From positions 186,001-250,000 of the forward strand of contig NZ_CP007032.1 of the NCBI RefSeq assembly GCF_000231405.2: 64,000 nucleotides of DNA, written 5' to 3'. This DNA is from Desulfitobacterium metallireducens DSM 15288 (GTDB lineage Bacteria; Bacillota; Desulfitobacteriia; Desulfitobacteriales; Desulfitobacteriaceae). A program made the position numbers and the translations under genes. The notes under the pieces were generated by a model that saw nothing but the letters and a program-made list of their open reading frames with translations, made no database searches and was not told where the DNA came from. Position 1 is the stretch's first letter; every line of letters begins with the position of its first letter. Shown one piece after another: positions 1 through 64,000 of the stretch.

Positions 1-625
1 CATTGGGTTGTTCCGCGAGTTCTATTCCTGGAAGAATTGGGGCAGTCGTTTTGCTGACAATACTTTTCATAAGATCGAGCAAGGTTACTTCGGGGGCCGT
101 CGAGGTGGTTCGCGTTGCTTTGACCAAGTTTTCGAGAGCTTTAGCAGGCACCTGTTCTTGTTCATTTTCGGCTTCAATGATATCCTTTGCTGCTCCTTTA
201 GCAATAAAAATATAGGAGAGCTCTCGAAGCTCAGGATCACGAACGACAAGGTCAAGCAGGGGGGCAATTCCGGATTTGGCTGCGGCTTCTCCAATGACGA
301 TCACCTTATTTTGGCTAAAGAGTGATTTGCGGTTGACTTGGTGAGTGGCATTTCGGATAGCGTCAAAAAGTGTCTGCCCCGTCGAAGTTACGACCCAAAC
401 ACTTTTTCTGCTACCGCTCGCTCCTTTCCCATTTTTTCCTGATGATGCCTTAATGGAAGCCGGTTTGAGAAGCTGCAAGGTGAGGTTAATTTGACCATCT
501 TCCGTTTTATCGATACCGATCGCTTGAACAACAGAAAGTGTAGTTAATTCTTTTCTGTTCCAACAGCCTGTTAAGCTCAAGGTTAGTGCAAGGCAGAGAA
601 TATAAATAAATACTCGTTTTCTCAT
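1..625 (-). CDS. GerC-family germinant receptor lipoprotein, partial (runs off left edge)
   Basis: This is the N-terminal part (about 208 codons) of a GerC-type spore germination lipoprotein; the stop codon lies beyond the left edge. The start ATG at 623-625 overlaps the stop of the upstream gerB gene as ATGA. The protein opens with a short basic, hydrophobic signal peptide and a lipobox (LSLTGC), followed by WNRKEL, which the two complete GerC proteins in this cluster share. GerC proteins are anchored to the spore inner membrane and assemble with GerA and GerB subunits into a receptor for small-molecule germinants. It is the last visible gene of the minus-strand operon that begins with gerA at 5912. 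Family call firm; the germinant cannot be inferred. Confidence 0.9.
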   Translation of the reverse strand, partial: MRKRVFIYILCLALTLSLTGCWNRKELTTLSVVQAIGIDKTEDGQINLTLQLLKPASIKASSGKNGKGASGSRKSVWVVTSTGQTLFDAIRNATHQVNRKSLFSQNKVIVIGEAAAKSGIAPLLDLVVRDPELRELSYIFIAKGAAKDIIEAENEQEQVPAKALENLVKATRTTSTAPEVTLLDLMKSIVSKTTAPILPGIELAEQPN

Positions 626-1719
626 CTTGATTGTTCTCCTTTTTTTCGGAAGATTGCGGTCAAGAGCAGGAGGGTGGGTATGAATAGAATAAAAAACAGG
701 GTGTACCACGTGTAGATTTCAAAAGAATAAAATTCCCTTGTTTCAACCACGTTTTGCCCTAACACATTCGATAATGAAATAATAATTGAGCCCGTGGGTA
801 GGATCAGTGGTTTATAGTCTTTGAGATGGAAAAGCTGGCTTAGTCCGAGTACGATTAAGTAATAATAAAATGCTATTTTAATAAACATCCCTAAAACCCA
901 GATTGCAACATGGATGGATTCGATTCGTTCTAAGAAATCACCCACATGAACTACCCGTACAATGTTAAAGAAAGGATAAGTAAAACTTTTCGCCAAATCA
1001 TCGCCTAAAAGGGCAATTACCGAGAAGGTTAGGATAAAAAGGAATAATACCAGTAACAAGGGAGTTAATATATAAACTTCTCTTATTTTTTTACGATCAT
1101 TGAGAAAAGGCATAATTATGGCCATTCCGATAATTTCTACGGTTTGGGACACGGGGGATAAGCCGGTAAAAATTGAAGGATAGATTCCTTTTTCTAAGAT
1201 CGGAGTTAACTCTTTAATATCCATATCTTTAACCAGTAATAAGATAACTCCAATGAGGGCGATCATGATAATTGGCGCAATAAATTCGGAGAGACGACCT
1301 AAAACCTCAATCCCGTAATGGGCTGCATAAGCTGCAGCAAGAGTTAAGGTAATTATGAAAAAAAGGGAAGGCGTTTCAGGCATGACGACTGTTGTATGAA
1401 ATTCGGAAAACTGGCTTAGAGCTAAAGCAGATAGATGAATAAAAAACAAGATATAAAGAATTCCTACCAATTTACCTGCTTTCCCAGTAATGGCTTGGCT
1501 GTACTCGTAAGGTGTCTGGCTAGGAAACTTCTTGGCTAATAGATAAAAGGGAAGGGCTACAATAAGATGAATCGGAAACGACATCAAGCAATCAATCCAT
1601 ACATCTTGATTAGCAGGTGGGGCTAATATAACGGGGAGAAGGGCAATCCAAGAAATGACCCTACTGATAAATAATAGCAAGATCATTTGTGTATAGGTGA
1701 TTTTACCGCCCTCTATCAT
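622..1719 (-). CDS. GerB-family spore germination permease
   Basis: A 365-residue, almost entirely hydrophobic protein with about ten membrane segments. It is an endospore germination permease of the amino acid-polyamine transporter type (GerB/GerAB), thought to bind the germinant in the spore inner membrane. It starts MIEGGKITYTQM, like the other two GerB copies in the window (MLEKGRITYKQL). A GAGGT ribosome binding site lies 6 bases before the ATG. Its stop overlaps the start of the next gerC by 4 bases, so the two are translationally coupled. It has no gerA partner of its own next to it and probably shares the GerA encoded at 4263-5912 or a distant one. Confidence 0.9.
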   Translation of the reverse strand: MIEGGKITYTQMILLLFISRVISWIALLPVILAPPANQDVWIDCLMSFPIHLIVALPFYLLAKKFPSQTPYEYSQAITGKAGKLVGILYILFFIHLSALALSQFSEFHTTVVMPETPSLFFIITLTLAAAYAAHYGIEVLGRLSEFIAPIIMIALIGVILLLVKDMDIKELTPILEKGIYPSIFTGLSPVSQTVEIIGMAIIMPFLNDRKKIREVYILTPLLLVLFLFILTFSVIALLGDDLAKSFTYPFFNIVRVVHVGDFLERIESIHVAIWVLGMFIKIAFYYYLIVLGLSQLFHLKDYKPLILPTGSIIISLSNVLGQNVVETREFYSFEIYTWYTLFFILFIPTLLLLTAIFRKKGEQSR

Positions 1720-1765
1720 GCTGTAGACCTCGCTTTAGTACTTGTAATTTATAAATCCAAAGAAT

Positions 1766-1975
1766 CTAGGAAGTTAATAGTTTAATCAAATATTCAATTC
1801 CTTTATTCGGATTGGGAACTTTCACTCCAATGACCTGAAGAAAGGAAAGGATAAATCCAGTCGCGAGGAGCACTGAAGAAGTGATGAGCTCGGGCCATTG
1901 CTTCTTACGTAGGAGTCCTGGAATTTCGTAGTATGCTATAGCAGCAAAAATAAGGAATAATATGAATATGTGCAT
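1766..1975 (-). CDS. Small two-helix membrane protein in germination operon
   Basis: A 69-residue protein with two predicted membrane helices (about residues 2-20 and 30-50) joined by a basic loop (LLRKKQWPE). It begins 4 bases after the gerC stop, behind a GGAGG ribosome binding site about 10 bases upstream, so it is co-transcribed. No enzymatic motif is visible. Small membrane proteins encoded with germinant receptor genes can act as accessory receptor subunits. That role is only inferred here, from position, strand and topology. Confidence 0.7.
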   Translation of the reverse strand: MHIFILFLIFAAIAYYEIPGLLRKKQWPELITSSVLLATGFILSFLQVIGVKVPNPNKGIEYLIKLLTS

Positions 1976-1979
1976 TCTG

Positions 1980-3167
1980 TTATCGTCCTCCTTCTATTTT
2001 TTCTGATTCCTCTATTTTTACAGGGGTGGTACTTAGACCAACTCGGCTAAGATGAGCGATGACTTCGAGGTTAACCTTTATTTTGGGGAATTCCTCCTCC
2101 CAGTTCTTTTTGAGGTCCGGCCATTCTTGGGGATACTTTTGATGGAACTCCTCGCCAAATTTAAAGATATCAACATTCCATGCTTGAGCTTTAGTGATAG
2201 CGACATTGATCTCTTCTTCAATCGCTGCAATTTGCCTTCTTTCCAGTTCAGCGAAGGTATCGGGTCTAGTTAGATTCATTTCCGAAAATTGTTCAGCCAG
2301 ATTTCCTTCTTCTTCAATTTCAACGGTTATGGATAGCTTACCATCCGTAATTTGCGGCTTAAGTTGAGTTGAGGTTCTAATGATCTCCAGACTGACGTTC
2401 TTCGCTTCTTCTTCGGGTGATTTCACCACGATGATGCCGCTTTTTATCTCGCCCAATACCCAAAGCAGCCCGCGCGTTTCAGTGTGATCAAACCACCCAA
2501 TTATTTTATCTTTTTTGAAGATTGCAGTATTGTCTAGAACGACCACTTCTTTTGAAGCTCCATTTTCATTTTTCTTTTGAATTTCAATGCCAGGGACAAC
2601 GGCACTGCCTGTTTTACTCCCTAAGGAGCTGAGTAAATCCTTCAACTCTCTTTTGGGCAGATGGGAAGCGATGATACTTGTTTTGGATAAACCTTCGATG
2701 GCTTTTCCTGGAATTTTTTCCTGTTCATGTTCACCTATTAGAATATCTTTCGCTGTTCCCTTGGCAATGAAGACATAGGAAAGTTTATCTACCTCGTGAT
2801 CCCGCCTTAGAAAATCAACGAGAGGTGTAATCCCAGTTTTAGCCGTGTCTTCGCCAATAATGATCACCTTATTATGTGGGAAAAATAATTTCCGGTCTGT
2901 TTTAAAAGAGGCATTTCGGATCGCATCAAAGACTGTTTCGCCTGTACTTGAGACAACCCATACCCCTTGCCCCCCGTTCTCTGAATCCCCACTGGATTGG
3001 CTGGGTTTAAGAATCTGAGCGGAAATGTTGACTTGATCATCGTCCGTTCGATCGATCCCAAAGGCTTGAACAATCGCTAGCGTATTGATTTCTTTTCTGT
3101 TCCAGCAGCCTGTGAGCAGACTCGATAATAATATACAAATGATATAGATCGGAATGTACTTCTTCAT
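1980..3167 (-). CDS. GerC-family germinant receptor lipoprotein
   Basis: A complete GerC-type lipoprotein of 395 residues. The frame is open further upstream, but the start chosen is the ATG at 3165-3167, because the signal peptide (MKKYIPIYIICIL) and lipobox (LLTGC, then WNRKEI) follow directly and the ATG overlaps the gerB stop as ATGA. The protein is expected to be lipidated and exposed on the outer face of the spore inner membrane. It is about two-thirds identical by eye to the GerC at 6074-7246 over long stretches (for example VWVVSSTGETVFDAIRNAS), so the two arose by duplication. It completes a normal gerA-gerB-gerC order with 5912-3164. Confidence 0.93.
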   Translation of the reverse strand: MKKYIPIYIICILLSSLLTGCWNRKEINTLAIVQAFGIDRTDDDQVNISAQILKPSQSSGDSENGGQGVWVVSSTGETVFDAIRNASFKTDRKLFFPHNKVIIIGEDTAKTGITPLVDFLRRDHEVDKLSYVFIAKGTAKDILIGEHEQEKIPGKAIEGLSKTSIIASHLPKRELKDLLSSLGSKTGSAVVPGIEIQKKNENGASKEVVVLDNTAIFKKDKIIGWFDHTETRGLLWVLGEIKSGIIVVKSPEEEAKNVSLEIIRTSTQLKPQITDGKLSITVEIEEEGNLAEQFSEMNLTRPDTFAELERRQIAAIEEEINVAITKAQAWNVDIFKFGEEFHQKYPQEWPDLKKNWEEEFPKIKVNLEVIAHLSRVGLSTTPVKIEESEKIEGGR

Positions 3168-4261
3168 GGGGATTGCACTCCTTTCTTCCGGATGATTGCG
3201 GTAAAGAGAAGGAGGGAAGGAATGACAAGAATAAAAAACGAAGAATACCAAGCAAATGTTTTGTACGAAGTGAACGCTGCTAATGTGGTGAGGTTAGGAC
3301 CAACTAAGAGGCTTAAAGGGATCAGAATTGTGCCAGTTGGCAGGATTAAGGGGCGGTATTCTTTTAAATGAAGGAGCTGACCTAAGCTGAGAACAACCAA
3401 ATAGTACTTAAAGGTTACTTTAATAAAAGTACCGAGAATCCAAATTGCCATATGTATCGATTGATTACGTTCGATAAAATCCCCTATGCTAATGAGCCGG
3501 ATAACTGAATAGAAGGGAAAGGTAAGGCCTTTAGCCTCTTCAAATCCCCATATGGTAAGAACGGGAACAGTTATAAGGGTAAAGAATAGAGTAACTAACG
3601 CGAAACTGAGGACAATAACTGATTTAGCCTTTTGGGGATTATTCAGATAGGGAAGAAGCATGGAAAACCCCAAAATTTCGAGTGATCTTGCAGAGTAGAT
3701 CAAACTGCCCTGAGTTATCGGAAGTATCCCATTTTCCAGGACAGGTCTTAGCATTTTTAAGTTCATATCTTTAGCAAGTAGGAGAAACACTGTAATAGTA
3801 GCAATCATGACAAGGGGCGCAAATAATTCGGATAAACGACCAATCACCTCTAAGCCCCTACCTGTGGCATATGCACAAACAAGGACGAATGATAATGTAA
3901 AAAAAAGGACGGGTGTTTCGGGCATAACTGCACTTGTAAGGAAGAGACTAAACTGAGCTATAGTAATGGCAGCTTGATCTAGAAAATACCAGAGGATTAA
4001 TATTCCTGACAGTTTACCAAGTTTGCCACCGATCGACTGGCAATACTGAATAATTGTTTGGTCAGGGAACCTCTTCCATAAAAAATAGATTGGGAGTGCA
4101 AATAATAATTGCAGAGGAAAATATAAGAGCTCGGAAAGCCAGATATCTTGGTTCGCTGGTGGCTCTGCCAATGCGGGGAGGAAAGTAATCGTAATGATGA
4201 TCCGGCTTAAGGCGATGAGTAAAATTAACTGTTTGTAGGTAATTCGGCCTTTTTCCAGCAT
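3164..4261 (-). CDS. GerB-family spore germination permease
   Basis: A 365-residue polytopic membrane protein of the GerB permease family. An in-frame ATG exists at 4283-4285, but the start at 4259-4261 is preferred: GGGAG lies 8 bases upstream and the resulting MLEKGRITYKQL matches the paralogue at 7243-8340 exactly. It follows gerA by one base and overlaps gerC by four, a tightly coupled receptor operon. It is clearly paralogous to the 8340 copy (shared GDFIERNQSIHMAIWILG-type segment near residue 260). Known family role: germinant-binding subunit of the receptor. Confidence 0.93.
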   Translation of the reverse strand: MLEKGRITYKQLILLIALSRIIITITFLPALAEPPANQDIWLSELLYFPLQLLFALPIYFLWKRFPDQTIIQYCQSIGGKLGKLSGILILWYFLDQAAITIAQFSLFLTSAVMPETPVLFFTLSFVLVCAYATGRGLEVIGRLSELFAPLVMIATITVFLLLAKDMNLKMLRPVLENGILPITQGSLIYSARSLEILGFSMLLPYLNNPQKAKSVIVLSFALVTLFFTLITVPVLTIWGFEEAKGLTFPFYSVIRLISIGDFIERNQSIHMAIWILGTFIKVTFKYYLVVLSLGQLLHLKEYRPLILPTGTILIPLSLLVGPNLTTLAAFTSYKTFAWYSSFFILVIPSLLLFTAIIRKKGVQSP

Positions 4262-4262
4262 G

Positions 4263-5912
4263 CTAGTTTTCTCCCTTTGGGTCATTAGGTGGAGTAGGTC
4301 TTAGGTTAGACTTTTGCCGAGTTGGATTTTCACCCCCAAACAGGCGGGGACGAGTGTGCATCAGCCATAAGGGTACTCGGATAAATAAATCTTTTAAATC
4401 CGAGAAGGTGGTGGGAGCCAAAGGGGACATATAGGGTACACCTAGAGAACGAAGCGAGACTTGGTGAGTCACGAAGACAATAAATCCTAACATCACGCCA
4501 TATAATCCTGAAGAACCAGCTAAGATGATGAGGATAAACCGAGCAAGGGTACTGATGTCAACTAAAGATGGAACAACAAACGAAGAGATAGCGGTAAGGG
4601 CAGTCACTACGACCATGGGAGCGCCGGCGATCCCTGATGAGATAGCAGCATCCCCAATCACGAGTGCTCCGACGATACTTACAGCTTGACCAACGGGCCG
4701 GGGTAAACGAACCCCTGCTTCTCGCAAGATCTCATAAATGGTTTGCATGAGAAGCGCCTCAACCATGGAAGGGAACGGAGTTCCTTCTTCAGCTGCTGCA
4801 ATCGTCACGAGGAGTGCTGGCGGTAAAAATTCTTGATGGTAGGTCGTGAAGGCCACATATAACGCAGGGGTAGTCGTTGTGAAAAAGAAAGCCAACCAAC
4901 GCAGCCAACGAATGAACGAGCTATAAAATGGTCGGGAATAGTAATCTTCAGCGTTTTGAAAGGCTTCAATAAATAAATAGGGAACGGTTAAAACAAAGGG
5001 AGTTCCATCAACTAAGATGGCAACTCGACCTTCTAACAGTTTCGCGCTCACAATATCCGGTTTTTCCGAGTTTCCTACAGTCGGGAAAATAGATTGGGGT
5101 GCATCTTCAATATAGGATTCAATATATCCTGATTCTAAGATTGAATCCGTGTCGATCCTTTGGAGCCTTTGCTTAACTTCATCGACAATTTTTATATCAA
5201 CGATTCCTTTAAGGTAAGCCACACAGATGGTAGTTTTTGTTTGCTTGCCAATTTGCATTTGATAGAACTTAAGCGCGGGGTTTTTCATTTTTCTTCTTAA
5301 GAGAGCCATATTGGTTCCGATACTTTCGACGAAACCTTCGCGTGGTCCTCGAACCACAGCGGTGGTCTCGGGTTGATCGACGTTCCTCGCTTTCCATCCA
5401 TGTAAAGCAGCGATTAGAGCAATGTTCGATTCCTCGATAAATAGGACAGTATCTCCCGATAATATGGCTTCCGTTACATCTGTGAAAGAGTGACCTTCCT
5501 TCACCATAGCAACAGAAAGGGCACTTTCTTTAATGACGTTTAAAGCATTACTTTTGTTCACGTCATGTTGCAAGAACATGAGGGGTTTGATCAGGTCCGC
5601 ATTTACTGCTTTTACATCAATAAGTCCATTGAGCATAACGATAAAGGCCTTGATTGACTCATCGGCCCCAATCTTGAACTCTCGGGTAATCAGGTCGCTG
5701 GATTCCTCAAAAATGGTCTGGATTTTCTGGAGGTTTTCATCTAGATTTTCTGAAAGAGAATCTGCATTATCCTGCGAGCTGCCCTGTGTATCAGCCTGAG
5801 AATTGGTCTGAGAATTATTTTGAGAGGGATCTGAGCTACCCGTATTTTGTTGTTGGCGTCTTGATCTATACTTCCGCCTATGTAATTCATCAACTAACTT
5901 TTTTATTGGCAT
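4263..5912 (-). CDS. GerA-family spore germination receptor subunit
   Basis: A 549-residue GerA/GerAA-type subunit. It has a basic N-terminus and a Q/N/S-rich hydrophilic linker (about residues 18-55), then the conserved cytoplasmic domain, then a membrane domain of about five helices (about residues 330-500) with the family sequence PFPSMVEALLM, and a basic Pro-rich tail. It is the first gene of a gerA-gerB-gerC operon transcribed from the sigma-G-like promoter at 5972-6000. CGGAG lies about 6 bases before the ATG. It is the only intact gerA in the window, although three gerB and three gerC genes are present, so it may serve more than one B/C pair. Confidence 0.94.
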   Translation of the reverse strand: MPIKKLVDELHRRKYRSRRQQQNTGSSDPSQNNSQTNSQADTQGSSQDNADSLSENLDENLQKIQTIFEESSDLITREFKIGADESIKAFIVMLNGLIDVKAVNADLIKPLMFLQHDVNKSNALNVIKESALSVAMVKEGHSFTDVTEAILSGDTVLFIEESNIALIAALHGWKARNVDQPETTAVVRGPREGFVESIGTNMALLRRKMKNPALKFYQMQIGKQTKTTICVAYLKGIVDIKIVDEVKQRLQRIDTDSILESGYIESYIEDAPQSIFPTVGNSEKPDIVSAKLLEGRVAILVDGTPFVLTVPYLFIEAFQNAEDYYSRPFYSSFIRWLRWLAFFFTTTTPALYVAFTTYHQEFLPPALLVTIAAAEEGTPFPSMVEALLMQTIYEILREAGVRLPRPVGQAVSIVGALVIGDAAISSGIAGAPMVVVTALTAISSFVVPSLVDISTLARFILIILAGSSGLYGVMLGFIVFVTHQVSLRSLGVPYMSPLAPTTFSDLKDLFIRVPLWLMHTRPRLFGGENPTRQKSNLRPTPPNDPKGEN

Positions 5913-5971
5913 ATATACTCCGATGCTTGAAATCCAAGTTCTGATCCTTCTTTACATCATCCTTACTTACT

Positions 5972-6000
5972 TATTATCTTTAAAAGTAATTCTTTTATGC
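5972..6000 (-). promoter_or_regulatory. Sigma-G-like forespore promoter of gerA operon
   Basis: Read on the minus strand: GCATA (-35-like, 5996-6000), a 17-base spacer, then GATAATA (-10-like, 5972-5978). It lies about 60 bases before the gerA start. The same two elements with the same spacing recur at 8518-8546 before the second ger operon. Sigma-G consensus elements resemble GNATR and CATNNTA with 17-18 bases between them, and ger operons are classic forespore genes. The match is by eye. Confidence 0.55.
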
Positions 6001-6073
6001 TCACTCTAAGGGACTTGGACCTCGAATTGATATTGATTTTGAGTGGCGCGGCGCTTCTAACTGGACTACACTT

Positions 6074-7246
6074 TTATTTTTGCGACTCTCCTGTATCCGC
6101 AGGGGGCGTGCTAAGACCGATCCCGTTAAGCTTGGCAGTGATTTCGAAGTTAACCGCTATCTTCGGGAATTCTTTCTCCCAGTTTTTTTCAAGCTCTGGC
6201 CATTCATGAGGATATTTCCGATGAAATTCGTCACCGAATTTGAAGATATCGACATTCCATGTCTGTGCCTTACTAAGGGCGGTTTGGATTTCTTCTTCGA
6301 TTGCAATAGCTTGTCTTTTTTCCAATTCAGCGAGGGTATCAGGCTTCGCCAAATCCACTCTTAACATTTGTTCAGCCAGATTTCCGTTTTCTTTCACTGC
6401 AATAGTTATAGACAGTTTACCTTCTGTGATCTCAGGCTTAAGTTGTGTAGAGGTTTTGATAATTTCTAGGCTGACGTTTTTTGTTTTTTCTAGGGGTGAT
6501 TTAACTGTAATAATTCCAGTTTTCACCTCACCCAACACCCAAAGTAATCCGCGAGTTTCCGCATGATTAAACCATCCGATCAGCTTATCCTTTTTAAAAA
6601 TAGCCGTCGAATCCAGGATAACGACGTTTTTTGATGCCCCATTCTCATCTTTTTTTTGGATTTTAATGCCGGGAGCAACAGAACTATTTGTTTTGCTGGC
6701 CAAGGTTCCAAGTAAATCTTTTAAATTGACTTCTGGCACCTGAGAAGTGATGCCACTCGTCTTGACCAGATTCTCAATGGCTTGACTTGGGACCCTTTCT
6801 TGTTCATGTTCTCCAAGGAGGATATCTCTTGCTTTTCCTCTGGCAATAAAAATATGAGCTATCTCGTGTGACTCATGGTCCCGCCCTAAAAAATCAAGGA
6901 AGGGTGCAATCCCTGCTATAGCTGTTTCCTCACCAATAACGATCACGTCATTATGGGCAAAAAATAACCTTCGATCCGTTTTGAGAGAGGCATTTCGGAT
7001 CGCATCAAAAACCGTTTCGCCTGTACTTGAGACAACCCATACCCCTTTGTCATCTTTCTCTGAACTTCCTTTGGCTAGGATAGGTTTGAGTATTTGAGCG
7101 GAGATGTCCACTTGATCATCCTCTGTTTGATCGATTCCAAAGGCTTGAACGATAGCTAGGGTAATAAGTTCTTTTCTGTTCCAACAGCCGGTAAGCGTAC
7201 TTGTGAGTAATAGGCAAAAGATCAAGAGAGAAACTATTTTTTTCAT
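6074..7246 (-). CDS. GerC-family germinant receptor lipoprotein
   Basis: A 390-residue GerC-type lipoprotein with signal peptide MKKIVSLLIFCLLL and lipobox STLTGC. The ATG overlaps the upstream gerB stop as ATGA. It is a close paralogue of the GerC at 1980-3167, sharing for example FGIDQTEDDQVDISAQILKP-like sequence after the lipobox. It is the second surviving gene of a duplicated ger operon whose gerA has decayed (see 8343-8511). A functional receptor would need a GerA subunit from elsewhere, most simply the one at 4263-5912. Confidence 0.92.
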   Translation of the reverse strand: MKKIVSLLIFCLLLTSTLTGCWNRKELITLAIVQAFGIDQTEDDQVDISAQILKPILAKGSSEKDDKGVWVVSSTGETVFDAIRNASLKTDRRLFFAHNDVIVIGEETAIAGIAPFLDFLGRDHESHEIAHIFIARGKARDILLGEHEQERVPSQAIENLVKTSGITSQVPEVNLKDLLGTLASKTNSSVAPGIKIQKKDENGASKNVVILDSTAIFKKDKLIGWFNHAETRGLLWVLGEVKTGIITVKSPLEKTKNVSLEIIKTSTQLKPEITEGKLSITIAVKENGNLAEQMLRVDLAKPDTLAELEKRQAIAIEEEIQTALSKAQTWNVDIFKFGDEFHRKYPHEWPELEKNWEKEFPKIAVNFEITAKLNGIGLSTPPADTGESQK

Positions 7247-8340
7247 TTTGACCTTACTCCTTTTCGGCGGATAATTGCGGTTAGAAGAAGAAGAGATGGA
7301 ATAAGCAAGATAAAAAAGTAGGAATATCCCATGAATATTTTGTATGAACTAAATAATTGTAATTCGACAAGGTTTGGGCCAATTAAAAGGCTTAACGGAA
7401 TAAGGAGCGCTCCGATAGGCAGAACCAGAGGTTTATACTCCCTTAATTCCAAAAGCTGACTCAAGCCCAGTACGGTTAAATAATACTGAAAGGATATTTT
7501 GATAAAGGCACCGAGTGAACAAATCGCCATATGGATAGATTCGAGACGATTTAGAAAATCTCCAACGTTGATGAGCCTGATTACAGAATAGCAGGGAAAG
7601 GAGCTGCTTTTTGCTAATTCTAATCCGAGCATAGTGACGACGGGGAGGGTTAGCAAGACAAGGTAGAGAGAAATTAAAGCGAAACTAAGGATAAAGATGG
7701 GCTTAACTTTTTGACGATTGTTTAGATAGGGAAGAAGCATCGCTAAGCCTAAAACTTCCAGCGTTTTGCTCGCAGCAATCAAGCTTCCGTGAAATACGGG
7801 AAAAATCCCCTTTTCAAGGAGAGGGGTTAGTATTTTGAAGTTCATATCCTTAACCTCTAGACTCAAAAATAGGATGAGGCTAATCATAATAAGGGGAGCA
7901 AATAGTTCAGATAAACGGCCGATCACCTCAAGCCCTTTTCGTGCGGCATAAGCACAGACAAGAATTAAAGATAACATAAAAAAGAGAGCAGGCGTTTCCG
8001 GCATAACAGCGCTCGTAAGGAAGAAGCTGTATTGAGCTAAAGTGATTGCTGTATAATGCAGAAAATACCAGATAATTAAAAGTCCTACCAGCTTGCCAAC
8101 TTTTCCAGCAATTGTTTGGCTATACTGAATAATCGTTTGATCCGGAAACCTCTTCCAGAGTAGATATATCGGGCTTGCAAGAAACAACTGGATTGGAAAA
8201 AACAGCAAATCAGATAACCAGATGTCTTGATTTGCCGGTGGTTCATTTAGCCCTGGAAGAAAACTAATGGAAGTAACAATTCGGCTTAGGAAAATGAGTA
8301 GGATCAACTGCTTGTAGGTAATGCGGCCTTTTTCCAGCAT
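7243..8340 (-). CDS. GerB-family spore germination permease
   Basis: A 365-residue polytopic permease of the GerB family, starting MLEKGRITYKQL with a GGGAG site about 8 bases upstream. The paralogue at 3164-4261 has the same start, length and helix pattern. It immediately follows the remnant of a gerA gene and overlaps gerC by 4 bases. Promoter sequence is conserved at 8518-8546, so the gene is probably still expressed in the forespore despite loss of its gerA partner. Confidence 0.92.
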   Translation of the reverse strand: MLEKGRITYKQLILLIFLSRIVTSISFLPGLNEPPANQDIWLSDLLFFPIQLFLASPIYLLWKRFPDQTIIQYSQTIAGKVGKLVGLLIIWYFLHYTAITLAQYSFFLTSAVMPETPALFFMLSLILVCAYAARKGLEVIGRLSELFAPLIMISLILFLSLEVKDMNFKILTPLLEKGIFPVFHGSLIAASKTLEVLGLAMLLPYLNNRQKVKPIFILSFALISLYLVLLTLPVVTMLGLELAKSSSFPCYSVIRLINVGDFLNRLESIHMAICSLGAFIKISFQYYLTVLGLSQLLELREYKPLVLPIGALLIPLSLLIGPNLVELQLFSSYKIFMGYSYFFILLIPSLLLLTAIIRRKGVRSK

Positions 8341-8342
8341 GC

Positions 8343-8511
8343 TTTTTCTCCCTTTGAGTTACAAGGCGGAGTGGGCCTAAGGTTAAGATTTTGGATTTAT
8401 CTGAAGGTTTTGGTCTAGATTGACTAAAGGAGAATCTGGATTATCTGGATTATCTGGATTATCTGGATTATCTGGTGAACATGTCTTCAAGTTTCTAACT
8501 CTTATCCGCTT
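8343..8511 (-). pseudogene. gerA remnant with large internal deletion
   Basis: Minus-strand translation gives a hydrophilic N-terminal stretch (SPDNPDNPDNPDNPDNPDSP, then NLDQNLQ) that lines up with the linker of the intact GerA (NLDENLQ near residue 58). After a frame change it gives QNLNLRPTPPCNSKGEKA, which lines up with the intact GerA C-terminus (KSNLRPTPPNDPKGEN). The roughly 480 codons between these points are missing. The remnant sits exactly where gerA should be: after a conserved sigma-G-like promoter and directly before gerB. The two ends are in different frames, so no protein of GerA type can be made. Confidence 0.8.
8440..8475. repeat. Four perfect 9-bp tandem repeats (ATTATCTGG)
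   Basis: Four contiguous perfect copies of ATTATCTGG, preceded by a partial copy (AATCTGG). On the minus strand they encode Pro-Asp-Asn repeats in the linker of the decayed gerA. A 9-bp unit keeps the reading frame, so this is a slippage-type expansion within a low-complexity coding linker. Confidence 0.9.
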
Positions 8512-8517
8512 ATCTAG

Positions 8518-8546
8518 TATTATCTTTAAAAGTATTATATTTATGC
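8518..8546 (-). promoter_or_regulatory. Sigma-G-like promoter of second ger operon
   Basis: Minus strand: GCATA (8542-8546), 17 bases, GATAATA (8518-8524). Elements and spacing are identical to the promoter at 5972-6000, and surrounding bases are also conserved (ACTTTTAAAGATAATA). Its conservation although the first gene is destroyed suggests it still serves the downstream gerB and gerC. Confidence 0.5.
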
Positions 8547-8627
8547 TCGTACTTAAGGGGCTGGGACTTTGTATTTCTTGGTTTAGAACTATTAAATTTG
8601 ATGATAATCGTCATGTGAATTTATGTA

Positions 8628-8656
8628 TTGACACTTATAAAGCCCTATGGTATTCT
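8628..8656 (+). promoter_or_regulatory. rRNA operon promoter P1
   Basis: TTGACA at 8628-8633, a 17-base spacer, then TATTCT at 8651-8656: a vegetative (sigma-A) promoter, first of three in tandem upstream of 16S. Confidence 0.8.
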
Positions 8657-8731
8657 AATTGAGCGCTAAGGGACAGCCGTTCCGAAGCCGGCAGAAATGC
8701 TGGCAAGTGCATGGGGGCTTAGAAATGACAC

Positions 8732-8760
8732 TTGACTCGGTAGAGAGAAAATGTTAATCT
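8732..8760 (+). promoter_or_regulatory. rRNA operon promoter P2
   Basis: TTGACT at 8732-8737, 17 bases, TAATCT at 8755-8760. It shares the preceding sequence GACACTTGACTCG-type context with P3, which suggests promoter duplication. Confidence 0.75.
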
Positions 8761-8811
8761 AAGAATCCACGCAGACGGGCTTCAAATGAAGTTCAGAAGC
8801 GAAAAAGGCAC

Positions 8812-8840
8812 TTGACTCGAGAGAGTCAATCTGCTAAAAT
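8812..8840 (+). promoter_or_regulatory. rRNA operon promoter P3
   Basis: TTGACT at 8812-8817, 17 bases, TAAAAT at 8835-8840. It is closest to 16S, with the leader beginning about 8847. Confidence 0.8.
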
Positions 8841-8878
8841 AAATAACTGTCGCGAGTGATTGCGACGACAAAGATTGG

Positions 8879-8890
8879 TCTTTGAAAACT
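8879..8890 (+). promoter_or_regulatory. boxA-like antitermination element in rRNA leader
   Basis: TCTTTGAAAACT occurs in the 16S leader here, and the identical 12-mer recurs at 10924-10935 ahead of 23S. Position and sequence fit Firmicute rRNA boxA elements, where Nus factors bind to prevent premature termination. Confidence 0.6.
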
Positions 8891-8964
8891 AAACAACAAG
8901 GAACAGCCAAGTGACTCGTTAAAGAGTTTGAGATGAATTTGAGCAATCAAATTTTCTTCATAAA

Positions 8965-10537
<1,573 letters not shown>

Positions 10538-10739
10538 AGACATGTTAGCTTAAGATTTTAAGTTAACTAATCCTATGGTCGATCCTCAATCGAGGAAGAA
10601 TCTCTTTGGAGAAACGGAATCAATTGAAGGGTAGAGTCGAAAGACTCAAAAGCCGAAAAGGCAAAAGCGCAGAGCAATCTGCGAGGCTGTAAAGAAGTGT
10701 AAGCTTTCCTTTGTTGTTTAGTTTTGAGAGACCCAATGT

Positions 10740-10815
<76 letters not shown>

Positions 10816-10923
10816 TTATATTGGCTTCTCAATATTGGTCGCTTCTTGCCATCCCGATAGTCTCCAGTGGAGGGTATCGCATTTGTTTGGCGACGGCGAC
10901 ACTTGGACATCCAAGTCCATCGT

Positions 10924-10935
10924 TCTTTGAAAACT
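10924..10935 (+). promoter_or_regulatory. boxA-like element before 23S
   Basis: TCTTTGAAAACT, identical to the element in the 16S leader at 8879-8890, lies about 70 bases before 23S. It is probably a second antitermination site and part of the 23S processing stem region. Confidence 0.55.
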
Positions 10936-11003
10936 GCACAGAGAAAATAGTTTTTCAAAAGTCAAAGGATTCATATAAAAACCTGAAGTGGCGAAAAGAT
11001 TTA

Positions 11004-13920
<2,917 letters not shown>

Positions 13921-14024
13921 ATGAGCCATGAAGGTTGAAACTGATGACTTGAAGAAAACGAAAAGATCTGTGTAGTTTTGAAGGAACAGAAAGCTCTGAA
14001 AAGAGCCCTGAAAACTTCAAACGA

Positions 14025-14141
<117 letters not shown>

Positions 14142-14143
14142 AA

Positions 14144-14191
14144 GCAAAAGCAGAGAGACTATCTTAATTGATGGTCTCTTTGCTTTTTGCT
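14144..14191 (+). terminator. rRNA operon terminator
   Basis: GCAAAAGCAGAGAGACTATC pairs with the following GATGGTCTCTTTGCTTTTTGC around a short AT-rich loop, ending in a T-rich stretch. It lies immediately after 5S. Confidence 0.85.
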
Positions 14192-14256
14192 GCGCAATAA
14201 TATAAAAAACATTTGTGTAAAAACTGTGCGTAAGTTTTTCGTAAGTGACTCTTATG

Positions 14257-14508
14257 TGGGGATAAATAGTACTTTTTGTGGATAAGACAGTTAACGTAGG
14301 GGATAAGCTGTGGATAATTGAGAGCATAGCTATTACGTGAGCCTATGCTCAAATTGTTCGTCTTGCAGTTTTTAGCCGATTAAAGAAAAGCTATTTATAG
14401 AGAGCTCATTAAACGGAATGTAACCTGTGTATAAGATGCGAATAAGTTAGGAACAACATGGGATAACTTCGTGTTTTTTGTGGATAAGGCTGTGGAAGAT
14501 GGGGATAA
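14257..14508 (+). other. Cluster of DnaA-box-like sequences
   Basis: Three perfect TGTGGATAA sites (14277-14285, 14309-14317, 14479-14487), the complement of the DnaA box TTATCCACA, lie with three single-mismatch sites (14257-14265, 14426-14434, 14500-14508) and further two-mismatch sites, all on the same strand, in AT-rich non-coding DNA. The density within 250 bases far exceeds chance. It could be an origin segment, a DnaA-titrating or DnaA-reactivating locus, or a regulatory region. No dnaA or gidB-type gene is visible nearby to mark it as the replication origin. Confidence 0.65.
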
Positions 14509-14533
14509 GTCCTGGGGAATAGGAATATATTGC

Positions 14534-14577
14534 CAAAAAGAGAAGGAAGGCGAATTGTACAGCTTTCCTTCTCTTTT
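14534..14577. terminator. Bidirectional hairpin terminator
   Basis: AAAGAGAAGGAA pairs with TTCCTTCTCTTT, with T-rich tails on both strands. It lies 3' of the small minus-strand gene at 14593-14730 and probably terminates it. Confidence 0.7.
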
Positions 14578-14592
14578 ATTTATTTATTCTAT

Positions 14593-14730
14593 TTAATCCT
14601 TACTCTTTAGTACTTGATCCTTGGAAAGACCATGACCATCGCGTGAGTCCATGCTAGGGACCTTATCCGGTTTGTGGTAGACAGGCTTAGTATTCGGATT
14701 TTCTGCTTTATCGGGAAACTTTTTTTCCAT
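14593..14730 (-). CDS. Small hydrophilic protein, 45 residues
   Basis: ATG at 14728-14730, stop at 14593-14595, with an AAAGGTAGG ribosome binding site about 9-15 bases upstream and a terminator hairpin just after the stop. The product begins MEKKFPDKAENPNTKPVY and is rich in Lys, Asp and Pro with no hydrophobic segment. No family recognised. Support for a real gene is the ribosome binding site, the terminator and clean boundaries. Confidence 0.55.
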   Translation of the reverse strand: MEKKFPDKAENPNTKPVYHKPDKVPSMDSRDGHGLSKDQVLKSKD

Positions 14731-14820
14731 ATTTAAAAACCTACCTTTCTGCGCTTGCTTAACTTTGTGCTCAAAGCTTATTTTTCCGCAAAAGAAGGTT
14801 TTCCATGTATAGTTTAGGGG

Positions 14821-14922
14821 TCATTTTTTATGACTTTCTCTTGATCTGCGGGTATATAATAAATATCCACTAACACCGAGGAACAAAATGAGCCAGAATT
14901 CATTAAAGTTGAGTAAATCCAT
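14821..14922 (-). CDS. Small single-helix membrane protein, 33 residues
   Basis: ATG at 14920-14922 behind a GGAGGG ribosome binding site (spacing about 7). The product is MDLLNFNEFWLILFLGVSGY followed by LLYTRRSRESHKK: one membrane helix and a basic C-terminal tail, a common shape for small regulatory membrane proteins. It may be co-transcribed with the 45-residue gene about 90 bases downstream. Function unknown. Confidence 0.5.
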   Translation of the reverse strand: MDLLNFNEFWLILFLGVSGYLLYTRRSRESHKK

Positions 14923-15145
14923 CTGTTATCCCTCCAATTTTTGAAGATATTTGTCTAAAAATATTGTATCGCGGATTGAGAAGTTTGAATAGATTAAATT
15001 TTAGGTTATCTTAGAGAATGAGATTAAATATATATAGAAAATGTTAAAAGTTGAGAAAAAAGTGGACAACCCTGATTGAGCGAGTAAGTGGGATTCCGGA
15101 GAACCTAAAAGAAGAGCAAACGACTAAACCCTTCCGAAAACGGGA

Positions 15146-15175
15146 TTGACATGCTACATATAGCGTTGATAAAAT
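15146..15175 (+). promoter_or_regulatory. nrdR promoter with NrdR-box-like operator in the spacer
   Basis: TTGACA at 15146-15151 and TAAAAT at 15170-15175, with an 18-base spacer containing CTACATATAG (15154-15163). That differs in one base from the core CTATATATAG of the NrdR box. A repressor bound there would block RNA polymerase directly, so nrdR and probably nrdJ look autoregulated. Only one box was seen, whereas NrdR often uses two. Confidence 0.55.
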
Positions 15176-15203
15176 GATCAAGACACTAGATGTAGGGGGT
15201 GAA

Positions 15204-15668
15204 ATGTTGCATTGCCCTTTTTGTGGAAATGAGGATACTAAAGTTTTGGAATCCCGCCCAGTGGAGGAAGGTACAGCCATCCGAAGAAGAAGAGGATGTG
15301 ACCGATGTTCACGACGTTTCACAACGTTTGAAAAGTATGAAGATAACCCTCTGATTGTTGTCAAGAAAGATGGGCGGCGAGTGGATTTTTCCCGGTCGAA
15401 AATTATGGCAGGTATTTCACGAGCGTGTGAAAAACGTCCAATTTCAACTGAACAGATTGAGGAGCTTGCTTATTCTATCGAGAAGACGCTCCGCAATAGT
15501 CATGAACGTGAGGTACAGAGCACTGAAATCGGGGAAGCGGTGATGAAAGCTTTACTTCAACTGGATGAAGTTGCCTACATAAGGTTTGCTTCGGTCTATC
15601 GTGAATTTAATGATATTCAACGCTTTTTACAAGAACTTCATGAATTGGTCGAAAAAAGGGGCCAATAG
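15204..15668 (+). CDS. nrdR: Transcriptional repressor NrdR
   Basis: A 154-residue protein, the normal length for NrdR. It has an N-terminal zinc ribbon (CPFCGNEDTKVLESRP, then CDRCSRRF) and an ATP-cone domain (about residues 49-135) that senses ATP/dATP. It represses ribonucleotide reductase genes when dATP is high. The ATG at 15204 is chosen because TAGGGGGTG lies just upstream and MLHCPFCG is the typical N-terminus; an upstream in-frame ATG at 15174 falls inside the promoter -10 region. The next gene is its expected target, ribonucleotide reductase. Confidence 0.95.
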   Translation: MLHCPFCGNEDTKVLESRPVEEGTAIRRRRGCDRCSRRFTTFEKYEDNPLIVVKKDGRRVDFSRSKIMAGISRACEKRPISTEQIEELAYSIEKTLRNSHEREVQSTEIGEAVMKALLQLDEVAYIRFASVYREFNDIQRFLQELHELVEKRGQ

Positions 15669-15745
15669 ACCTATTTCAAAAATCAGGTCATTGTTCCAAA
15701 ATATAATGGTGAAAAACTTTAGATTAGAGAAGAAAGTTGGGGATC

Positions 15746-18166
15746 ATGTTGAGTTTTCAAGAATCTGCTCCGAAGACCTGGCCTAAGGCCAAACTAACAC
15801 CAAATGCCAGAGTCATCCTAGAAAAACGCTATCTTAAACAGGAGAATGGGAAAGTCATTGAAACTCCGGAGGACATGTTTTACCGGGTTGCAAATGTTAT
15901 TGCCGAAGTTGAAGAGCGTTACGGGAAAGGGAAAAAGGAAGTCAAGGAATTAGCCAAAGAATTTTATGCGATGATGGCTAACCTTGAATTTATGCCAAAT
16001 TCCCCAACGTTGATGAATGCAGGCCGTGACCTAGGGCAATTGAGCGCTTGTTTTGTTCTTCCAATTGAAGATAGTATGGAGAAGATTTTTGACGCCATTA
16101 AGTTTGCTGCGATTATCCATAAATCGGGCGGTGGGACAGGCTTTAGTTTTTCACGCTTGCGTTCGAAGAATAGCACAGTACGTTCAACTGGAGGAGTTGC
16201 TTCCGGACCCGTTTCCTTTATGAAGGTCTTCAATGCTGCGACTGAAGCGGTAAAACAAGGAGGAACTCGCCGCGGAGCGAATATGGGTATTCTGCGTGTG
16301 GATCATCCAGATATTCAAGAGTTCATTTCCTGTAAAGAAGATAACAAAGAGATTACGAATTTTAATATTTCTGTCGGAATAACGGAAGAGTTTATGAAGG
16401 CGGTTAAGGAAAGACGAGATTATGACCTGATTGACCCCCATACCGGAAAAGCCGTTGGAAAGCTTTCAGCTCCCGAGGTTTTCCACACAATTGTTGATCA
16501 TGCTTGGAGAAATGGCGAACCCGGTATTGTCTTCCTCGATCGACTGAATCGGGATAATCCAACTCCAAAGATTGGAGAAATTGAAGCCACAAATCCTTGT
16601 GGTGAGCAGCCCCTGCTTCCGAATGAAGCGTGTAATCTGGGGTCGATTAACCTTAAACTTTTAGTTACTGAGAAAAACGGGAAAGCCGTTGTGAATTGGG
16701 AACGCTTGAGTTATGTTACGCGTCAAGCGATTCACTTTTTAGATAATGTTATTGATGCCAATACTTATCCATTGCCGATGATTGAGGAAATGGTTAAAGG
16801 AAATCGGAAAGTGGGCCTCGGAGTCATGGGCTTTGCCGACATGATGATTTTGCTCCAGACCTCTTATGCTTCGGAAGATGCGGTAGAGTACGCTGAAAAG
16901 ATTATGAACTTTATTCAAACCGAAGCTCGTTTGGAATCTCAACGTTTAGCCGAGGAGCGGGGAACGTTCCCTAACTATGAAGGATCGATTTATGATGGTG
17001 TCCGTAAGCTCCGGAATGCTACCCTTACGACGATTGCCCCAACAGGAACAATTTCCATGATCTGCGGTGCATCGAGCGGGGTTGAACCTCTCTTCGCTGT
17101 TGCTTATACGAAAACGGTAATGGATGGAACGGCTTTTGTTGAAGTGAATCCGATTTTTGAAAACTATGCTAAAGAATACGGATTTGATTCCTCTGAACTG
17201 ATGAGAAAAATTGCAGACAAGGGAACCGTTCTGGGCTTTTCAGAAGTACCTGATTGGGTTCAGGCAGTTTTTGTGACGGCTCAGGAGATTGACCCTGAAT
17301 GGCATATCCGAATTCAAGCCGCTTTCCAAAAATATACCGATAATGCCGTATCTAAAACGATTAATTTTGCGAATTCCGCAACGCGTGAAGATATTGCTAA
17401 AGCGTATGAACTTGCCTATGAACTTAATTGCAAAGGATTAACTGTTTATCGTGACGGCAGTCGTGATGAGCAAGTTCTTTCAGCAGGGACAAGTCAAAAT
17501 AATTCGGAGGAACAAGCTGCTACTACAGCAGCTGAAGCGAAGACGGGCATACCCGTTGAATTTGCCGCTCCCAATGCTCCATTTGTTCCGGAAGCAAACA
17601 CGGTTATTCCTCGGCCTCGTCCAACGATTACGATGGGGGTCACGGAAAAGATTAAGATTGGTTGTGGAAACCTTTATGTTAGTGTAAATGCCGATGAAAA
17701 GGGAATCTGCGAGATCTTTACAAATACCGGACGTGCCGGGGGTTGTTCATCCCAATCAGAGGCTACAGCTCGTCTTATATCGATTGCTCTCCGGTCAGGT
17801 TTATCTGTGGACGCGATTATTGAGCAAATTAAAGGAATTCGTTGCCCAGCTTGTATTCGCCGTGAAGGAGTTAATGTTATGTCTTGCCCGGATGCAATTT
17901 CTCGCGTCATCCGTAAATACATGGATGTTGGCGCAAATGCAAATGGGGCTGAAAAAGCGGCGGGAGCGGCTCTTACACAGCTTAAAAATACTGATGCAGC
18001 TAAACCAAAGAGCAAAGAAACTAAAACCGAAACAGCTACTGGTTTAACGAAGAAAGCGCAAGCTGGAGTGGCTGTGGACAATGCTTGTCCTGAATGCGGA
18101 ACTCCGATTATACATGAAAGCGGTTGTGTCGTATGCACAAATTGCGGTTATTCTAAATGTTCGTAA
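15746..18166 (+). CDS. nrdJ: Adenosylcobalamin-dependent (class II) ribonucleotide reductase
   Basis: About 806 residues; makes deoxyribonucleotides using a B12-generated thiyl radical, so it works with or without oxygen. Visible marks: an N-terminal barrel start with NSPTLMNAG, the substrate-loop sequence NPCGEQPLLPNEACNLGS at about residue 282, a barrel segment TIAPTGTISMI, a Lys/Thr-rich linker, and a C-terminal Cys-rich tail (CPECG...CTNCGYSKCS) that acts as thiol relay or zinc site. A TTG start at 15737 is possible; the ATG at 15746 follows a GTTGGGGA site. The stop lies only 7 bases before the right-type end of the Tn7-like element, so its 3' end is the likely attachment site. Confidence 0.95.
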   Translation: MLSFQESAPKTWPKAKLTPNARVILEKRYLKQENGKVIETPEDMFYRVANVIAEVEERYGKGKKEVKELAKEFYAMMANLEFMPNSPTLMNAGRDLGQLSACFVLPIEDSMEKIFDAIKFAAIIHKSGGGTGFSFSRLRSKNSTVRSTGGVASGPVSFMKVFNAATEAVKQGGTRRGANMGILRVDHPDIQEFISCKEDNKEITNFNISVGITEEFMKAVKERRDYDLIDPHTGKAVGKLSAPEVFHTIVDHAWRNGEPGIVFLDRLNRDNPTPKIGEIEATNPCGEQPLLPNEACNLGSINLKLLVTEKNGKAVVNWERLSYVTRQAIHFLDNVIDANTYPLPMIEEMVKGNRKVGLGVMGFADMMILLQTSYASEDAVEYAEKIMNFIQTEARLESQRLAEERGTFPNYEGSIYDGVRKLRNATLTTIAPTGTISMICGASSGVEPLFAVAYTKTVMDGTAFVEVNPIFENYAKEYGFDSSELMRKIADKGTVLGFSEVPDWVQAVFVTAQEIDPEWHIRIQAAFQKYTDNAVSKTINFANSATREDIAKAYELAYELNCKGLTVYRDGSRDEQVLSAGTSQNNSEEQAATTAAEAKTGIPVEFAAPNAPFVPEANTVIPRPRPTITMGVTEKIKIGCGNLYVSVNADEKGICEIFTNTGRAGGCSSQSEATARLISIALRSGLSVDAIIEQIKGIRCPACIRREGVNVMSCPDAISRVIRKYMDVGANANGAEKAAGAALTQLKNTDAAKPKSKETKTETATGLTKKAQAGVAVDNACPECGTPIIHESGCVVCTNCGYSKCS

Positions 18167-18168
18167 GG

Positions 18169-18173
18169 TCACG
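18169..18173. repeat. Target site duplication of Tn7-like element, nrdJ side (TCACG)
   Basis: TCACG immediately precedes the TGT terminus at 18174. The identical 5 bases immediately follow the ACA terminus at 46812-46814. A 5-bp duplication is the hallmark of Tn7-type transposition. Confidence 0.93.
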
Positions 18174-18181
18174 TGTTTAAT

Positions 18182-18259
18182 GATAATAAAGTTTGTCACC
18201 GAATAATAAAGTCTGTCACTGTATAATAAAAACTGTCACTGAATAACAAAGTGTGTCAC
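18182..18259 (+). repeat. Four TnsB-type binding sites at the nrdJ-proximal end
   Basis: Four tandem 18-bp sites at exactly 20-bp period: 18182-18199, 18202-18219, 18222-18239 and 18242-18259. The pattern is (A/G/T)ATAAYAAAGTBTGTCAC with a divergent third copy (AAAAACTGTCAC). The dense array matches the architecture of the Tn7 right end. The sites are inverted relative to those at 46676-46806. Confidence 0.88.
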
Positions 18260-18291
18260 TAACTTATTGATGAGGATGGAGGAAGTTCGTT

Positions 18292-18543
18292 ATGTTAGGA
18301 CATGTTTATAATGATGTCGAAGTTTTGAACCATCTATGTCGTGAGGACTATGAACAAAAAAGATGGTATAAAGCTGAAAACTATGCAAGTGAGTTAAATC
18401 AATTGTTGGAGTCGGCTCGACAATATAGAACGGAAATAAAAACGACACCAGTCATCTTTAATGATGTTTCTACGCAAGAAAAAGGGTTAAAGGATGTGCT
18501 CTTGAAATCAACTCTGTTACTGCAAGAGATAGATGCAGAGTAA
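18292..18543 (+). CDS. Small acidic protein, copy A (inside transposon end)
   Basis: An 83-residue soluble, helical protein (MLGHVYNDVEVLNHLCRED...) of unknown function. ATG follows a GATGGAGG site about 11 bases upstream. It is the first gene inside the transposon end next to nrdJ. A close homologue (about 80 percent identical by eye) lies just outside the other end at 46887-47135, and a truncated copy lies at 39561-39759. Without the transposon, the outside copy would be about 74 bases downstream of nrdJ. The element therefore puts its own copy of the displaced neighbour gene in nearly the same position relative to nrdJ. No domain recognised. Confidence 0.75.
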   Translation: MLGHVYNDVEVLNHLCREDYEQKRWYKAENYASELNQLLESARQYRTEIKTTPVIFNDVSTQEKGLKDVLLKSTLLLQEIDAE

Positions 18544-19309
18544 TAGATGACCGAGCTAGAAGAGGAAAAATGTGGATGGAACTTAATGATTCTATCCACC
18601 CAGCTAAAGTGAAATTACATTTGTTCAATGATAATAAATGAAGAGAATTTAATCTTATTTTTATTTCCAGAGAATACTTCTTATTGATCCCACAAGAAAT
18701 CTTCCTAAACTTTGGTTAATTTGGACCCTAAGGCAGCTAGGCATACTCCATCATGTTATGTTAGGGGTATGCCATTTTTATACCTTTAGACAACTTATAC
18801 TCATGGATATTCCATAATCCGGTTGCTTCATTTGGGAAAGTAAGAGCTTTACAGCCCAAAAAATCGAGTAAAATCCATTTGAAGTTAGCCAAAATGGCGA
18901 AAGCATAAAAAAATCAATAAATAAAATAAGAGAAAGTTTGCCAGTTGAAGATTATAACGAAATAAAAAGATGCTAAATTCACAACAGACAAAAGTCGAGA
19001 CGTATATTGATTCTTTCATTACAGGTGCAGCGTTAGTCGATGAAAAGCTTATTATTGATGATGATTTCAATACGTGTCAGCAAACATTTTGTAAATACAA
19101 TTATTGATAAAAAAGAAATTAGAAAATATAAGTGAAAAGCTAAAATAAAAGACTAATATGCCATCAACTCAACAATACAGATCAGAGGTTACCATAAAAT
19201 TATACTACGGCTCCCATTATGTCTATAATGTGAACTTAAATGAGATACATTTTGTGTGAATAACTAGGAAGTTATAAAAAGATTCATTTTTCGGGGAGAG
19301 GTGATATAC
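18544..19309 (+). other. Non-coding stretch with hairpins and a small ORF remnant
   Basis: A weak terminator-like inverted repeat (GTGGATGGAA/TTCTATCCAC-type) follows the small gene near 18572-18600. A hairpin GGCATAC...GGTATGCC (18740-18772) recurs after the truncated copy B at 39977-40006, so the duplicated block extends to about 18775. A 45-codon frame at 18970-19107 (MLNSQQTKVETYIDSFITGA...) has no clear ribosome binding site and looks like a gene fragment. The motif at 19220 is listed separately. Nothing else supported. Confidence 0.5.
19220..19230 (+). promoter_or_regulatory. Shared motif TGTCTATAATG upstream of ABC-3C operon
   Basis: TGTCTATAATG followed by TGAA, 90 bases before the first gene. 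The same 11-mer occurs at 24142-24152 and 40226-40236, each ahead of a defence gene in this element. It contains TATAAT, so it may be a promoter -10 region, but no convincing -35 is visible; a shared operator is the alternative. Confidence 0.45.
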
Positions 19310-20869
19310 TTGTGCGAATCTTCTGCACGAGATCGGCGTGAAGCTATTCCTAGTTGGCATGGCTATGATTATCAGGGTAGAGTTGCAATAGTTGTGGCAC
19401 TGGAGATACTTAATGAGATCAAGAATAATCCAGATAAGATTACTGCATATGATCTTGCTATCGAAGACATTGAAGATTTTGCAATTTATTACTCAGGAGA
19501 ACTTAGAAGTATTCACCAAGTAAAGGCCAGAGCTAATAGAAATTTAACCGGGTATAATGAAGCATTATATATGCTCGCAAAAGGAATTACTAACAGAAAA
19601 GATGTACAAGCATATTTACATAATTCAGTCTCATTAGATTTCACAGATTGGGAAATAGATCTTGGTCGTTCTTTAAGATTATATTGCGCATCTACAAAAG
19701 ATGAGTTGCTAGCAAAGTTAGAAGATGAAGAGAAGCTCAAAGAATATATCAAATCGCTGCAAAAAGGTATCACAAAAAACAATACTATTGATAAGCGTAT
19801 TGATGAAGAGCGCAAGGCACTTCTAATAAAAATCATTGAGATAGATGGAGGTTTAGACCACCATATTAATCTTTCACTTGAAACTGTGCGACCGGCAATT
19901 GAAAGTTATATCGCTGATTTGGGAAATGAAAATATCATCTGTTCTGAAAATCTTTCCAGGATTAAATTATATCGATACAATCAATCAGAGTTTTTTCTAG
20001 ACACAGATAATGTTGGTAAGGTAATAGAAGATTCGATTATACAATATTGGGGAAAAGAAGCAGAATTCAAGGTTCCTAACGTTGTAAGCTATCGAATCAA
20101 ATTACAGGAACTTATTACAGAACATATTCGGAAACGTTATAGTAATCCAGCTATCCCTCGAATTTCTTTACAGAGATTTTCCGAAATTTTGGACTCTATT
20201 TTAAAGACCGATGGAGCAATGCGATTACTAATACAGAAAGATAAACTTTCTAGCTTTCGCCAAAGTTATTGCCATCAGGAATGCCATAGGACGAACGATA
20301 ATTGTAATGGATGTGACCTATTAAAGAAAACAGCCCTGTTGGAAGTCATGGATTTTCGTGAATTTGGTAAAGCGTGTTATGCACTTTGCCCTCAGACTAC
20401 AGATAATGTTTTGCAAAAGGATGCAACTGAGTTAATCACAGAACCTGGCACATGGGAATGTATGTTTCCAGTTCTCCAGAATGTCAAACGAGAAGCCGAA
20501 TTAAATCATTGTAGAATTGTATATGACATTGATGTTCAGTTTTATATGCTTACTGCGCTTTACTTTTCTAGGATAAGAGAGTCTCATATTCTAAAAAATC
20601 TTTGCAATAATGAGACTGTTGATGAGCTTTTTTCCTCCGTTTGTAAAAATTCTGAATCGGGCTTGATATTCAGAGAAATAGACTACATGATCATATCGTC
20701 AGATTATGAGTTGGAAAATACTGAACTAGAAAAGTATAATCCTAGCATTTTCAAAAAAGGACATCTTGCAGGATGGACCCCATCTTATTCAAAAATTACG
20801 GGGCCGAAGGAAGTTCACCTGATAAAGAAAGATACTTTTCTAGAAAGATGTAGTGAGGTACAGGCATGA
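19310..20869 (+). CDS. ABC-three-component system effector: DUF4297-like nuclease domain plus C-terminal domain
   Basis: About 519 residues. The N-terminus (IPSWHGYDYQGRVAIVVALE) and the following acidic-then-QVKAR pattern (IEDIEDFAIYY...HQVKAR, about residues 50-75) are typical of Cap4/DUF4297-type PD-(D/E)XK dsDNA nucleases. A Cys-rich segment (CHQECHRTNDNCNGC, about residues 320-335) suggests zinc binding in the C-terminal part. In ABC-3C defence systems such an effector is coupled to a middle component and an SMC-like ATPase, exactly the next two genes. A TTG at 19310 has ideal spacing to AGAGGTGAT; a GTG at 19301 is the alternative but overlaps that site. Its stop overlaps the next start as ATGA. 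Confidence 0.8.
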   Translation: MCESSARDRREAIPSWHGYDYQGRVAIVVALEILNEIKNNPDKITAYDLAIEDIEDFAIYYSGELRSIHQVKARANRNLTGYNEALYMLAKGITNRKDVQAYLHNSVSLDFTDWEIDLGRSLRLYCASTKDELLAKLEDEEKLKEYIKSLQKGITKNNTIDKRIDEERKALLIKIIEIDGGLDHHINLSLETVRPAIESYIADLGNENIICSENLSRIKLYRYNQSEFFLDTDNVGKVIEDSIIQYWGKEAEFKVPNVVSYRIKLQELITEHIRKRYSNPAIPRISLQRFSEILDSILKTDGAMRLLIQKDKLSSFRQSYCHQECHRTNDNCNGCDLLKKTALLEVMDFREFGKACYALCPQTTDNVLQKDATELITEPGTWECMFPVLQNVKREAELNHCRIVYDIDVQFYMLTALYFSRIRESHILKNLCNNETVDELFSSVCKNSESGLIFREIDYMIISSDYELENTELEKYNPSIFKKGHLAGWTPSYSKITGPKEVHLIKKDTFLERCSEVQA

Positions 20870-21609
20870 ATAATATAGTTTCTTTAATAAGCAATGCATT
20901 AAAAGACATTGGTTTACGCAAATATCCTAATATGAATGATTATTGCGCTGAATTTCCAGGCGAATACACCCTATTTGTTCCTGATGAGGATGCTCATCAA
21001 CAATATTTAGTTATACAGAATCTCATATGGGATGATTCATTAGATCCATCTAGGTGGTTGCTTTATCAAAAGCCTCTATATGACATACTCTCAAAGTTGA
21101 TTGACAAGTCTGAATTTCATAAGAACGTATCAATTCTCGTTTGCGTCCTAAATAGTGGAAACAAAGATCCGGATAAATTGGAGCGATTCATTTTGCATTT
21201 AGAAGAAGATATAGACTATTTCAAGAAATTAGTACTTGTTTATAATGCCAATAGTGCTACTGAATTAAATAACGCATATAAGCAATCCTCTATGGATTTT
21301 TTATCTTTTGTAAGAAAAGAACTTCGCTCTTATCCAGATATTGAAGAGGCGCTTGAAAATCCTAGTCAAAAATTATTACTTCATTTATTAATTAAACTAC
21401 CATTAATTCAATTACCTGTTGTAGATTATGAACCTCCATCGATTGAAATCATGTTAGAAGAAAATATAACAGATGGTGTTTTAATAAGCGCTAAGAGTTT
21501 ACTTGATAAGGTGGATATCAGAGAGATTAATGAAATTTCATTACCTGAACAAGAAGATCAAATTGAAGGCTTTCTAGATAAATGGGATTGTAGCGAGGAA
21601 TTAGCATGA
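20866..21609 (+). CDS. ABC-three-component system middle component
   Basis: A 247-residue soluble protein with no catalytic motif visible, between the nuclease effector and the SMC-like ATPase. It overlaps both neighbours by 4 bases (ATGA junctions), so all three are translationally coupled. Size, position and coupling fit the middle component that links effector and ATPase in ABC-3C systems. The assignment rests mainly on operon context, since I cannot point to a diagnostic motif. Confidence 0.7.
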   Translation: MNNIVSLISNALKDIGLRKYPNMNDYCAEFPGEYTLFVPDEDAHQQYLVIQNLIWDDSLDPSRWLLYQKPLYDILSKLIDKSEFHKNVSILVCVLNSGNKDPDKLERFILHLEEDIDYFKKLVLVYNANSATELNNAYKQSSMDFLSFVRKELRSYPDIEEALENPSQKLLLHLLIKLPLIQLPVVDYEPPSIEIMLEENITDGVLISAKSLLDKVDIREINEISLPEQEDQIEGFLDKWDCSEELA

Positions 21610-23981
21610 GTACATATATTTTACAAAAGTTAAACCTTCAAAATTTTAAGATATTTTCACATGTTCAGGTGAATTTTAATGGAAAGGATATTTCAGTTTT
21701 AGATGGTCCAAATGGTTATGGGAAAACAACCATTTTCGATGCCATTGAATATGCGTTAACAGGAAATATCTTGCGTATCACAGAAGAAACGCCAACAGAT
21801 GGCAAGTTGACTTTTTCTACTCATTTTCTTGCACATAAACCTGGTGACACAGTATGTGTAGAAGCGTTTTTAACCGACGGAATTAATGATATTGTTATTC
21901 AGCGAAAAATAGATACTGTTGCGGGAAAGGAAAACAATCCAAGTCACTTTGTTGCGAATACGAGAACGACTATAACAATTGGTGAAGAGCGATTTGAATA
22001 TGATAATGTTAAAAATGCAAACAAAAAGTTGACAGAATATATTAATAATAATGTTCAAAAGTATTTTAGACAATATTATTACCTCTCACAAGAAAATAGG
22101 TTAGACTTTTTGGCAAAAAGTGAAATTGAACGCATGAAGGCGTTGAACTATATCTTTCATATGGAAAATGAACAATTAGAAAAAGATAAAGCGACTAAAG
22201 CCTCAAGTAGATTTACTGATATAGCTAAAAAACTAGAGGATAGAAAAATAGCCCTAAAAGAAGATTTATTGAAATTACAGTCTGCTCCGGAATTATTTTC
22301 TGCTGAAAACCTCATTCCATATCATAAATTAGCAATTGACATAATATCTCCGTCGTGGGATTATGAGCATCCGACTATATCCAATTTGGATGCATTGAAA
22401 GATATGCAAAAACAACTGCATAATATAGCATTGTTTACACGACAGTTTAATTGGTTCTTTCAACAGAAGAAAAATGAATGGATTGAGCAGCAAATTAAAA
22501 GTCAGGATGAGCTAAAGCAGAATTTATTTTTGCTGTCAATGCAATTAGACAATTTGGATAATTTTTTCGAAATTGCGAACAAGTATAAGGAAATTCAACA
22601 GATAATTAAAACATACAAATTAAATACTAACGAGCCTGATTATGAAGGGATAAATCTTCAGAGACTCTCCACGTTGCTTAATATTCAATATAGCACTGAA
22701 GATGTTCGTATTTACAAAGAAAAAATTAGTGATTGCAGAAAGGGTATGCAGGCTCAGGAAAAAGCACGCGCTAATTTGATTACACTCAGAAAGCAGTTAG
22801 AAAATCAGAGGCAGATTTGGTCTCAAAATAAATATTCTGGTTTAAAGGAAAATGAATGCCCTTTTTGCGGCCGGTTATGGGATTCAAAAGAACAATTAGA
22901 TGAGCATATCCAAATAATGACTGAGGCAATTGATACGGGCTCTAGTTTATTGGTCGAGCAGTTTGAACAATCGCGCAGTAAGCTTCAAAGGATTATTACA
23001 GAGATTTTCAACCCTGTGATACAGCTTTTTTTGAAAGATAATCAATATTTAGAGCTAGATTTATTACAGCGAATTTTATTGGATAAAACCAAGGCTATTC
23101 AACAAATGAAGGATTTTTGCAGTAAGGCAGCAGGATACGGGATCCAAATAGAGGAAAAAATATTAACACTAGATAACATAGAACAATGGAATTCCATTTA
23201 TGAGGTATTTTGTTCACACCAATTGCGACCTCATCAACGTGAATTACCAGCAGGCTTCTTAGAAAATGCTTTTAATTGTGAATTTAACCATATATTTGAA
23301 GTTACATTTTTAGGAAATGAAGAAACCGTAAAAAGCCTACCAATAATTCAAGAAGATATAGAAAAACAAAAGGCAACATATTTAGAACAACAATATTACC
23401 TTCAGCAAGAAAAGCTGGCTGAAGAGATTAAGAAAAAAATTGTGAATTTAAATCATCAACAAAAAAAAGCAGTTAGAATACAGCAACAATTTAACCAGCT
23501 TCAAACAAAATTAACTAAAACCATTCAGGATTATGAAAAACAGATAGTACAACAGTTGCAAATTCCCTTTTTCCTGTTTTCTGGGCGAATATTACAAAAT
23601 TATCCGGGAGGATTAGGGGTATGCCTAAAAACAAAAGGAGCAAAAAGTATTCACTTTGATGCAAGTAATCGTCAAGGACATGATATTATCTATACAATGA
23701 GTTCCGGTCAGCTATCGGGTATTTCAATAGCTTTATTGTTGACCCTAAATCGTATATATGCAGAAAATTCTTTCCGATGTGTTTTAATCGACGACCCGAT
23801 TCAAACCATGGACGAGTTAAATATTACTTCGTTTGTTGATTTACTTCGTAATGATTTTCCTGAATATCAATTTATTATTTCCACTCATGAGGAAGATTTT
23901 TCGGACTATATGCGGTACAAATTTGACAATTATAATCGTTCTCAGCAGAGTATAGATGTTCGAACATTGGATCAAATTTGA
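21606..23981 (+). CDS. SMC/RecF-like ATPase of ABC-three-component system
   Basis: A 791-residue ABC-type ATPase. Walker A is GPNGYGKTT at about residue 34. Long coiled coils flank a zinc-hook-like CPFCGRLW at about residue 418. The signature region SSGQLSGISIALLL is followed by Walker B VLIDDPIQTMDE near residue 720 and a D-loop/H-motif region ending IISTHEEDF. Such ATPases sense foreign DNA or replication intermediates and license the partner nuclease. Third gene of a coupled three-gene operon. Confidence 0.88.
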   Translation: MSTYILQKLNLQNFKIFSHVQVNFNGKDISVLDGPNGYGKTTIFDAIEYALTGNILRITEETPTDGKLTFSTHFLAHKPGDTVCVEAFLTDGINDIVIQRKIDTVAGKENNPSHFVANTRTTITIGEERFEYDNVKNANKKLTEYINNNVQKYFRQYYYLSQENRLDFLAKSEIERMKALNYIFHMENEQLEKDKATKASSRFTDIAKKLEDRKIALKEDLLKLQSAPELFSAENLIPYHKLAIDIISPSWDYEHPTISNLDALKDMQKQLHNIALFTRQFNWFFQQKKNEWIEQQIKSQDELKQNLFLLSMQLDNLDNFFEIANKYKEIQQIIKTYKLNTNEPDYEGINLQRLSTLLNIQYSTEDVRIYKEKISDCRKGMQAQEKARANLITLRKQLENQRQIWSQNKYSGLKENECPFCGRLWDSKEQLDEHIQIMTEAIDTGSSLLVEQFEQSRSKLQRIITEIFNPVIQLFLKDNQYLELDLLQRILLDKTKAIQQMKDFCSKAAGYGIQIEEKILTLDNIEQWNSIYEVFCSHQLRPHQRELPAGFLENAFNCEFNHIFEVTFLGNEETVKSLPIIQEDIEKQKATYLEQQYYLQQEKLAEEIKKKIVNLNHQQKKAVRIQQQFNQLQTKLTKTIQDYEKQIVQQLQIPFFLFSGRILQNYPGGLGVCLKTKGAKSIHFDASNRQGHDIIYTMSSGQLSGISIALLLTLNRIYAENSFRCVLIDDPIQTMDELNITSFVDLLRNDFPEYQFIISTHEEDFSDYMRYKFDNYNRSQQSIDVRTLDQI

Positions 23982-24187
23982 CCTTATATTTTACATTTCT
24001 AACCTTCTCTTATCTAACTGGCTACTTATTATGATTATACTAGACATAAAAACAACGTTTCAGCTTCCGATTCTATAAACTATGTACTAACTCTAAATAT
24101 AATTGACCTCCTTCTGCTGATTAAAAGCGAAGGGCGGTCATTGTCTATAATGCGAACCAGAATTGGATTCATAAAAGGCTAATAATC
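23982..24187 (+). other. Intergenic stretch with shared motif TGTCTATAATG
   Basis: No gene seen. TGTCTATAATG at 24142-24152 followed by CGAA is the second copy of the motif found before the ABC-3C and Septu operons. TATAAT within it is at 24146-24151. The start of the next gene is 266 bases away, leaving room for a long transcribed leader. Confidence 0.45.
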
Positions 24188-24400
24188 GGTAGTTGAAATA
24201 CCGTTGCGTATTAATCCGATCAGACGTGGGTGAAGAGAAGATCAGTTTGAAGGTTGAACCTTATCAGATTACATCAAAAATGGTTCGCTATTCCTTCGTC
24301 GTCATGCCTCAAACAGAATGAACTTGTCTTAGACAAAGCTGAAAAGGTGACGAGATGGGGAGCTCATTAGAGCGCAGGGAGAAGCCTGCGAAACGGAGAT
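24188..24400 (+). ncRNA. Candidate structured leader or small RNA upstream of trlF
   Basis: A run of short perfect stem-loops in about 210 non-coding bases: CGGTA-GTTGAAA-TACCG (24188), AAGGTT-G-AACCTT (24259), TTGTC-TTA-GACAA (24324), GCTC-ATTA-GAGC (24362) and GCAGG-GAGAAG-CCTGC (24374). The last sits just before the ribosome binding site of the PHP-ATPase gene. This could be a structured 5' leader controlling translation or a separate RNA that the system uses. No known RNA family recognised; coordinates approximate. Confidence 0.35.
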
Positions 24401-24407
24401 AGGCATT

Positions 24408-26930
24408 ATGAAAAAACCAATGCGAGATGAAGATGCTGCATATGATGCTATAGAACAGCGGAAAGAGAAGTTTGGTACTTTTTATAAAACGTGTTTTCAT
24501 TTGCACACTCCTGAGTCGTATGACTACAAACTAATGATTAGCTGGGATCAAAGCAGATATAATATCTCCTCCGATCAAGAAGTATTTGAAATATGTCTAG
24601 AGCGAAATGTATTTCCATATGTACTGAAAATTGAAGACTTTGAACCAACAGGACCATTTGATAAATATAATAGCAGGAAAGAAGTCTTATCTTTTTTACT
24701 TTTGGCAGAAGAATTAATTGCAAAAGATATAGAAATTGTTGTTGTTTCAGATCACCATACGATTAAGGGAGTTCCGAAGCTTGAAATAGCAATCAAATAC
24801 TTGTGCCAAATGAGGAAGAGAAATATTTATCCTGAAGTAATCTTGGGCATTGAAATATCTTGTGCAGATAAGAACCATGTTGTTGGTATTTTTGAAAATA
24901 CTAATAAAAATAGACAAGTAATAAATGAATGGCTGGAGGATAATTTACTTAATCTTGAAGAGGGTTCTTATGAAACGAGCAGGGAAGTATTGCAATTTTT
25001 CAGTTCTGCTGGGGGAATAGGTTATATTGCTCATATAGATACTTCAGATATATTCAAAGAAAAATATTTAAGCGGTGCCTATAAACAAAAGTTATTCTCT
25101 GATGAAGCACTGCATTTTATTGGGTTATCTGATTACGATAATCTCAGTTATATTAAGTCTAAATTGATGAAATATCGTTCAACAGAAATCAAATTTCTTA
25201 TCGATAATGATGCGCATGATCTTGAATCAATCGATAAAAAGTGTTTTTGGATTAAGGGCAGTAAAAGAAAATATTCTATGATTAAAGAAGCTCTTAATGA
25301 TTATGATATTTCTATTAGTTTTACAGAAGAAAGGCAGAATAAGCAATTCATTAAGGGTATATATATCGAAAATTGTATAGATGGTTTCTTGAGCGGAACA
25401 AATGGAAAAGGAAACTTCTGCTTGAATTTTTCAAATGCATTAAACTGCTTAATAGGTGGTCGTGGTACCGGGAAAAGCAGTGTTCTGGAAATTTTAGAAT
25501 ATGTTCTGAGTCAGCGGTGTGAATCTGAGAGATTACTTGATTTTATATGTGCACATGGAAATACATGGGTTTTATACGACTACCAGGGAGATGAATTCCT
25601 AATCGAAATGCGAATGCCATACAAAACAAATAAGGATGAAAATATACTTCGCTATTTCGGTCAAAATCTTAAGGATCAATATTATTTTAATTATCGATTT
25701 AGCAAAGAGGATGTTGAAGACTTTGCATTTAGACAGTATATAAAAATATCAAAAGTTATATATCGGGATGGTGATTTATGGCTTGAGACAGTACTAAATA
25801 AAAAGGAAATGCTTAAGAAGTTCTTTGACACTCGATATTCGGTTAATGAATTGGTCAATACTGCTAGCGGTGAACAAATAAACAAATTCTTATATGAAGT
25901 CCTTTTTGAAAACAAAACTTTAGCTAAACCAGCCGATGTTATTCGTGTTAGAAGTAAATCTGGTTTAAAAAAAATGCTTTTGAATGTGAAAGGCGCGCTG
26001 CAACAACGACAAGAAGCAGTAAATACCATAATTGACCCATTTAATGCTGATCAGCAAGGAATCCTTCGAATTGTTTATTCTCAAAAGAAAATTCCGAATG
26101 GACCTGATATAGGACGCTGGATTTTTGGAATGGATTATAACGAAGAAAGTTCTTTTCATAATTATAATATTACTCAAGAGAATGTCATTGGGTATCTGTT
26201 AAGCTTATATGATAAACTTGGAATTTTTGAATTCCTTGATATGGTGACTTATGGAAAGATCGATGAAGCGAAAAGACTAGTCAATCTATTAGACTTTCGT
26301 ACGGACATGAACCAAGATTTGATTGATAAAGGAATAAATGAACTGAACTCAGCGAAAACAAGTAGTTTTATCAAAACTATTTTCTCTGAGCTTATCACTG
26401 ATAGTAATATCAATATAATAATTAATTATTTGAGACAATATGTTGAAGATATTGAAGAGTTCTCCCTAGAATTTAATCTAAATAATAGAGAAGGCAACAA
26501 TGAAATGAGTCCATTGTATAAAGATGTGAGGACACTTTCTCTTGGGCAAAAAGTTGTAGCAATGCTCTCTTTTATTCTAGGTTATAGTGAGTACTCAAAA
26601 GACTATAGGCCATTAATAATAGATCAACCGGAAGACAATTTGGATAATCAGTATATTTACAAGAATTTAGTTAAGCAATTAAGAGGGGTTAAGGAAAAGC
26701 GACAGGTTATTATTGCTACACATAATGCAACAATTGTCACTAATGCAAAGGCTGATCAAGTATGCATTATGGTATCAGATAATAATCATGGATGGGTAGC
26801 AACCACAGGATATCCAGGAGAAAATAGGATAAAAGAGCACATAATAAATTATCTTGAAGGTGGGAAAGATTCATTTCTACATAAGTTAAGTGTGTATGAA
26901 GAAGCTTTAGGAATTCAAGTAAGAAAATAA
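24408..26930 (+). CDS. TrlF-type PHP domain and ABC ATPase defence protein
   Basis: 840 residues. The N-terminal PHP phosphoesterase/nuclease domain shows its metal ligands: FHLHT near residue 31, SDHHT near 113, GIEIS near 147, AHID near 207 and DNDAHD near 268. The second half is an SMC-like ATPase with Walker [10 protein letters not shown] near 349 and Walker [13 protein letters not shown] near 735, followed by [10 protein letters not shown]. This fusion defines the TrlF-type family, commonly found in defence islands and thought to be an ATP-gated nuclease. ATG behind ACGGAG. A single-gene module with its own long leader. Confidence 0.82.
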
Positions 26931-27040
26931 TAAGATTATTTAGTCTGTTTGTAAAAATTCGGCGGGTATTTTCCTATTAGGGCGCCAGTTGGTGAATAGT
27001 CCAAGGTATTTTTTTACCCCTTTTGTGTCAATCTAGTTAT

Positions 27041-29026
27041 ATGAAGAACCAGTTGGCTTTTTTCCCGACTCCTTACGAGGATGAAGATTTCAAAAGTTTA
27101 ATATATCGATACCATATCCGTTCTTGTAATGTAAACATTAAATATACTCTTGGAGAATTATTTAATGTTAAAACCCATAGGGTACCCCACTTTCCGCGAA
27201 ACCTAAATTATTTAATTGAAAGATTAACGGATAATCATAGCCTTACTTCGGATTATCTTATTCAAAAGCATACTTTGCTGGCATTGTTCCTTCCATTTCT
27301 TTCGGCCGATGTGATTGTTAAATTGCTGAGCGATGTTAGGCATTCAAATGATGGAACAAAGATCAGCACTCGAATGTTACCTTCTATTATTTCCAAGTTA
27401 ATAGGTTATTGCCCAATTTGTTTGGCAGAAGACTATCAACGATTGGGAGAATGTTACATTCATAGGGTTCATCAATATGATTTTGTAAATGTTTGCCCTG
27501 AGCATGGGGCAATCTTAATAACCCATTGTCCGATATGTGGAATACCCTTATCAGATGATTATGCATCATTTATTTTAAGCACCCCAGTTTGTCCAAATGG
27601 GCACTCTCTTAATGGCAACAGAGAAGTAACCCCTACCCATATTCAATTGTTTGATGAACGTATAGCTAGAGATGTTAAGTTTATTATTGATAATGTCTCT
27701 AATTTAAATGTAGATTTATTAAGGCAGAAGATGTTTGAGCGATGTACTGATAAACATTATTTTAAGCCTTCGGGAGCATTTGATAACAATAAATTATATA
27801 ACGAGTTGCAAGTTGAATCTGACCAGCAACTACTAAGGTCAGTTGGGCTTAGTCTTGAATATCTATCAAATAGGACAGCACAAAAACTATTAAATATTAC
27901 GGGTAGACCCAAAAATCCTTTGTTATATATTCTAGGTATGCAATACTTAGGCAAATCGGCTAAAAATTTTGTGTTTAGTAAAAAACGAGAATTAGATTGC
28001 AGTTATGGCCCATGGCAATGTAAGAATCCTTACTGCCCCGATTTTAATAAACCGGGCATAGCTGAATCCAAACGCAAATATCGAAAAGAGAGACAAAAAG
28101 TTATCTTAGAATGTTCCTGCCCGAGTTGCGGTTATAGTTATACTATTTCTGAAAATGTTAACGAGATTTCAGGACACGATATAGATTCGGTTTTATCAAT
28201 TGGTTGGCGTGCTGCTCTTATTATTTTGGATTATTACTTGAAGAACGAGAAGCTGGATCGGGTTTTTGCAAGTTTAAGAATTAAACAAAAACAACAAATA
28301 ATAGTAGAGAAAAAAGCCTGTTATGTAATTGAAACTGCAAAACAATCTTCTTTTAATCTCTCTAGGTTGCTATCTAGCAGTAATGAATTACAGTTTCTTA
28401 ATCGTGTTTTAAGTTCGAAGGATATTCCCTATTTTATCAAGGACTACATAACGAACCCATTTGGATGGAAGTACGGACCGAAGGTTGAATTTAACTTAGA
28501 AAAGGATAAGCTTGATCTTTTAGAGAGTATCAGATCCTACCCTGATAGAGAATCGATTGTTCGAAATGTTGGAAAATGCACCTATAATAAATTGATGCAA
28601 AAAGAATCAGCGTGGATGAAAGAAGTACTCCCATCAAGAAACTTTAATTTTAAATCGCTTGACTGGGAGCAAATTGATGGTGAACTAGAGACAGTATTAG
28701 AGCAAGTTATTACTAAAACATATTCTTTCCCACCCAAAAACCGTATCCAGAAATACACTCTCATCAAACAAATGACAAGTAGAGATAAAGCAAGAATTGA
28801 AAGATTCCCGTATAGGTTACCGAGAACCATTGATCGCTTAAATCAATCAGTTGAATCTATAGAATCCTATCAGATTCGAAGGATCCCCGATATAATTGAT
28901 CGGATCAGAAAAAGTACATGGGCGTTAACTTTGGAGAACGTACTTAAATATCCTGTCCTTTTGGGGTGCTCTCAAGAAGTGAAAGAGTTGGTTTTGAAGG
29001 AACTTAATTTGCATATTTTGTCATGA
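27041..29026 (+). CDS. TniQ/TnsD-type target selector, long form
   Basis: About 661 residues. The N-terminal TniQ domain starts LAFFPTPYEDEDFKSLIYRY and includes a zinc site (CPICLAEDYQRLGECYIHR..., then CPEHG and CPICG, about residues 126-175). A long C-terminal region carries further Cys pairs (CKNPYCPDF, CSCPSCG) and resembles the DNA-binding half of TnsD. TnsD binds the attachment site and recruits TnsC, so this is the best candidate for recognising the nrdJ 3' end. It lies upstream of tnsA rather than after tnsC. ATG 27041 is preferred because its paralogue at 34757 starts equivalently; a TTG at 27023 is possible. No strong ribosome binding site is visible. Confidence 0.87.
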   Translation: MKNQLAFFPTPYEDEDFKSLIYRYHIRSCNVNIKYTLGELFNVKTHRVPHFPRNLNYLIERLTDNHSLTSDYLIQKHTLLALFLPFLSADVIVKLLSDVRHSNDGTKISTRMLPSIISKLIGYCPICLAEDYQRLGECYIHRVHQYDFVNVCPEHGAILITHCPICGIPLSDDYASFILSTPVCPNGHSLNGNREVTPTHIQLFDERIARDVKFIIDNVSNLNVDLLRQKMFERCTDKHYFKPSGAFDNNKLYNELQVESDQQLLRSVGLSLEYLSNRTAQKLLNITGRPKNPLLYILGMQYLGKSAKNFVFSKKRELDCSYGPWQCKNPYCPDFNKPGIAESKRKYRKERQKVILECSCPSCGYSYTISENVNEISGHDIDSVLSIGWRAALIILDYYLKNEKLDRVFASLRIKQKQQIIVEKKACYVIETAKQSSFNLSRLLSSSNELQFLNRVLSSKDIPYFIKDYITNPFGWKYGPKVEFNLEKDKLDLLESIRSYPDRESIVRNVGKCTYNKLMQKESAWMKEVLPSRNFNFKSLDWEQIDGELETVLEQVITKTYSFPPKNRIQKYTLIKQMTSRDKARIERFPYRLPRTIDRLNQSVESIESYQIRRIPDIIDRIRKSTWALTLENVLKYPVLLGCSQEVKELVLKELNLHILS

Positions 29027-29183
29027 GGAACAAATGTAAATAACTTGGGAGTGACGAAGTAATAAAAGCTAGAAATCCTTACGGAGCCTTCCATTTTGGG
29101 GATTTTTAATGAGAAACCTATTTACAATAGTTAATAGGTAGAATATAATATGCAGTATAAAATGAATTAGTTAGGGATATATT

Positions 29184-29420
29184 ATGGATGAAGTTTCCAG
29201 GGGTAGAATAATAAATGCTGTTGTAACATCTAGCGAAGTTATCAAAATTTTAGGTATAAGTAGAGCTAGACTTAGTCAACTAATTAAGCATAATAAACTA
29301 AAGCCACTTAAGAAAAATTTGTTCTTACTTGACGATGTTTTAAGACGGAAAAGTGAACAAGCAGGACTTCGAAAACTATATTATAGGCCTAGGGGTGACC
29401 GCCCAAATGAAAAGTTATAG
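29184..29420 (+). CDS. Small helix-turn-helix protein of the transposon core
   Basis: A 78-residue basic protein with a MerR/excisionase-like helix-turn-helix (VTSSEVIKILGISRARLSQLI, about residues 14-34) and a wing-like KKNLFLLDDVLRR. It lies between tniQ and tnsA, with a terminator directly after it (29451-29493). Small HTH regulators occur at this place in several Tn7-like and CRISPR-associated transposons, where they control transposition genes. That role is inferred. Confidence 0.72.
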   Translation: MDEVSRGRIINAVVTSSEVIKILGISRARLSQLIKHNKLKPLKKNLFLLDDVLRRKSEQAGLRKLYYRPRGDRPNEKL

Positions 29421-29450
29421 GTTAATATGTGAATCAATATTTTTTGGAAA

Positions 29451-29493
29451 AAAGGGACGAGTATCGTTAAGATGATACTTGTCCCTTTTTTTG
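29451..29493 (+). terminator. Terminator after HTH gene
   Basis: AAGGGACGAGTATC pairs with GATACTTGTCCC, followed by TTTTTTT. It separates the HTH gene from tnsABC. Confidence 0.85.
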
Positions 29494-29534
29494 AGTGATT
29501 TTGGGTGCTTGACTTAAGTATAGGACGGTGGAAT

Positions 29535-30365
29535 ATGGCAAAGAGAAACAGGACTACTACAGAACGTAAAAAACAAATACGGATTAACGAAGGAAGAGGT
29601 CAAGGAGAAGGTTCGGACTATATTCCATGGTTAAAGATTCAGGATGTACCTTCGCTAGGAACGGTCTCAAGAGTAAAAGGTTGGAAAACGGGTAGAACCC
29701 ATCATTTGATGTCCCGAAATAATGAGCTAATGTATTTTTACCTTTTGGAATGGTCGCCGATAGTAACCGATATTAGGGAACAATACCCACTTTTACCGAT
29801 TGAGCGCACCTTAGAAATAGCTGAATCGTTCAATATAGAACATCCTAAAGATCCACATTCAAAAGAAAATATAGTTATGACTACTGACTTTATGATAACG
29901 GTCGATCGCGGAAATGGTCGGGAATTATGGGCAAGGACTATAAAACCGGTTGAAGATTTAGGAAAGAGAGTACTCGAAAAGTTTCGGATAGAACATAAGT
30001 TTTATGAAGAACAGGGTATTGATTGGGGAATAGTTACGAATCAAGTGATACCTAGGACTTTAGCTTTAAATATAGAGAAGATACACGATGCTTATTGGAT
30101 AGACAACCATGGCAACATCGATGAGAAAATTATTTCTTTAGTTGCACCGACACTTTTTAATACTCTAAAAGATAGTTCTTTAACACTTTCCAAAGAGGCA
30201 TTACTACAGGATAAGGTTTATGGATTTGAATCTGGAACGTGCTTATTTATTGTTAAACACATGCTAGCTCGTAAACGTTGGTTCACAGATATGAATAATG
30301 ATATAAATTTTAACAGTCACTTGCAATTAGATCTAAAACAACAAAGATCAATAGATGTGGGGTGA
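29535..30365 (+). CDS. tnsA: TnsA-like transposon endonuclease
   Basis: A 276-residue protein that cuts the 5' ends of the element so that it moves by cut-and-paste. It follows Tn7 TnsA closely: EGRGQGEGSDYIPWLKIQDV at the N-terminus, RTHHLMS before the first catalytic residue, and the restriction-type triad visible as E64, D118 (TTDF) and K137 (ARTIKP), compared with E63/D114/K132 in Tn7. The ATG at 29535 follows GGACGGTGG; an upstream TTG frame is not needed. The 3' end overlaps tnsB. Having TnsA implies full excision rather than cointegrate formation. Confidence 0.93.
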   Translation: MAKRNRTTTERKKQIRINEGRGQGEGSDYIPWLKIQDVPSLGTVSRVKGWKTGRTHHLMSRNNELMYFYLLEWSPIVTDIREQYPLLPIERTLEIAESFNIEHPKDPHSKENIVMTTDFMITVDRGNGRELWARTIKPVEDLGKRVLEKFRIEHKFYEEQGIDWGIVTNQVIPRTLALNIEKIHDAYWIDNHGNIDEKIISLVAPTLFNTLKDSSLTLSKEALLQDKVYGFESGTCLFIVKHMLARKRWFTDMNNDINFNSHLQLDLKQQRSIDVG

Positions 30366-32568
30366 AGAAGTTTTGGAAAATATTTTTGTTAATTCAATAA
30401 TTGAATGGCAAGATGATAATAGGAACATTACAGTTGAGCGTATTCTATGGGTTTCTCCTAATTGTTCTCAATTAGTAATAATAGATATTAGTGATCTTTC
30501 CCACCTTCCTGAATTTAGGGAATACAAGGAAATCGAGGCAGCATTGGAACATGGAATTGCAAGAAAGCTCAGCATTGATCCGTATTCCAATTTCATGAGG
30601 CCTGTAGAGAACATATCTGAAAATAGCTTAAAAAATCGTGATAAGGCATGGAATATCATCTCGAATATTGTGGAGATAGAACCAGATATTTATGATGAAC
30701 GCCGAAGAGGGAAGTTAATAGATGAGGTATGCAGAAAGTTTGGAATTCATAAAAAAATGGTTTATCGTTATCTAAAACGATATTGGGTAAGAGGAAAAAC
30801 AAAGAACGCTCTCTTGCCAAATTACAGTAATTGTGGTGCTCCGGGCAAAGAGAAAAACTTGTCAAGTGTAAAGCTTGGGCGCCCTCGAAAAGTAACACGC
30901 GAGGATCCAGCCTTAACAGGTATAAATGTTAACGAAATTGATAAAAAAAATATACGAATAGCCATTAAACAATGGTACCTAAACACGGATCAAAACTCAA
31001 TGGCTTTTGCATATAAACAGATGTTAGAGAATCATTATAACTCAAGCGTTTATTTTAAGAATGGAGTACCAATACCGATTTTGCCGTCAAATGATAACGT
31101 AATAAGTTTTGTCCAGTTCCGTTATTGGGCTCAAAAGGAAATCTCCAAAATTGATAATGCAATGCAAAGACGTATAGGCGAAAGGAAATATAATCTCCAA
31201 AAGCGCCCATTATTAGGAAACTCGACGAGTCGTGCATCAGGTCCAGGCGCTATATTTGAAATTGATGCAACACCAACAGATGTCTATCTTGTTAGCGAGC
31301 TTGATCGAAAACGCATTATCGGTCGAGCAGTTCTTTATATAGTTGAAGATGTGTTTACACGTTTGATAACAGGGATTTATGTAGGCCTAGAGGGGCCAAG
31401 CTGGATTGGCGCTATGATGGCATTAGAAAATGCGGCAAATAATAAGGTTGAGTTTTGCGCCCAATACAGTATTCAAATTGATGAATCAGATTGGCCGTGT
31501 CATTCCCTTCCAAAATCGATTACTGGCGATCGTGGTGAAATGGAAGGCAAAGGCCCAGAGAGTTTGAATGATGCATTGGGAGTAAGACTAGACAATACTC
31601 CTCCTTACCGTGGTGATTTAAAAGGGATTGTGGAACAGAATTTTAGAATGGGGCAACGTAAGATTGGACCGTTTGTTCCAGGGTTAATTAGGAAAGAAAT
31701 TCGTGAGCGAGGGGAACCAGACTATAGGCTTTGTGCCAGGCTTACTGTTAAAGCTTTTACTAAAATAATGATCTTTACGATTCTTGAGCACAACAAAAAA
31801 GAATTACATAACTATCCACTTGATAAGGATATGACGGTTGAAGGTATTCCGCCAATTCCCTTAGAACTTTGGGATTGGGGTATCGTTAATCGTTCAGGAT
31901 TTCTCCATGAAAAACCACGCGATATCATCAGATTAAATCTTTTGCCTAGGTCAGAGGTATCAGTTACTCGTCAGGGAATTTATTTTGAAAAAATGTATTA
32001 TGGGTGTGATATAGCGCTTGCGGAGGGCTGGTACGAAAAAGCTACAAATAGACGATTTCGAGTACCCATATGTTATGACCCGCGAAATATGAAGTATATT
32101 TACATACCCAATCGAGATGGGACAGAATTTATAAAATGCCAACGACTTCCTCAGTTTGATCGATTTGATGACATGAGGCTTGAAGAAATCCAAGATCAGT
32201 TCTTTTTCGAAGAAGTCGAATCGCATCGACGTAAAACGGGACAAAATCAAATTGGCGCTGATACGGATGCCCAAATTAAGACCATAATTAAAGAGGAGAC
32301 AGAATTAACCGAAGAGGTTTGGCCAAAAGATACCAGTAAAGCAAGCAAGCTCAAAGATATTAAAATGAATCGAAAAGAAGAAAAAGAGGCAATCCGACAG
32401 AGGGAAGCATGGGAACTGGGAGAGGATATTCTCAATCAAGAACATCCAGCCGAGGTTATCCCTATTTCCCGTTTGCGGGACAGTGATAAGGAGAATATTA
32501 CTGGAAATCAAGAAACTGATCCCATAATGGAAATGTTACAATTGCAACGTAATAAGCGGAGGAAATAA
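30355..32568 (+). CDS. tnsB: TnsB-like DDE transposase
   Basis: 737 residues. It cleaves and joins the 3' ends after binding the 18-bp sites at both termini. An N-terminal DNA-binding region with helix-turn-helix-like segments (RRGKLIDEVCRKFGIHKKMV) is followed by the rve/DDE core: D in FEIDATPTD at about residue 304, D in TGDRGE at about 391 and E in GIVEQNF at about 426, the last two 35 apart as in the retroviral integrase superfamily. The acidic/basic C-terminal tail may contact TnsC. Start: ATG at 30355, overlapping tnsA; a TTG at 30373 behind GGGGTGA is an alternative. Its stop overlaps the tnsC start by one base. Confidence 0.93.
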   Translation: MWGEEVLENIFVNSIIEWQDDNRNITVERILWVSPNCSQLVIIDISDLSHLPEFREYKEIEAALEHGIARKLSIDPYSNFMRPVENISENSLKNRDKAWNIISNIVEIEPDIYDERRRGKLIDEVCRKFGIHKKMVYRYLKRYWVRGKTKNALLPNYSNCGAPGKEKNLSSVKLGRPRKVTREDPALTGINVNEIDKKNIRIAIKQWYLNTDQNSMAFAYKQMLENHYNSSVYFKNGVPIPILPSNDNVISFVQFRYWAQKEISKIDNAMQRRIGERKYNLQKRPLLGNSTSRASGPGAIFEIDATPTDVYLVSELDRKRIIGRAVLYIVEDVFTRLITGIYVGLEGPSWIGAMMALENAANNKVEFCAQYSIQIDESDWPCHSLPKSITGDRGEMEGKGPESLNDALGVRLDNTPPYRGDLKGIVEQNFRMGQRKIGPFVPGLIRKEIRERGEPDYRLCARLTVKAFTKIMIFTILEHNKKELHNYPLDKDMTVEGIPPIPLELWDWGIVNRSGFLHEKPRDIIRLNLLPRSEVSVTRQGIYFEKMYYGCDIALAEGWYEKATNRRFRVPICYDPRNMKYIYIPNRDGTEFIKCQRLPQFDRFDDMRLEEIQDQFFFEEVESHRRKTGQNQIGADTDAQIKTIIKEETELTEEVWPKDTSKASKLKDIKMNRKEEKEAIRQREAWELGEDILNQEHPAEVIPISRLRDSDKENITGNQETDPIMEMLQLQRNKRRK

Positions 32569-34286
32569 TGAAAGATTCTGTTTCGGAGATCTTAGAACAC
32601 CCTGTTCTAGCTGGCTATCAATGTGAAGCTGAATATCAGAACCAACAGATTTCTGCTTATAAAGGAAATCCCCTACTTGAAGCGCTTCCACCTATATACG
32701 AAACTGAGCAGGTAGCCAAATTATTAACGGATTTCCCTGATTATGATGATAGCCAAAGAAGCTGGGGAGGAGAAACCAGGAAGCATTGCGTTGAACAAAT
32801 TAAGCACTTTATGCAGCCATTACCCTACCATTTAAAGTTGGAAAGTTCATTCTCGCGGATTATACGAGACGGTTATATAGCAAGGAATCCACTATCGCCT
32901 ATATTTGTACGGCAGTTTTCTGTTAAATTTAGTAAGATTCTTGCTACCGGGCTAAATCAAGAGGGGAGAAATATAACTGGAAACCGTCCTTCAGCAAGTG
33001 GTTTTTCCATAATTGGGATAAGTGGTATAGGGAAGACAACTGCAGTGGAACGTATCCTGTTACTGTACCCCCAGGTGATACAGCATAGCAAATACCATGG
33101 TAAGCCGTTTATACTTAAGCAGTTAGTTTGGTTAAAACTTGAATGTCCTGCAAGTGGGTCACTTAAAGTACTCTGCCAAAACTTTTTTCGCCAAGTAGAT
33201 CTAATTTTAGGTACTGACTACTATAAAAAGAACGTTAACTTATATTCAACAAAGGAAAATATGTTAGCGCCTATTGCTCAGATCGCATCTCTTCATGGTT
33301 TGGGTGTTCTTGTAATTGATGAAATGCAAAGACTAAAGAAAGTTAGGAACAGCGGCGAAAAAGAGATGTTGGATTTTTTGACGGAACTAATTAATACAAT
33401 TGGTATTCCAGTAGTCTTGGTTGGGACTTATAAATCTACGTTTTTGTTTGAAAGTGCCTTTGCACATGCTCGGAGGGCAAGCGACCAAGGGGATCATATT
33501 TTATCTAACATGAACAAAGGAATGGAATGGAATTTATTCTTGGAGTCTCTATGGGATCTCCAGTGGACTAGAAAAGTTTGTCCCTTAACCGACGAGCTTA
33601 ATAATGTTATGTATGAAGAATCTCAGGGGATCACTGATATTGCTATCAAACTTTATAAAAATGCGCAATGGGAAGCTATTTCGAATAGGACAGAAAGAAT
33701 TACTCCGTCCTTAATAAAAGATGTAGCTAAGCGTTGCCTAAAACTCCTTAGGCCAAAACTTTTAGCTCTTAAAAATAACGATCTTAATGCTATAAAGGAA
33801 TATGAAGACCTAAAACCGGATTGGTTAACGCTTAATGATTATATTATTAATTCTGAGGAAAAGGTTTTGATACAAGGAAGGCTTGCGGAAGAACATATAA
33901 GAGCAAAAAGAAAACATGAGAAAAACGACATAATGCTTGATCTTATATCGCTTGCTTTAAATTTAGGACTTTTGCCGGAAGAAGCTGAAAAAATCTCTCT
34001 CGAAGTGATCAAGGCGTCAGGCGGAATAGCTGAGTCAACAATAATGAGACAACAGGTTGCGAATATAGCTCTTAATCGAACAACTAATGCATTTACAGAG
34101 TCTGAACAAATGAATACAAATAATGAAAAGGTAAAGTCAAAGAAAAAAGTAAAACCATTAATTAATAAAGAGGATCCTTGGTGTAAAGTCTTTCAAACTT
34201 TAGAAAAGCGTGGGTGTGTCAGCGATGCACTCAAGGAGGTAGGCTTACTTAAGCTACCAACAGAAGAACTATTGATAAAATGTTAG
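32568..34286 (+). CDS. tnsC: TnsC-like AAA+ ATPase transposition regulator
   Basis: 572 residues. AAA+ ATPase with Walker A GISGIGKTT near residue 151 and Walker B VLVIDEMQRL near 249. It begins directly at the tnsB stop (TAATG) behind GCGGAGG. TnsC polymerises on target DNA, bridges TniQ/TnsD and the TnsAB transposase, and mediates target immunity. The C-terminal basic linker (KSKKKVKP) and last 60 residues probably contact the other Tns proteins. Length is close to Tn7 TnsC. Confidence 0.92.
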   Translation: MKDSVSEILEHPVLAGYQCEAEYQNQQISAYKGNPLLEALPPIYETEQVAKLLTDFPDYDDSQRSWGGETRKHCVEQIKHFMQPLPYHLKLESSFSRIIRDGYIARNPLSPIFVRQFSVKFSKILATGLNQEGRNITGNRPSASGFSIIGISGIGKTTAVERILLLYPQVIQHSKYHGKPFILKQLVWLKLECPASGSLKVLCQNFFRQVDLILGTDYYKKNVNLYSTKENMLAPIAQIASLHGLGVLVIDEMQRLKKVRNSGEKEMLDFLTELINTIGIPVVLVGTYKSTFLFESAFAHARRASDQGDHILSNMNKGMEWNLFLESLWDLQWTRKVCPLTDELNNVMYEESQGITDIAIKLYKNAQWEAISNRTERITPSLIKDVAKRCLKLLRPKLLALKNNDLNAIKEYEDLKPDWLTLNDYIINSEEKVLIQGRLAEEHIRAKRKHEKNDIMLDLISLALNLGLLPEEAEKISLEVIKASGGIAESTIMRQQVANIALNRTTNAFTESEQMNTNNEKVKSKKKVKPLINKEDPWCKVFQTLEKRGCVSDALKEVGLLKLPTEELLIKC

Positions 34287-34756
34287 AATCAATATAGAAA
34301 GTTCTTTTAGAAGCAAAGAATAAGGCAATTTGTTAAATACGGATATGGTATGGCTAATAATCATCGAGGCGGTTGAGCAATATGGTAAATTGCTAACTTA
34401 AAGTGAATATTACGATTAAAAGAGCCAATCTATATTTTGACCCAAGTTTTATTATTTCTAAGATTTGGATCCTATCAAACCCACCAATTCCAAAATTTGT
34501 GTAAGAAAAACTAACAACCTGAAAATTGTTGATTCATGTGGACTTACAGGCTTTTATCAGACCAAATAAATTGTGAGTCTGGATGATAATTATAGTTATA
34601 TAAAAATGCCAAGTATTGCCGAATACTCGGTCTAATAAATTAGTAATTATAAGAATGAAAGCTCTAGATTATTTAAATAGTCTAGGGTATGGGTCAGAGT
34701 GAGTATTTTAATTGACATTACTATATTCAAACTACAATAGATCGGAGTTGCTTTTA
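34287..34756 (+). other. 470-bp gap between tnsC and second tniQ, with hairpins
   Basis: No gene of convincing length. Short stem-loops are present: AGCAA...TTGCT (about 34376-34396) and CAGAC-N14-GTCTG (about 34559-34582). The gap breaks what would otherwise be one operon and may hold the promoter of the second tniQ or a non-coding RNA. No CRISPR-like repeats. Confidence 0.4.
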
Positions 34757-35833
34757 ATGTGTCATACATTAGCTTTTTTTCCGACGCCCTACCCGGATGA
34801 GGATTTCCGAAGTCTAGTTTACCGTTATCATATTAGAGTTGGTTATGATAATTTTTATAGTACATGTCTGGATCTATATGGAAGTAAATTGAATCGTAAC
34901 TTACCTATACCGATAAATATGATTGCATTAACTAATAAACTGCCAATTAATTGTGGTATCGATATGGAGAGCCTCTTGAATCACAATACTTTTTGGCCAC
35001 TTCTTAGGATTTATATACATGAGTCTAATTTTAGTAAAAGTATATCAAGTATTCAATATGGCCGAAACACGATAGGCGCAAATCGATATTTAATACATAG
35101 CGGTATATTATCTTCCCAAATAAGGTATTGCTCCGAGTGTCTTAAAGAGGATTTTCATAGATATGGAGAATGTTTTGTTCACTTAAGTCATCAAATCAAC
35201 GATATTGACATTTGTCCAATTCATCACATTAGACTTATAACTCATTGCCCAGTTTGTAATATTAACCTTACAAATGAAGATGGGACAAGTTTATTAGTTA
35301 CTCCATATTGTTTAAACGGACATTCTTTATCTAATCTTCATACTGAAAAATGTAATACAATTATAGCCCAAATGCAGCTATATCATAATGTTCAAGTTAT
35401 TTGTGAAAATTCTAAAAAACTAAGTCAAAAAGAAATTTTGCTACGATACAGACTAGCATGTATTCGTAAAGGTTATACGGGCATAAGTGGATCCTTAGAG
35501 AAAGAGAAATTATTTAATGACATTCTCGATGCTATTGCTACCAGTCCAGATAGCATTGTTGCTTTGGTAGACTATTCTGATGTTTCAAGGACTCTTAGTA
35601 AACCAATTTTTTTTAATTATCTTTACTTTCATAGTTTACCTTTTTTTATTTTTCTAATGTATTTTTTTTATGGAAGTGTGGAAGAGCTTTTGCATAGTAG
35701 TTTTTTGCTAACAGATGAACTTAATAAAGTGTTCGATGGTGTATTAACATTCACCCGTTCGGAGTATATACAAACTCATTTAATATTAAAGAATTTATTA
35801 TTAAGCTTTGATGAAGTTGCTGTAACGGACTGA
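34757..35833 (+). CDS. TniQ/TnsD-type target selector, short form
   Basis: About 359 residues. It starts MCHTLAFFPTPYPDEDFRSL, clearly homologous to the long TniQ at 27041, and shares the zinc site (CSECLKEDFHRYGECFVH, then CPIHH and CPVC). Homology continues to about its last 80 residues, but it lacks the roughly 300-residue C-terminal region of the long protein. It would therefore keep the TnsC-interacting part while lacking the extended DNA-binding part. ATG at 34757 follows GGAG 11 bases upstream; an earlier in-frame start gives a non-conserved N-terminus. It probably serves a different target pathway, or a degenerate one. Confidence 0.85.
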   Translation: MCHTLAFFPTPYPDEDFRSLVYRYHIRVGYDNFYSTCLDLYGSKLNRNLPIPINMIALTNKLPINCGIDMESLLNHNTFWPLLRIYIHESNFSKSISSIQYGRNTIGANRYLIHSGILSSQIRYCSECLKEDFHRYGECFVHLSHQINDIDICPIHHIRLITHCPVCNINLTNEDGTSLLVTPYCLNGHSLSNLHTEKCNTIIAQMQLYHNVQVICENSKKLSQKEILLRYRLACIRKGYTGISGSLEKEKLFNDILDAIATSPDSIVALVDYSDVSRTLSKPIFFNYLYFHSLPFFIFLMYFFYGSVEELLHSSFLLTDELNKVFDGVLTFTRSEYIQTHLILKNLLLSFDEVAVTD

Positions 35834-36072
35834 TCATATATTATTATTTGCCCACCGAACTGCCATTTATGCCAGGCAACTCAGAACCTTTAAAATCGGA
35901 TCAAGCTGCAACTCTCTGAATTTATTGAGGTATTCTTTTTGATAATGTAATCATCCTATTTTCCAATTTGCTAGCGCAAATACACAATAATTAATGAAAT
36001 ATCTTAGAAGAAATTCGCCTTTGAGTCTACCGAATGTAATCAAGAAAATCAAATATCTAATCCCCCTCGGTA

Positions 36073-37065
36073 TTATATGGGGCGTTTAGAACTAGCCTTA
36101 TCGCTCAAAATATCCCAGAAGTGGGCTAAAAAGTCTTTATCAAGATTAGAAAGATCAAAGCAAGCAAATACCCCAAATCTTGCGAAGTAAATTGCGACTC
36201 GAGTAATATAGTAGTCCATCTTAGAAGCCATTGCAGCATAACCGAAAAGTTGAGCAAAATCTTCGCTGCTATAGGAAAGCTTGTTTTTTGTTTTGATATC
36301 TATTAAACAATCATCTGCAATTAAGTCAGCGTCAGCCCCACCAAGAAGGGCACTATAGATACTAAAGCCAGGGTTTAAGATTATTTGAGCCCAAGTAATA
36401 TTTTTGATCGATTCTAAAAAGACAGTGAGCAAATGGGATACATTTTCTATTATTTTTTTATCAGTGATCATACGTTTTTGGGAGAAGTAGGTTTTACCTT
36501 CAGTCTCTTTGAAGTAGTAATCGGCTACATGAATGGAACGCGCACGAAACGTGTATTCAAGACTTGTGAGGAAAACAGCATCTTCAATGATTTGATCTAG
36601 GTCACAGGCTCCGGTTAAAAACTTTTGACGGTTATCAATACAAAAGTCTAGTCGCTCACTCAAGTAATTCATAATTTTCTTTACGTTCTTAGCAGCTAAT
36701 CTTTGGCCTTTAGAGCGTTCATTATCAATTGATGTATCTCCGGTAGGGTACAATGGGACTTCGATATACCTAGGGAAACGCTCTAATCCGCCTACAGCTA
36801 CAAGTTGTCTTTCTGGAACACCATATTTTTTAGTCAAAACTGAACGGGCGACATAATCGAAAGCCGTACCAATATAGCCTGCCTCGAGAGAAGTACCAAT
36901 ACTAGCAACTTTAATCGGAGTTTTCCAATCTTCTTTTTTCAGAAGTTTCCCTGAGTAATCTGTCAGATGGGATTTAAGATTAGGAAATTCCTTTCTGATT
37001 TCTGGATTCTTTTCAATGATACTGGATAAAGACACTCGGCATTCCTCTTTTCTTGATACTTCCAA
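36073..37065 (-). CDS. Predicted PD-(D/E)XK nuclease, divergent from helicase
   Basis: 330 residues. Near residue 245 is GGADADLIADDCLIDIKTK, with the acidic-hydrophobic-IDIKT layout of PD-(D/E)XK nucleases, after a mostly helical N-terminal region (GTAFDYVARSVL). I recognise no named family. It is divergently transcribed from the helicase at 37271, sharing a roughly 200-bp promoter region, and the two probably form one DNA-degrading defence module. The N-terminal start is uncertain by a few codons. Confidence 0.6.
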   Translation of the reverse strand: MEVSRKEECRVSLSSIIEKNPEIRKEFPNLKSHLTDYSGKLLKKEDWKTPIKVASIGTSLEAGYIGTAFDYVARSVLTKKYGVPERQLVAVGGLERFPRYIEVPLYPTGDTSIDNERSKGQRLAAKNVKKIMNYLSERLDFCIDNRQKFLTGACDLDQIIEDAVFLTSLEYTFRARSIHVADYYFKETEGKTYFSQKRMITDKKIIENVSHLLTVFLESIKNITWAQIILNPGFSIYSALLGGADADLIADDCLIDIKTKNKLSYSSEDFAQLFGYAAMASKMDYYITRVAIYFARFGVFACFDLSNLDKDFLAHFWDILSDKASSKRPI

Positions 37066-37270
37066 TTTAGCTAAATATTTAAATTTGTTGTTTGTTGTAT
37101 TTACCTCTTTCTAACTTATTGTTTAGTCTTTTATGGGAAAATGAGGTACTTGTTTATTAAGATAGCATCGATTACTAATTTAATAAAGGATTCCAAATAG
37201 AATTGTTGAATAATTTAGTCAATAGTAAATTTGCTCAGATCCATTAGGATATTAAATGTGGAGGTTTAAC

Positions 37271-39136
37271 ATGTATTTCTTAGATACACCGGTGTTCATT
37301 GAAGGGAATCAAAAGTTAAGAAAGCCCCAGATTGAAGCATATCTCAAAATTCAGGGGCATTTCAAGGAAAAACCTAATGAACAGGCACTTGTTGTATTAC
37401 CTACAGGAACAGGTAAAAGTGGACTTATTTCTATTGCACCGTTTGGGGTATCTCATGGTAGGGTGCTAATAATAACTCCGAACAAGGTTACAAGGGCAAG
37501 CATCTCGAAAACAATGGATACACTAGAAGATAATTTTTGGATTAATTCAGATGTTATTTTTAATATTGAAGATAATCCAATTTTGGTTGCTTATGATAAG
37601 GACGTTTTAGATAGTGAACTTGAAGAAGCGGATATTGTATACACAAATGTTCAAAAACTGAACCCAAATTTCAGTAATTCGCTTTTAAATAGAGTCGGAC
37701 CTGAACACTTTGATATGCTAATCATCGACGAAGCTCACCACTCTCCAGCTAATACATGGCAATCCGCAATAAAATATTTTAATAAAGCAAAAGTCTTACA
37801 TGTAACTGGTACACCTTACAGAGGTGATGGTGTAGTTGTTCCGGGTAAAAAAATTCATGAAACTAAGTTATCAGAAGTGATGGAACAAAGATATGTAAAA
37901 TGGTTGCGGAACTCGACTATAGGATCAACAGAGATATCATTCGTAAAAGATGACGGTAAGATTTTAACACTCGAAGAAGCAAAGGAGCTAAATGACGAAG
38001 AATGGGTACAGAAATCAGTTGCTTTATCCGATGAATGTTCTTTAGAAGTCATTAGACAGAGTATTAAGGAGTTAGATCAGTTAAAGAAACTATCTCCAAA
38101 TGTTCCTCATAAAATAATGGCCTCTGCTTGCAATATTGCACATGCTAAGAGACTAGAAGAGTTATATTCTCAGGAAAGAATGGTACCGATACTGATTCAT
38201 AGCAATATGCCTGAAGCTGAGCAGGCAAAACGTTTTAAGGATATTGAAAATCATAAATGCAATGTAGTTATTCAAGTTGGAATGATGGGAGAAGGTTATG
38301 ATCATAAGTATTTGACAATAGCTACCTTATTTAGACCTTATAAAAGTCTTAATATGTTCGCTCAAATAATAGGGAGAGTGTTAAGAGCTATTCCCGAAGA
38401 AGAAATAACTAAGCATGAAATAGATAATAACGCAATTGTTATTTACCATAAGGAACTTGGAATGGAAAAATTATGGGATTATTTTCGAAAAGAGGTCCAA
38501 GATGTTGGTAAATACAGTAAGGTAAAGGAGATTGATATAACTGATCAAGAATTCGAACGCCGGGAAACTATCTATGGTAAGGCATTAACCAATGGAGAAC
38601 TAGTTGAATTTAAAGACTCATATAGCTCGAATATAGATTTCAATGAAGAGTTTGAAAAAGCAAAGAGATCAATTGATGAGGAAGCAAATGTTAAGCGAAA
38701 ACAATTAAAAGAATTAGGCTGGGACGATGAGGATATAGATGAAGCCGTAGAAAACCTTACTAAAAAGAAACTAAGAGTTAAGAATGGTGAATTAAATAAA
38801 CTTTACAACGAGAAAAGACCTCTGGAACGTCGCAAGATGATAAAAAAGCTGTTAAAGGAAAAGATAGAATTACTAACAATAGATTTATTAAATGAGTGTA
38901 AAATTGACCCAAAGGGGAGCGAACTATATAATAAATTGAAAAAGTATCTGCCCCAATATATAAAAGCAGGAACTAAAAATGATGGAGTACTAGTAATTTT
39001 TATTAATACTAAACTTAAAATTCGGTTTGCTGGAAGAGATGAAATGGAAATTGAGGATTTAATGCGATCAGAGGAATACTTATCTAAAGTTCTAAGTGGA
39101 GAAGTGAGGCGAATTTTAAATGGAATTACAAACTAG
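37271..39136 (+). CDS. DEAD/DEAH-box superfamily 2 helicase, restriction type
   Basis: About 621 residues. SF2 helicase core: Walker A LPTGTGKSG near residue 44, DEAH box IIDEAHHS near 153, motif III VTGTPYRGDG near 180, and motif VI region IIGRVLRA near 366. A coiled, Lys/Glu-rich C-terminal half follows, with no methylase or nuclease motif. ATG at 37271 follows TGGAGGT at good spacing. The layout resembles the Res subunit type used by many restriction and anti-phage systems. The stop overlaps the start of the 150-residue gene downstream, and a candidate nuclease is divergent upstream. Confidence 0.82.
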   Translation: MYFLDTPVFIEGNQKLRKPQIEAYLKIQGHFKEKPNEQALVVLPTGTGKSGLISIAPFGVSHGRVLIITPNKVTRASISKTMDTLEDNFWINSDVIFNIEDNPILVAYDKDVLDSELEEADIVYTNVQKLNPNFSNSLLNRVGPEHFDMLIIDEAHHSPANTWQSAIKYFNKAKVLHVTGTPYRGDGVVVPGKKIHETKLSEVMEQRYVKWLRNSTIGSTEISFVKDDGKILTLEEAKELNDEEWVQKSVALSDECSLEVIRQSIKELDQLKKLSPNVPHKIMASACNIAHAKRLEELYSQERMVPILIHSNMPEAEQAKRFKDIENHKCNVVIQVGMMGEGYDHKYLTIATLFRPYKSLNMFAQIIGRVLRAIPEEEITKHEIDNNAIVIYHKELGMEKLWDYFRKEVQDVGKYSKVKEIDITDQEFERRETIYGKALTNGELVEFKDSYSSNIDFNEEFEKAKRSIDEEANVKRKQLKELGWDDEDIDEAVENLTKKKLRVKNGELNKLYNEKRPLERRKMIKKLLKEKIELLTIDLLNECKIDPKGSELYNKLKKYLPQYIKAGTKNDGVLVIFINTKLKIRFAGRDEMEIEDLMRSEEYLSKVLSGEVRRILNGITN

Positions 39137-39572
39137 ATTAAAGGACAAGATTGATGAACTTATTCAATTGAACCTAAATAAAGGCATAGCGCCCCATGAA
39201 CTAATGCAAAACATATATCAGGATGAATATATCGAAGTTAAAGCAAATAAACATTTTGACCAATTGTTTTGTCATGTTACATTTTATGATGAGGGGATTT
39301 TTGACGAAAAAAAGATTAAATACGAATACAGATATATTTATAATAAAGACTTATATCTTCAAGAAGTTTATCAAATGAAAAACAAAAGTGTTAATTTGCT
39401 TTGGAGTAGATTACAGGAGGAGCAGGCTCTGCTAACGGAAATTGTAGAATTATTTCGGCTTAATTCTAAAGCCTTTAAATCCTTTAAATCCTTCTTAAAT
39501 ACCTTACCTATTGAATACCAAACGATGATTAACGATAGACTAAAATCCGTGAAACAAACTGTAGGATTATGA
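39120..39572 (+). CDS. Unknown protein downstream of helicase; 3' end fused to a repeat
   Basis: 150 residues, overlapping the helicase gene by 17 bases. No motif recognised; acidic/aromatic centre (KIKYEYRYIYNKDLYLQEVY) and helical C-terminal part. Its last codons (GTA GGA TTA TGA) lie inside the truncated copy of the small repeated gene at 39561. The natural C-terminus was therefore cut off or replaced when this module was joined to that repeat. It could be a third component of the nuclease-helicase module. Confidence 0.55.
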   Translation: MELQTRLKDKIDELIQLNLNKGIAPHELMQNIYQDEYIEVKANKHFDQLFCHVTFYDEGIFDEKKIKYEYRYIYNKDLYLQEVYQMKNKSVNLLWSRLQEEQALLTEIVELFRLNSKAFKSFKSFLNTLPIEYQTMINDRLKSVKQTVGL

Positions 39573-39759
39573 ACAAAAAAGATGGTATAAAGCCGAAAAC
39601 TATGCGAGCGAGTTAAATCAATTGTGGAGTCGATTTCGGCAATATCGAACAGAAATTAAAACGACACCAGTAAGCCTTAATGAAGTAGCTTCAGAAGAAG
39701 AGTTAAGGAATGTTCTTTTGAAGTCGACTCGCTTGCTACAAGAGATTGATGCAGAGTAA
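39561..39759 (+). pseudogene. Truncated copy B of the small repeated gene
   Basis: Translates from DYEQKRWYKAENYASELNQL to LLQEIDAE and stop at 39757-39759, matching residues about 19 onward of copies A (18292) and C (46887). The first 18 codons are missing, replaced by the end of the helicase-module gene. One segment (LWSRF instead of LLESA) shows a pair of compensating small indels. No ribosome binding site or start; considered a relic. Confidence 0.8.
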
Positions 39760-39780
39760 TAGCTATCTAGATATAACGTG

Positions 39781-39824
39781 AAAAACGAGGGGATAGGATT
39801 TGATTATTCTATCCCCTCGTTTTT
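39781..39824 (+). terminator. Terminator after copy B
   Basis: AAAAACGAGGGGATAG pairs with CTATCCCCTCGTTTTT. Equivalent hairpins follow copies A and C, suggesting the terminator travels with the gene. Confidence 0.8.
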
Positions 39825-40319
39825 AGAAGAAGTTAACTATGTTAGAAGTATGCTTTTCATCCAAAATAAAGTTACTTAAATTAGGAATTGAGTTTCAATA
39901 TTAAGAAGCAGTATAATTCTTCTTTTTCCCCAATTAACCGGCATTAATTCTGGTAATTTAGGCCCCAGGGCACCAAGGCATACCTCATCATGTTAGGGGG
40001 TATGCCTTTAACTTTATCCTTGAATAATGTCTTCGAGGCGAACTACGACCAATAATCACAATGAGAAAAGTGCATTTGAGTTATTGAAAGTGAGTTAAAG
40101 TGAACGGCTTATAGTTTGGTAACTATGAACTTTATGTAATATTTGTTAATTTAGGAGGAATATTCAGGAAATATGTTGAATGCTAGAGGAGTGTTATCTG
40201 GGGGGCTTAGTAAGCAGTTGCTAATGTCTATAATGGGAAGCTGATTTAGGATCATTGTAAGATAATAATGGGAAATTCATTTTAGTAATTATTAAAAAAT
40301 AATATATTAGAGGTGTGAA
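39825..40319 (+). other. Non-coding stretch with duplicated hairpin and shared motif
   Basis: Hairpin GGCATACC...GGGTATGCC (39977-40006) repeats the one after copy A at 18740. TGTCTATAATG (40226-40236) followed by GGAA is the third copy of the defence-operon motif. A related second unit (ATAATGGGAA near 40265) follows within 30 bases. A 23-codon frame at 40172 behind AGGAGGA is too short to support. Confidence 0.5.
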
Positions 40320-42398
40320 GTGGAGTTAATTTATATATGGATTAATGAATATCGTACATTTAAAGATAATGAAATTAATTTATCTAATAAATTTATTGTA
40401 AAATACATTCAAGAAAGTAATTCTATTCTAATTCGAGAGAATACCGATTATTTTAAATTATATCCTAAGCACATCTTAAATATCAGTGCTTTATTAGGCA
40501 AAAATTCAACGGGCAAGAGTAATTTGATTGATTTAATGGGCATGAGAATAAATGACAGAAATAATTTAAACGAAGAATTTGAAATAGTGTATAAAGCGAA
40601 AATGCCTGGACAATTAGGTTATCTAATGCCAGATGATATTGTTGAGGAAAAGAAAAAAGCTAGATATTTTTTTCTCTATTATTTAGGAAAAGATGAGGAT
40701 GGGTTAGATAAGTTTTGTATAGAGGGAAATGATATTGACAGCTATTTAGATTTATTTAGTAATAAAGAAAGAATTAACACACAGAAAGAGCATAATCCAA
40801 TAAATTATTGGAGAGAAAAATATTGGTTTGCATTTGTTTGTACATATTATGATGAAAAGTTAATTTATAAATATAATGTTCAAGAAGACGGTGGATTTGA
40901 TTCCGAACAAAAAAAATATAATCTGACAACAAAAGATAAAGTAGTAATTATATCATTTAGAGAAAAGTATAAACAAAAAAATTATTATAATCATTCTTCT
41001 TTTAAAAGTGAGGATGATTATAGAATTTCGATACCAAGAAGAATTGCACATTTTGATACTAAATATTTATATAAAAAAATAGAATTTCTTATTGATCAAA
41101 TGAAAAAAAAGAATAAGGAATTATACACTAATAGTAGCTATAATTTATCGATAAAGTTTGCTGAATCGCCTAAAAGAAAAGATATTGGAATTTATGATCT
41201 TGATGATATAAATAAAGGACTTTCTGATAATGAAAAGGCTGTATGTAAAATACTGTCGTCTTTCTGTTTTTTCTTTACATCATCAGTTTTTCCTAATGAG
41301 GAAAAGGGAACTGAGAAAAAACGAGTCTATTTTGCTAATATAAATAAGGTCGTTACTAATATTAAGCCAAAAGGTAAAACTTATAAAAACATAAAAACAT
41401 ATTACTGGGATGTATTAAAATATATTGTTAATGCTTTTTTTAAAGAAGACCAAGAGGATAATAAAGAGCAGGATATTAATCATTTTTTTAATACATATAA
41501 AAATTTAGAAAAAGTATTAGAGAAATTTTTTATTAATTTAAAGAATAGACCGAAGATTAAAATGGTTGAAGATAATATTTATCTTACTATAGATAAATAT
41601 TCTAATAAGAAATTAATCTCAGAATTAATTCGTGCAACTATTGATGAAAAAATAGATAGCGACTTAGTAGGAACATATTCTGTATTTTTAAATTTTTTTG
41701 ATTATAGTATTGAATTTTTGAGTGATGGAGAGTTAGCATTTCTAGGAATGATGGCATCAATTGATGAGCAAATCTCCCTTTTGACACAATTAGAAAATAG
41801 TGTTCAGAAAAAAGAAAAATATATTTTACTTTTTGATGAGCCAGAGTCAAGAATGCACCCTGAGCTAGCGAGAATATTTATGAAAACAATGATAGATTTT
41901 TTATCACAATATAAAGATAAAACCTTTCAAATAATTTTAGCAAGCCATTCTCCGTTTCTTGTTAGTGACATTCCGAAAACGAATATTATTACTTTAACAA
42001 AAGAGGAAGGCACACTGAGCATCCTGAGACCCTGTGAACTAGATACATTTGGACAAAATATACATAGCTTGTTGAAAGATGCTTTTTTCATGAATTTTAC
42101 AATGGGTGAGTATGCAAGGGACAAGGTGGAAAAAGTTAAAAAGTTTTTAGATGGTAAATTAGAAAATGCTGACTACGATGGTGAAATGACTATTCAGGAG
42201 GCAGAAAAAACAATAGATTTAATTGGAGAAAGAGTTTTGAAAACAGCACTACAAGGAAAATTGAAAAAAATCAAAAATCATTACTGTACCCAAGAACTCA
42301 AAGAAACAATTAATAAATATGATAATCTTTCGCCTGATGAAAAGAAGGGATTGATAGAGTATATTATTATTTCCCAAAAAGGTGGGGATCAAAGGTGA
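40320..42398 (+). CDS. Septu-like AAA ATPase (PtuA type)
   Basis: 692 residues. RecF/OLD-like ABC ATPase domain with Walker A LLGKNSTGKSN near residue 59, signature region SDGELAFLGM near 466 and Walker B LLFDEPESRMHP near 505, followed by IILASHSPFLVSD. The large insertion between the two halves is Lys/Asn-rich. GTG start behind GAGGTG. It overlaps the HNH nuclease gene by 4 bases. An ATPase of this type directly followed by an HNH protein is the Septu (PtuAB) arrangement, an anti-phage system in which the ATPase controls the nuclease. Confidence 0.78.
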   Translation: MELIYIWINEYRTFKDNEINLSNKFIVKYIQESNSILIRENTDYFKLYPKHILNISALLGKNSTGKSNLIDLMGMRINDRNNLNEEFEIVYKAKMPGQLGYLMPDDIVEEKKKARYFFLYYLGKDEDGLDKFCIEGNDIDSYLDLFSNKERINTQKEHNPINYWREKYWFAFVCTYYDEKLIYKYNVQEDGGFDSEQKKYNLTTKDKVVIISFREKYKQKNYYNHSSFKSEDDYRISIPRRIAHFDTKYLYKKIEFLIDQMKKKNKELYTNSSYNLSIKFAESPKRKDIGIYDLDDINKGLSDNEKAVCKILSSFCFFFTSSVFPNEEKGTEKKRVYFANINKVVTNIKPKGKTYKNIKTYYWDVLKYIVNAFFKEDQEDNKEQDINHFFNTYKNLEKVLEKFFINLKNRPKIKMVEDNIYLTIDKYSNKKLISELIRATIDEKIDSDLVGTYSVFLNFFDYSIEFLSDGELAFLGMMASIDEQISLLTQLENSVQKKEKYILLFDEPESRMHPELARIFMKTMIDFLSQYKDKTFQIILASHSPFLVSDIPKTNIITLTKEEGTLSILRPCELDTFGQNIHSLLKDAFFMNFTMGEYARDKVEKVKKFLDGKLENADYDGEMTIQEAEKTIDLIGERVLKTALQGKLKKIKNHYCTQELKETINKYDNLSPDEKKGLIEYIIISQKGGDQR

Positions 42399-43459
42399 TG
42401 CAGCTAGAATTATCTAAGGAAATTGAAAAAAAACATTTAAAATATTTTCAAGAAAAAGTACTTACGAATTTTGATATTAAACCAAAATTCTTGAATATAA
42501 CTAACGAAAACATTCATATTCAATTTATGAATTATTGTAAAACTAAATTTCGAGTATTAGCAATTGGAAAACCAGAAGATTTAAGAAAGTTTCGATCTGA
42601 GTTACCAGAAGAGATATTATCTTTGATTGACGAGAATCCGATGTGTAGTTACCGGGGTAAGAAACTTAAATACAATAAACTCTTATTAAACATATTTGGG
42701 TATGAGAAGTTCTGTAACCTAAATCAGTATGTGTCAAAGGAATTGCTAACACAAGAAAATTATAAACAAATTAATAGCGAACTTAAACACTACTGGACTC
42801 CATATAATTTTGTGACAATGAGCAATGTGAGAGCATGCCCCTACTGTAACAGACAATATATTACACCGATATATATACATTCGAACGAAAAAAACGATAA
42901 GCATAAATTGAGAGCTGATCTTGATCATTTTTACCCAAAAAGTAAATATCCGTATTTTTCAATGTCGATCTACAATTTGGTGCCATGTTGTAAATTTTGC
43001 AATTCATCGCTTAAACATGTAAAAGAGTTTGATATAACTGATGTTAATCCATATGAAGAAAACTTTGATGATTATTTTAAATTCAGGACAGATATATTAA
43101 ATGATGGAGACGTCTATATTGAAAAAACACATTTAGATCATAGAATTGATCGATATTTAGACTATTTCCAGATTGAATCTTTGTATAGTTATCATAAAAA
43201 TCAAGCAGAAGAAATGATACAAAAGCGAATAATATATCCTGAGAGTTACATTGATGAATTGTATAAGAATAATGAATTATATTTTGCAAGTAAAGAAGAA
43301 ATAAAGCAACTAGTCATCGGATATATTTCCGATAGGGGATGTTTGAATGACGAAGCATTTTTAAAATTCAGGAGAGATATTGCCGAACAACTACACTTTA
43401 TTGATTGTATAACAGATGATGAGCAATTAGAAAAACTTAAAGAATTGATAGGCAAATGA
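42395..43459 (+). CDS. Septu-like HNH endonuclease (PtuB type)
   Basis: 354 residues. HNH/treble-clef fold with CPYCNRQYI near residue 148, the catalytic LDHFYPKSKYPYFS near 177 and a second knuckle CCKFCNSS near 203. These give two Cys pairs for zinc and the D-H motif for metal-dependent DNA cleavage. The ATG lies in the ATGATG junction with the ATPase stop, so production is coupled. Together with the ATPase it fits Septu; the protein is somewhat longer than typical PtuB. Confidence 0.8.
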   Translation: MMQLELSKEIEKKHLKYFQEKVLTNFDIKPKFLNITNENIHIQFMNYCKTKFRVLAIGKPEDLRKFRSELPEEILSLIDENPMCSYRGKKLKYNKLLLNIFGYEKFCNLNQYVSKELLTQENYKQINSELKHYWTPYNFVTMSNVRACPYCNRQYITPIYIHSNEKNDKHKLRADLDHFYPKSKYPYFSMSIYNLVPCCKFCNSSLKHVKEFDITDVNPYEENFDDYFKFRTDILNDGDVYIEKTHLDHRIDRYLDYFQIESLYSYHKNQAEEMIQKRIIYPESYIDELYKNNELYFASKEEIKQLVIGYISDRGCLNDEAFLKFRRDIAEQLHFIDCITDDEQLEKLKELIGK

Positions 43460-43466
43460 TAAACAG

Positions 43467-43483
43467 CTTCCAATTATCCATAG
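43467..43483 (+). repeat. Short direct repeat flanking an unknown gene, left copy
   Basis: CTTCCAATTATCCATAG here and GTTCCTATTATCCATAG at 44194-44210 match at 15 of 17 positions in the same orientation, on either side of the gene at 43563-44159. They may mark a module boundary or be remnants of a common promoter region. Confidence 0.4.
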
Positions 43484-43562
43484 AAATTGTACAGGTTATT
43501 TATTAAGGGACTTTGAGGTATGTCAAAATAACTAATTGAAATGTTTAAGGAGTTTAAACTAT

Positions 43563-44159
43563 ATGCAAGTCGTGCTTAATAGTTTATTGAAGTGGATAAA
43601 AAATGACCCTGTTTTGGTTAGTTCTATTGTAGCCAATTTTATGGTGTTCATTAAATGGTTTTTTGGGACACGTCAAAAAAGGAAACTGGGTAAGGCTGAA
43701 CTGGCATATCAAAGGCTAGTGAGAATCTTGATACCCCTTAGTAATCAACTTTATTGGGTGAGAATTGAATCATGTGTAGCCTCATATGGACGAAGAAGCA
43801 CTTTACTAAAGAAGCTAATTGGAACATTATTTCGGTTTGTTATCTTCCAATCTAATTATTCTGAGCTAGTTACCGCTTGGAGAAGATTTTATTGTCCATA
43901 TATGTCTAAACCCGGATATGATTTTCCGTGGCAAGAGCCAGACTTCGAGAAAGTTGAGCAAATAATGATACAACAAGATTCTCTCGTGTGGTCTGAACTA
44001 AGGAGAAAATGGTTTCGATTAGTAGAAAGTTACCGTGAAGATTATCCCGATCTCACTGAAGATTGGGTTGACTTTATTAGATATGCGCGAAGTATGACTG
44101 AAAAGACAAAACTATACTTAGAAAAGAAATATCCTTCGGTTCTTGCAAAATCTACTTAA
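43563..44159 (+). CDS. Unknown protein with N-terminal membrane helix
   Basis: 198 residues. The N-terminus (LLKWIKNDPVLVSSIVANFM...IKWFFG) contains one membrane helix, followed by a basic, helical soluble domain rich in Trp and Arg. ATG at 43563 follows AAGGAG; an upstream TTG lacks a ribosome binding site. No family recognised. Flanked by short direct repeats (43467-43483 and 44194-44210), within the cargo of the Tn7-like element. Confidence 0.55.
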   Translation: MQVVLNSLLKWIKNDPVLVSSIVANFMVFIKWFFGTRQKRKLGKAELAYQRLVRILIPLSNQLYWVRIESCVASYGRRSTLLKKLIGTLFRFVIFQSNYSELVTAWRRFYCPYMSKPGYDFPWQEPDFEKVEQIMIQQDSLVWSELRRKWFRLVESYREDYPDLTEDWVDFIRYARSMTEKTKLYLEKKYPSVLAKST

Positions 44160-44193
44160 ACTAAGGGAAAGTCTAAACAATGGGTATTCTGAA

Positions 44194-44210
44194 GTTCCTA
44201 TTATCCATAG
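44194..44210 (+). repeat. Short direct repeat flanking an unknown gene, right copy
   Basis: GTTCCTATTATCCATAG, partner of 43467-43483 (15 of 17 identical). Confidence 0.4.
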
Positions 44211-44621
44211 CATGGTCATTCCAAACAATTAACTATGGCATTAGTTAAACATCATGGCAAGCGGGTTTGAATTGACAGCAGACTGCAATTGATGCTCATC
44301 AATATAGACGAAACTAGAAATGAAATTGTTCAGGTATTAAAGAATATGGGTTTTAGAGATGCCGAAAAGGGTCTTCAGTCTTCTTATAGATCTACTTCCT
44401 ATAGGAAATTTAATTAGAAAATTAACATTATAGTCTGAACTAAAACCCTAAAAAAATTGGTTTTAAAGAAACCCTCTATAGTAACTGACAAGCTGAGCAT
44501 CTTTTCGACGTTCGACAAGCTCCAGTCTTGTAAGCGGTGAATGGCAGCTCTTTTTATAATCTATTTTATGAGACTCATCAATATCAAATTTTTGGTAAAA
44601 ATTACTTTACAATTATTAGTT
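44211..44621 (+). other. Non-coding or decayed stretch
   Basis: A 41-codon frame at about 44292-44417 (MLINIDETRNEIVQVLKNMG...) has no clear ribosome binding site and looks like a gene fragment. Otherwise no gene, RNA or strong hairpin seen. Confidence 0.4.
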
Positions 44622-44640
44622 GTACAATATATACTTGTAC
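44622..44640 (+). promoter_or_regulatory. Palindromic operator at promoter of XRE gene
   Basis: GTACAA-TATATAC-TTGTAC is a perfect 6-bp inverted repeat with a 7-base centre. It overlaps the presumed -10 region (a TTTACA -35-like box lies at about 44605-44610) and ends 16 bases before the TTG start. Probably the binding site of the XRE regulator itself. Confidence 0.6.
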
Positions 44641-44655
44641 TGGGAGGGATATCCT

Positions 44656-44892
44656 TTGGAAACAATTGAAATAGTTCCGGAAGAATTTGCGACCCAGCTT
44701 AAATTGTTACGCAAAAAGAAAGACATGACTCAACAGGAACTGGCAGAAAAAGCTCAAGTTACTCAACAAACAATTTCAGCCATTGAAAACGGTCGTTTAG
44801 ACCCCTCACTAAAATTACTTATAACTATTGCAGCAGCCTTAGGTGTAGCCCTTTTAATCAAAGCGATATTTTCAGAGAAAGGAGGAAATTAA
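44656..44892 (+). CDS. XRE-family helix-turn-helix regulator
   Basis: 78 residues: an XRE/Cro-type HTH (LRKKKDMTQQELAEKAQVTQ...ISAIENGRLDPSLKLLITIAAAL) followed by a hydrophobic C-terminus (GVALLIKAIF) that might touch the membrane or a partner. TTG start at 44656 behind GGGAGG. A palindrome overlaps the promoter, so it is probably autorepressed. The next gene encodes a 47-residue membrane protein whose ribosome binding site lies within this gene's end, suggesting a regulated pair. Confidence 0.8.
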   Translation: METIEIVPEEFATQLKLLRKKKDMTQQELAEKAQVTQQTISAIENGRLDPSLKLLITIAAALGVALLIKAIFSEKGGN

Positions 44893-44894
44893 GC

Positions 44895-45038
44895 ATGTTC
44901 TTAGCTAATAATCTTGGGGTTGTATATGGTAAGAGTAATGGTTGGTCTGTACCGATCCTTGGTATTCTTGCTATAGGAGTTTTGCTTTTCTTTGTTGGTA
45001 GAGCAAGTATGATTCAACCGATTGCGACTTATAATTAG
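44895..45038 (+). CDS. Small membrane protein paired with XRE regulator, 47 residues
   Basis: ATG at 44895, two bases after the XRE stop, behind a near-perfect AAAGGAGG site. The product (MFLANNLGVVYGKSNGWSVP then ILGILAIGVLLFFVGRASM...) has one membrane helix. A terminator follows (45058-45092). The layout - autoregulated HTH protein then tiny membrane protein - is like some toxin-antitoxin or addiction pairs, but no family is recognised and the role is inferred. Confidence 0.6.
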   Translation: MFLANNLGVVYGKSNGWSVPILGILAIGVLLFFVGRASMIQPIATYN

Positions 45039-45057
45039 GCTTTATTCAGGTTAAGTA

Positions 45058-45092
45058 AAAAAGGCTTCCAATAAATAATGGTAGCCTTTTTT
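45058..45092 (+). terminator. Terminator after XRE/small membrane protein pair
   Basis: AAAAAAGGCT...AGCCTTTTTT around a loop of about 15 bases, with poly-T on either strand. Confidence 0.8.
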
Positions 45093-45158
45093 ACTTAACG
45101 CTTATTATAGGGCCCAAATTATTATGGACATGTTGTTTGAGAGGAGTTTTATAGTATA

Positions 45159-45950
45159 GTGGAACGTACAATTTCGTGGATTGTATCCAATCAAACCATA
45201 TTATCAGTAATAACAAATATTTTATTAGTCATTGTCACTTTAGTTTATGCTGTACTGACAAGATCACTGGTAAAACTTGCTGAGAAGCAGGTTAAAGTAG
45301 TCTCTAATCCAATTTTAGGAATTAAGATAACCAAAATGTATATTTCTAAAGTCTATGGTCCCGAAAGACGAACGCTAACCGTTGAAATTGAAGTAGCCAA
45401 TATTGGAGACGGACCAGCAATAAATATTCAAATTGATGGAGAAATAATTCTTAAAAATAATGATATTAACGGTAAGAAAGTTATTCCAGCTTACACTGAG
45501 CCTAGGAGGTTAACTTTCTTGATGGCAGGACAGAAATGGGACAATAACTTTGAGTCAAATGTGTATTTTGGTAATAAAGCAATTTTATATTTATTCGATG
45601 ATCTAAGGGAGGCATCTAGATTGAACGAGCATAGAATAAAAACCAAATCTAACGATGAGGTTTTTGAAGCTAGTAAAATTAGAATCTTGGTTTATTATAG
45701 CAATAACTTAGGCCAACAATTCAGGTCAAGTTTTGAGACCTATGTGGACTTGGGTATGGAAATGAAGGAAGACCCAGAGGCAAAGTCAGTGACGATAAAG
45801 CCAAAGGAAATACCGACTGACGGCCAAGAATTTGAACTTACATATCATCCATATATCAGACCAGAATTTGAGTCTAGGCTAATTGAGAAAAAAGAAGTAG
45901 CAGAAGAGCTAGCTGAAAGAAATTTAAATCGTAAATTATCCGGGTGGTAA
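45159..45950 (+). CDS. Unknown membrane-anchored protein
   Basis: 263 residues. One N-terminal membrane helix (residues about 14-32: LSVITNILLVIVTLVYAVL), a short basic turn (SLVKLAEKQVK), then a beta-rich soluble domain with LTVEIEVANIGDGPAIN, resembling Ig-like domains of unknown function, and a charged C-terminal helix. GTG start with GAGGAG about 12 bases upstream. No catalytic motif. Cargo of the Tn7-like element near its distal end. Confidence 0.6.
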   Translation: MERTISWIVSNQTILSVITNILLVIVTLVYAVLTRSLVKLAEKQVKVVSNPILGIKITKMYISKVYGPERRTLTVEIEVANIGDGPAINIQIDGEIILKNNDINGKKVIPAYTEPRRLTFLMAGQKWDNNFESNVYFGNKAILYLFDDLREASRLNEHRIKTKSNDEVFEASKIRILVYYSNNLGQQFRSSFETYVDLGMEMKEDPEAKSVTIKPKEIPTDGQEFELTYHPYIRPEFESRLIEKKEVAEELAERNLNRKLSGW

Positions 45951-46016
45951 TGATACGTAACTAAAGGAAGATACAACATCATCTTTGTTATAAGAGTAGA
46001 AATAGAAGAGGTTAAA

Positions 46017-46565
46017 ATGGAAAATACTGAATTTAGATTAAATGAATCGAAGTTTTTTCTTGAAAGACTGAAAGATAGTAAAGATAAATCATTTGAATTT
46101 GAATACTATCTGAACGCTTATATTAGTTCTTCACGCTCTGTAATTTGGATTATGAACAGTGAATATAGCAAAGTAAAAGGATGGAAGAAATGGTATGAAG
46201 ATAAAGGTGTAAGCGAAGAACAAAAAAAGTTATTAGATGGAATTGTAAAAATGAGAAATCGTTCCTTAAAACAAAAACCATTAAAAGTCACTACTTACAT
46301 AACTATTGGCGATGATAAGAATTTTTGTGATATTAACGATGTAGCTAAAAGATTTGTTGGGAAAAAAGTGGCCATAGAAATTATGGAAGAAAAAATGGAT
46401 GGGTTTAATTTTTATGAGGATACGAATCGAGTTGAAGTTTCTGGAGAGTTGAAAATTTCGACAACAGTAGAAGAGTTTAAAAACAAAGATATAATTGATA
46501 TTTGTATTGAATACGATGCGTGGTTATTAAATATAGTTAATGAGTGCGTTAGTATATTTGGCTAA
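46017..46565 (+). CDS. Unknown helical protein, possibly HEPN-like
   Basis: 182 residues. The N-terminal half is helical and aromatic (FFLERLKDSKDKSFEFEYYL...SRSVIWIMNSEYSKVKGW), followed by MRNRSLKQKP. This recalls the RN-containing motif of HEPN-fold proteins, but the expected His of RNxxxxH is absent. ATG follows AGAGG. It is the last gene before the distal transposon end. HEPN assignment is tentative. Confidence 0.5.
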   Translation: MENTEFRLNESKFFLERLKDSKDKSFEFEYYLNAYISSSRSVIWIMNSEYSKVKGWKKWYEDKGVSEEQKKLLDGIVKMRNRSLKQKPLKVTTYITIGDDKNFCDINDVAKRFVGKKVAIEIMEEKMDGFNFYEDTNRVEVSGELKISTTVEEFKNKDIIDICIEYDAWLLNIVNECVSIFG

Positions 46566-46675
46566 GCTACCTATACTTAGACTGTAGGAACCATCTTGGC
46601 GGGTTCTATTGTCATATCATGAATTATTGGATCCTTAACGTTTCTTAGATTATAATGTAGCAAATTTCACTTTTA

Positions 46676-46814
46676 GTGACAGACTTTATTATTCGGCCAT
46701 ATTAGGTTAATAAAATACTTGTGACAAACTTTATTTTTGTTTTGCCCATCTTTCAATTGCTCAAAGGGTTGATATGCTTACTAATCCGGTGACAGACTTT
46801 ATTATTACTTAACA
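46676..46814 (-). repeat. Distal transposon end with three spaced TnsB-type sites
   Basis: Three sites reading GTGACAGACTTTATTATT or close variants on the plus strand at 46676-46693, 46721-46738 and 46789-46806, then 5 bases and the ACA terminus at 46812-46814. The sites are inverted relative to the nrdJ-side array and spaced 45 and 68 bases apart, like the three separated sites of the Tn7 left end. Confidence 0.88.
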
Positions 46815-46819
46815 TCACG
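46815..46819. repeat. Target site duplication of Tn7-like element, distal side (TCACG)
   Basis: TCACG directly follows the ACA terminus and matches 18169-18173. Confidence 0.93.
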
Positions 46820-46886
46820 GCAACACTAATCCCTTGAGGATATGCTTAGGTGTACTTTCATTTATAAAAAAGATGGAGGTTAGAGT

Positions 46887-47135
46887 ATGTTAGGACATGT
46901 TTATAATGATGTCGAAGTTTTGAATCGCCTATGTCGTGAGGATTATGAACAAAAGAGATGGTATAGAGTCGAAAGATATGCAAGCGAGTTAAATCAATTG
47001 CTGGAGTCGGCTCGACAATATAGAATGGAAATAAAAACTACACCTGTAAGCCTTAACGCAGTTTCGTCGGAAGAAGTGTTAAAGGATGTTCTCTTAAAAT
47101 CAACGCGGTTGCTTCAAGAGATTGATGAAGAGTAA
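46887..47135 (+). CDS. Small acidic protein, copy C (chromosomal neighbour of nrdJ)
   Basis: 82 residues (MLGHVYNDVEVLNRLCREDY...), about 80 percent identical by eye to copy A at 18292-18543. ATG follows GATGGAGG. It lies 72 bases outside the distal end of the transposon, so before insertion it was probably the next gene after nrdJ on the same strand. Function unknown; predicted soluble and helical. Hairpin terminators follow, then the IS21-family element. Confidence 0.75.
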   Translation: MLGHVYNDVEVLNRLCREDYEQKRWYRVERYASELNQLLESARQYRMEIKTTPVSLNAVSSEEVLKDVLLKSTRLLQEIDEE

Positions 47136-47163
47136 GCGATGACCTACAAATAAAACTATATGA

Positions 47164-47255
47164 ATGGAGCAGGTTCAGAAGTGGATTCTGGAACTGCTCC
47201 ATTTTAAATTAAGAAAACGAGTGGATTGAATTTAGCGATTCAATCCACTCGTTTT
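47164..47255 (+). terminator. Two hairpins after copy C
   Basis: GGAGCAG-type hairpin at 47164-47205 (ATGGAGCAGGTTC/GGAACTGCTCCAT) and a second, ACGAGTGGATTGAAT/ATTCAATCCACTCGT followed by TTTTT, at 47214-47255. The second has the layout of the terminators after copies A and B. Confidence 0.75.
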
Positions 47256-47269
47256 TCGGGTCATGAATG

Positions 47270-47276
47270 ATCATAT
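47270..47276. repeat. 7-bp target duplication of IS21 element, left copy (ATCATAT)
   Basis: ATCATAT directly before the 47277 terminus; its partner is at 49925-49931. Confidence 0.92.
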
Positions 47277-47473
47277 TGAATATTACGGTTTTAGAGAGCC
47301 ACTATTCCAGATGTCACTGAGCCATCTCTCTGGAAAAAATGATCCACTGCTCCGGACAGAGAGCCACCCGAATTTCCTTGAGTTTGTGGAGAGTGTGGGC
47401 AAGTTCTTTTGAGAAAGACCCAAAAGGGCTTGTCCTCACTCTCCACAGCTCTCTAAACTAGAGTAAGGTTTTG

Positions 47474-48217
47474 TTATTCCTGTATTCCTTTGCGTTTACG
47501 CATGGAATCTTGGCCATCGATCAAGATTGTATAGGAATCATGAACAATTCTGTCCAAGATGGCATCAGCTAAAGTATCCTCACCAATTTTGCCATGCCAT
47601 CCGGCGGGTGAAAATTGAGAACTGAAAATGGTTGATCCCTTTTTGTGTCTCGCTTCCACGATTTCTAAAAGATCACGTGCTTCACTATTACCCAGTGGAA
47701 CGAGTAACCATTCATCTAGAATGAGCAGACTGACTTGCTTGTATTGCTTCATTACTTTTTTGTAGATACCTTCTCCTCGTGCTACTGCCAGTTCATTCAG
47801 TAAATCGGGAAGCCGAATATACTTCACTGTATAGAAGTTGCGGCAGGCGGCAATACCGAAGGCACAGCTGAGATAGGTTTTTCCTGCGCCGGAAGCACCA
47901 AGGATAATGATGTTGTGTTTTTCTTGGATGTAAGTACATGTTGATAACCGAGCGATTTGTGCTTTGTCCAATTTCCTATCCGCATGATATTCAATATCCT
48001 CAATGCACGCTTGATTAAAGTAAAGATCGGCTTTGCGGATGAGGCGAGTGAGTTTATTGTTCTTACGCCTTGCCCATTCCGTGTCCACCATGAGCCCGAA
48101 TCGTTCTTCAAAATTTAATGCGGTATAGGATGGATCTTGAAGTTGTTGGCGAAATGATTCTGCCATAGCAGTGAGTCGCATTTCATTAAGCTTGCCGATT
48201 GTTGTTTCGTTAACCAT
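47474..48217 (-). CDS. istB: IstB-like ATPase of IS21 family
   Basis: 247 residues, the usual IstB length. AAA+ ATPase with Walker A GASGAGKTY near residue 106 and Walker B LLILDEWLL near 167. IstB assembles on target DNA and stimulates the IstA transposase. The ATG overlaps the istA stop by one base (TAATG) behind an AGGAGGAATTC site. The frame is intact, so the element may be active. Confidence 0.95.
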   Translation of the reverse strand: MVNETTIGKLNEMRLTAMAESFRQQLQDPSYTALNFEERFGLMVDTEWARRKNNKLTRLIRKADLYFNQACIEDIEYHADRKLDKAQIARLSTCTYIQEKHNIIILGASGAGKTYLSCAFGIAACRNFYTVKYIRLPDLLNELAVARGEGIYKKVMKQYKQVSLLILDEWLLVPLGNSEARDLLEIVEARHKKGSTIFSSQFSPAGWHGKIGEDTLADAILDRIVHDSYTILIDGQDSMRKRKGIQE

Positions 48218-49758
48218 TATGAATTCCTCCTGTAGTAGTCTGCGCCTCGGGTAAAACCAAAGCTGTTAGAGGATTTCTCAGGGTTAACCGGCTCTTCCTT
48301 GACGATTTTGTCTTGTCCCGTTTTGATGATGGTCTGAATGCTTTTGTAGCTGGGGTTGGGTGTGTAGGAGAGTGCTTTTTCACAGGCTGCTTCTAAGCGA
48401 CTAACCGAGTATTTATCTGCTAGTTTGAGTAAACCCATACAGCTTTTGTAGCCTTGTTGTTCTATACGGTGAGAAGACAAGATTGCCTTCACTACCACGG
48501 CGGTATGTTTACCAACGTTTTCTGCCCAAAATACGAAGCGTTCGCCATTCCATGCTGTATACTTTTGATGGTCTTCCGGCATATGTTCCGTAACTGTGCT
48601 GTATTGTCCGGGACGACCATGCAAGCGAGGATGGGAACATATCCGGTGATTATTAAAAAACACTTCAACTACATAACGGGTGATTCGGACATCGACTTTG
48701 TGTTTGATGTATTCATAAGGGACGCTGTAATGCATTTTCTCTACAGTAACATGATAGTTAAATTGGACGGTGGCAACCTTCCAAACTGCTAATTCATAGG
48801 GTACTGCGGGAAGAGGTAGTAACAGGGCTTTCTCTTCTTCTCGAAATACGCTCTGACGGCTTCCCGTTTTCTTCTGAAACGGTTTACTGTTGAAGGCCTC
48901 CAGTTTCTCTCGTATCGCCAGGTTAAGTTCTGGAAGAGAAAAGAATTGTTGACGACGGAGAGCCGCAACGATCCAGGTGGAAATGGTGCCAACCGTCCCT
49001 TCAACACTGGGTTTATCCTTGGGCTTTCTTACCCGAGCAGGAATAACAGCGGTCCCATAGTGCTCGGCCATTTCGTGATAAGACTTGTTGATTATAGGCG
49101 TATACCATGAGGAGCGTTCCACACCGGTCTTCAGATTATCCGGTACAAGAATCCGTGTAACGCCTCCAAAATACTTGTAGGCATTGACATGAGCTGTAAT
49201 CCAGGATTCTTGGCCTTGATTCAGAAAAGCTTCCACATAAGCATATTGACTGTACGGTAGAACAGCTACAAATATGTAGGCAGCAATGCTCTCTCCTGTA
49301 TCCGTATCCACGAGGCTTGCCGTTTGGCCTGCCCAGTCGACCTCCATTTGTTCGCCAGGCTTTCGTCCGATATGCATGGTCGCTTTGGTCTTCGCCACAT
49401 ACTGCTGATAATGGTAGCAAAACTGAGTATACATGAGGGGAATCTCATTGCTGAGTCTGCAGGATTCGCAGTATTCATTCCAAAGCAGACTGAGCGTTAC
49501 TCCGCTTTTCGCCATTTCTTTATGAATGTACTCATTATCCGGGCGCTTTCGGGTAGGAGGTAATGTGGATTCAGGATAGAAAAGCTTGTGCAATTCACCA
49601 TTCGTCCGATCTGGGTTTAACGGCCAAGTAATATTAAGCTCGTTGGATCGTTTCACCACCTTGGCAACAGTGTTGCGTGAGCATTCGCAGCTCACTGCGA
49701 TGCTGCGTTGACTGATTCCTTGGCTAATTAGCCGAAGAATCTCTCGATAATTGGTCAT
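48217..49758 (-). CDS. istA: IstA-like DDE transposase of IS21 family
   Basis: 513 residues. N-terminal helix-turn-helix (GISQRSIAVSCECSRNTVAKVV), then an rve-type DDE core with MEVDWAGQ, VPDNLKTG and KDKPSVEGTVG carrying the three acidic residues. AGGAGGTCATCAA precedes the ATG. It catalyses strand transfer with IstB. Confidence 0.95.
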   Translation of the reverse strand: MTNYREILRLISQGISQRSIAVSCECSRNTVAKVVKRSNELNITWPLNPDRTNGELHKLFYPESTLPPTRKRPDNEYIHKEMAKSGVTLSLLWNEYCESCRLSNEIPLMYTQFCYHYQQYVAKTKATMHIGRKPGEQMEVDWAGQTASLVDTDTGESIAAYIFVAVLPYSQYAYVEAFLNQGQESWITAHVNAYKYFGGVTRILVPDNLKTGVERSSWYTPIINKSYHEMAEHYGTAVIPARVRKPKDKPSVEGTVGTISTWIVAALRRQQFFSLPELNLAIREKLEAFNSKPFQKKTGSRQSVFREEEKALLLPLPAVPYELAVWKVATVQFNYHVTVEKMHYSVPYEYIKHKVDVRITRYVVEVFFNNHRICSHPRLHGRPGQYSTVTEHMPEDHQKYTAWNGERFVFWAENVGKHTAVVVKAILSSHRIEQQGYKSCMGLLKLADKYSVSRLEAACEKALSYTPNPSYKSIQTIIKTGQDKIVKEEPVNPEKSSNSFGFTRGADYYRRNS

Positions 49759-49841
49759 TTGATGACCTCCTATGAATGTATTTACACTCCTCTCTCGGGT
49801 GTATAACTACATTCTAATAAGAAGTTTCATCAAGTGGCTCA

Positions 49842-49907
49842 CAATCCGGAAGGGTGGCTCTAAAAATCCGGAGCTGTGGCTCTCACAGTCCGGAAGCATG
49901 GCTCATT
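49842..49907 (-). repeat. Internal terminal repeats of the IS21 element
   Basis: Units of the form GGAnnGTGGCTC/TCCGGA recur about every 22 bases at approximately 49835, 49855, 49877 and 49899. They are presumed transposase-binding sites beside the istA promoter. Confidence 0.7.
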
Positions 49908-49924
49908 TTGCTCCGTAATATTCA

Positions 49925-49931
49925 ATCATAT
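49925..49931. repeat. 7-bp target duplication of IS21 element, right copy (ATCATAT)
   Basis: ATCATAT directly after the 49924 terminus, identical to 47270-47276. Confidence 0.92.
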
Positions 49932-49981
49932 GAATTTAGCTTAAACTATGGATTAGAAACGAATTTTAGGAGGAATGTGAA

Positions 49982-50317
49982 ATGGAACAGCAATCGATAA
50001 AGCATAGAAATAATGATCAACTCAGGCCTCAGAAAATTGTTTATTATATATTGGGTGTTCTCGAAGTTTTATTGGCCTTTCGATTAGTCTTTAAACTCCT
50101 TGGAGCTAATCCGGCTAGCCCTTTTGTGTCTTTGATCTATACCTTGACGCAAATTTTTCTTTATCCCTTTATGGGAATCTTTCCTACGGCAGTAACCAAG
50201 GGAATTGAAGCTCAAGCGATTCTTGAACCGACAACCCTTATCGCAATGATTGTCTATGCTGTGATTGCCTGGGGAATTGTTAAATTGATAGGGATTATGA
50301 AGGAAAATGCGGCTTAA
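49982..50317 (+). CDS. YggT-family membrane protein
   Basis: 111 residues: a hydrophilic N-terminus, then two pairs of hydrophobic segments with ...LEVLLAFRLVFKLLGANPASPF and LYPFMGIFP, typical of the YggT family. ATG behind TAGGAGGA. The biochemical role is unknown; the family is often linked to cell division or osmotic tolerance. The IS21 element sits in its upstream region, about 50 bases away, and may affect its promoter. Confidence 0.8.
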   Translation: MEQQSIKHRNNDQLRPQKIVYYILGVLEVLLAFRLVFKLLGANPASPFVSLIYTLTQIFLYPFMGIFPTAVTKGIEAQAILEPTTLIAMIVYAVIAWGIVKLIGIMKENAA

Positions 50318-50373
50318 ATCACGAAATTTCACGTTATCCTATAATCTTGGGTTTTATTTTGAGGGGTGAGGAT

Positions 50374-51390
50374 TTGTCCTTAATCGATGAAGAATTAGAA
50401 AAACTAAAAAGCTATACGGCTTCTGTCCATAGACCTATAGATTTTAAAGACTTTTGGCAGAAAGCGCTTCAGGAGGATTTTCAGCTGACGGCCCAGTTAG
50501 AGCTTGAACGCATATCATATCCCTTAACCCAGGTCGAAGTGTTTAAGGCTTCATTGTGCGCTAGTGACGGAGTGATGCTCAAGGGATATTATCTCCGTCC
50601 CGCTTCGGTAAACATCTATCCCGCCTTAGTAAGATTTCATGGCTATTCGGGGAACCGCGGTCAGATTTCAGAACTTCTTTTCTGGGCGTTGCAAGGGTAT
50701 GCCATTCTGGGATTAGATGTCCGAGGACAATGCGGAGAAACACCGGATGGACGGATCTACCCACAGGGTGGATTTTCCGGATGGATGACGTTAGGAATTG
50801 ATTCTCCAAATCATCATTATTTTCGATACGTGTATCTGGATGCAGTACGCGCAATTGTCGCTTTAAGCAAGCAACCTGAGGTCGACTCCGAGCGGCTGGG
50901 TGTGTTTGGAAAAAGCCAAGGGGGCGGACTAGCGGTGATTTCGGCGGGTCTAATCAATGGGTTGGGCGAAGAAGTAGGATTACAAACAAAGGTCAAGGTT
51001 ATTAGTGCTGCGATTCCTTTTTTAGCCGATTTCAGAGGATCTTTTAAAATGCAGAGAGATGGAGAAGGTCCCATAGCGGAGCTCTCATGGTATTTCCGCC
51101 TTTCTGACCCGGAGCACAAGCATGAAGAAGACGTATTTAAAGTACTCGATTACTTTGACACCGTGAATTTTGCACCTTGGGTCGGCGAAGCAGGTAAAAA
51201 GGGTTTCGTCTCGAAGAGTTTGGTTTCTATGGGGTTAAAAGATACAGCTTGTCCGCCCCCAACGGTCTATGCACTTTATCAGGCGTTGAGCGGAGAAAAG
51301 AAATTATTAGTTTATCCGGAATACGGGCATGAGTCCCCGGATGAGTTTGTGGACCGACAGCTTGAGTTTTTGGCGAGGGAGTTGCGCTAA
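50374..51390 (+). CDS. Acetyl-xylan-esterase-like alpha/beta hydrolase
   Basis: About 338 residues, close to the AXE1/cephalosporin-C deacetylase family. Catalytic nucleophile motif GKSQGGG near residue 190; the family oxyanion region RFHGYSGNRG near 90; Asp in GLKDTACPPPTVYA near 290; His in YGHES near 318. Expected to hydrolyse small acetyl esters in the cytoplasm, as no signal peptide is seen. TTG at 50374 behind GAGGGGTGA is chosen; a TTG at 50347 lacks a good ribosome binding site. Confidence 0.83.
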   Translation: MSLIDEELEKLKSYTASVHRPIDFKDFWQKALQEDFQLTAQLELERISYPLTQVEVFKASLCASDGVMLKGYYLRPASVNIYPALVRFHGYSGNRGQISELLFWALQGYAILGLDVRGQCGETPDGRIYPQGGFSGWMTLGIDSPNHHYFRYVYLDAVRAIVALSKQPEVDSERLGVFGKSQGGGLAVISAGLINGLGEEVGLQTKVKVISAAIPFLADFRGSFKMQRDGEGPIAELSWYFRLSDPEHKHEEDVFKVLDYFDTVNFAPWVGEAGKKGFVSKSLVSMGLKDTACPPPTVYALYQALSGEKKLLVYPEYGHESPDEFVDRQLEFLARELR

Positions 51391-51412
51391 TCCTCCATTT
51401 CGCGGAAACCTA

Positions 51413-52423
51413 CTATTCTAGTCTCTCTGTTTTGACATCCAGTAATTCTAAAATAAAGATAAACAAGGGTACTCCAAAGAGAAGCCCCCAAATTCCAAAG
51501 AAATGTTCAGAGATAATAAGAATAACAAAGGTAAGAAAAACGGGAATCTTAGTCTTCATGCTCATAAGTTTAGGGTTTAGAATATAGCTTTCCAAAGCAT
51601 GAAGGACAAGAATAAGCCCAATGACATAAACAATTTTGACAAAGCCCCCGAGATTATATGCGACAATACTCAAGGGGATAAATGAAATGATGACTCCGGC
51701 TACAGGAATAAGCCCCAGCACAAAGATCATAAAACCTAGTCCTACAACTTGGGGGAATCCTAAAAAGAAGAGAAAGATGACCGAAAGAATTGAATTGATA
51801 AAGGAAATCAGGATTTGTACTTGCATGACTTTCCCAAAGGAATTGAGAAAAGACGCTCCAATTCTCTCATAAAATTTAATGGCAAAATGGAGGCGGCTCT
51901 GTTCAAGATTATGAACGAATTTGAGCAAGGATTCTTTTTCCAGGATGAAAAAGAGACTTAGAATTAAGGCGATAAACAGATTTAAGCTAAATGACCAGAT
52001 GCTGCTAGCCGTGTGGAGAAGGAGAGTGCCTCCGTCTTTACTATAGGATTGAAATGCAGATTGGGCCATATTGATTATTCGGGGATCAAATTTCCCCGGG
52101 TAATTGTCTATCTTAAAATTGCTGAGTTGCATCCCAATCGAAACTAATTCCCTAATTAAAACCGGAATATATCGTGATAAGAGTAGGCTCACGGTAACAA
52201 TAGCTAGTAAATACAGGGACAGAGTAATTTCGGTTCTGTTTATATTTAGACTTTTCATCTTCTGGAAGAAATAATTTTGAATACTATAAAAGACAAATGA
52301 AAATAGAAAGGTTAACAAGACTAAATTAACCATATCCTTTAACAGATACGCAATGGCGAACAGGATTCCAATGGATATTAACCCTTCTAGAGTATCTTCA
52401 CTTTTTATTTTGTTTAAAAACAT
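51413..52423 (-). CDS. AI-2E family permease (YdbI/PerM type)
   Basis: 336 residues with about seven membrane segments, including the long amphipathic middle region (NFKIDNYPGKFDPRIINMAQ...) and the C-terminal LIPVAGVIISFIPLS and GIWGLLFGVPLF segments typical of the AI-2E/PerM family. The ATG at 52421-52423 follows AGGGAG; the frame is open for 57 more codons upstream but these look non-coding. Family members include autoinducer exporters and Na+/H+ antiporters, so the substrate is not assignable. Converges with the esterase gene. Confidence 0.85.
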   Translation of the reverse strand: MFLNKIKSEDTLEGLISIGILFAIAYLLKDMVNLVLLTFLFSFVFYSIQNYFFQKMKSLNINRTEITLSLYLLAIVTVSLLLSRYIPVLIRELVSIGMQLSNFKIDNYPGKFDPRIINMAQSAFQSYSKDGGTLLLHTASSIWSFSLNLFIALILSLFFILEKESLLKFVHNLEQSRLHFAIKFYERIGASFLNSFGKVMQVQILISFINSILSVIFLFFLGFPQVVGLGFMIFVLGLIPVAGVIISFIPLSIVAYNLGGFVKIVYVIGLILVLHALESYILNPKLMSMKTKIPVFLTFVILIISEHFFGIWGLLFGVPLFIFILELLDVKTERLE

Positions 52424-52632
52424 TATTCGTCTCCCTACGCCCTTTTTCGATTGATTATACCATAATAATAGCTTAATTTTGTGTTTAGCGTTAACATTTA
52501 ATGATGTATTTATGAAGATTATTACTGGAAAGATACCAGCGGTTTGGCATGATCTTTGCAATAGGTTAATAATACTTATACGCTTAGAACACAAAGGAAA
52601 AGAAATGGGTGATTAAAGGAGGAGAGTGAGGA

Positions 52633-53325
52633 ATGGATCTGTCACAACGTTATTCACGAAACCGGCAAACAATCTCTGAAAAAGATCAATTAAAGCTTGC
52701 GTCCTCAACTGTGGCCATTATCGGATGTGGTGGGCTGGGTGGCTATATCGCTGAGGAGCTGACGCGTTTAGGAGTGGGACATCTCATTCTTATTGATGCG
52801 GATCGCTTGGAGGTCAGTAATTTAAATCGTCAAATTATGGCGACCGAGCTGAATCTTGGGGAATGGAAAATTGAGGCTGCTCAAAAACGATTATACAGTA
52901 TTAATTCAGAAATAAAGGTTGACCTAGTGAAAGAATGGTTTGATGAAAATAATGGCGCAGATCTGTTACGTGAGGTAGATCTCGTTTGTGACGCTTTAGA
53001 CTCGTTACCTGCTCGAGTCGCTTTGGAACGAGTATGTCATAAAATGAATATTCCTTTGGTTTTTGCAAGTATTGCAGGGTGGTACGGACTCTTGGGTGTG
53101 AGTCTTCCGGGAGATTATAGTGTAGCTCAGCTTTTTAGCCGTGGAGGAGAACGAGGCATTGAAAGGACGTTGGGAAACCCCGCTTTTACACCCGCGGTTC
53201 TGGCGAGTCTTAGTGTCGCTGAAGCAGTAAAAATTTTAATGGGGCTTCCGCTTTCTTTACGCCACGCCTGGTTACAGGTTGATCTGCTGTCCATGGAATT
53301 TGAACGGTTTGAAATGACAATTTGA
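52633..53325 (+). CDS. ThiF/MoeB/HesA-family adenylyltransferase
   Basis: 230 residues. Nucleotide-binding IIGCGGLGGYIAEEL near residue 29, metal/ATP region LIDADRLEVSNLNRQ near 55 and CDALDSLPAR near 118. It lacks the CxxC zinc pairs and the rhodanese domain of longer MoeB proteins. It adenylates the C-terminal Gly-Gly of a small sulfur carrier; the MoaD-like protein at 58381-58605 is the obvious partner for molybdopterin dithiolene sulfur. ATG behind AAAGGAGGAGAG. Confidence 0.85.
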   Translation: MDLSQRYSRNRQTISEKDQLKLASSTVAIIGCGGLGGYIAEELTRLGVGHLILIDADRLEVSNLNRQIMATELNLGEWKIEAAQKRLYSINSEIKVDLVKEWFDENNGADLLREVDLVCDALDSLPARVALERVCHKMNIPLVFASIAGWYGLLGVSLPGDYSVAQLFSRGGERGIERTLGNPAFTPAVLASLSVAEAVKILMGLPLSLRHAWLQVDLLSMEFERFEMTI

Positions 53326-53345
53326 AAGAGAGAGGGTTATAAACT

Positions 53346-53609
53346 TCAGCCCCCTGCAGAAAGAAATCGAAACCGGAAAGCTTGAACCATATGTAAAACA
53401 GCTTCCTCATCCGCTTCAAAGGTGATATGGACGACAGGAAGACGAATCGAACCTAAATTGATGGCTTGTTCCGCACCCAGATGAATTTTCCAGTTAGGCC
53501 CTTGAATATGCTCTGAAGAAGTTAGATTTCCTCCCAAGGCTAGAAAGTAATCAAGAAAGAGCTGACGTTTTATTCCGCGCATTTCAAGGGTTTGCGTATA
53601 GTGATACAT
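53346..53609 (-). CDS. Small protein, possibly MoaD-associated domain
   Basis: 87 residues (MYHYTQTLEMRGIKRQLFLDYF...) with a Gly-Gly C-terminus (RFRFLSAGG) and an alpha/beta pattern reminiscent of the small DUF1952-type domain found with MoaD. ATG behind GGGAGG. It is encoded opposite to ThiF and MobB genes, so a role in pterin cofactor assembly is suggested by context. Identification tentative. Confidence 0.5.
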   Translation of the reverse strand: MYHYTQTLEMRGIKRQLFLDYFLALGGNLTSSEHIQGPNWKIHLGAEQAINLGSIRLPVVHITFEADEEAVLHMVQAFRFRFLSAGG

Positions 53610-53724
53610 TCTAACCTCCCTATTATTTTCCTCATAACTTGAAACGTTTTCTCATCTCATGATATGATTATGCCATAAAATTGCTATGATTAGGTGTCAT
53701 CGTGGAAGAATGGAGGACTATTCA

Positions 53725-54246
53725 ATGGAAGCGGATATGGATAATCAGAATCAGACGCAAATTCCGGTGGTATCGGTGGTCGGGAAATCGGATGTGGGGA
53801 AAACAACGTTACTTGAGAAGCTTTTGAAAGAATCTAAACGGAGAGGGTGGCGGGTAGCCACTGTAAAGCACGATGTGCATGGCTTTGATATGGACAAGCC
53901 TGGTAAGGATACTTGGCGGCATGCTCAGGCGGGTGCAGATATGGTTGTTATTTCATCTCCAAATAAAATTGCAATTTTAGAAAGTGTAGATGAAGATAAG
54001 TCTTTAGATGAAGTTCTCAGTCGAGTCCGTGGAGTAGATCTTATTTTTACAGAAGGCTATCGGCGAGCGAATAAGGCAAAGATAGAGATTTTCCGTTCTG
54101 AAGTGTATCAAGAACTGCTTTGCGAGCCGGAAGAGCTCATGGCGATCGCAGCCGATGTTCAACTCAATAACGGAGTTCCATGTTATGGGTTAGATGATGC
54201 TAAAGGACTTTGTGATTTAATTGCAGAAAAGTTCAACTTAAGATAA
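53725..54246 (+). CDS. mobB: Molybdopterin-guanine dinucleotide biosynthesis protein MobB
   Basis: About 173 residues. P-loop GTPase with Walker A VGKSDVGKTT near residue 17, the family sequence ATVKHDVHGFDMDKPGKDT and Asp-rich LIFTEGYRR. MobB assists nucleotide attachment to molybdopterin. The ATG at 53725 lies 8 bases after GGAGG; earlier ATGs at 53686 and 53710 have poorer sites. It ends at a strong bidirectional terminator. Confidence 0.9.
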   Translation: MEADMDNQNQTQIPVVSVVGKSDVGKTTLLEKLLKESKRRGWRVATVKHDVHGFDMDKPGKDTWRHAQAGADMVVISSPNKIAILESVDEDKSLDEVLSRVRGVDLIFTEGYRRANKAKIEIFRSEVYQELLCEPEELMAIAADVQLNNGVPCYGLDDAKGLCDLIAEKFNLR

Positions 54247-54249
54247 TCT

Positions 54250-54309
54250 ATCAAAAGCCAAGCTCCACACCACTTTGTTCTTGAAGTGATGTGGAGCTTG
54301 GCTTTTGAT
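54250..54309. terminator. Long bidirectional terminator
   Basis: AAAAGCCAAGCTCCACA pairs with TGTGGAGCTTGGCTTTT, with a further paired section inside (CCACTT/AAGTGAT region). It serves both mobB and the convergent regulator gene. Confidence 0.9.
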
Positions 54310-54322
54310 GACTCATTCTTAA

Positions 54323-56200
54323 CTATATATTAATATTCATTTCTTTGATCTTGCGGTATAACGTATTTCGCCCAATGCCTAAGATTCGGGCTGCGGGCGC
54401 GATTTTGCCCTGGGTTTGGGCGAGTGCATCAATGATCGTTTGTCTGGTTTGTTGAAACAGGAGAGCATGGGTTTCACAGGGTTCGGACTCAGTGAGGGAA
54501 AGGGTTCTTAATTCCAGGGGCAAATCGTTGAGCGATAATATCGGTGTATTTGCTAGAGCAACCATGCCCTCAATACAGTTCTCTAATTCGCGAACATTCC
54601 CAGGCCAGGAATGGGCAAATAAATAGGGGTAAACCTCTTCCTCAACTTCTAAAAGGGGCCGGCCAAGCAATGCACAAGACTTTTGGATGAAATAGGGCAC
54701 GAGTTCACGAATATCTTCAAGACGTTCACGAAGCGGGGGTAGTTCAATGGAAATCACCTTGAGGCGATAGTACAGATCAAGGCGGAATGTTTGGTTGTCA
54801 ACCATGGTATTGAGGTCTTTGTGTGAGGCAACGATAACGCGGACATCAATCTTATGTGTTTTTGTATCGCCAATCCGGGTAACTTCCTTTTCCTGGAGTA
54901 CCCGAAGTAGAGCAACTTGTGCGGTAAGTGGCATATCGCCAATTTCGTCTAAGAAAATTGTGCCTTGGTTAGCAAGTTCAAATTTGCCAAGCTGTCCACC
55001 TCGGCGAGCTCCAGTAAAGGCGCCGTCTACATAACCAAATAGTTCGCTTTCCAGGAGGGAACCCGGTAAGGCCGCACAGTTCAGGGCGACAAAAGGCCCT
55101 TGTTTATGAGGACTCAGTTTATGAATCATTTGGGCAATGATTTCTTTACCCGTCCCACTCTCGCCTTGAAGAAGAATTGAAGAATGGGTTAAGGCTGCCC
55201 TTTGGACCTTTTCTAGAATCTGACGAGACACTGAACCACTTCCAACCCATCCTGCAGCAAAATGCTCTGGGTTAAAGTTTAACTGCACAGTGCCAACTGC
55301 ACCTAAAGATTTCCCTGATTCATCGGTTATTGGTTTGAGCTTAGAGATGATCTCGTTACCTGCTGAGTTTTTAGATTGAAAATCTAATTCCTTTTGATTC
55401 AGAATCCAGCCCTTTGGGGTGCTAAAGACCTCTTTGACCTGCTTGCCAATCACGTCTTCACGTTTTCGACCGAGCAGAGAAGCGCCAATAGGGTTAATGT
55501 CGGTAATGATTCCAGAGTAATTAATGGAGATAAATCCTTGCTGGAGTAATTCAATTGCTAACTTCGCGCCTTGCTGATAGAAGCTGAGTTGGCGATTAAT
55601 ATCTAGAGAACGCAAATTTTGCTCAATCATTTTTGCTCCCAGCATGGCGATTTCCAAAATGCGTTCTTGGTTGTTTCCAAATTCGCCACTAATATCGATG
55701 ACGCCAAGGGTATCCCCTTGTATTCCTGTGATGGGGGCAGCGCAACAGGTTAGAAAATGATTTTCTTTAACATAATGTTCCCAGCCGGAGATGGAGATAG
55801 GGATATTTTCCGTAAGTGCTGTACCAATCGCGTTCGTGCCCTTCACGTCTTCACGCCAATTTACTCCCGGGGATAAATGGATCCTTTCCGCTTTGTTGAC
55901 AAAAGGGCCATCTCCTTTGGCTTCAAGAATAAACCCTTTCTTGTCACTAAGAAGGACATGATAATTCGAGGTTACTAGAAGTTGAAAAATATAAGGTAAT
56001 ACCGGTTCAGCGGCACGAATTAAGTCCTCTTGGGAATCTCGCAGTTCACGTAAGTGAGGCGTTGATAGAATCATATTTTGAGAGATATGTGAGCGATTAA
56101 CGTTATAGTTCAGACTTCGTTGCCAAGAGCGATAAATAACGGGAGTGACGTCAGTTTCAATTAGTTTACCGTTAAGAAACTTGTCCCAATGTTCACTCAT
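54323..56200 (-). CDS. Sigma-54-dependent transcriptional activator (GAF-PAS-AAA-Fis)
   Basis: 625 residues, AcoR-like. An N-terminal sensor region with a GAF domain (about residues 75-200), a PAS domain (about 215-310), an AAA+ domain with Walker A GESGTGKE near 350, the sigma-54-contacting GAFTGARR loop near 400 and Walker B TIFLDEIGDMP near 420, and a C-terminal Fis-type HTH (APAARILGIGRNTLYRKI). It activates -24/-12 promoters. Such promoters lie before the divergent AOR gene (56419) and before alcohol dehydrogenase (62103). AGGAGAA precedes the ATG. Confidence 0.92.
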   Translation of the reverse strand: MSEHWDKFLNGKLIETDVTPVIYRSWQRSLNYNVNRSHISQNMILSTPHLRELRDSQEDLIRAAEPVLPYIFQLLVTSNYHVLLSDKKGFILEAKGDGPFVNKAERIHLSPGVNWREDVKGTNAIGTALTENIPISISGWEHYVKENHFLTCCAAPITGIQGDTLGVIDISGEFGNNQERILEIAMLGAKMIEQNLRSLDINRQLSFYQQGAKLAIELLQQGFISINYSGIITDINPIGASLLGRKREDVIGKQVKEVFSTPKGWILNQKELDFQSKNSAGNEIISKLKPITDESGKSLGAVGTVQLNFNPEHFAAGWVGSGSVSRQILEKVQRAALTHSSILLQGESGTGKEIIAQMIHKLSPHKQGPFVALNCAALPGSLLESELFGYVDGAFTGARRGGQLGKFELANQGTIFLDEIGDMPLTAQVALLRVLQEKEVTRIGDTKTHKIDVRVIVASHKDLNTMVDNQTFRLDLYYRLKVISIELPPLRERLEDIRELVPYFIQKSCALLGRPLLEVEEEVYPYLFAHSWPGNVRELENCIEGMVALANTPILSLNDLPLELRTLSLTESEPCETHALLFQQTRQTIIDALAQTQGKIAPAARILGIGRNTLYRKIKEMNINI

Positions 56201-56338
56201 AACATATTCTCCTTATCAAAATCCGACCTATAGCTCTTATTCTATAAAGTCAGAATATCACAATCATTTGAGTGAAACAACATCCTAATTTAGCATAATT
56301 CATGATTATTAAGACAAGTGTTCCAAAAAAGAGCATAA

Positions 56339-56358
56339 CGATACAGTTAACTGTATCG
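56339..56358. promoter_or_regulatory. Perfect 20-bp palindrome, candidate activator site
   Basis: CGATACAGTTAACTGTATCG, about 60-80 bases upstream of the -24 element of the AOR promoter, in the divergent region. Right distance and symmetry for an upstream activating site of the neighbouring Fis-type regulator; no second copy was found near the alcohol dehydrogenase promoter. Confidence 0.55.
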
Positions 56359-56418
56359 GGAAAGGACAACCTGAATAAAGAAAAGAAGGGTAAGAACCGC
56401 TAGATCCAATTGTTTATA

Positions 56419-56435
56419 TTGGCATAATTTTTGCA
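56419..56435 (+). promoter_or_regulatory. Sigma-54 promoter of AOR gene
   Basis: TTGGCATAATTTTTGCA: GG at 56421-56422 and GC at 56433-56434, the exact 12-base register of -24/-12 promoters. It lies about 50 bases before the AOR start. Confidence 0.85.
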
Positions 56436-56487
56436 ATATATAAAAATAACACTGAAGAAGTTTAAAGAGCTAAAAGGAGGAAAAGAA

Positions 56488-58293
56488 ATGGGCGGTTATA
56501 CCGGGAAAATTTTACGGATCAATTTAACGGATAGAACGAGTAATACTGAAACTTTAAATCTAGAAATGGCTAAAAAGTACTTGGGTGGGCGCGGTCTCGC
56601 TGGTAAAATGTATACGGATGAAGTGGCAACGGATGTGGATCCCTTTTCACCTGATAATAAACTATTTATTGCTACAGGTGCACTGACGGGAACGAATGCA
56701 CCGACCTCGGGTCGTTTTATGGTGGTAACAAAATCCCCTCTTAATAGTACGTTAGCTTCCTCGAATTCCGGAGGATTTTGGGGACCCCAACTTAAGTTTG
56801 CAGGATACGATATGCTCATCTTAGAAGGGGCAGCATCTACTCCTGTTTATATCTCCATTAAAGATGATCAGGTGGAGATTAAGGAAGCTGACCATCTTTG
56901 GGGAAAAGATGTTTATGAAACTTCAGCGCTTCTCAAGCAAGAGTTCGGAGATGATCAAGCGAAAGTCTTAACAATCGGTCCTGCCGGTGAGAAGCTATCC
57001 TATATGGCTGCAGTCATGAATGACCTTTATCGCGCAGCAGGACGTAATGGCGTCGGTGCTGTTATGGGATCCAAAAAGGTTAAAGGAATCATCGTCCGGG
57101 GTACAGGAAAAGTGGAAAATGCAGATCCTGAGGGTATGAAAGCCGTTCTTACTGATGTATTGAAGAAAATTCGGGAAAATGGAGTTACAGGCCAGGGATT
57201 GCCTACCTATGGAAGTGCCATCTTGGTTAATATTATTAATGAAAATGGGGTTTATCCTGTTAACAATTTCCAAGAATCGTATGATGAGGATGCTGATAAA
57301 ATTAGTGGTGAGACAATGACGGATAAGCATCTCATTAAAAAACATCCATGTTATCGTTGTCCCATTGCTTGTGGACGTTATTGTAAATGGGATGAAGGTG
57401 AAGGAGAAGGCGAAGGCGCGGGTCCTGAGTATGAAACGGTATGGGTTTTTGGTTCGGACTGTGGAATTCATGACTATGATGCCATTCATCAAGCGAATGA
57501 CCTTTGTAATAAGTATGGATTAGATACCATTTCTGTAGGGGGAACGATTGCAGCCGGAATGGAGTTATTTCAACGGGGATATATCAAACCTGAGGAGTTG
57601 GGTGGAACTCCTTTAGAGTTCGGAAATGTGGCAGGAATGGTTGAGTGGGTTCGGAAAATCGCTTTTGCGGAAGGTTTAGGCGCCAAAATGGCCTTAGGTT
57701 CTTATCGCTTTGCTGAAAGCTATGGTGCTCCCGAGCTATCGATGTCAGTTAAAAAACAGGAGCTTCCGGCATATGATCCACGCGGTGTACAAGGGCAAGG
57801 ATTAGCGTATGCAACGAATAATCGTGGGGGATGCCATGTCCGCGCATATATGATTTCGCCGGAGATCCTTGGGCTTCCTGAAAAAATTGATCGTTTCGCG
57901 ATTGAGGGAAAAGCAGCTTGGGCCAAGATTTTTCAGGATCTTACTGGAGTCATTGATTCAATTGGTCTTTGTCTCTTCTCTTCCTTTGCCCTGGGGCTAT
58001 CGGAATATACCCAACTTGTTAATGCTGTGACAGGGTTCGGTTATTCTGAAGAAGAGCTTCTGCAATGTGGAGAACGAATTTGGAATAACGAACGCCTTCA
58101 TAATTTGCGTGTGGGTTATACGAAAGCAGATGACAGTCTACCCAAACGGTTACTTGATGATCCGATTGTAGATGGACCTTCCAAGGGACAGGTTAATAGA
58201 CTCGAAGAACTCTTGCCGGAGTATTATAGTGTTCGCGGGTGGGATGAAGAGGGAGTGCCTACTCCTGAGCATCTCAGTGCCTTGAACATGTAA
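56488..58293 (+). CDS. aor: Tungsten aldehyde:ferredoxin oxidoreductase
   Basis: 601 residues, the usual AOR length. Oxidises aldehydes to acids with ferredoxin, or the reverse, using a tungsten bis-pterin and one [4Fe-4S] cluster. The cluster ligands are visible as C288, C291, C295 (CYRCPIACG) and C495 (SIGLCLFSS), positions nearly identical to the Pyrococcus enzyme. N-terminus MGGYTGKILRINLTD and GGRGLAGKM are family marks. ATG at 56488 behind AAAGGAGGA; the upstream frame is part of the leader. Under a sigma-54 promoter, followed by cofactor genes and an alcohol dehydrogenase that would consume or supply its aldehyde. Confidence 0.94.
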   Translation: MGGYTGKILRINLTDRTSNTETLNLEMAKKYLGGRGLAGKMYTDEVATDVDPFSPDNKLFIATGALTGTNAPTSGRFMVVTKSPLNSTLASSNSGGFWGPQLKFAGYDMLILEGAASTPVYISIKDDQVEIKEADHLWGKDVYETSALLKQEFGDDQAKVLTIGPAGEKLSYMAAVMNDLYRAAGRNGVGAVMGSKKVKGIIVRGTGKVENADPEGMKAVLTDVLKKIRENGVTGQGLPTYGSAILVNIINENGVYPVNNFQESYDEDADKISGETMTDKHLIKKHPCYRCPIACGRYCKWDEGEGEGEGAGPEYETVWVFGSDCGIHDYDAIHQANDLCNKYGLDTISVGGTIAAGMELFQRGYIKPEELGGTPLEFGNVAGMVEWVRKIAFAEGLGAKMALGSYRFAESYGAPELSMSVKKQELPAYDPRGVQGQGLAYATNNRGGCHVRAYMISPEILGLPEKIDRFAIEGKAAWAKIFQDLTGVIDSIGLCLFSSFALGLSEYTQLVNAVTGFGYSEEELLQCGERIWNNERLHNLRVGYTKADDSLPKRLLDDPIVDGPSKGQVNRLEELLPEYYSVRGWDEEGVPTPEHLSALNM

Positions 58294-58334
58294 TATTTTT
58301 GTGAAAATTGGTTAAAATTTATTGGAGAAGTAAA

Positions 58335-58364
58335 AGAAAGAGACCTTACGAGGTCTCTTCTTTT
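58335..58364 (+). terminator. Weak terminator or attenuating hairpin after AOR
   Basis: GAAAGAGACC-TTACGA-GGTCTCTTC followed by TTTT, 17 bases before the moaD start. It may reduce read-through, giving more AOR than cofactor enzyme mRNA. Confidence 0.65.
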
Positions 58365-58380
58365 AAAGGAGAAACTGTTC

Positions 58381-58605
58381 ATGAATGTGAAAATTAAGCT
58401 CTTTGCAACGTTTCGAGAGGGACGATTTAAGGTGGAAGAGCGAGAATTCCCGGAAGAAAGTCAGGTCGGGGATGTTTTGCAATCCCTAGGAATAGCTCCG
58501 GAAGAAGTGGCTATTTGTTTAGTAAACGGACGGGATGCAAAGGAAGATCGTATCTTGGAAGAGGGGGATACCCTTTCGCTTTTCCCACCAGTCGGAGGAG
58601 GATAA
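58381..58605 (+). CDS. MoaD/ThiS-family sulfur carrier protein
   Basis: 74 residues, beta-grasp fold size, ending FPPVGGG with the C-terminal Gly-Gly that is adenylated and thiocarboxylated for sulfur transfer. MNVKIKLFATFREGR is a typical start. ATG behind AAAGGAGAA. Placed between AOR and MoeA genes, it is presumably the sulfur donor subunit for the tungstopterin dithiolene, activated by the ThiF-like protein at 52633. Confidence 0.88.
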   Translation: MNVKIKLFATFREGRFKVEEREFPEESQVGDVLQSLGIAPEEVAICLVNGRDAKEDRILEEGDTLSLFPPVGGG

Positions 58606-58693
58606 TGAACTCACAAGTTTTCTTTATCATCTGCGTCTCTAGGATAATGCGTTAGGAGATAATTTAATCGAGCAGATGAAAGGTGTATTGAAT

Positions 58694-59935
58694 ATGGGAA
58701 GTCGTAGTGAATTATTTAAGGTTAAAACTTTAGCGGAGGTAGCTGAGACCCTGAAACCGTATGTTCAGTCCTTTTATGAACGAAGCGAAGAAGTTTCGTT
58801 AACGGAGTCTTTCGGCCGAATCTTAGCTAAGGATATTAAAGTGACTGCTCCTGTACCCCATTATCGTAAATCAACGGTGGATGGCTTAGCTGTACGAGCA
58901 AGTGATACATTTGGTGCCAGTGAGAGTATGCCTGCTCTCATACAGTGCCTGGGAGAGGTCTACATGGGAATTGCTCCCGTGGAATCGCTCAAACCGGGTG
59001 AAGGAATGCTTATTCCAACGGGAGGAATGCTTCCTGAGGGTGCAGATGCTGTTGTTATGGTTGAGCATTTAGAAGATTTCGGACAGGGACTTTATGGAGT
59101 AGGCAAGCCGATCGCTCCGGCGGAGAATTTGATTGATATTGGGGAAGATTTGAGTGAAGGAGAAGTTATTATCTCTCGGTTTACGAAAATTCGCCCACAG
59201 GAGATGGGGTTACTCGCTTCTCAAGGCGTAATTTTCGTCCCTGTTCTTCCTCGTTTTAAGGTTGGAATTATGTCTACAGGAGATGAGATTATATCCCCTG
59301 AGGTCAATCCAGCTCCCGCTGAGTCTCGAGATATCAATGGGTATACTTTGTTAGGTCAGGCCTTAGAGGCGGGTGCCGAGGCAAAGTATTATGGAATCGT
59401 GAAGGATGATGCTGAGGAATTACGGCAAATGCTTCAAAAGATGATAAAGGAAAATGATGTGGTCATCCTTTCCGGTGGTAGTTCGGTGGGAGTTCGTGAT
59501 TTTTCAGCGCAACTTATTGAAGAACTGGGGAAACCAGGTTTGTTGTTCCATGGTTTAGCTCTTCGTCCGGGGAAACCCGCAATCGGTGGAGTCGTCGACG
59601 GAAAATTAATCTTTGGCTTACCTGGACATCCCGCTTCAGCTATGGTTGTGTTTGACTGCGTGGTTCGCCCGTGGCTGGATGTTTCCGTTTTGAGAAATCA
59701 AAGCTATCCTGAACCTGAGGGCACACTGACCCAAAACATCTACTCAGGGAGTGGACGAGAGGAATTCGTGCGTGTTCGTCTTTTACCTGACGGTAAAGAT
59801 TGGCGAATTGAACCGATTCGCGGGAAATCAGGCCTGATTCGAACAATGGTACTCGCTGATGGAATTGTTCATATTGATTTAGATACCGAAGGAATCGAAG
59901 CTGGTAAACGCGTGAAGGTTCGCATTTTGCGTTAG
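58694..59935 (+). CDS. moeA: MoeA-type molybdopterin metal insertase
   Basis: About 413 residues. HYRKSTVDGLAVRA near residue 53, PGEGMLIPTGGMLPEGADAVVMVE near 100, the MogA-like domain with STGDEIISPEV near 195, SGGSSVGVRDF near 262 and ALRPGKPAIGG near 293, and a C-terminal beta domain. Inserts molybdate or tungstate into adenylylated pterin. ATG at 58694 behind AAAGGTG; an ATG at 58676 is also in frame with a weaker site. First of two MoeA-type genes in tandem, an arrangement common next to tungsten enzymes. Confidence 0.92.
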   Translation: MGSRSELFKVKTLAEVAETLKPYVQSFYERSEEVSLTESFGRILAKDIKVTAPVPHYRKSTVDGLAVRASDTFGASESMPALIQCLGEVYMGIAPVESLKPGEGMLIPTGGMLPEGADAVVMVEHLEDFGQGLYGVGKPIAPAENLIDIGEDLSEGEVIISRFTKIRPQEMGLLASQGVIFVPVLPRFKVGIMSTGDEIISPEVNPAPAESRDINGYTLLGQALEAGAEAKYYGIVKDDAEELRQMLQKMIKENDVVILSGGSSVGVRDFSAQLIEELGKPGLLFHGLALRPGKPAIGGVVDGKLIFGLPGHPASAMVVFDCVVRPWLDVSVLRNQSYPEPEGTLTQNIYSGSGREEFVRVRLLPDGKDWRIEPIRGKSGLIRTMVLADGIVHIDLDTEGIEAGKRVKVRILR

Positions 59936-59977
59936 GTCGAAACTCGGATATAAACCTGAGGAGGAAAAGGATAAGAG

Positions 59978-61885
59978 ATGGAACGTCAGATTTATTTGGA
60001 GAATAAAGCCTGGCAAGAGGCGTTAGAACTGATGATGGGAAGGCTCGCATATACATGCTTTCCAGAGAATGAGAAAGTTGATGTGCGGAAGGCATTAAAC
60101 CGGGTCACGGGTGAAACAGTGAGAGCGAATCGGAGTTCACCTCATTATCCTGCTTCAGCTATGGATGGTTATGCGATTCGTGCGAAAGATACGTTTGGAA
60201 TATCTGAACGCGAACCGCGTTGGCTTAAATGGGAAAGTGAAGCCATTCAGGTCGATACCGGAGATCCACTTCCAGCTGACATGGATACGGTTGTCATGTT
60301 GGAAGAAGTATTGGAACAAGGTGAACAAGGAATTCTTCTTCAAAATTCCGTTGTTCCCTGGGATAATGTGCGCTCTGTAGGCGAAGATATTGTTGAAGGT
60401 GAAGTATTACTTCCCGTGAATCACCGAATTCGTCCTCAAGACCAAGGAGCATTGATCGCAGCTGGAGTTTTGGAGGTAACCGTGCGACGGAAGCCTCGTG
60501 TCGGGATTCTTCCCACCGGTGATGAAATTCGCAGTCCAGGGACCCCTCTTGAGGTGGGGGATATTGTGGATAGTAACTCGACTGTCCTTACTTCTCTCGT
60601 TGAGGAATGGGGAGGCGTGGGCACGATTTGGCCAATCACCGCTGATCGCCCTGAAAAATTGGAAAATGCCTTGCTGGAAATGGCGGAGTCTCAGGATATT
60701 TTAGTCTTCATTGCAGGGTCTTCACAAGGACGGGATGATTATACCTCTCGGATCATTGACAAATATGGGGCAGTTTATCTTCATGGGGTAGCGATTAAGC
60801 CCGGAAAACCTGTTATTTTGGGAGAAGTCCATGGCAAACCTGCGATTGGAATTCCTGGTTATCCCGTATCAGCCTTTATTACGGCTCAGCTTTTCCTTGA
60901 GCCTTGGGTTAAGTATTTACTTGGGTTCATAAAGAAAACCCCTTTGACCTTAGATGTTGTTGTGACTAAGAAGGTGTTTTCCAGCCTTGGCAGTGAGGAA
61001 TTCGTGCGTGTTAAGGTGGGTAAAGTTGGAGAGCGTTGGATAGCAACACCCCTTAATCGCGGAGCGGGCGTAACGATGAGTCTTGTTCGTGCTGATGGTA
61101 TCCTTCGTGTTCCTCGTTTGCAGGAAGGGTATCATGAAGGAGAGACGGTTCCTGTCGAGCTTTTGCGGCCGGTGGAGGAACTTGGAGAAACCCTTGTTTG
61201 CATTGGATCTCATGATTTAGCGATTGATATTTTAAGCAGTTATCTTAAAGCTCGAGGCAAAAATGAATCGATTGCCTCAGCCCATGTTGGTAGTTTGGGT
61301 GGAATTTTGGCGCTGCGTAAGGGAGAAGCGCATTTTGCGGGTATCCATCTTCTCGATCCGGAGACTGGGGATTATAACCGTTCTTACCTTGAACGGCTTT
61401 TACCCGGGCGGGATATTGTCTTAATGAATTTGGTTTATCGTACTCAGGGTTTGATGGTTGCCAAAGGGAATCCGCTAAATCTTACAAAGTTAGAAGATTT
61501 GGCTCGCTCGGGAATACGCTTCATCAATCGTCAGGGGGGTTCTGGAACGCGAGTGCTTCTTGACTATTTGTTGAATCAAAAAGGAATCTCCAAGGAAGAC
61601 ATTCTCGGTTATGAGCGGGAAGAATTTACTCACCTTAACGTTGCCGTCGGGGTGGCTTCAGGGTCTGCTGATGTTGGTTTAGGAATCCAGAGTGCAGCTC
61701 AATCGTTGGGGCTTGATTTCGTTCCAATTGGAGAAGAGCGCTATGATCTTGCCATCCCGGCGGAATATCTTGAAGATTTAAAAATGCAAGCGCTGATTTC
61801 AATTGTTCATAATGATGCTTTTAAAGAAGAAGTATTGAGTCTCGGTGGATATGATGTCCGAGATATGGGAAAATTTATTCGATGA
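59978..61885 (+). CDS. MoeA fused to a periplasmic-binding-protein-like domain
   Basis: 635 residues: a MoeA domain (about residues 1-400; YPASAMDGYAIRAKDTFG, PTGDEIRSPGTPLEVGDIVD, IKPGKPVILGE) followed by a PBP-like domain (about 410-635; SHDLAIDILSSYLKARG, INRQGGSGTRVLLDYLL). The second domain, found on many MoeA-like proteins, is thought to bind the oxyanion or cofactor. ATG behind GAGGAGG. It differs enough from the preceding MoeA that the two probably act at different steps or on different metals. Confidence 0.92.
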   Translation: MERQIYLENKAWQEALELMMGRLAYTCFPENEKVDVRKALNRVTGETVRANRSSPHYPASAMDGYAIRAKDTFGISEREPRWLKWESEAIQVDTGDPLPADMDTVVMLEEVLEQGEQGILLQNSVVPWDNVRSVGEDIVEGEVLLPVNHRIRPQDQGALIAAGVLEVTVRRKPRVGILPTGDEIRSPGTPLEVGDIVDSNSTVLTSLVEEWGGVGTIWPITADRPEKLENALLEMAESQDILVFIAGSSQGRDDYTSRIIDKYGAVYLHGVAIKPGKPVILGEVHGKPAIGIPGYPVSAFITAQLFLEPWVKYLLGFIKKTPLTLDVVVTKKVFSSLGSEEFVRVKVGKVGERWIATPLNRGAGVTMSLVRADGILRVPRLQEGYHEGETVPVELLRPVEELGETLVCIGSHDLAIDILSSYLKARGKNESIASAHVGSLGGILALRKGEAHFAGIHLLDPETGDYNRSYLERLLPGRDIVLMNLVYRTQGLMVAKGNPLNLTKLEDLARSGIRFINRQGGSGTRVLLDYLLNQKGISKEDILGYEREEFTHLNVAVGVASGSADVGLGIQSAAQSLGLDFVPIGEERYDLAIPAEYLEDLKMQALISIVHNDAFKEEVLSLGGYDVRDMGKFIR

Positions 61886-61898
61886 GAAGATAAAACTT

Positions 61899-61944
61899 AA
61901 GAAAGGAGGTACTTATCAAACGTGATAAGTACCTCCTTTCTTAA
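61899..61944 (+). terminator. Strong terminator after moeA operon
   Basis: AAGAAAGGAGGTACTTATC pairs with GATAAGTACCTCCTTTCTT around a loop of about 6 bases. Confidence 0.9.
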
Positions 61945-61985
61945 GCTTTTGGGCGTTCCAATTTGGAGCAGTGTTCAGATACGAA

Positions 61986-62002
61986 TGTTCAAGTCTAGAA
62001 CA
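61986..62002. promoter_or_regulatory. Inverted repeat TGTTC-N7-GAACA upstream of adh
   Basis: TGTTC (61986-61990) and GAACA (61998-62002), about 100 bases upstream of the sigma-54 promoter, a suitable distance for an activator site. Candidate only. Confidence 0.35.
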
Positions 62003-62102
62003 AATTTTTAGGATATGATTTAAAGGACGTTGTACTAAAAAGTACGAAAACTGATTTATCTGAGTTTTTATAATATAAGATTATTTCTAATTATTTTTAT
62101 AA

Positions 62103-62119
62103 TTGGCATACTATTTGCA
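62103..62119 (+). promoter_or_regulatory. Sigma-54 promoter of alcohol dehydrogenase gene
   Basis: TTGGCATACTATTTGCA, with GG at 62105-62106 and GC at 62117-62118 in exact -24/-12 register. It matches the AOR promoter at 56419 in 14 of 17 positions. Confidence 0.87.
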
Positions 62120-62167
62120 ATAATATTAGGCTAAACACTCTATAAAAAAGATTGAGGAGGAAATATT

Positions 62168-63331
62168 ATGAGCGTTGTTCATCAAGTCTATGGGTATTTT
62201 ATGCCAACGGTTAACCTTATGGGAGCGGGCGCTGTCCAAGAAGCAGGAAAACAAGCGAAGATTTTAGGTGGAAAAGTTGCTCTTTTAGTGACAGATGATT
62301 ACCTAAACAAAGCAGGGATGGCAAAGCAAATCGCGGATATTATCGAAGCAGAAGGAGTTAAGGTTGTCATCTACCCTGGAGCGGAACCTAATCCAACAGA
62401 TAAAAATGTTCATGATGGAGTTGCGGTCTTCATAAAGGAAGGTTGTAATATGATTGTCTCCCTAGGTGGAGGTTCTTCTCACGATTGTGCAAAGGGAATT
62501 GGACTCGTTACAGGAAATGGCGGCGAGATTCAAGATTATGAGGGAGTAGATCAATCCGAGAAGCCTATGGTGCCGATGATCGCAATCAATACAACGGCTG
62601 GGACAGCCAGCGAGATGACTCGTTTTTGTATTATTACGGATAGCTCGCGCCATATTAAAATGGCGATCGTTGATTGGCATACGACTCCAAACGTCTCCAT
62701 CAACGACCCCTTGTTAATGATGGGAATGCCAGCTTCTTTAACGGCGGCGACAGGAATGGATGCGTTAACTCATGCCGTCGAAGCTTATGTTTCAACAGCA
62801 GCTACACCTGTTACGGATTCGGCGGCCTTGATGTCTATGAAACTCATCAGTAAGTACCTTCGGCGAGCAGTGGCCAATGGTAATGATTTCGAAGCACGGG
62901 ATCAAATGGCCTACGCACAATTTATGGCTGGAATGGCCTTTAATAATGCAAGCCTAGGGTATGTTCATGCGATGGCTCATCAATTGGGAGGATTTTATAA
63001 TCTTCCTCATGGTGTATGCAATGCTATTCTTTTACCCCATGTCTCTCGTTATAACCTCATTGGTAATGTTGAGCGTTTTGTAGATATTGCGGAAGCATTG
63101 GGTGAAAACGTCCAAGGTTTGTCATCACGGGAAGCAGCTGAAAAGGCATTGACGGCGATTGCTACGTTGTCGAAGGATGTTAATATTCCGAGCGGTCTTA
63201 CAGAGCTCGGTGTAAAAGAAGAAGATCTCAAATTGATGGCTGAAAATGCAATGAAAGATGCGTGCAGTTTGACAAATCCACGGCTGGCTAAATTAGAAGA
63301 TGTTATTAAAATCTATAAAAATGCATTTTAA
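62168..63331 (+). CDS. Iron-containing alcohol dehydrogenase
   Basis: 387 residues, typical length. NAD(P)-binding GGGSSHDCAKGIG near residue 98, family signature NDPLLMMGMPASLTAATGMDAL near 178-199, and iron-binding His in HAMAHQLGGFYNLPHGVCNA near 263-282. Interconverts alcohols and aldehydes; with the AOR it could form an alcohol-aldehyde-acid route. ATG behind TTGAGGAGGA. Own sigma-54 promoter, monocistronic, with a terminator directly after. Confidence 0.95.
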   Translation: MSVVHQVYGYFMPTVNLMGAGAVQEAGKQAKILGGKVALLVTDDYLNKAGMAKQIADIIEAEGVKVVIYPGAEPNPTDKNVHDGVAVFIKEGCNMIVSLGGGSSHDCAKGIGLVTGNGGEIQDYEGVDQSEKPMVPMIAINTTAGTASEMTRFCIITDSSRHIKMAIVDWHTTPNVSINDPLLMMGMPASLTAATGMDALTHAVEAYVSTAATPVTDSAALMSMKLISKYLRRAVANGNDFEARDQMAYAQFMAGMAFNNASLGYVHAMAHQLGGFYNLPHGVCNAILLPHVSRYNLIGNVERFVDIAEALGENVQGLSSREAAEKALTAIATLSKDVNIPSGLTELGVKEEDLKLMAENAMKDACSLTNPRLAKLEDVIKIYKNAF

Positions 63332-63353
63332 GGATTAAGTTTTTAGGGTAGAA

Positions 63354-63389
63354 AAAAGCGGACCGAAGTTTAAACTTCGGTCCGCTTTT
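63354..63389. terminator. Bidirectional terminator
   Basis: AAAAGCGGACCGAAGTTT pairs with AAACTTCGGTCCGCTTTT, a perfect 18-bp stem serving adh and the convergent ABC transporter gene. Confidence 0.92.
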
Positions 63390-63393
63390 GCAC

Positions 63394-64000
63394 TCAGGAG
63401 CTGGATTGATCTGAGATTGAGTTTAACCTTCTGGTATTACGCCAATACGAAAGAAATTGATCCACCTCAGGGGTCTGAGGTGTTGCTAGAAGTGTAGCCG
63501 GTTCAGCATCTGCGACAATCTGTCCTTGAATTAGAATTAACGCTCTTTGGGTCAACCGTTCAATGTCTTCAAAATCGTGACTGACGATGACCGTCGTGAC
63601 TTGGGTTGAATGAAATATCTTTACAAGATCGGTTCTTAAGCTTTCCTTGGTCGGAGCATCTAAAGCAGAGAACGGTTCGTCTAGAAAGAGAACGTTTGGA
63701 TTTAAGACTAAAGCCCGCGCTAAACTGACCCGTTGGGCTTCTCCACCCGAAAGAGAGCGGGCAGGCTGTTTCGCAAGATGGACGATTCCAAATTGCTGAA
63801 GCCAATAATTAACGCGTTCCCGGATTTCGGATTTAGGAACAGAGCGGATTTTTAAGCCGATCGCAATATTTTCCCAAACACTGGTGTTGAGCAAAAGAGC
63901 GTCTTGAAAGGCAATGGCAATTTTGCGTCGGATCTCCAGGGGGGCTAACTTAGGGATTGTTTGTCCTTGAAACCACAGTTCACCAGAGGTTGGAGGTTCG
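63394..64000 (-). CDS. ABC transporter ATP-binding protein, oxyanion type, partial (runs off right edge)
   Basis: The visible C-terminal 201 codons start inside the ATPase domain, after Walker A (which is beyond the edge). Q-loop AFQDALLLNTSVWENIAIGL, signature LSGGEAQRVSLARALVL, Walker B VLFLDEPFSALDAPT and H-loop VSHDFED are all intact. Sequence style is that of molybdate/tungstate importers of the ModC/TupC/WtpC type, and its neighbourhood of tungsten and molybdenum cofactor genes supports tungstate or molybdate as substrate. That substrate is an inference. Confidence 0.85.
   Translation of the reverse strand, partial: EPPTSGELWFQGQTIPKLAPLEIRRKIAIAFQDALLLNTSVWENIAIGLKIRSVPKSEIRERVNYWLQQFGIVHLAKQPARSLSGGEAQRVSLARALVLNPNVLFLDEPFSALDAPTKESLRTDLVKIFHSTQVTTVIVSHDFEDIERLTQRALILIQGQIVADAEPATLLATPQTPEVDQFLSYWRNTRRLNSISDQSSS

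Follow-up and report, generated by a model that had tools for sequence, protein, structure and literature searches.

Positions 18174 to 46814 of the window, the 64,000-nt stretch of Desulfitobacterium metallireducens DSM 15288 DNA analysed here, form a complete Tn7-like transposon of 28.6 kb. The whole is best explained, with high probability, by a Tn7-like cut-and-paste transposon guided by TnsD to the 3′ end of nrdJ, where insertion has recurred. The anatomy of the element, the recurrence at nrdJ and a filled/empty site pair for a sister element are direct observations. Because the same spot in relatives holds ends and remains of similar transposons, a landing site and a history of growth can be read from the sequence. 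The recurrence, the orphan R ends in relatives and the putative fossil ends inside the element are additions to an earlier note made from the letters of the window.

Boundaries and genes of the element

Both limits given in the earlier note, TGT at 18174 and ACA at 46814, were read directly, and the inverted match of the outer bases at 24 of 28 positions was reproduced; none of 200,000 random pairs drawn from the window reaches 24 (best, 20). The perfect 5-bp duplication TCACG is present outside both ends as described, and the bases 3′ of its right copy are GCAACAC rather than the GGCAACAC given in that note. In a search of the whole 64 kb with the 17-mer ATAATAAAGTCTGTCAC (at most 3 mismatches), exactly seven TnsB-type sites were found, pointing inward at both ends as had been claimed: four on the + strand (18183, 18203, 18223 and 18243) and three on the − strand (46676, 46721 and 46789). 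None of 100 shuffles reaches seven (mean 0.27). The GC content is 33.5% within the element versus 42.6% outside it (rRNA left out). The features are listed below.

15737..18166, +, nrdJ, B12-dependent ribonucleotide reductase (NF006417, 1194 bits; TIGR02504), its 3′ end the putative attachment site (47 nrdJ 3′ ends compared)
18169..18173, unstranded, target site duplication (TSD) TCACG, left copy (direct reading)
18174..18260, +, R-type end beside nrdJ, TnsB-type sites of 17 bp, four in all, one every 20 bp (direct reading, 17-mer search)
18292..18543, +, small gene encoding 83 aa, sharing 84% identity with the copy at 46887
18622..18639, +, possible fossil R end TGTTCAATGATAATAAAT, with 18 bases in a row that recur unchanged in the R end beside nrdJ in G014
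18738..18780, +, degenerate version of the 39975 hairpin (approximate limits)
19301..20869, +, LmuA-like / ABC-3C CTD1 protein (Lamassu-like operon)
20866..21609, +, LmuC-like / ABC-3C middle component
21606..23981, +, LmuB-like SMC-type ATPase
24408..26930, +, Spaf_1101 family AAA-like ATPase, candidate defence (NF045781, 1002.6 bits)
27023..29026, +, TnsD with TniQ and TnsD domains, putative nrdJ-recognising target selector (PF15978, 282 bits; PF06527; 53% identity to G021 TnsD)
29184..29420, +, small HTH protein, excisionase type (kept in the sister element, 70%)
29505..30365, +, TnsA endonuclease (PF08722, PF08721; Tn7 TnsA 1t0f)
30355..32568, +, TnsB transposase, DDE residues in FEIDAT, TGDRG and GIVEQ (Tn7 TnsB 7pik, E 6.8e-110)
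32568..34286, +, TnsC, an AAA+ regulator with both Walker motifs, A and B (Tn7 TnsC 8glu, E 1.8e-72)
34712..35833, +, second, short TniQ protein, 373 aa (PF06527, 60 bits; no TnsD domain match)
36073..37065, −, ORF with weak PDDEXK-type similarity
37256..39136, +, DEAD/ResIII-type helicase, RadD-like but under the RadD family cut-off
39120..39572, +, uncharacterised protein
39563..39759, +, small-gene remnant, 5′ part missing, 77% at the protein level (approximate limits)
39850..39895, +, possible fossil R end, different in type from that at 18622, resembling the nrdJ-adjacent sequence of G017 (score 41 versus 28 for the best of 200 shuffles)
39975..40009, +, hairpin, identical at 31 of 35 bases to one located at +26 downstream of nrdJ in G016
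40320..42398, +, PDC-M62A-like AAA ATPase
42395..43459, +, PDC-M62B-like partner, weak HNH/PtuB similarity
43536..44159, +, ORF, no family match
44620..44892, +, HTH_3 regulator
45159..45950, +, ORF, no family match
46017..46565, +, ORF, no family match
46676..46814, −, L-type end distal to nrdJ, three TnsB-type sites spaced apart (direct reading, 17-mer search)
46815..46819, unstranded, TSD TCACG, right copy (direct reading)
46887..47135, +, small gene, copy outside the element

HMM searches and solved Tn7 proteins agree with the claim that TnsA, TnsB, TnsC and two TniQ-family proteins are encoded, and by HMM the TnsD domain is found only in the longer of the two TniQ proteins. The element thus has what defines a Tn7-like transposon, namely TnsB, TnsC, the TnsA of the cut-and-paste branch, TniQ/TnsD and inverted end arrays. 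Homology with Tn7 extends over residues 39–714 of 737 in TnsB, 18–416 of 572 in TnsC and 11–196 of 286 in TnsA, and TnsD resembles the solved Tn7 TnsD in its N-terminal part, to which the comparison is confined because the solved chain has only 318 residues. Tn7 and the element also share TGT/ACA ends, a 5-bp TSD, insertion just past the stop of a conserved gene, and four packed sites on the gene side with three spaced sites at the other end; for Tn7, the available part of PMC8649781 gives three sites on the left and four on the right. The target gene, however, is nrdJ here and glmS (attTn7) in Tn7, which sets the element apart from Tn7 proper. Insertion starts 5–8 bases past the nrdJ stop, whereas the accessible text of PMC2918618 gives the final 36 bp of the glmS ORF as the TnsD site of Tn7, with insertion ~25 bp farther on.

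No TnsE match was found among the 20 element proteins at E 0.001. Type I-B1 CASTs, described in the accessible portion of PMC11406308 as Tn7 relatives with two TniQ-family proteins, one of them a truncated TnsD, resemble the element in Tn7 kinship and in having two TniQ-family proteins; no Cas protein is among the 20 element proteins scanned and no CRISPR-like array is among the 20 direct-repeat families listed out of 52, so on these data the element does not class as a CRISPR-associated transposon. A phylum search with the TnsD alignment (E 1e-60, 398 genomes) found only the window, which shows no more than that TnsDs closely related to this one are rare, because the sample may lack G021 and G062, two relatives bearing such a TnsD. 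A plasmid search with TnsC returned 433 records, every one below 60% identity. A contig scan matched three Desulfosporosinus loci.

The cargo (Lamassu-like operon, Spaf_1101 ATPase, PDC-M62 pair, helicase) is rich in candidate anti-phage genes, and in carrying candidate defence genes the element resembles the defence-loaded Tn7-like transposons of PMC8649781; the available part of that text names no nrdJ site, and its set of 6,549 may include the present elements. The 15-mer TGTCTATAATGNGAA, common to the upstream regions of three cargo operons, was traced to 16 genomes, and its exact copies elsewhere lie upstream of mixed genes.

Internal fossil ends and mobility

Two possible fossil R ends lie inside the element beside putative copies of nrdJ flanks. 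These would be traces of composite growth, in which the element may have swallowed host flank. Ordinary local duplication or recombination, with no capture of nrdJ flanks during transposition, could instead have produced the three small-gene copies and the fossil ends, and this account keeps an appreciable chance of being right. The small gene, once considered a conserved nrdJ neighbour and dropped as such, is present only in the window genome among 82 of the class, with all three copies at this locus, and the 39975 hairpin is matched after nrdJ in one of 16 relatives' nrdJ regions (G016), so that its label as nrdJ flank rests on one genome. However, the two internal blocks bear different types of fossil end, and the G016 match at 31 of 35 bases exceeds those of 60 shuffles of the whole element; flanks taken from two separate nrdJ sites would look like this.

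It is unlikely that the island, Tn7-like at insertion, has since decayed or become immobilised. Three of the TnsB-type sites, two at the R end and one at the L end, do carry two mismatches each, the second TniQ is short, and TnsA has T and S where Tn7 has Q and E, at positions that we take to be Q130 and E73; the claim that all catalytic residues are visible holds for the TnsB DDE, the TnsC Walker motifs and the equivalents of TnsA E63/D114/K132 but fails at these two. The same T and S are nevertheless found in the sister TnsA, the core ORFs are open with DDE, Walker and cysteine/histidine motifs present, and the TSD is perfect. Judging from its sequence, the element may still be mobile.

The nrdJ 3′ end in relatives

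The element is inserted just 3′ of nrdJ, which is intact. The 60 relatives covered are all from outside the genus of the window genome. Among 35 family genomes (the window genome included), a TnsB-type site is found within 60 nt past the nrdJ stop in 16 and within 180 nt in 18, the latter count being slightly favoured because G062 joined the 35 for its TnsD match, and the former unaffected because G062 is not among the 16. The remaining 17 have no such site within 180 nt. Opposite-strand sites within 60 nt were found in none of the 35, sites after nrdJ in none of 12 genomes outside the family, and sites in control windows in 1 of 238. Read by eye, the end begins with TGT at +5 to +8 in 14 of the 16 genomes, and its first bases are altered in G024 and G020. 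The sites in G028 lie ~100 bp farther downstream, and G062 has a different end type nrdJ-proximal.

All TnsDs of this group, three (in the window genome G000, G062 and G021) plus two fragments, are located at nrdJ. The G062 gene is broken and has an R end ~24 kb away on the same contig, the G021 gene is linked to nrdJ across a contig gap, and the fragments lie 1.5 kb (G035) and 7.6 kb (G006) behind nrdJ. Around ten more distant elements (TnsB 37–42% identical), no nrdJ is present within the 6.6–19.9 kb fetched for each. The nrdJ 3′ end is likely the attachment site of this TnsD group, and the linkage points to TnsD as the putative reader of nrdJ. No description of nrdJ as a site of Tn7-family insertion turned up in the literature searched.

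The earlier note had proposed aligning empty sites of related strains, and a filled/empty pair was obtained for the sister element only, that of Desulfosporosinus hippei (G021). Contigs C13 and C70 (NZ_FNCP01000041) each hold part of this element, and its continuity is inferred from the duplication AGTGG, present on both sides and common to both contigs. When joined at one AGTGG, its flanks align with G020 and G023, in which the site is empty with a single AGTGG. The insertion point is between nrdJ and an older, orphaned R end directly behind. The sister shares with the window element its attachment site, its site motif and the order TnsD-HTH-TnsA-TnsB-TnsC-TniQ (identities 53, 70, 63, 71, 77 and 28%, respectively), but differs in its cargo, which includes AriA/AriB (PARIS-like) and a PIN-domain protein, and in its second TniQ, which has 690 aa and a TnsD domain versus 373 aa in the window.

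R ends have also been kept in eleven relatives, followed by a common terminator block (two 20-column blocks, mean pairwise identity 93 and 97%). In G036 and G021, an L-type end is directly followed by an R-type end; the R...L pair in G036 is flanked by AATAA and AATGG, with no clean duplication. The conserved block just behind the sites would suit a regulatory or terminator element native to nrdJ, with the island starting there by chance, but this is highly improbable given that the same sites flank the elements of G000 and G021 at both ends in opposite orientations, that L-type ends abut R-type ends in G036 and G021, that hairpins after nrdJ in the site-less G027, G033, G012 and G016 look unlike that terminator by eye, and that all 12 other-family genomes are without sites after nrdJ. 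Whether orphan R ends block new insertions was also considered; the G021 element lies beside one and a G036 L end beside another, so that any protection by them is at best incomplete.

Recurrent insertion and its implications

For a transposon guided to nrdJ, TnsD would recognise the conserved 3′ coding end of the gene and then recruit TnsC, which would direct TnsA and TnsB to place the element a few bases past the stop, with the four-site R end on the nrdJ side and nrdJ left intact. New insertions would keep landing at one place, in the observed cases on the nrdJ side of older ones, and old elements would decay, in many instances down to an orphan R end. Ahead of an older element, such an end could come to serve as R end for a larger composite. 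The second TniQ may, speculatively, serve another target pathway.

More tentatively, and with considerable doubt, the Desulfitobacteriaceae nrdJ 3′ end might be a ratcheting Tn7-family site. Each insertion would be nrdJ-proximal, orphan R ends would survive because their terminator now serves nrdJ, an orphan end in front of an older element would turn into the R end of a larger one, transposons thereby growing outward as they take in host flanks along with fossil ends, and Tn7-type immunity would be ineffective once the old end had drifted.

The nrdJ end is probably a new address for a TnsD, which makes this protein useful in studies of DNA reading by TnsD proteins, and for anaerobic Bacillota the same end is a candidate site of safe insertion. 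Through orphan ends, stacked insertions and fossils, whether old ends block new insertions becomes a testable question. Together they form a readable layer record of repeated insertion, which also bears on how defence-carrying islands may enlarge.

Structure and gene content of the element

The transposon behind nrdJ is a genuine, complete relative of Tn7. The features of this region are:

8966-14141: complete 16S-tRNA-23S-5S rRNA operon, upstream of nrdJ
15737-18166 (+): nrdJ
18174-46814: Tn7-like element
18292-18543 (+): small gene; remnant at 39563; third copy, outside the element, at 46887-47135
34712-35833: second TniQ protein
47474-49758 (-): IS21-type pair, just outside the right-hand boundary and near the third small-gene copy; istB was assigned by NF038214, and the adjoining 513-aa ORF is presumably istA

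Direct reading upheld the ends claimed in the earlier note, TGT at 18174 and ACA at 46814 (28,641 bp), as well as the TCACG duplication on both outer sides and the inverted agreement of the terminal 28 bases at 24 positions, which none of 200,000 random window pairs reached. A 17-bp TnsB-type motif has exactly seven matches in the 64 kb (at most three mismatches), four at 20-bp spacing at the nrdJ-side (R) end and three, inverted and more widely spaced, at the distal (L) end; in the whole 3.18-Mb genome, seven of the eight matches with at most two mismatches belong to the element. In Tn7, the densely packed end faces the target gene. The same 4 + 3 arrangement, four sites right and three left, is given for Tn7 in PMC8649781.

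TnsA, TnsB and TnsC match the solved Tn7 proteins; the three acidic residues are retained in TnsB, both Walker motifs in TnsC, and a cysteine/histidine motif in TnsD (667 aa, with TniQ and TnsD domains). At two positions where Tn7 has Q and E (which we take to be 130 and 73 in Tn7 numbering), TnsA bears T and S, and the same T and S occur in the sister element, a related transposon of Desulfosporosinus hippei (G021) split over contigs C13 and C70. The sister also retains the small excisionase-like HTH protein between TnsD and TnsA. The second TniQ protein (373 aa) has a TniQ match only, without a TnsD domain and without CRISPR, whereas the sister carries a 690-aa TnsD-like protein in its place. 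Neither TnsE nor Cas families were found among the 20 element proteins searched.

Cargo of the element (candidate defence genes, with putative roles taken from family names only)
Lamassu-like LmuA/LmuC/LmuB; also match ABC-3C families
Spaf_1101 ATPase; 1002.6 bits
PDC-M62A/B pair
RadD-like helicase and PDDEXK-like neighbour
Further unknown genes

The 15-mer TGTCTATAATGNGAA, part of a 53-nt repeat, occurs at 19220, 24142 and 40225, 81-266 bp upstream of three cargo operons, and the longer pattern around it gave three matches in none of 100 shuffles. There is one further exact copy elsewhere in the genome and single copies in several relatives; in genome G020 one copy lies about 1 kb behind nrdJ. 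The repeat could be a shared promoter.

The nrdJ 3' end as a probable attachment site

To the 47 genomes with an nrdJ match, of 61 searched, we added D. metallidurans (G062) because of its TnsD match and left out the unreadable G058, giving 47 nrdJ 3' ends, 35 from Desulfitobacteriaceae (own genome included) and 12 from other families. A coding-strand site (no more than 3 of the 17 positions mismatched) lies within 60 nt after the nrdJ stop in 16 of the 35 family genomes and within 180 nt in 18, and 14 of those 16 have the first TGT of the end at +5 to +8. No opposite-strand site was found within 60 nt in the 35, and the 12 genomes of other families have no site after nrdJ; of the 60-nt control windows further down, 1 of 238 from the family contained a site, and 0 of 84 from the other families. 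Among the 17 family genomes without a site within 180 nt, G030, G031 and G025 show sequence resembling degraded ends and G017 a different end type. Others of the 17 look empty, among them G027, with the next genes, presumably ung and sbcDC, directly adjoining nrdJ.

In the last 25 nrdJ codons of the 47 genomes, 39 of the 50 first and second positions are at least 95% conserved, and only 1 of the 25 third positions, a pattern of protein-level conservation that is present also without an element. Such conservation makes nrdJ well suited as a target, like the glmS end in the case of Tn7 TnsD (PMC2918618), but it does not prove recognition.

The search for TnsD and TnsB relatives covered 82 genomes of the class. 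For TnsD, 15 gave some match at E 0.001; relatives of the window group (at least 53%) occur in the own genome, G021 and G062, where the gene is broken, and fragments in G035 and D. acididurans (G006). nrdJ shares the TnsD contig in four of these five; in the other, G021, the L end on the TnsD contig shares AGTGG with the nrdJ-adjacent R end on the other contig. TnsB relatives (E 1e-20) occur in 12 genomes and are 37-42% identical in ten; around these ten elements, in the 6.6-19.9 kb fetched, there is no nrdJ and no site motif except one three-mismatch match.

Attachment sites named for Tn7-like elements include glmS, tRNA genes, parE, comM and yhiN in PMC11406308, and glmS and comM in PMC10293859. 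We could not find an earlier report of nrdJ as a Tn7-family site, nor, by full-text search, a paper linking Tn7-like elements to Desulfosporosinus, TnsABC to Desulfitobacterium or TnsD to ribonucleotide reductase; the elements of this group may appear without comment in supplementary tables such as those of PMC8649781.

Filled, empty and orphaned sites

Behind nrdJ, contig C13 of G021 reads G-AGTGG and then a three-site R end; C70 carries the L end, then AGTGG and, immediately adjoining, an older R end. G020 and G023 read nrdJ, GAGTGG, R end, with no element, and the G021 flanks joined at a single AGTGG align with both (91.4% over 163 bp and 93.4% over 152 bp by BLAST). The insertion point of the sister therefore lies between nrdJ and an orphan R end. 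Behind nrdJ of G036 an L end again meets an R end, here with no clean duplication, and in G062 an end of another type stands between nrdJ and a four-site R end. At this G062 locus (L099), two right ends of different types lie head to tail within about 200 bp behind nrdJ, and the match to nrdJ itself (13317-16820, -) falls into two parts, residues 2-288 and 288-808, separated by about 1.1 kb, as if split by an insertion or intervening sequence.

A shared block follows an intact or worn R end in eleven genomes (G006, G014, G020, G022, G023, G024, G025, G026, G032, G035 and G036). It contains an intrinsic terminator (terminator scan in G014 only), which forms its best-conserved columns. A search for tns genes behind these orphan ends (E 1e-5; 19.9 kb in seven genomes, 10.5 kb in G035, 5 kb in G022, 10 kb in G036; G032 left out) found only the TnsD fragment of G035; the short fragment of G006 came from the class-wide search. 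In G014 and G020, whose contigs are near-complete, no further site (at most two mismatches) lies within 0.6 Mb. Because hairpins behind nrdJ in site-less genomes, inspected by eye, differ from the block terminator, and because the block, as far as its start is seen, accompanies both R ends of G036, the terminator seems to have arrived together with the transposon end. This relic would now serve nrdJ.

Fossil ends and repeated insertion

The window element contains two fossil R ends. One, at 18622, follows the small gene at 18292 and precedes a degenerate hairpin near 18738. The other, of the G017 type (39850-39895; score 41, where the best of 200 shuffles reached 28), follows the remnant at 39563 and precedes a hairpin at 39975-40009 that shares 31 of 35 bases with the hairpin behind nrdJ in G016. 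The other 15 relatives' regions compared have no comparable match, so that the link of this hairpin to nrdJ rests on one genome. Both fossil ends match their patterns with one mismatch, and chance matches in the window are 0.28 and 0.15 at up to three mismatches. The third small-gene copy has neither a fossil end nor that hairpin. The argument is carried by the repeated order of small gene, fossil R end and hairpin.

Multiple ends can result when one element lands in or next to another (PMC8649781). Stacked insertions may have left orphan R ends in front of older elements; a new outer R end and an old L end would then have moved as a larger unit, carrying the nrdJ flank along, perhaps twice. 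The genomes of Desulfitobacteriaceae record repeated insertion at the nrdJ site.
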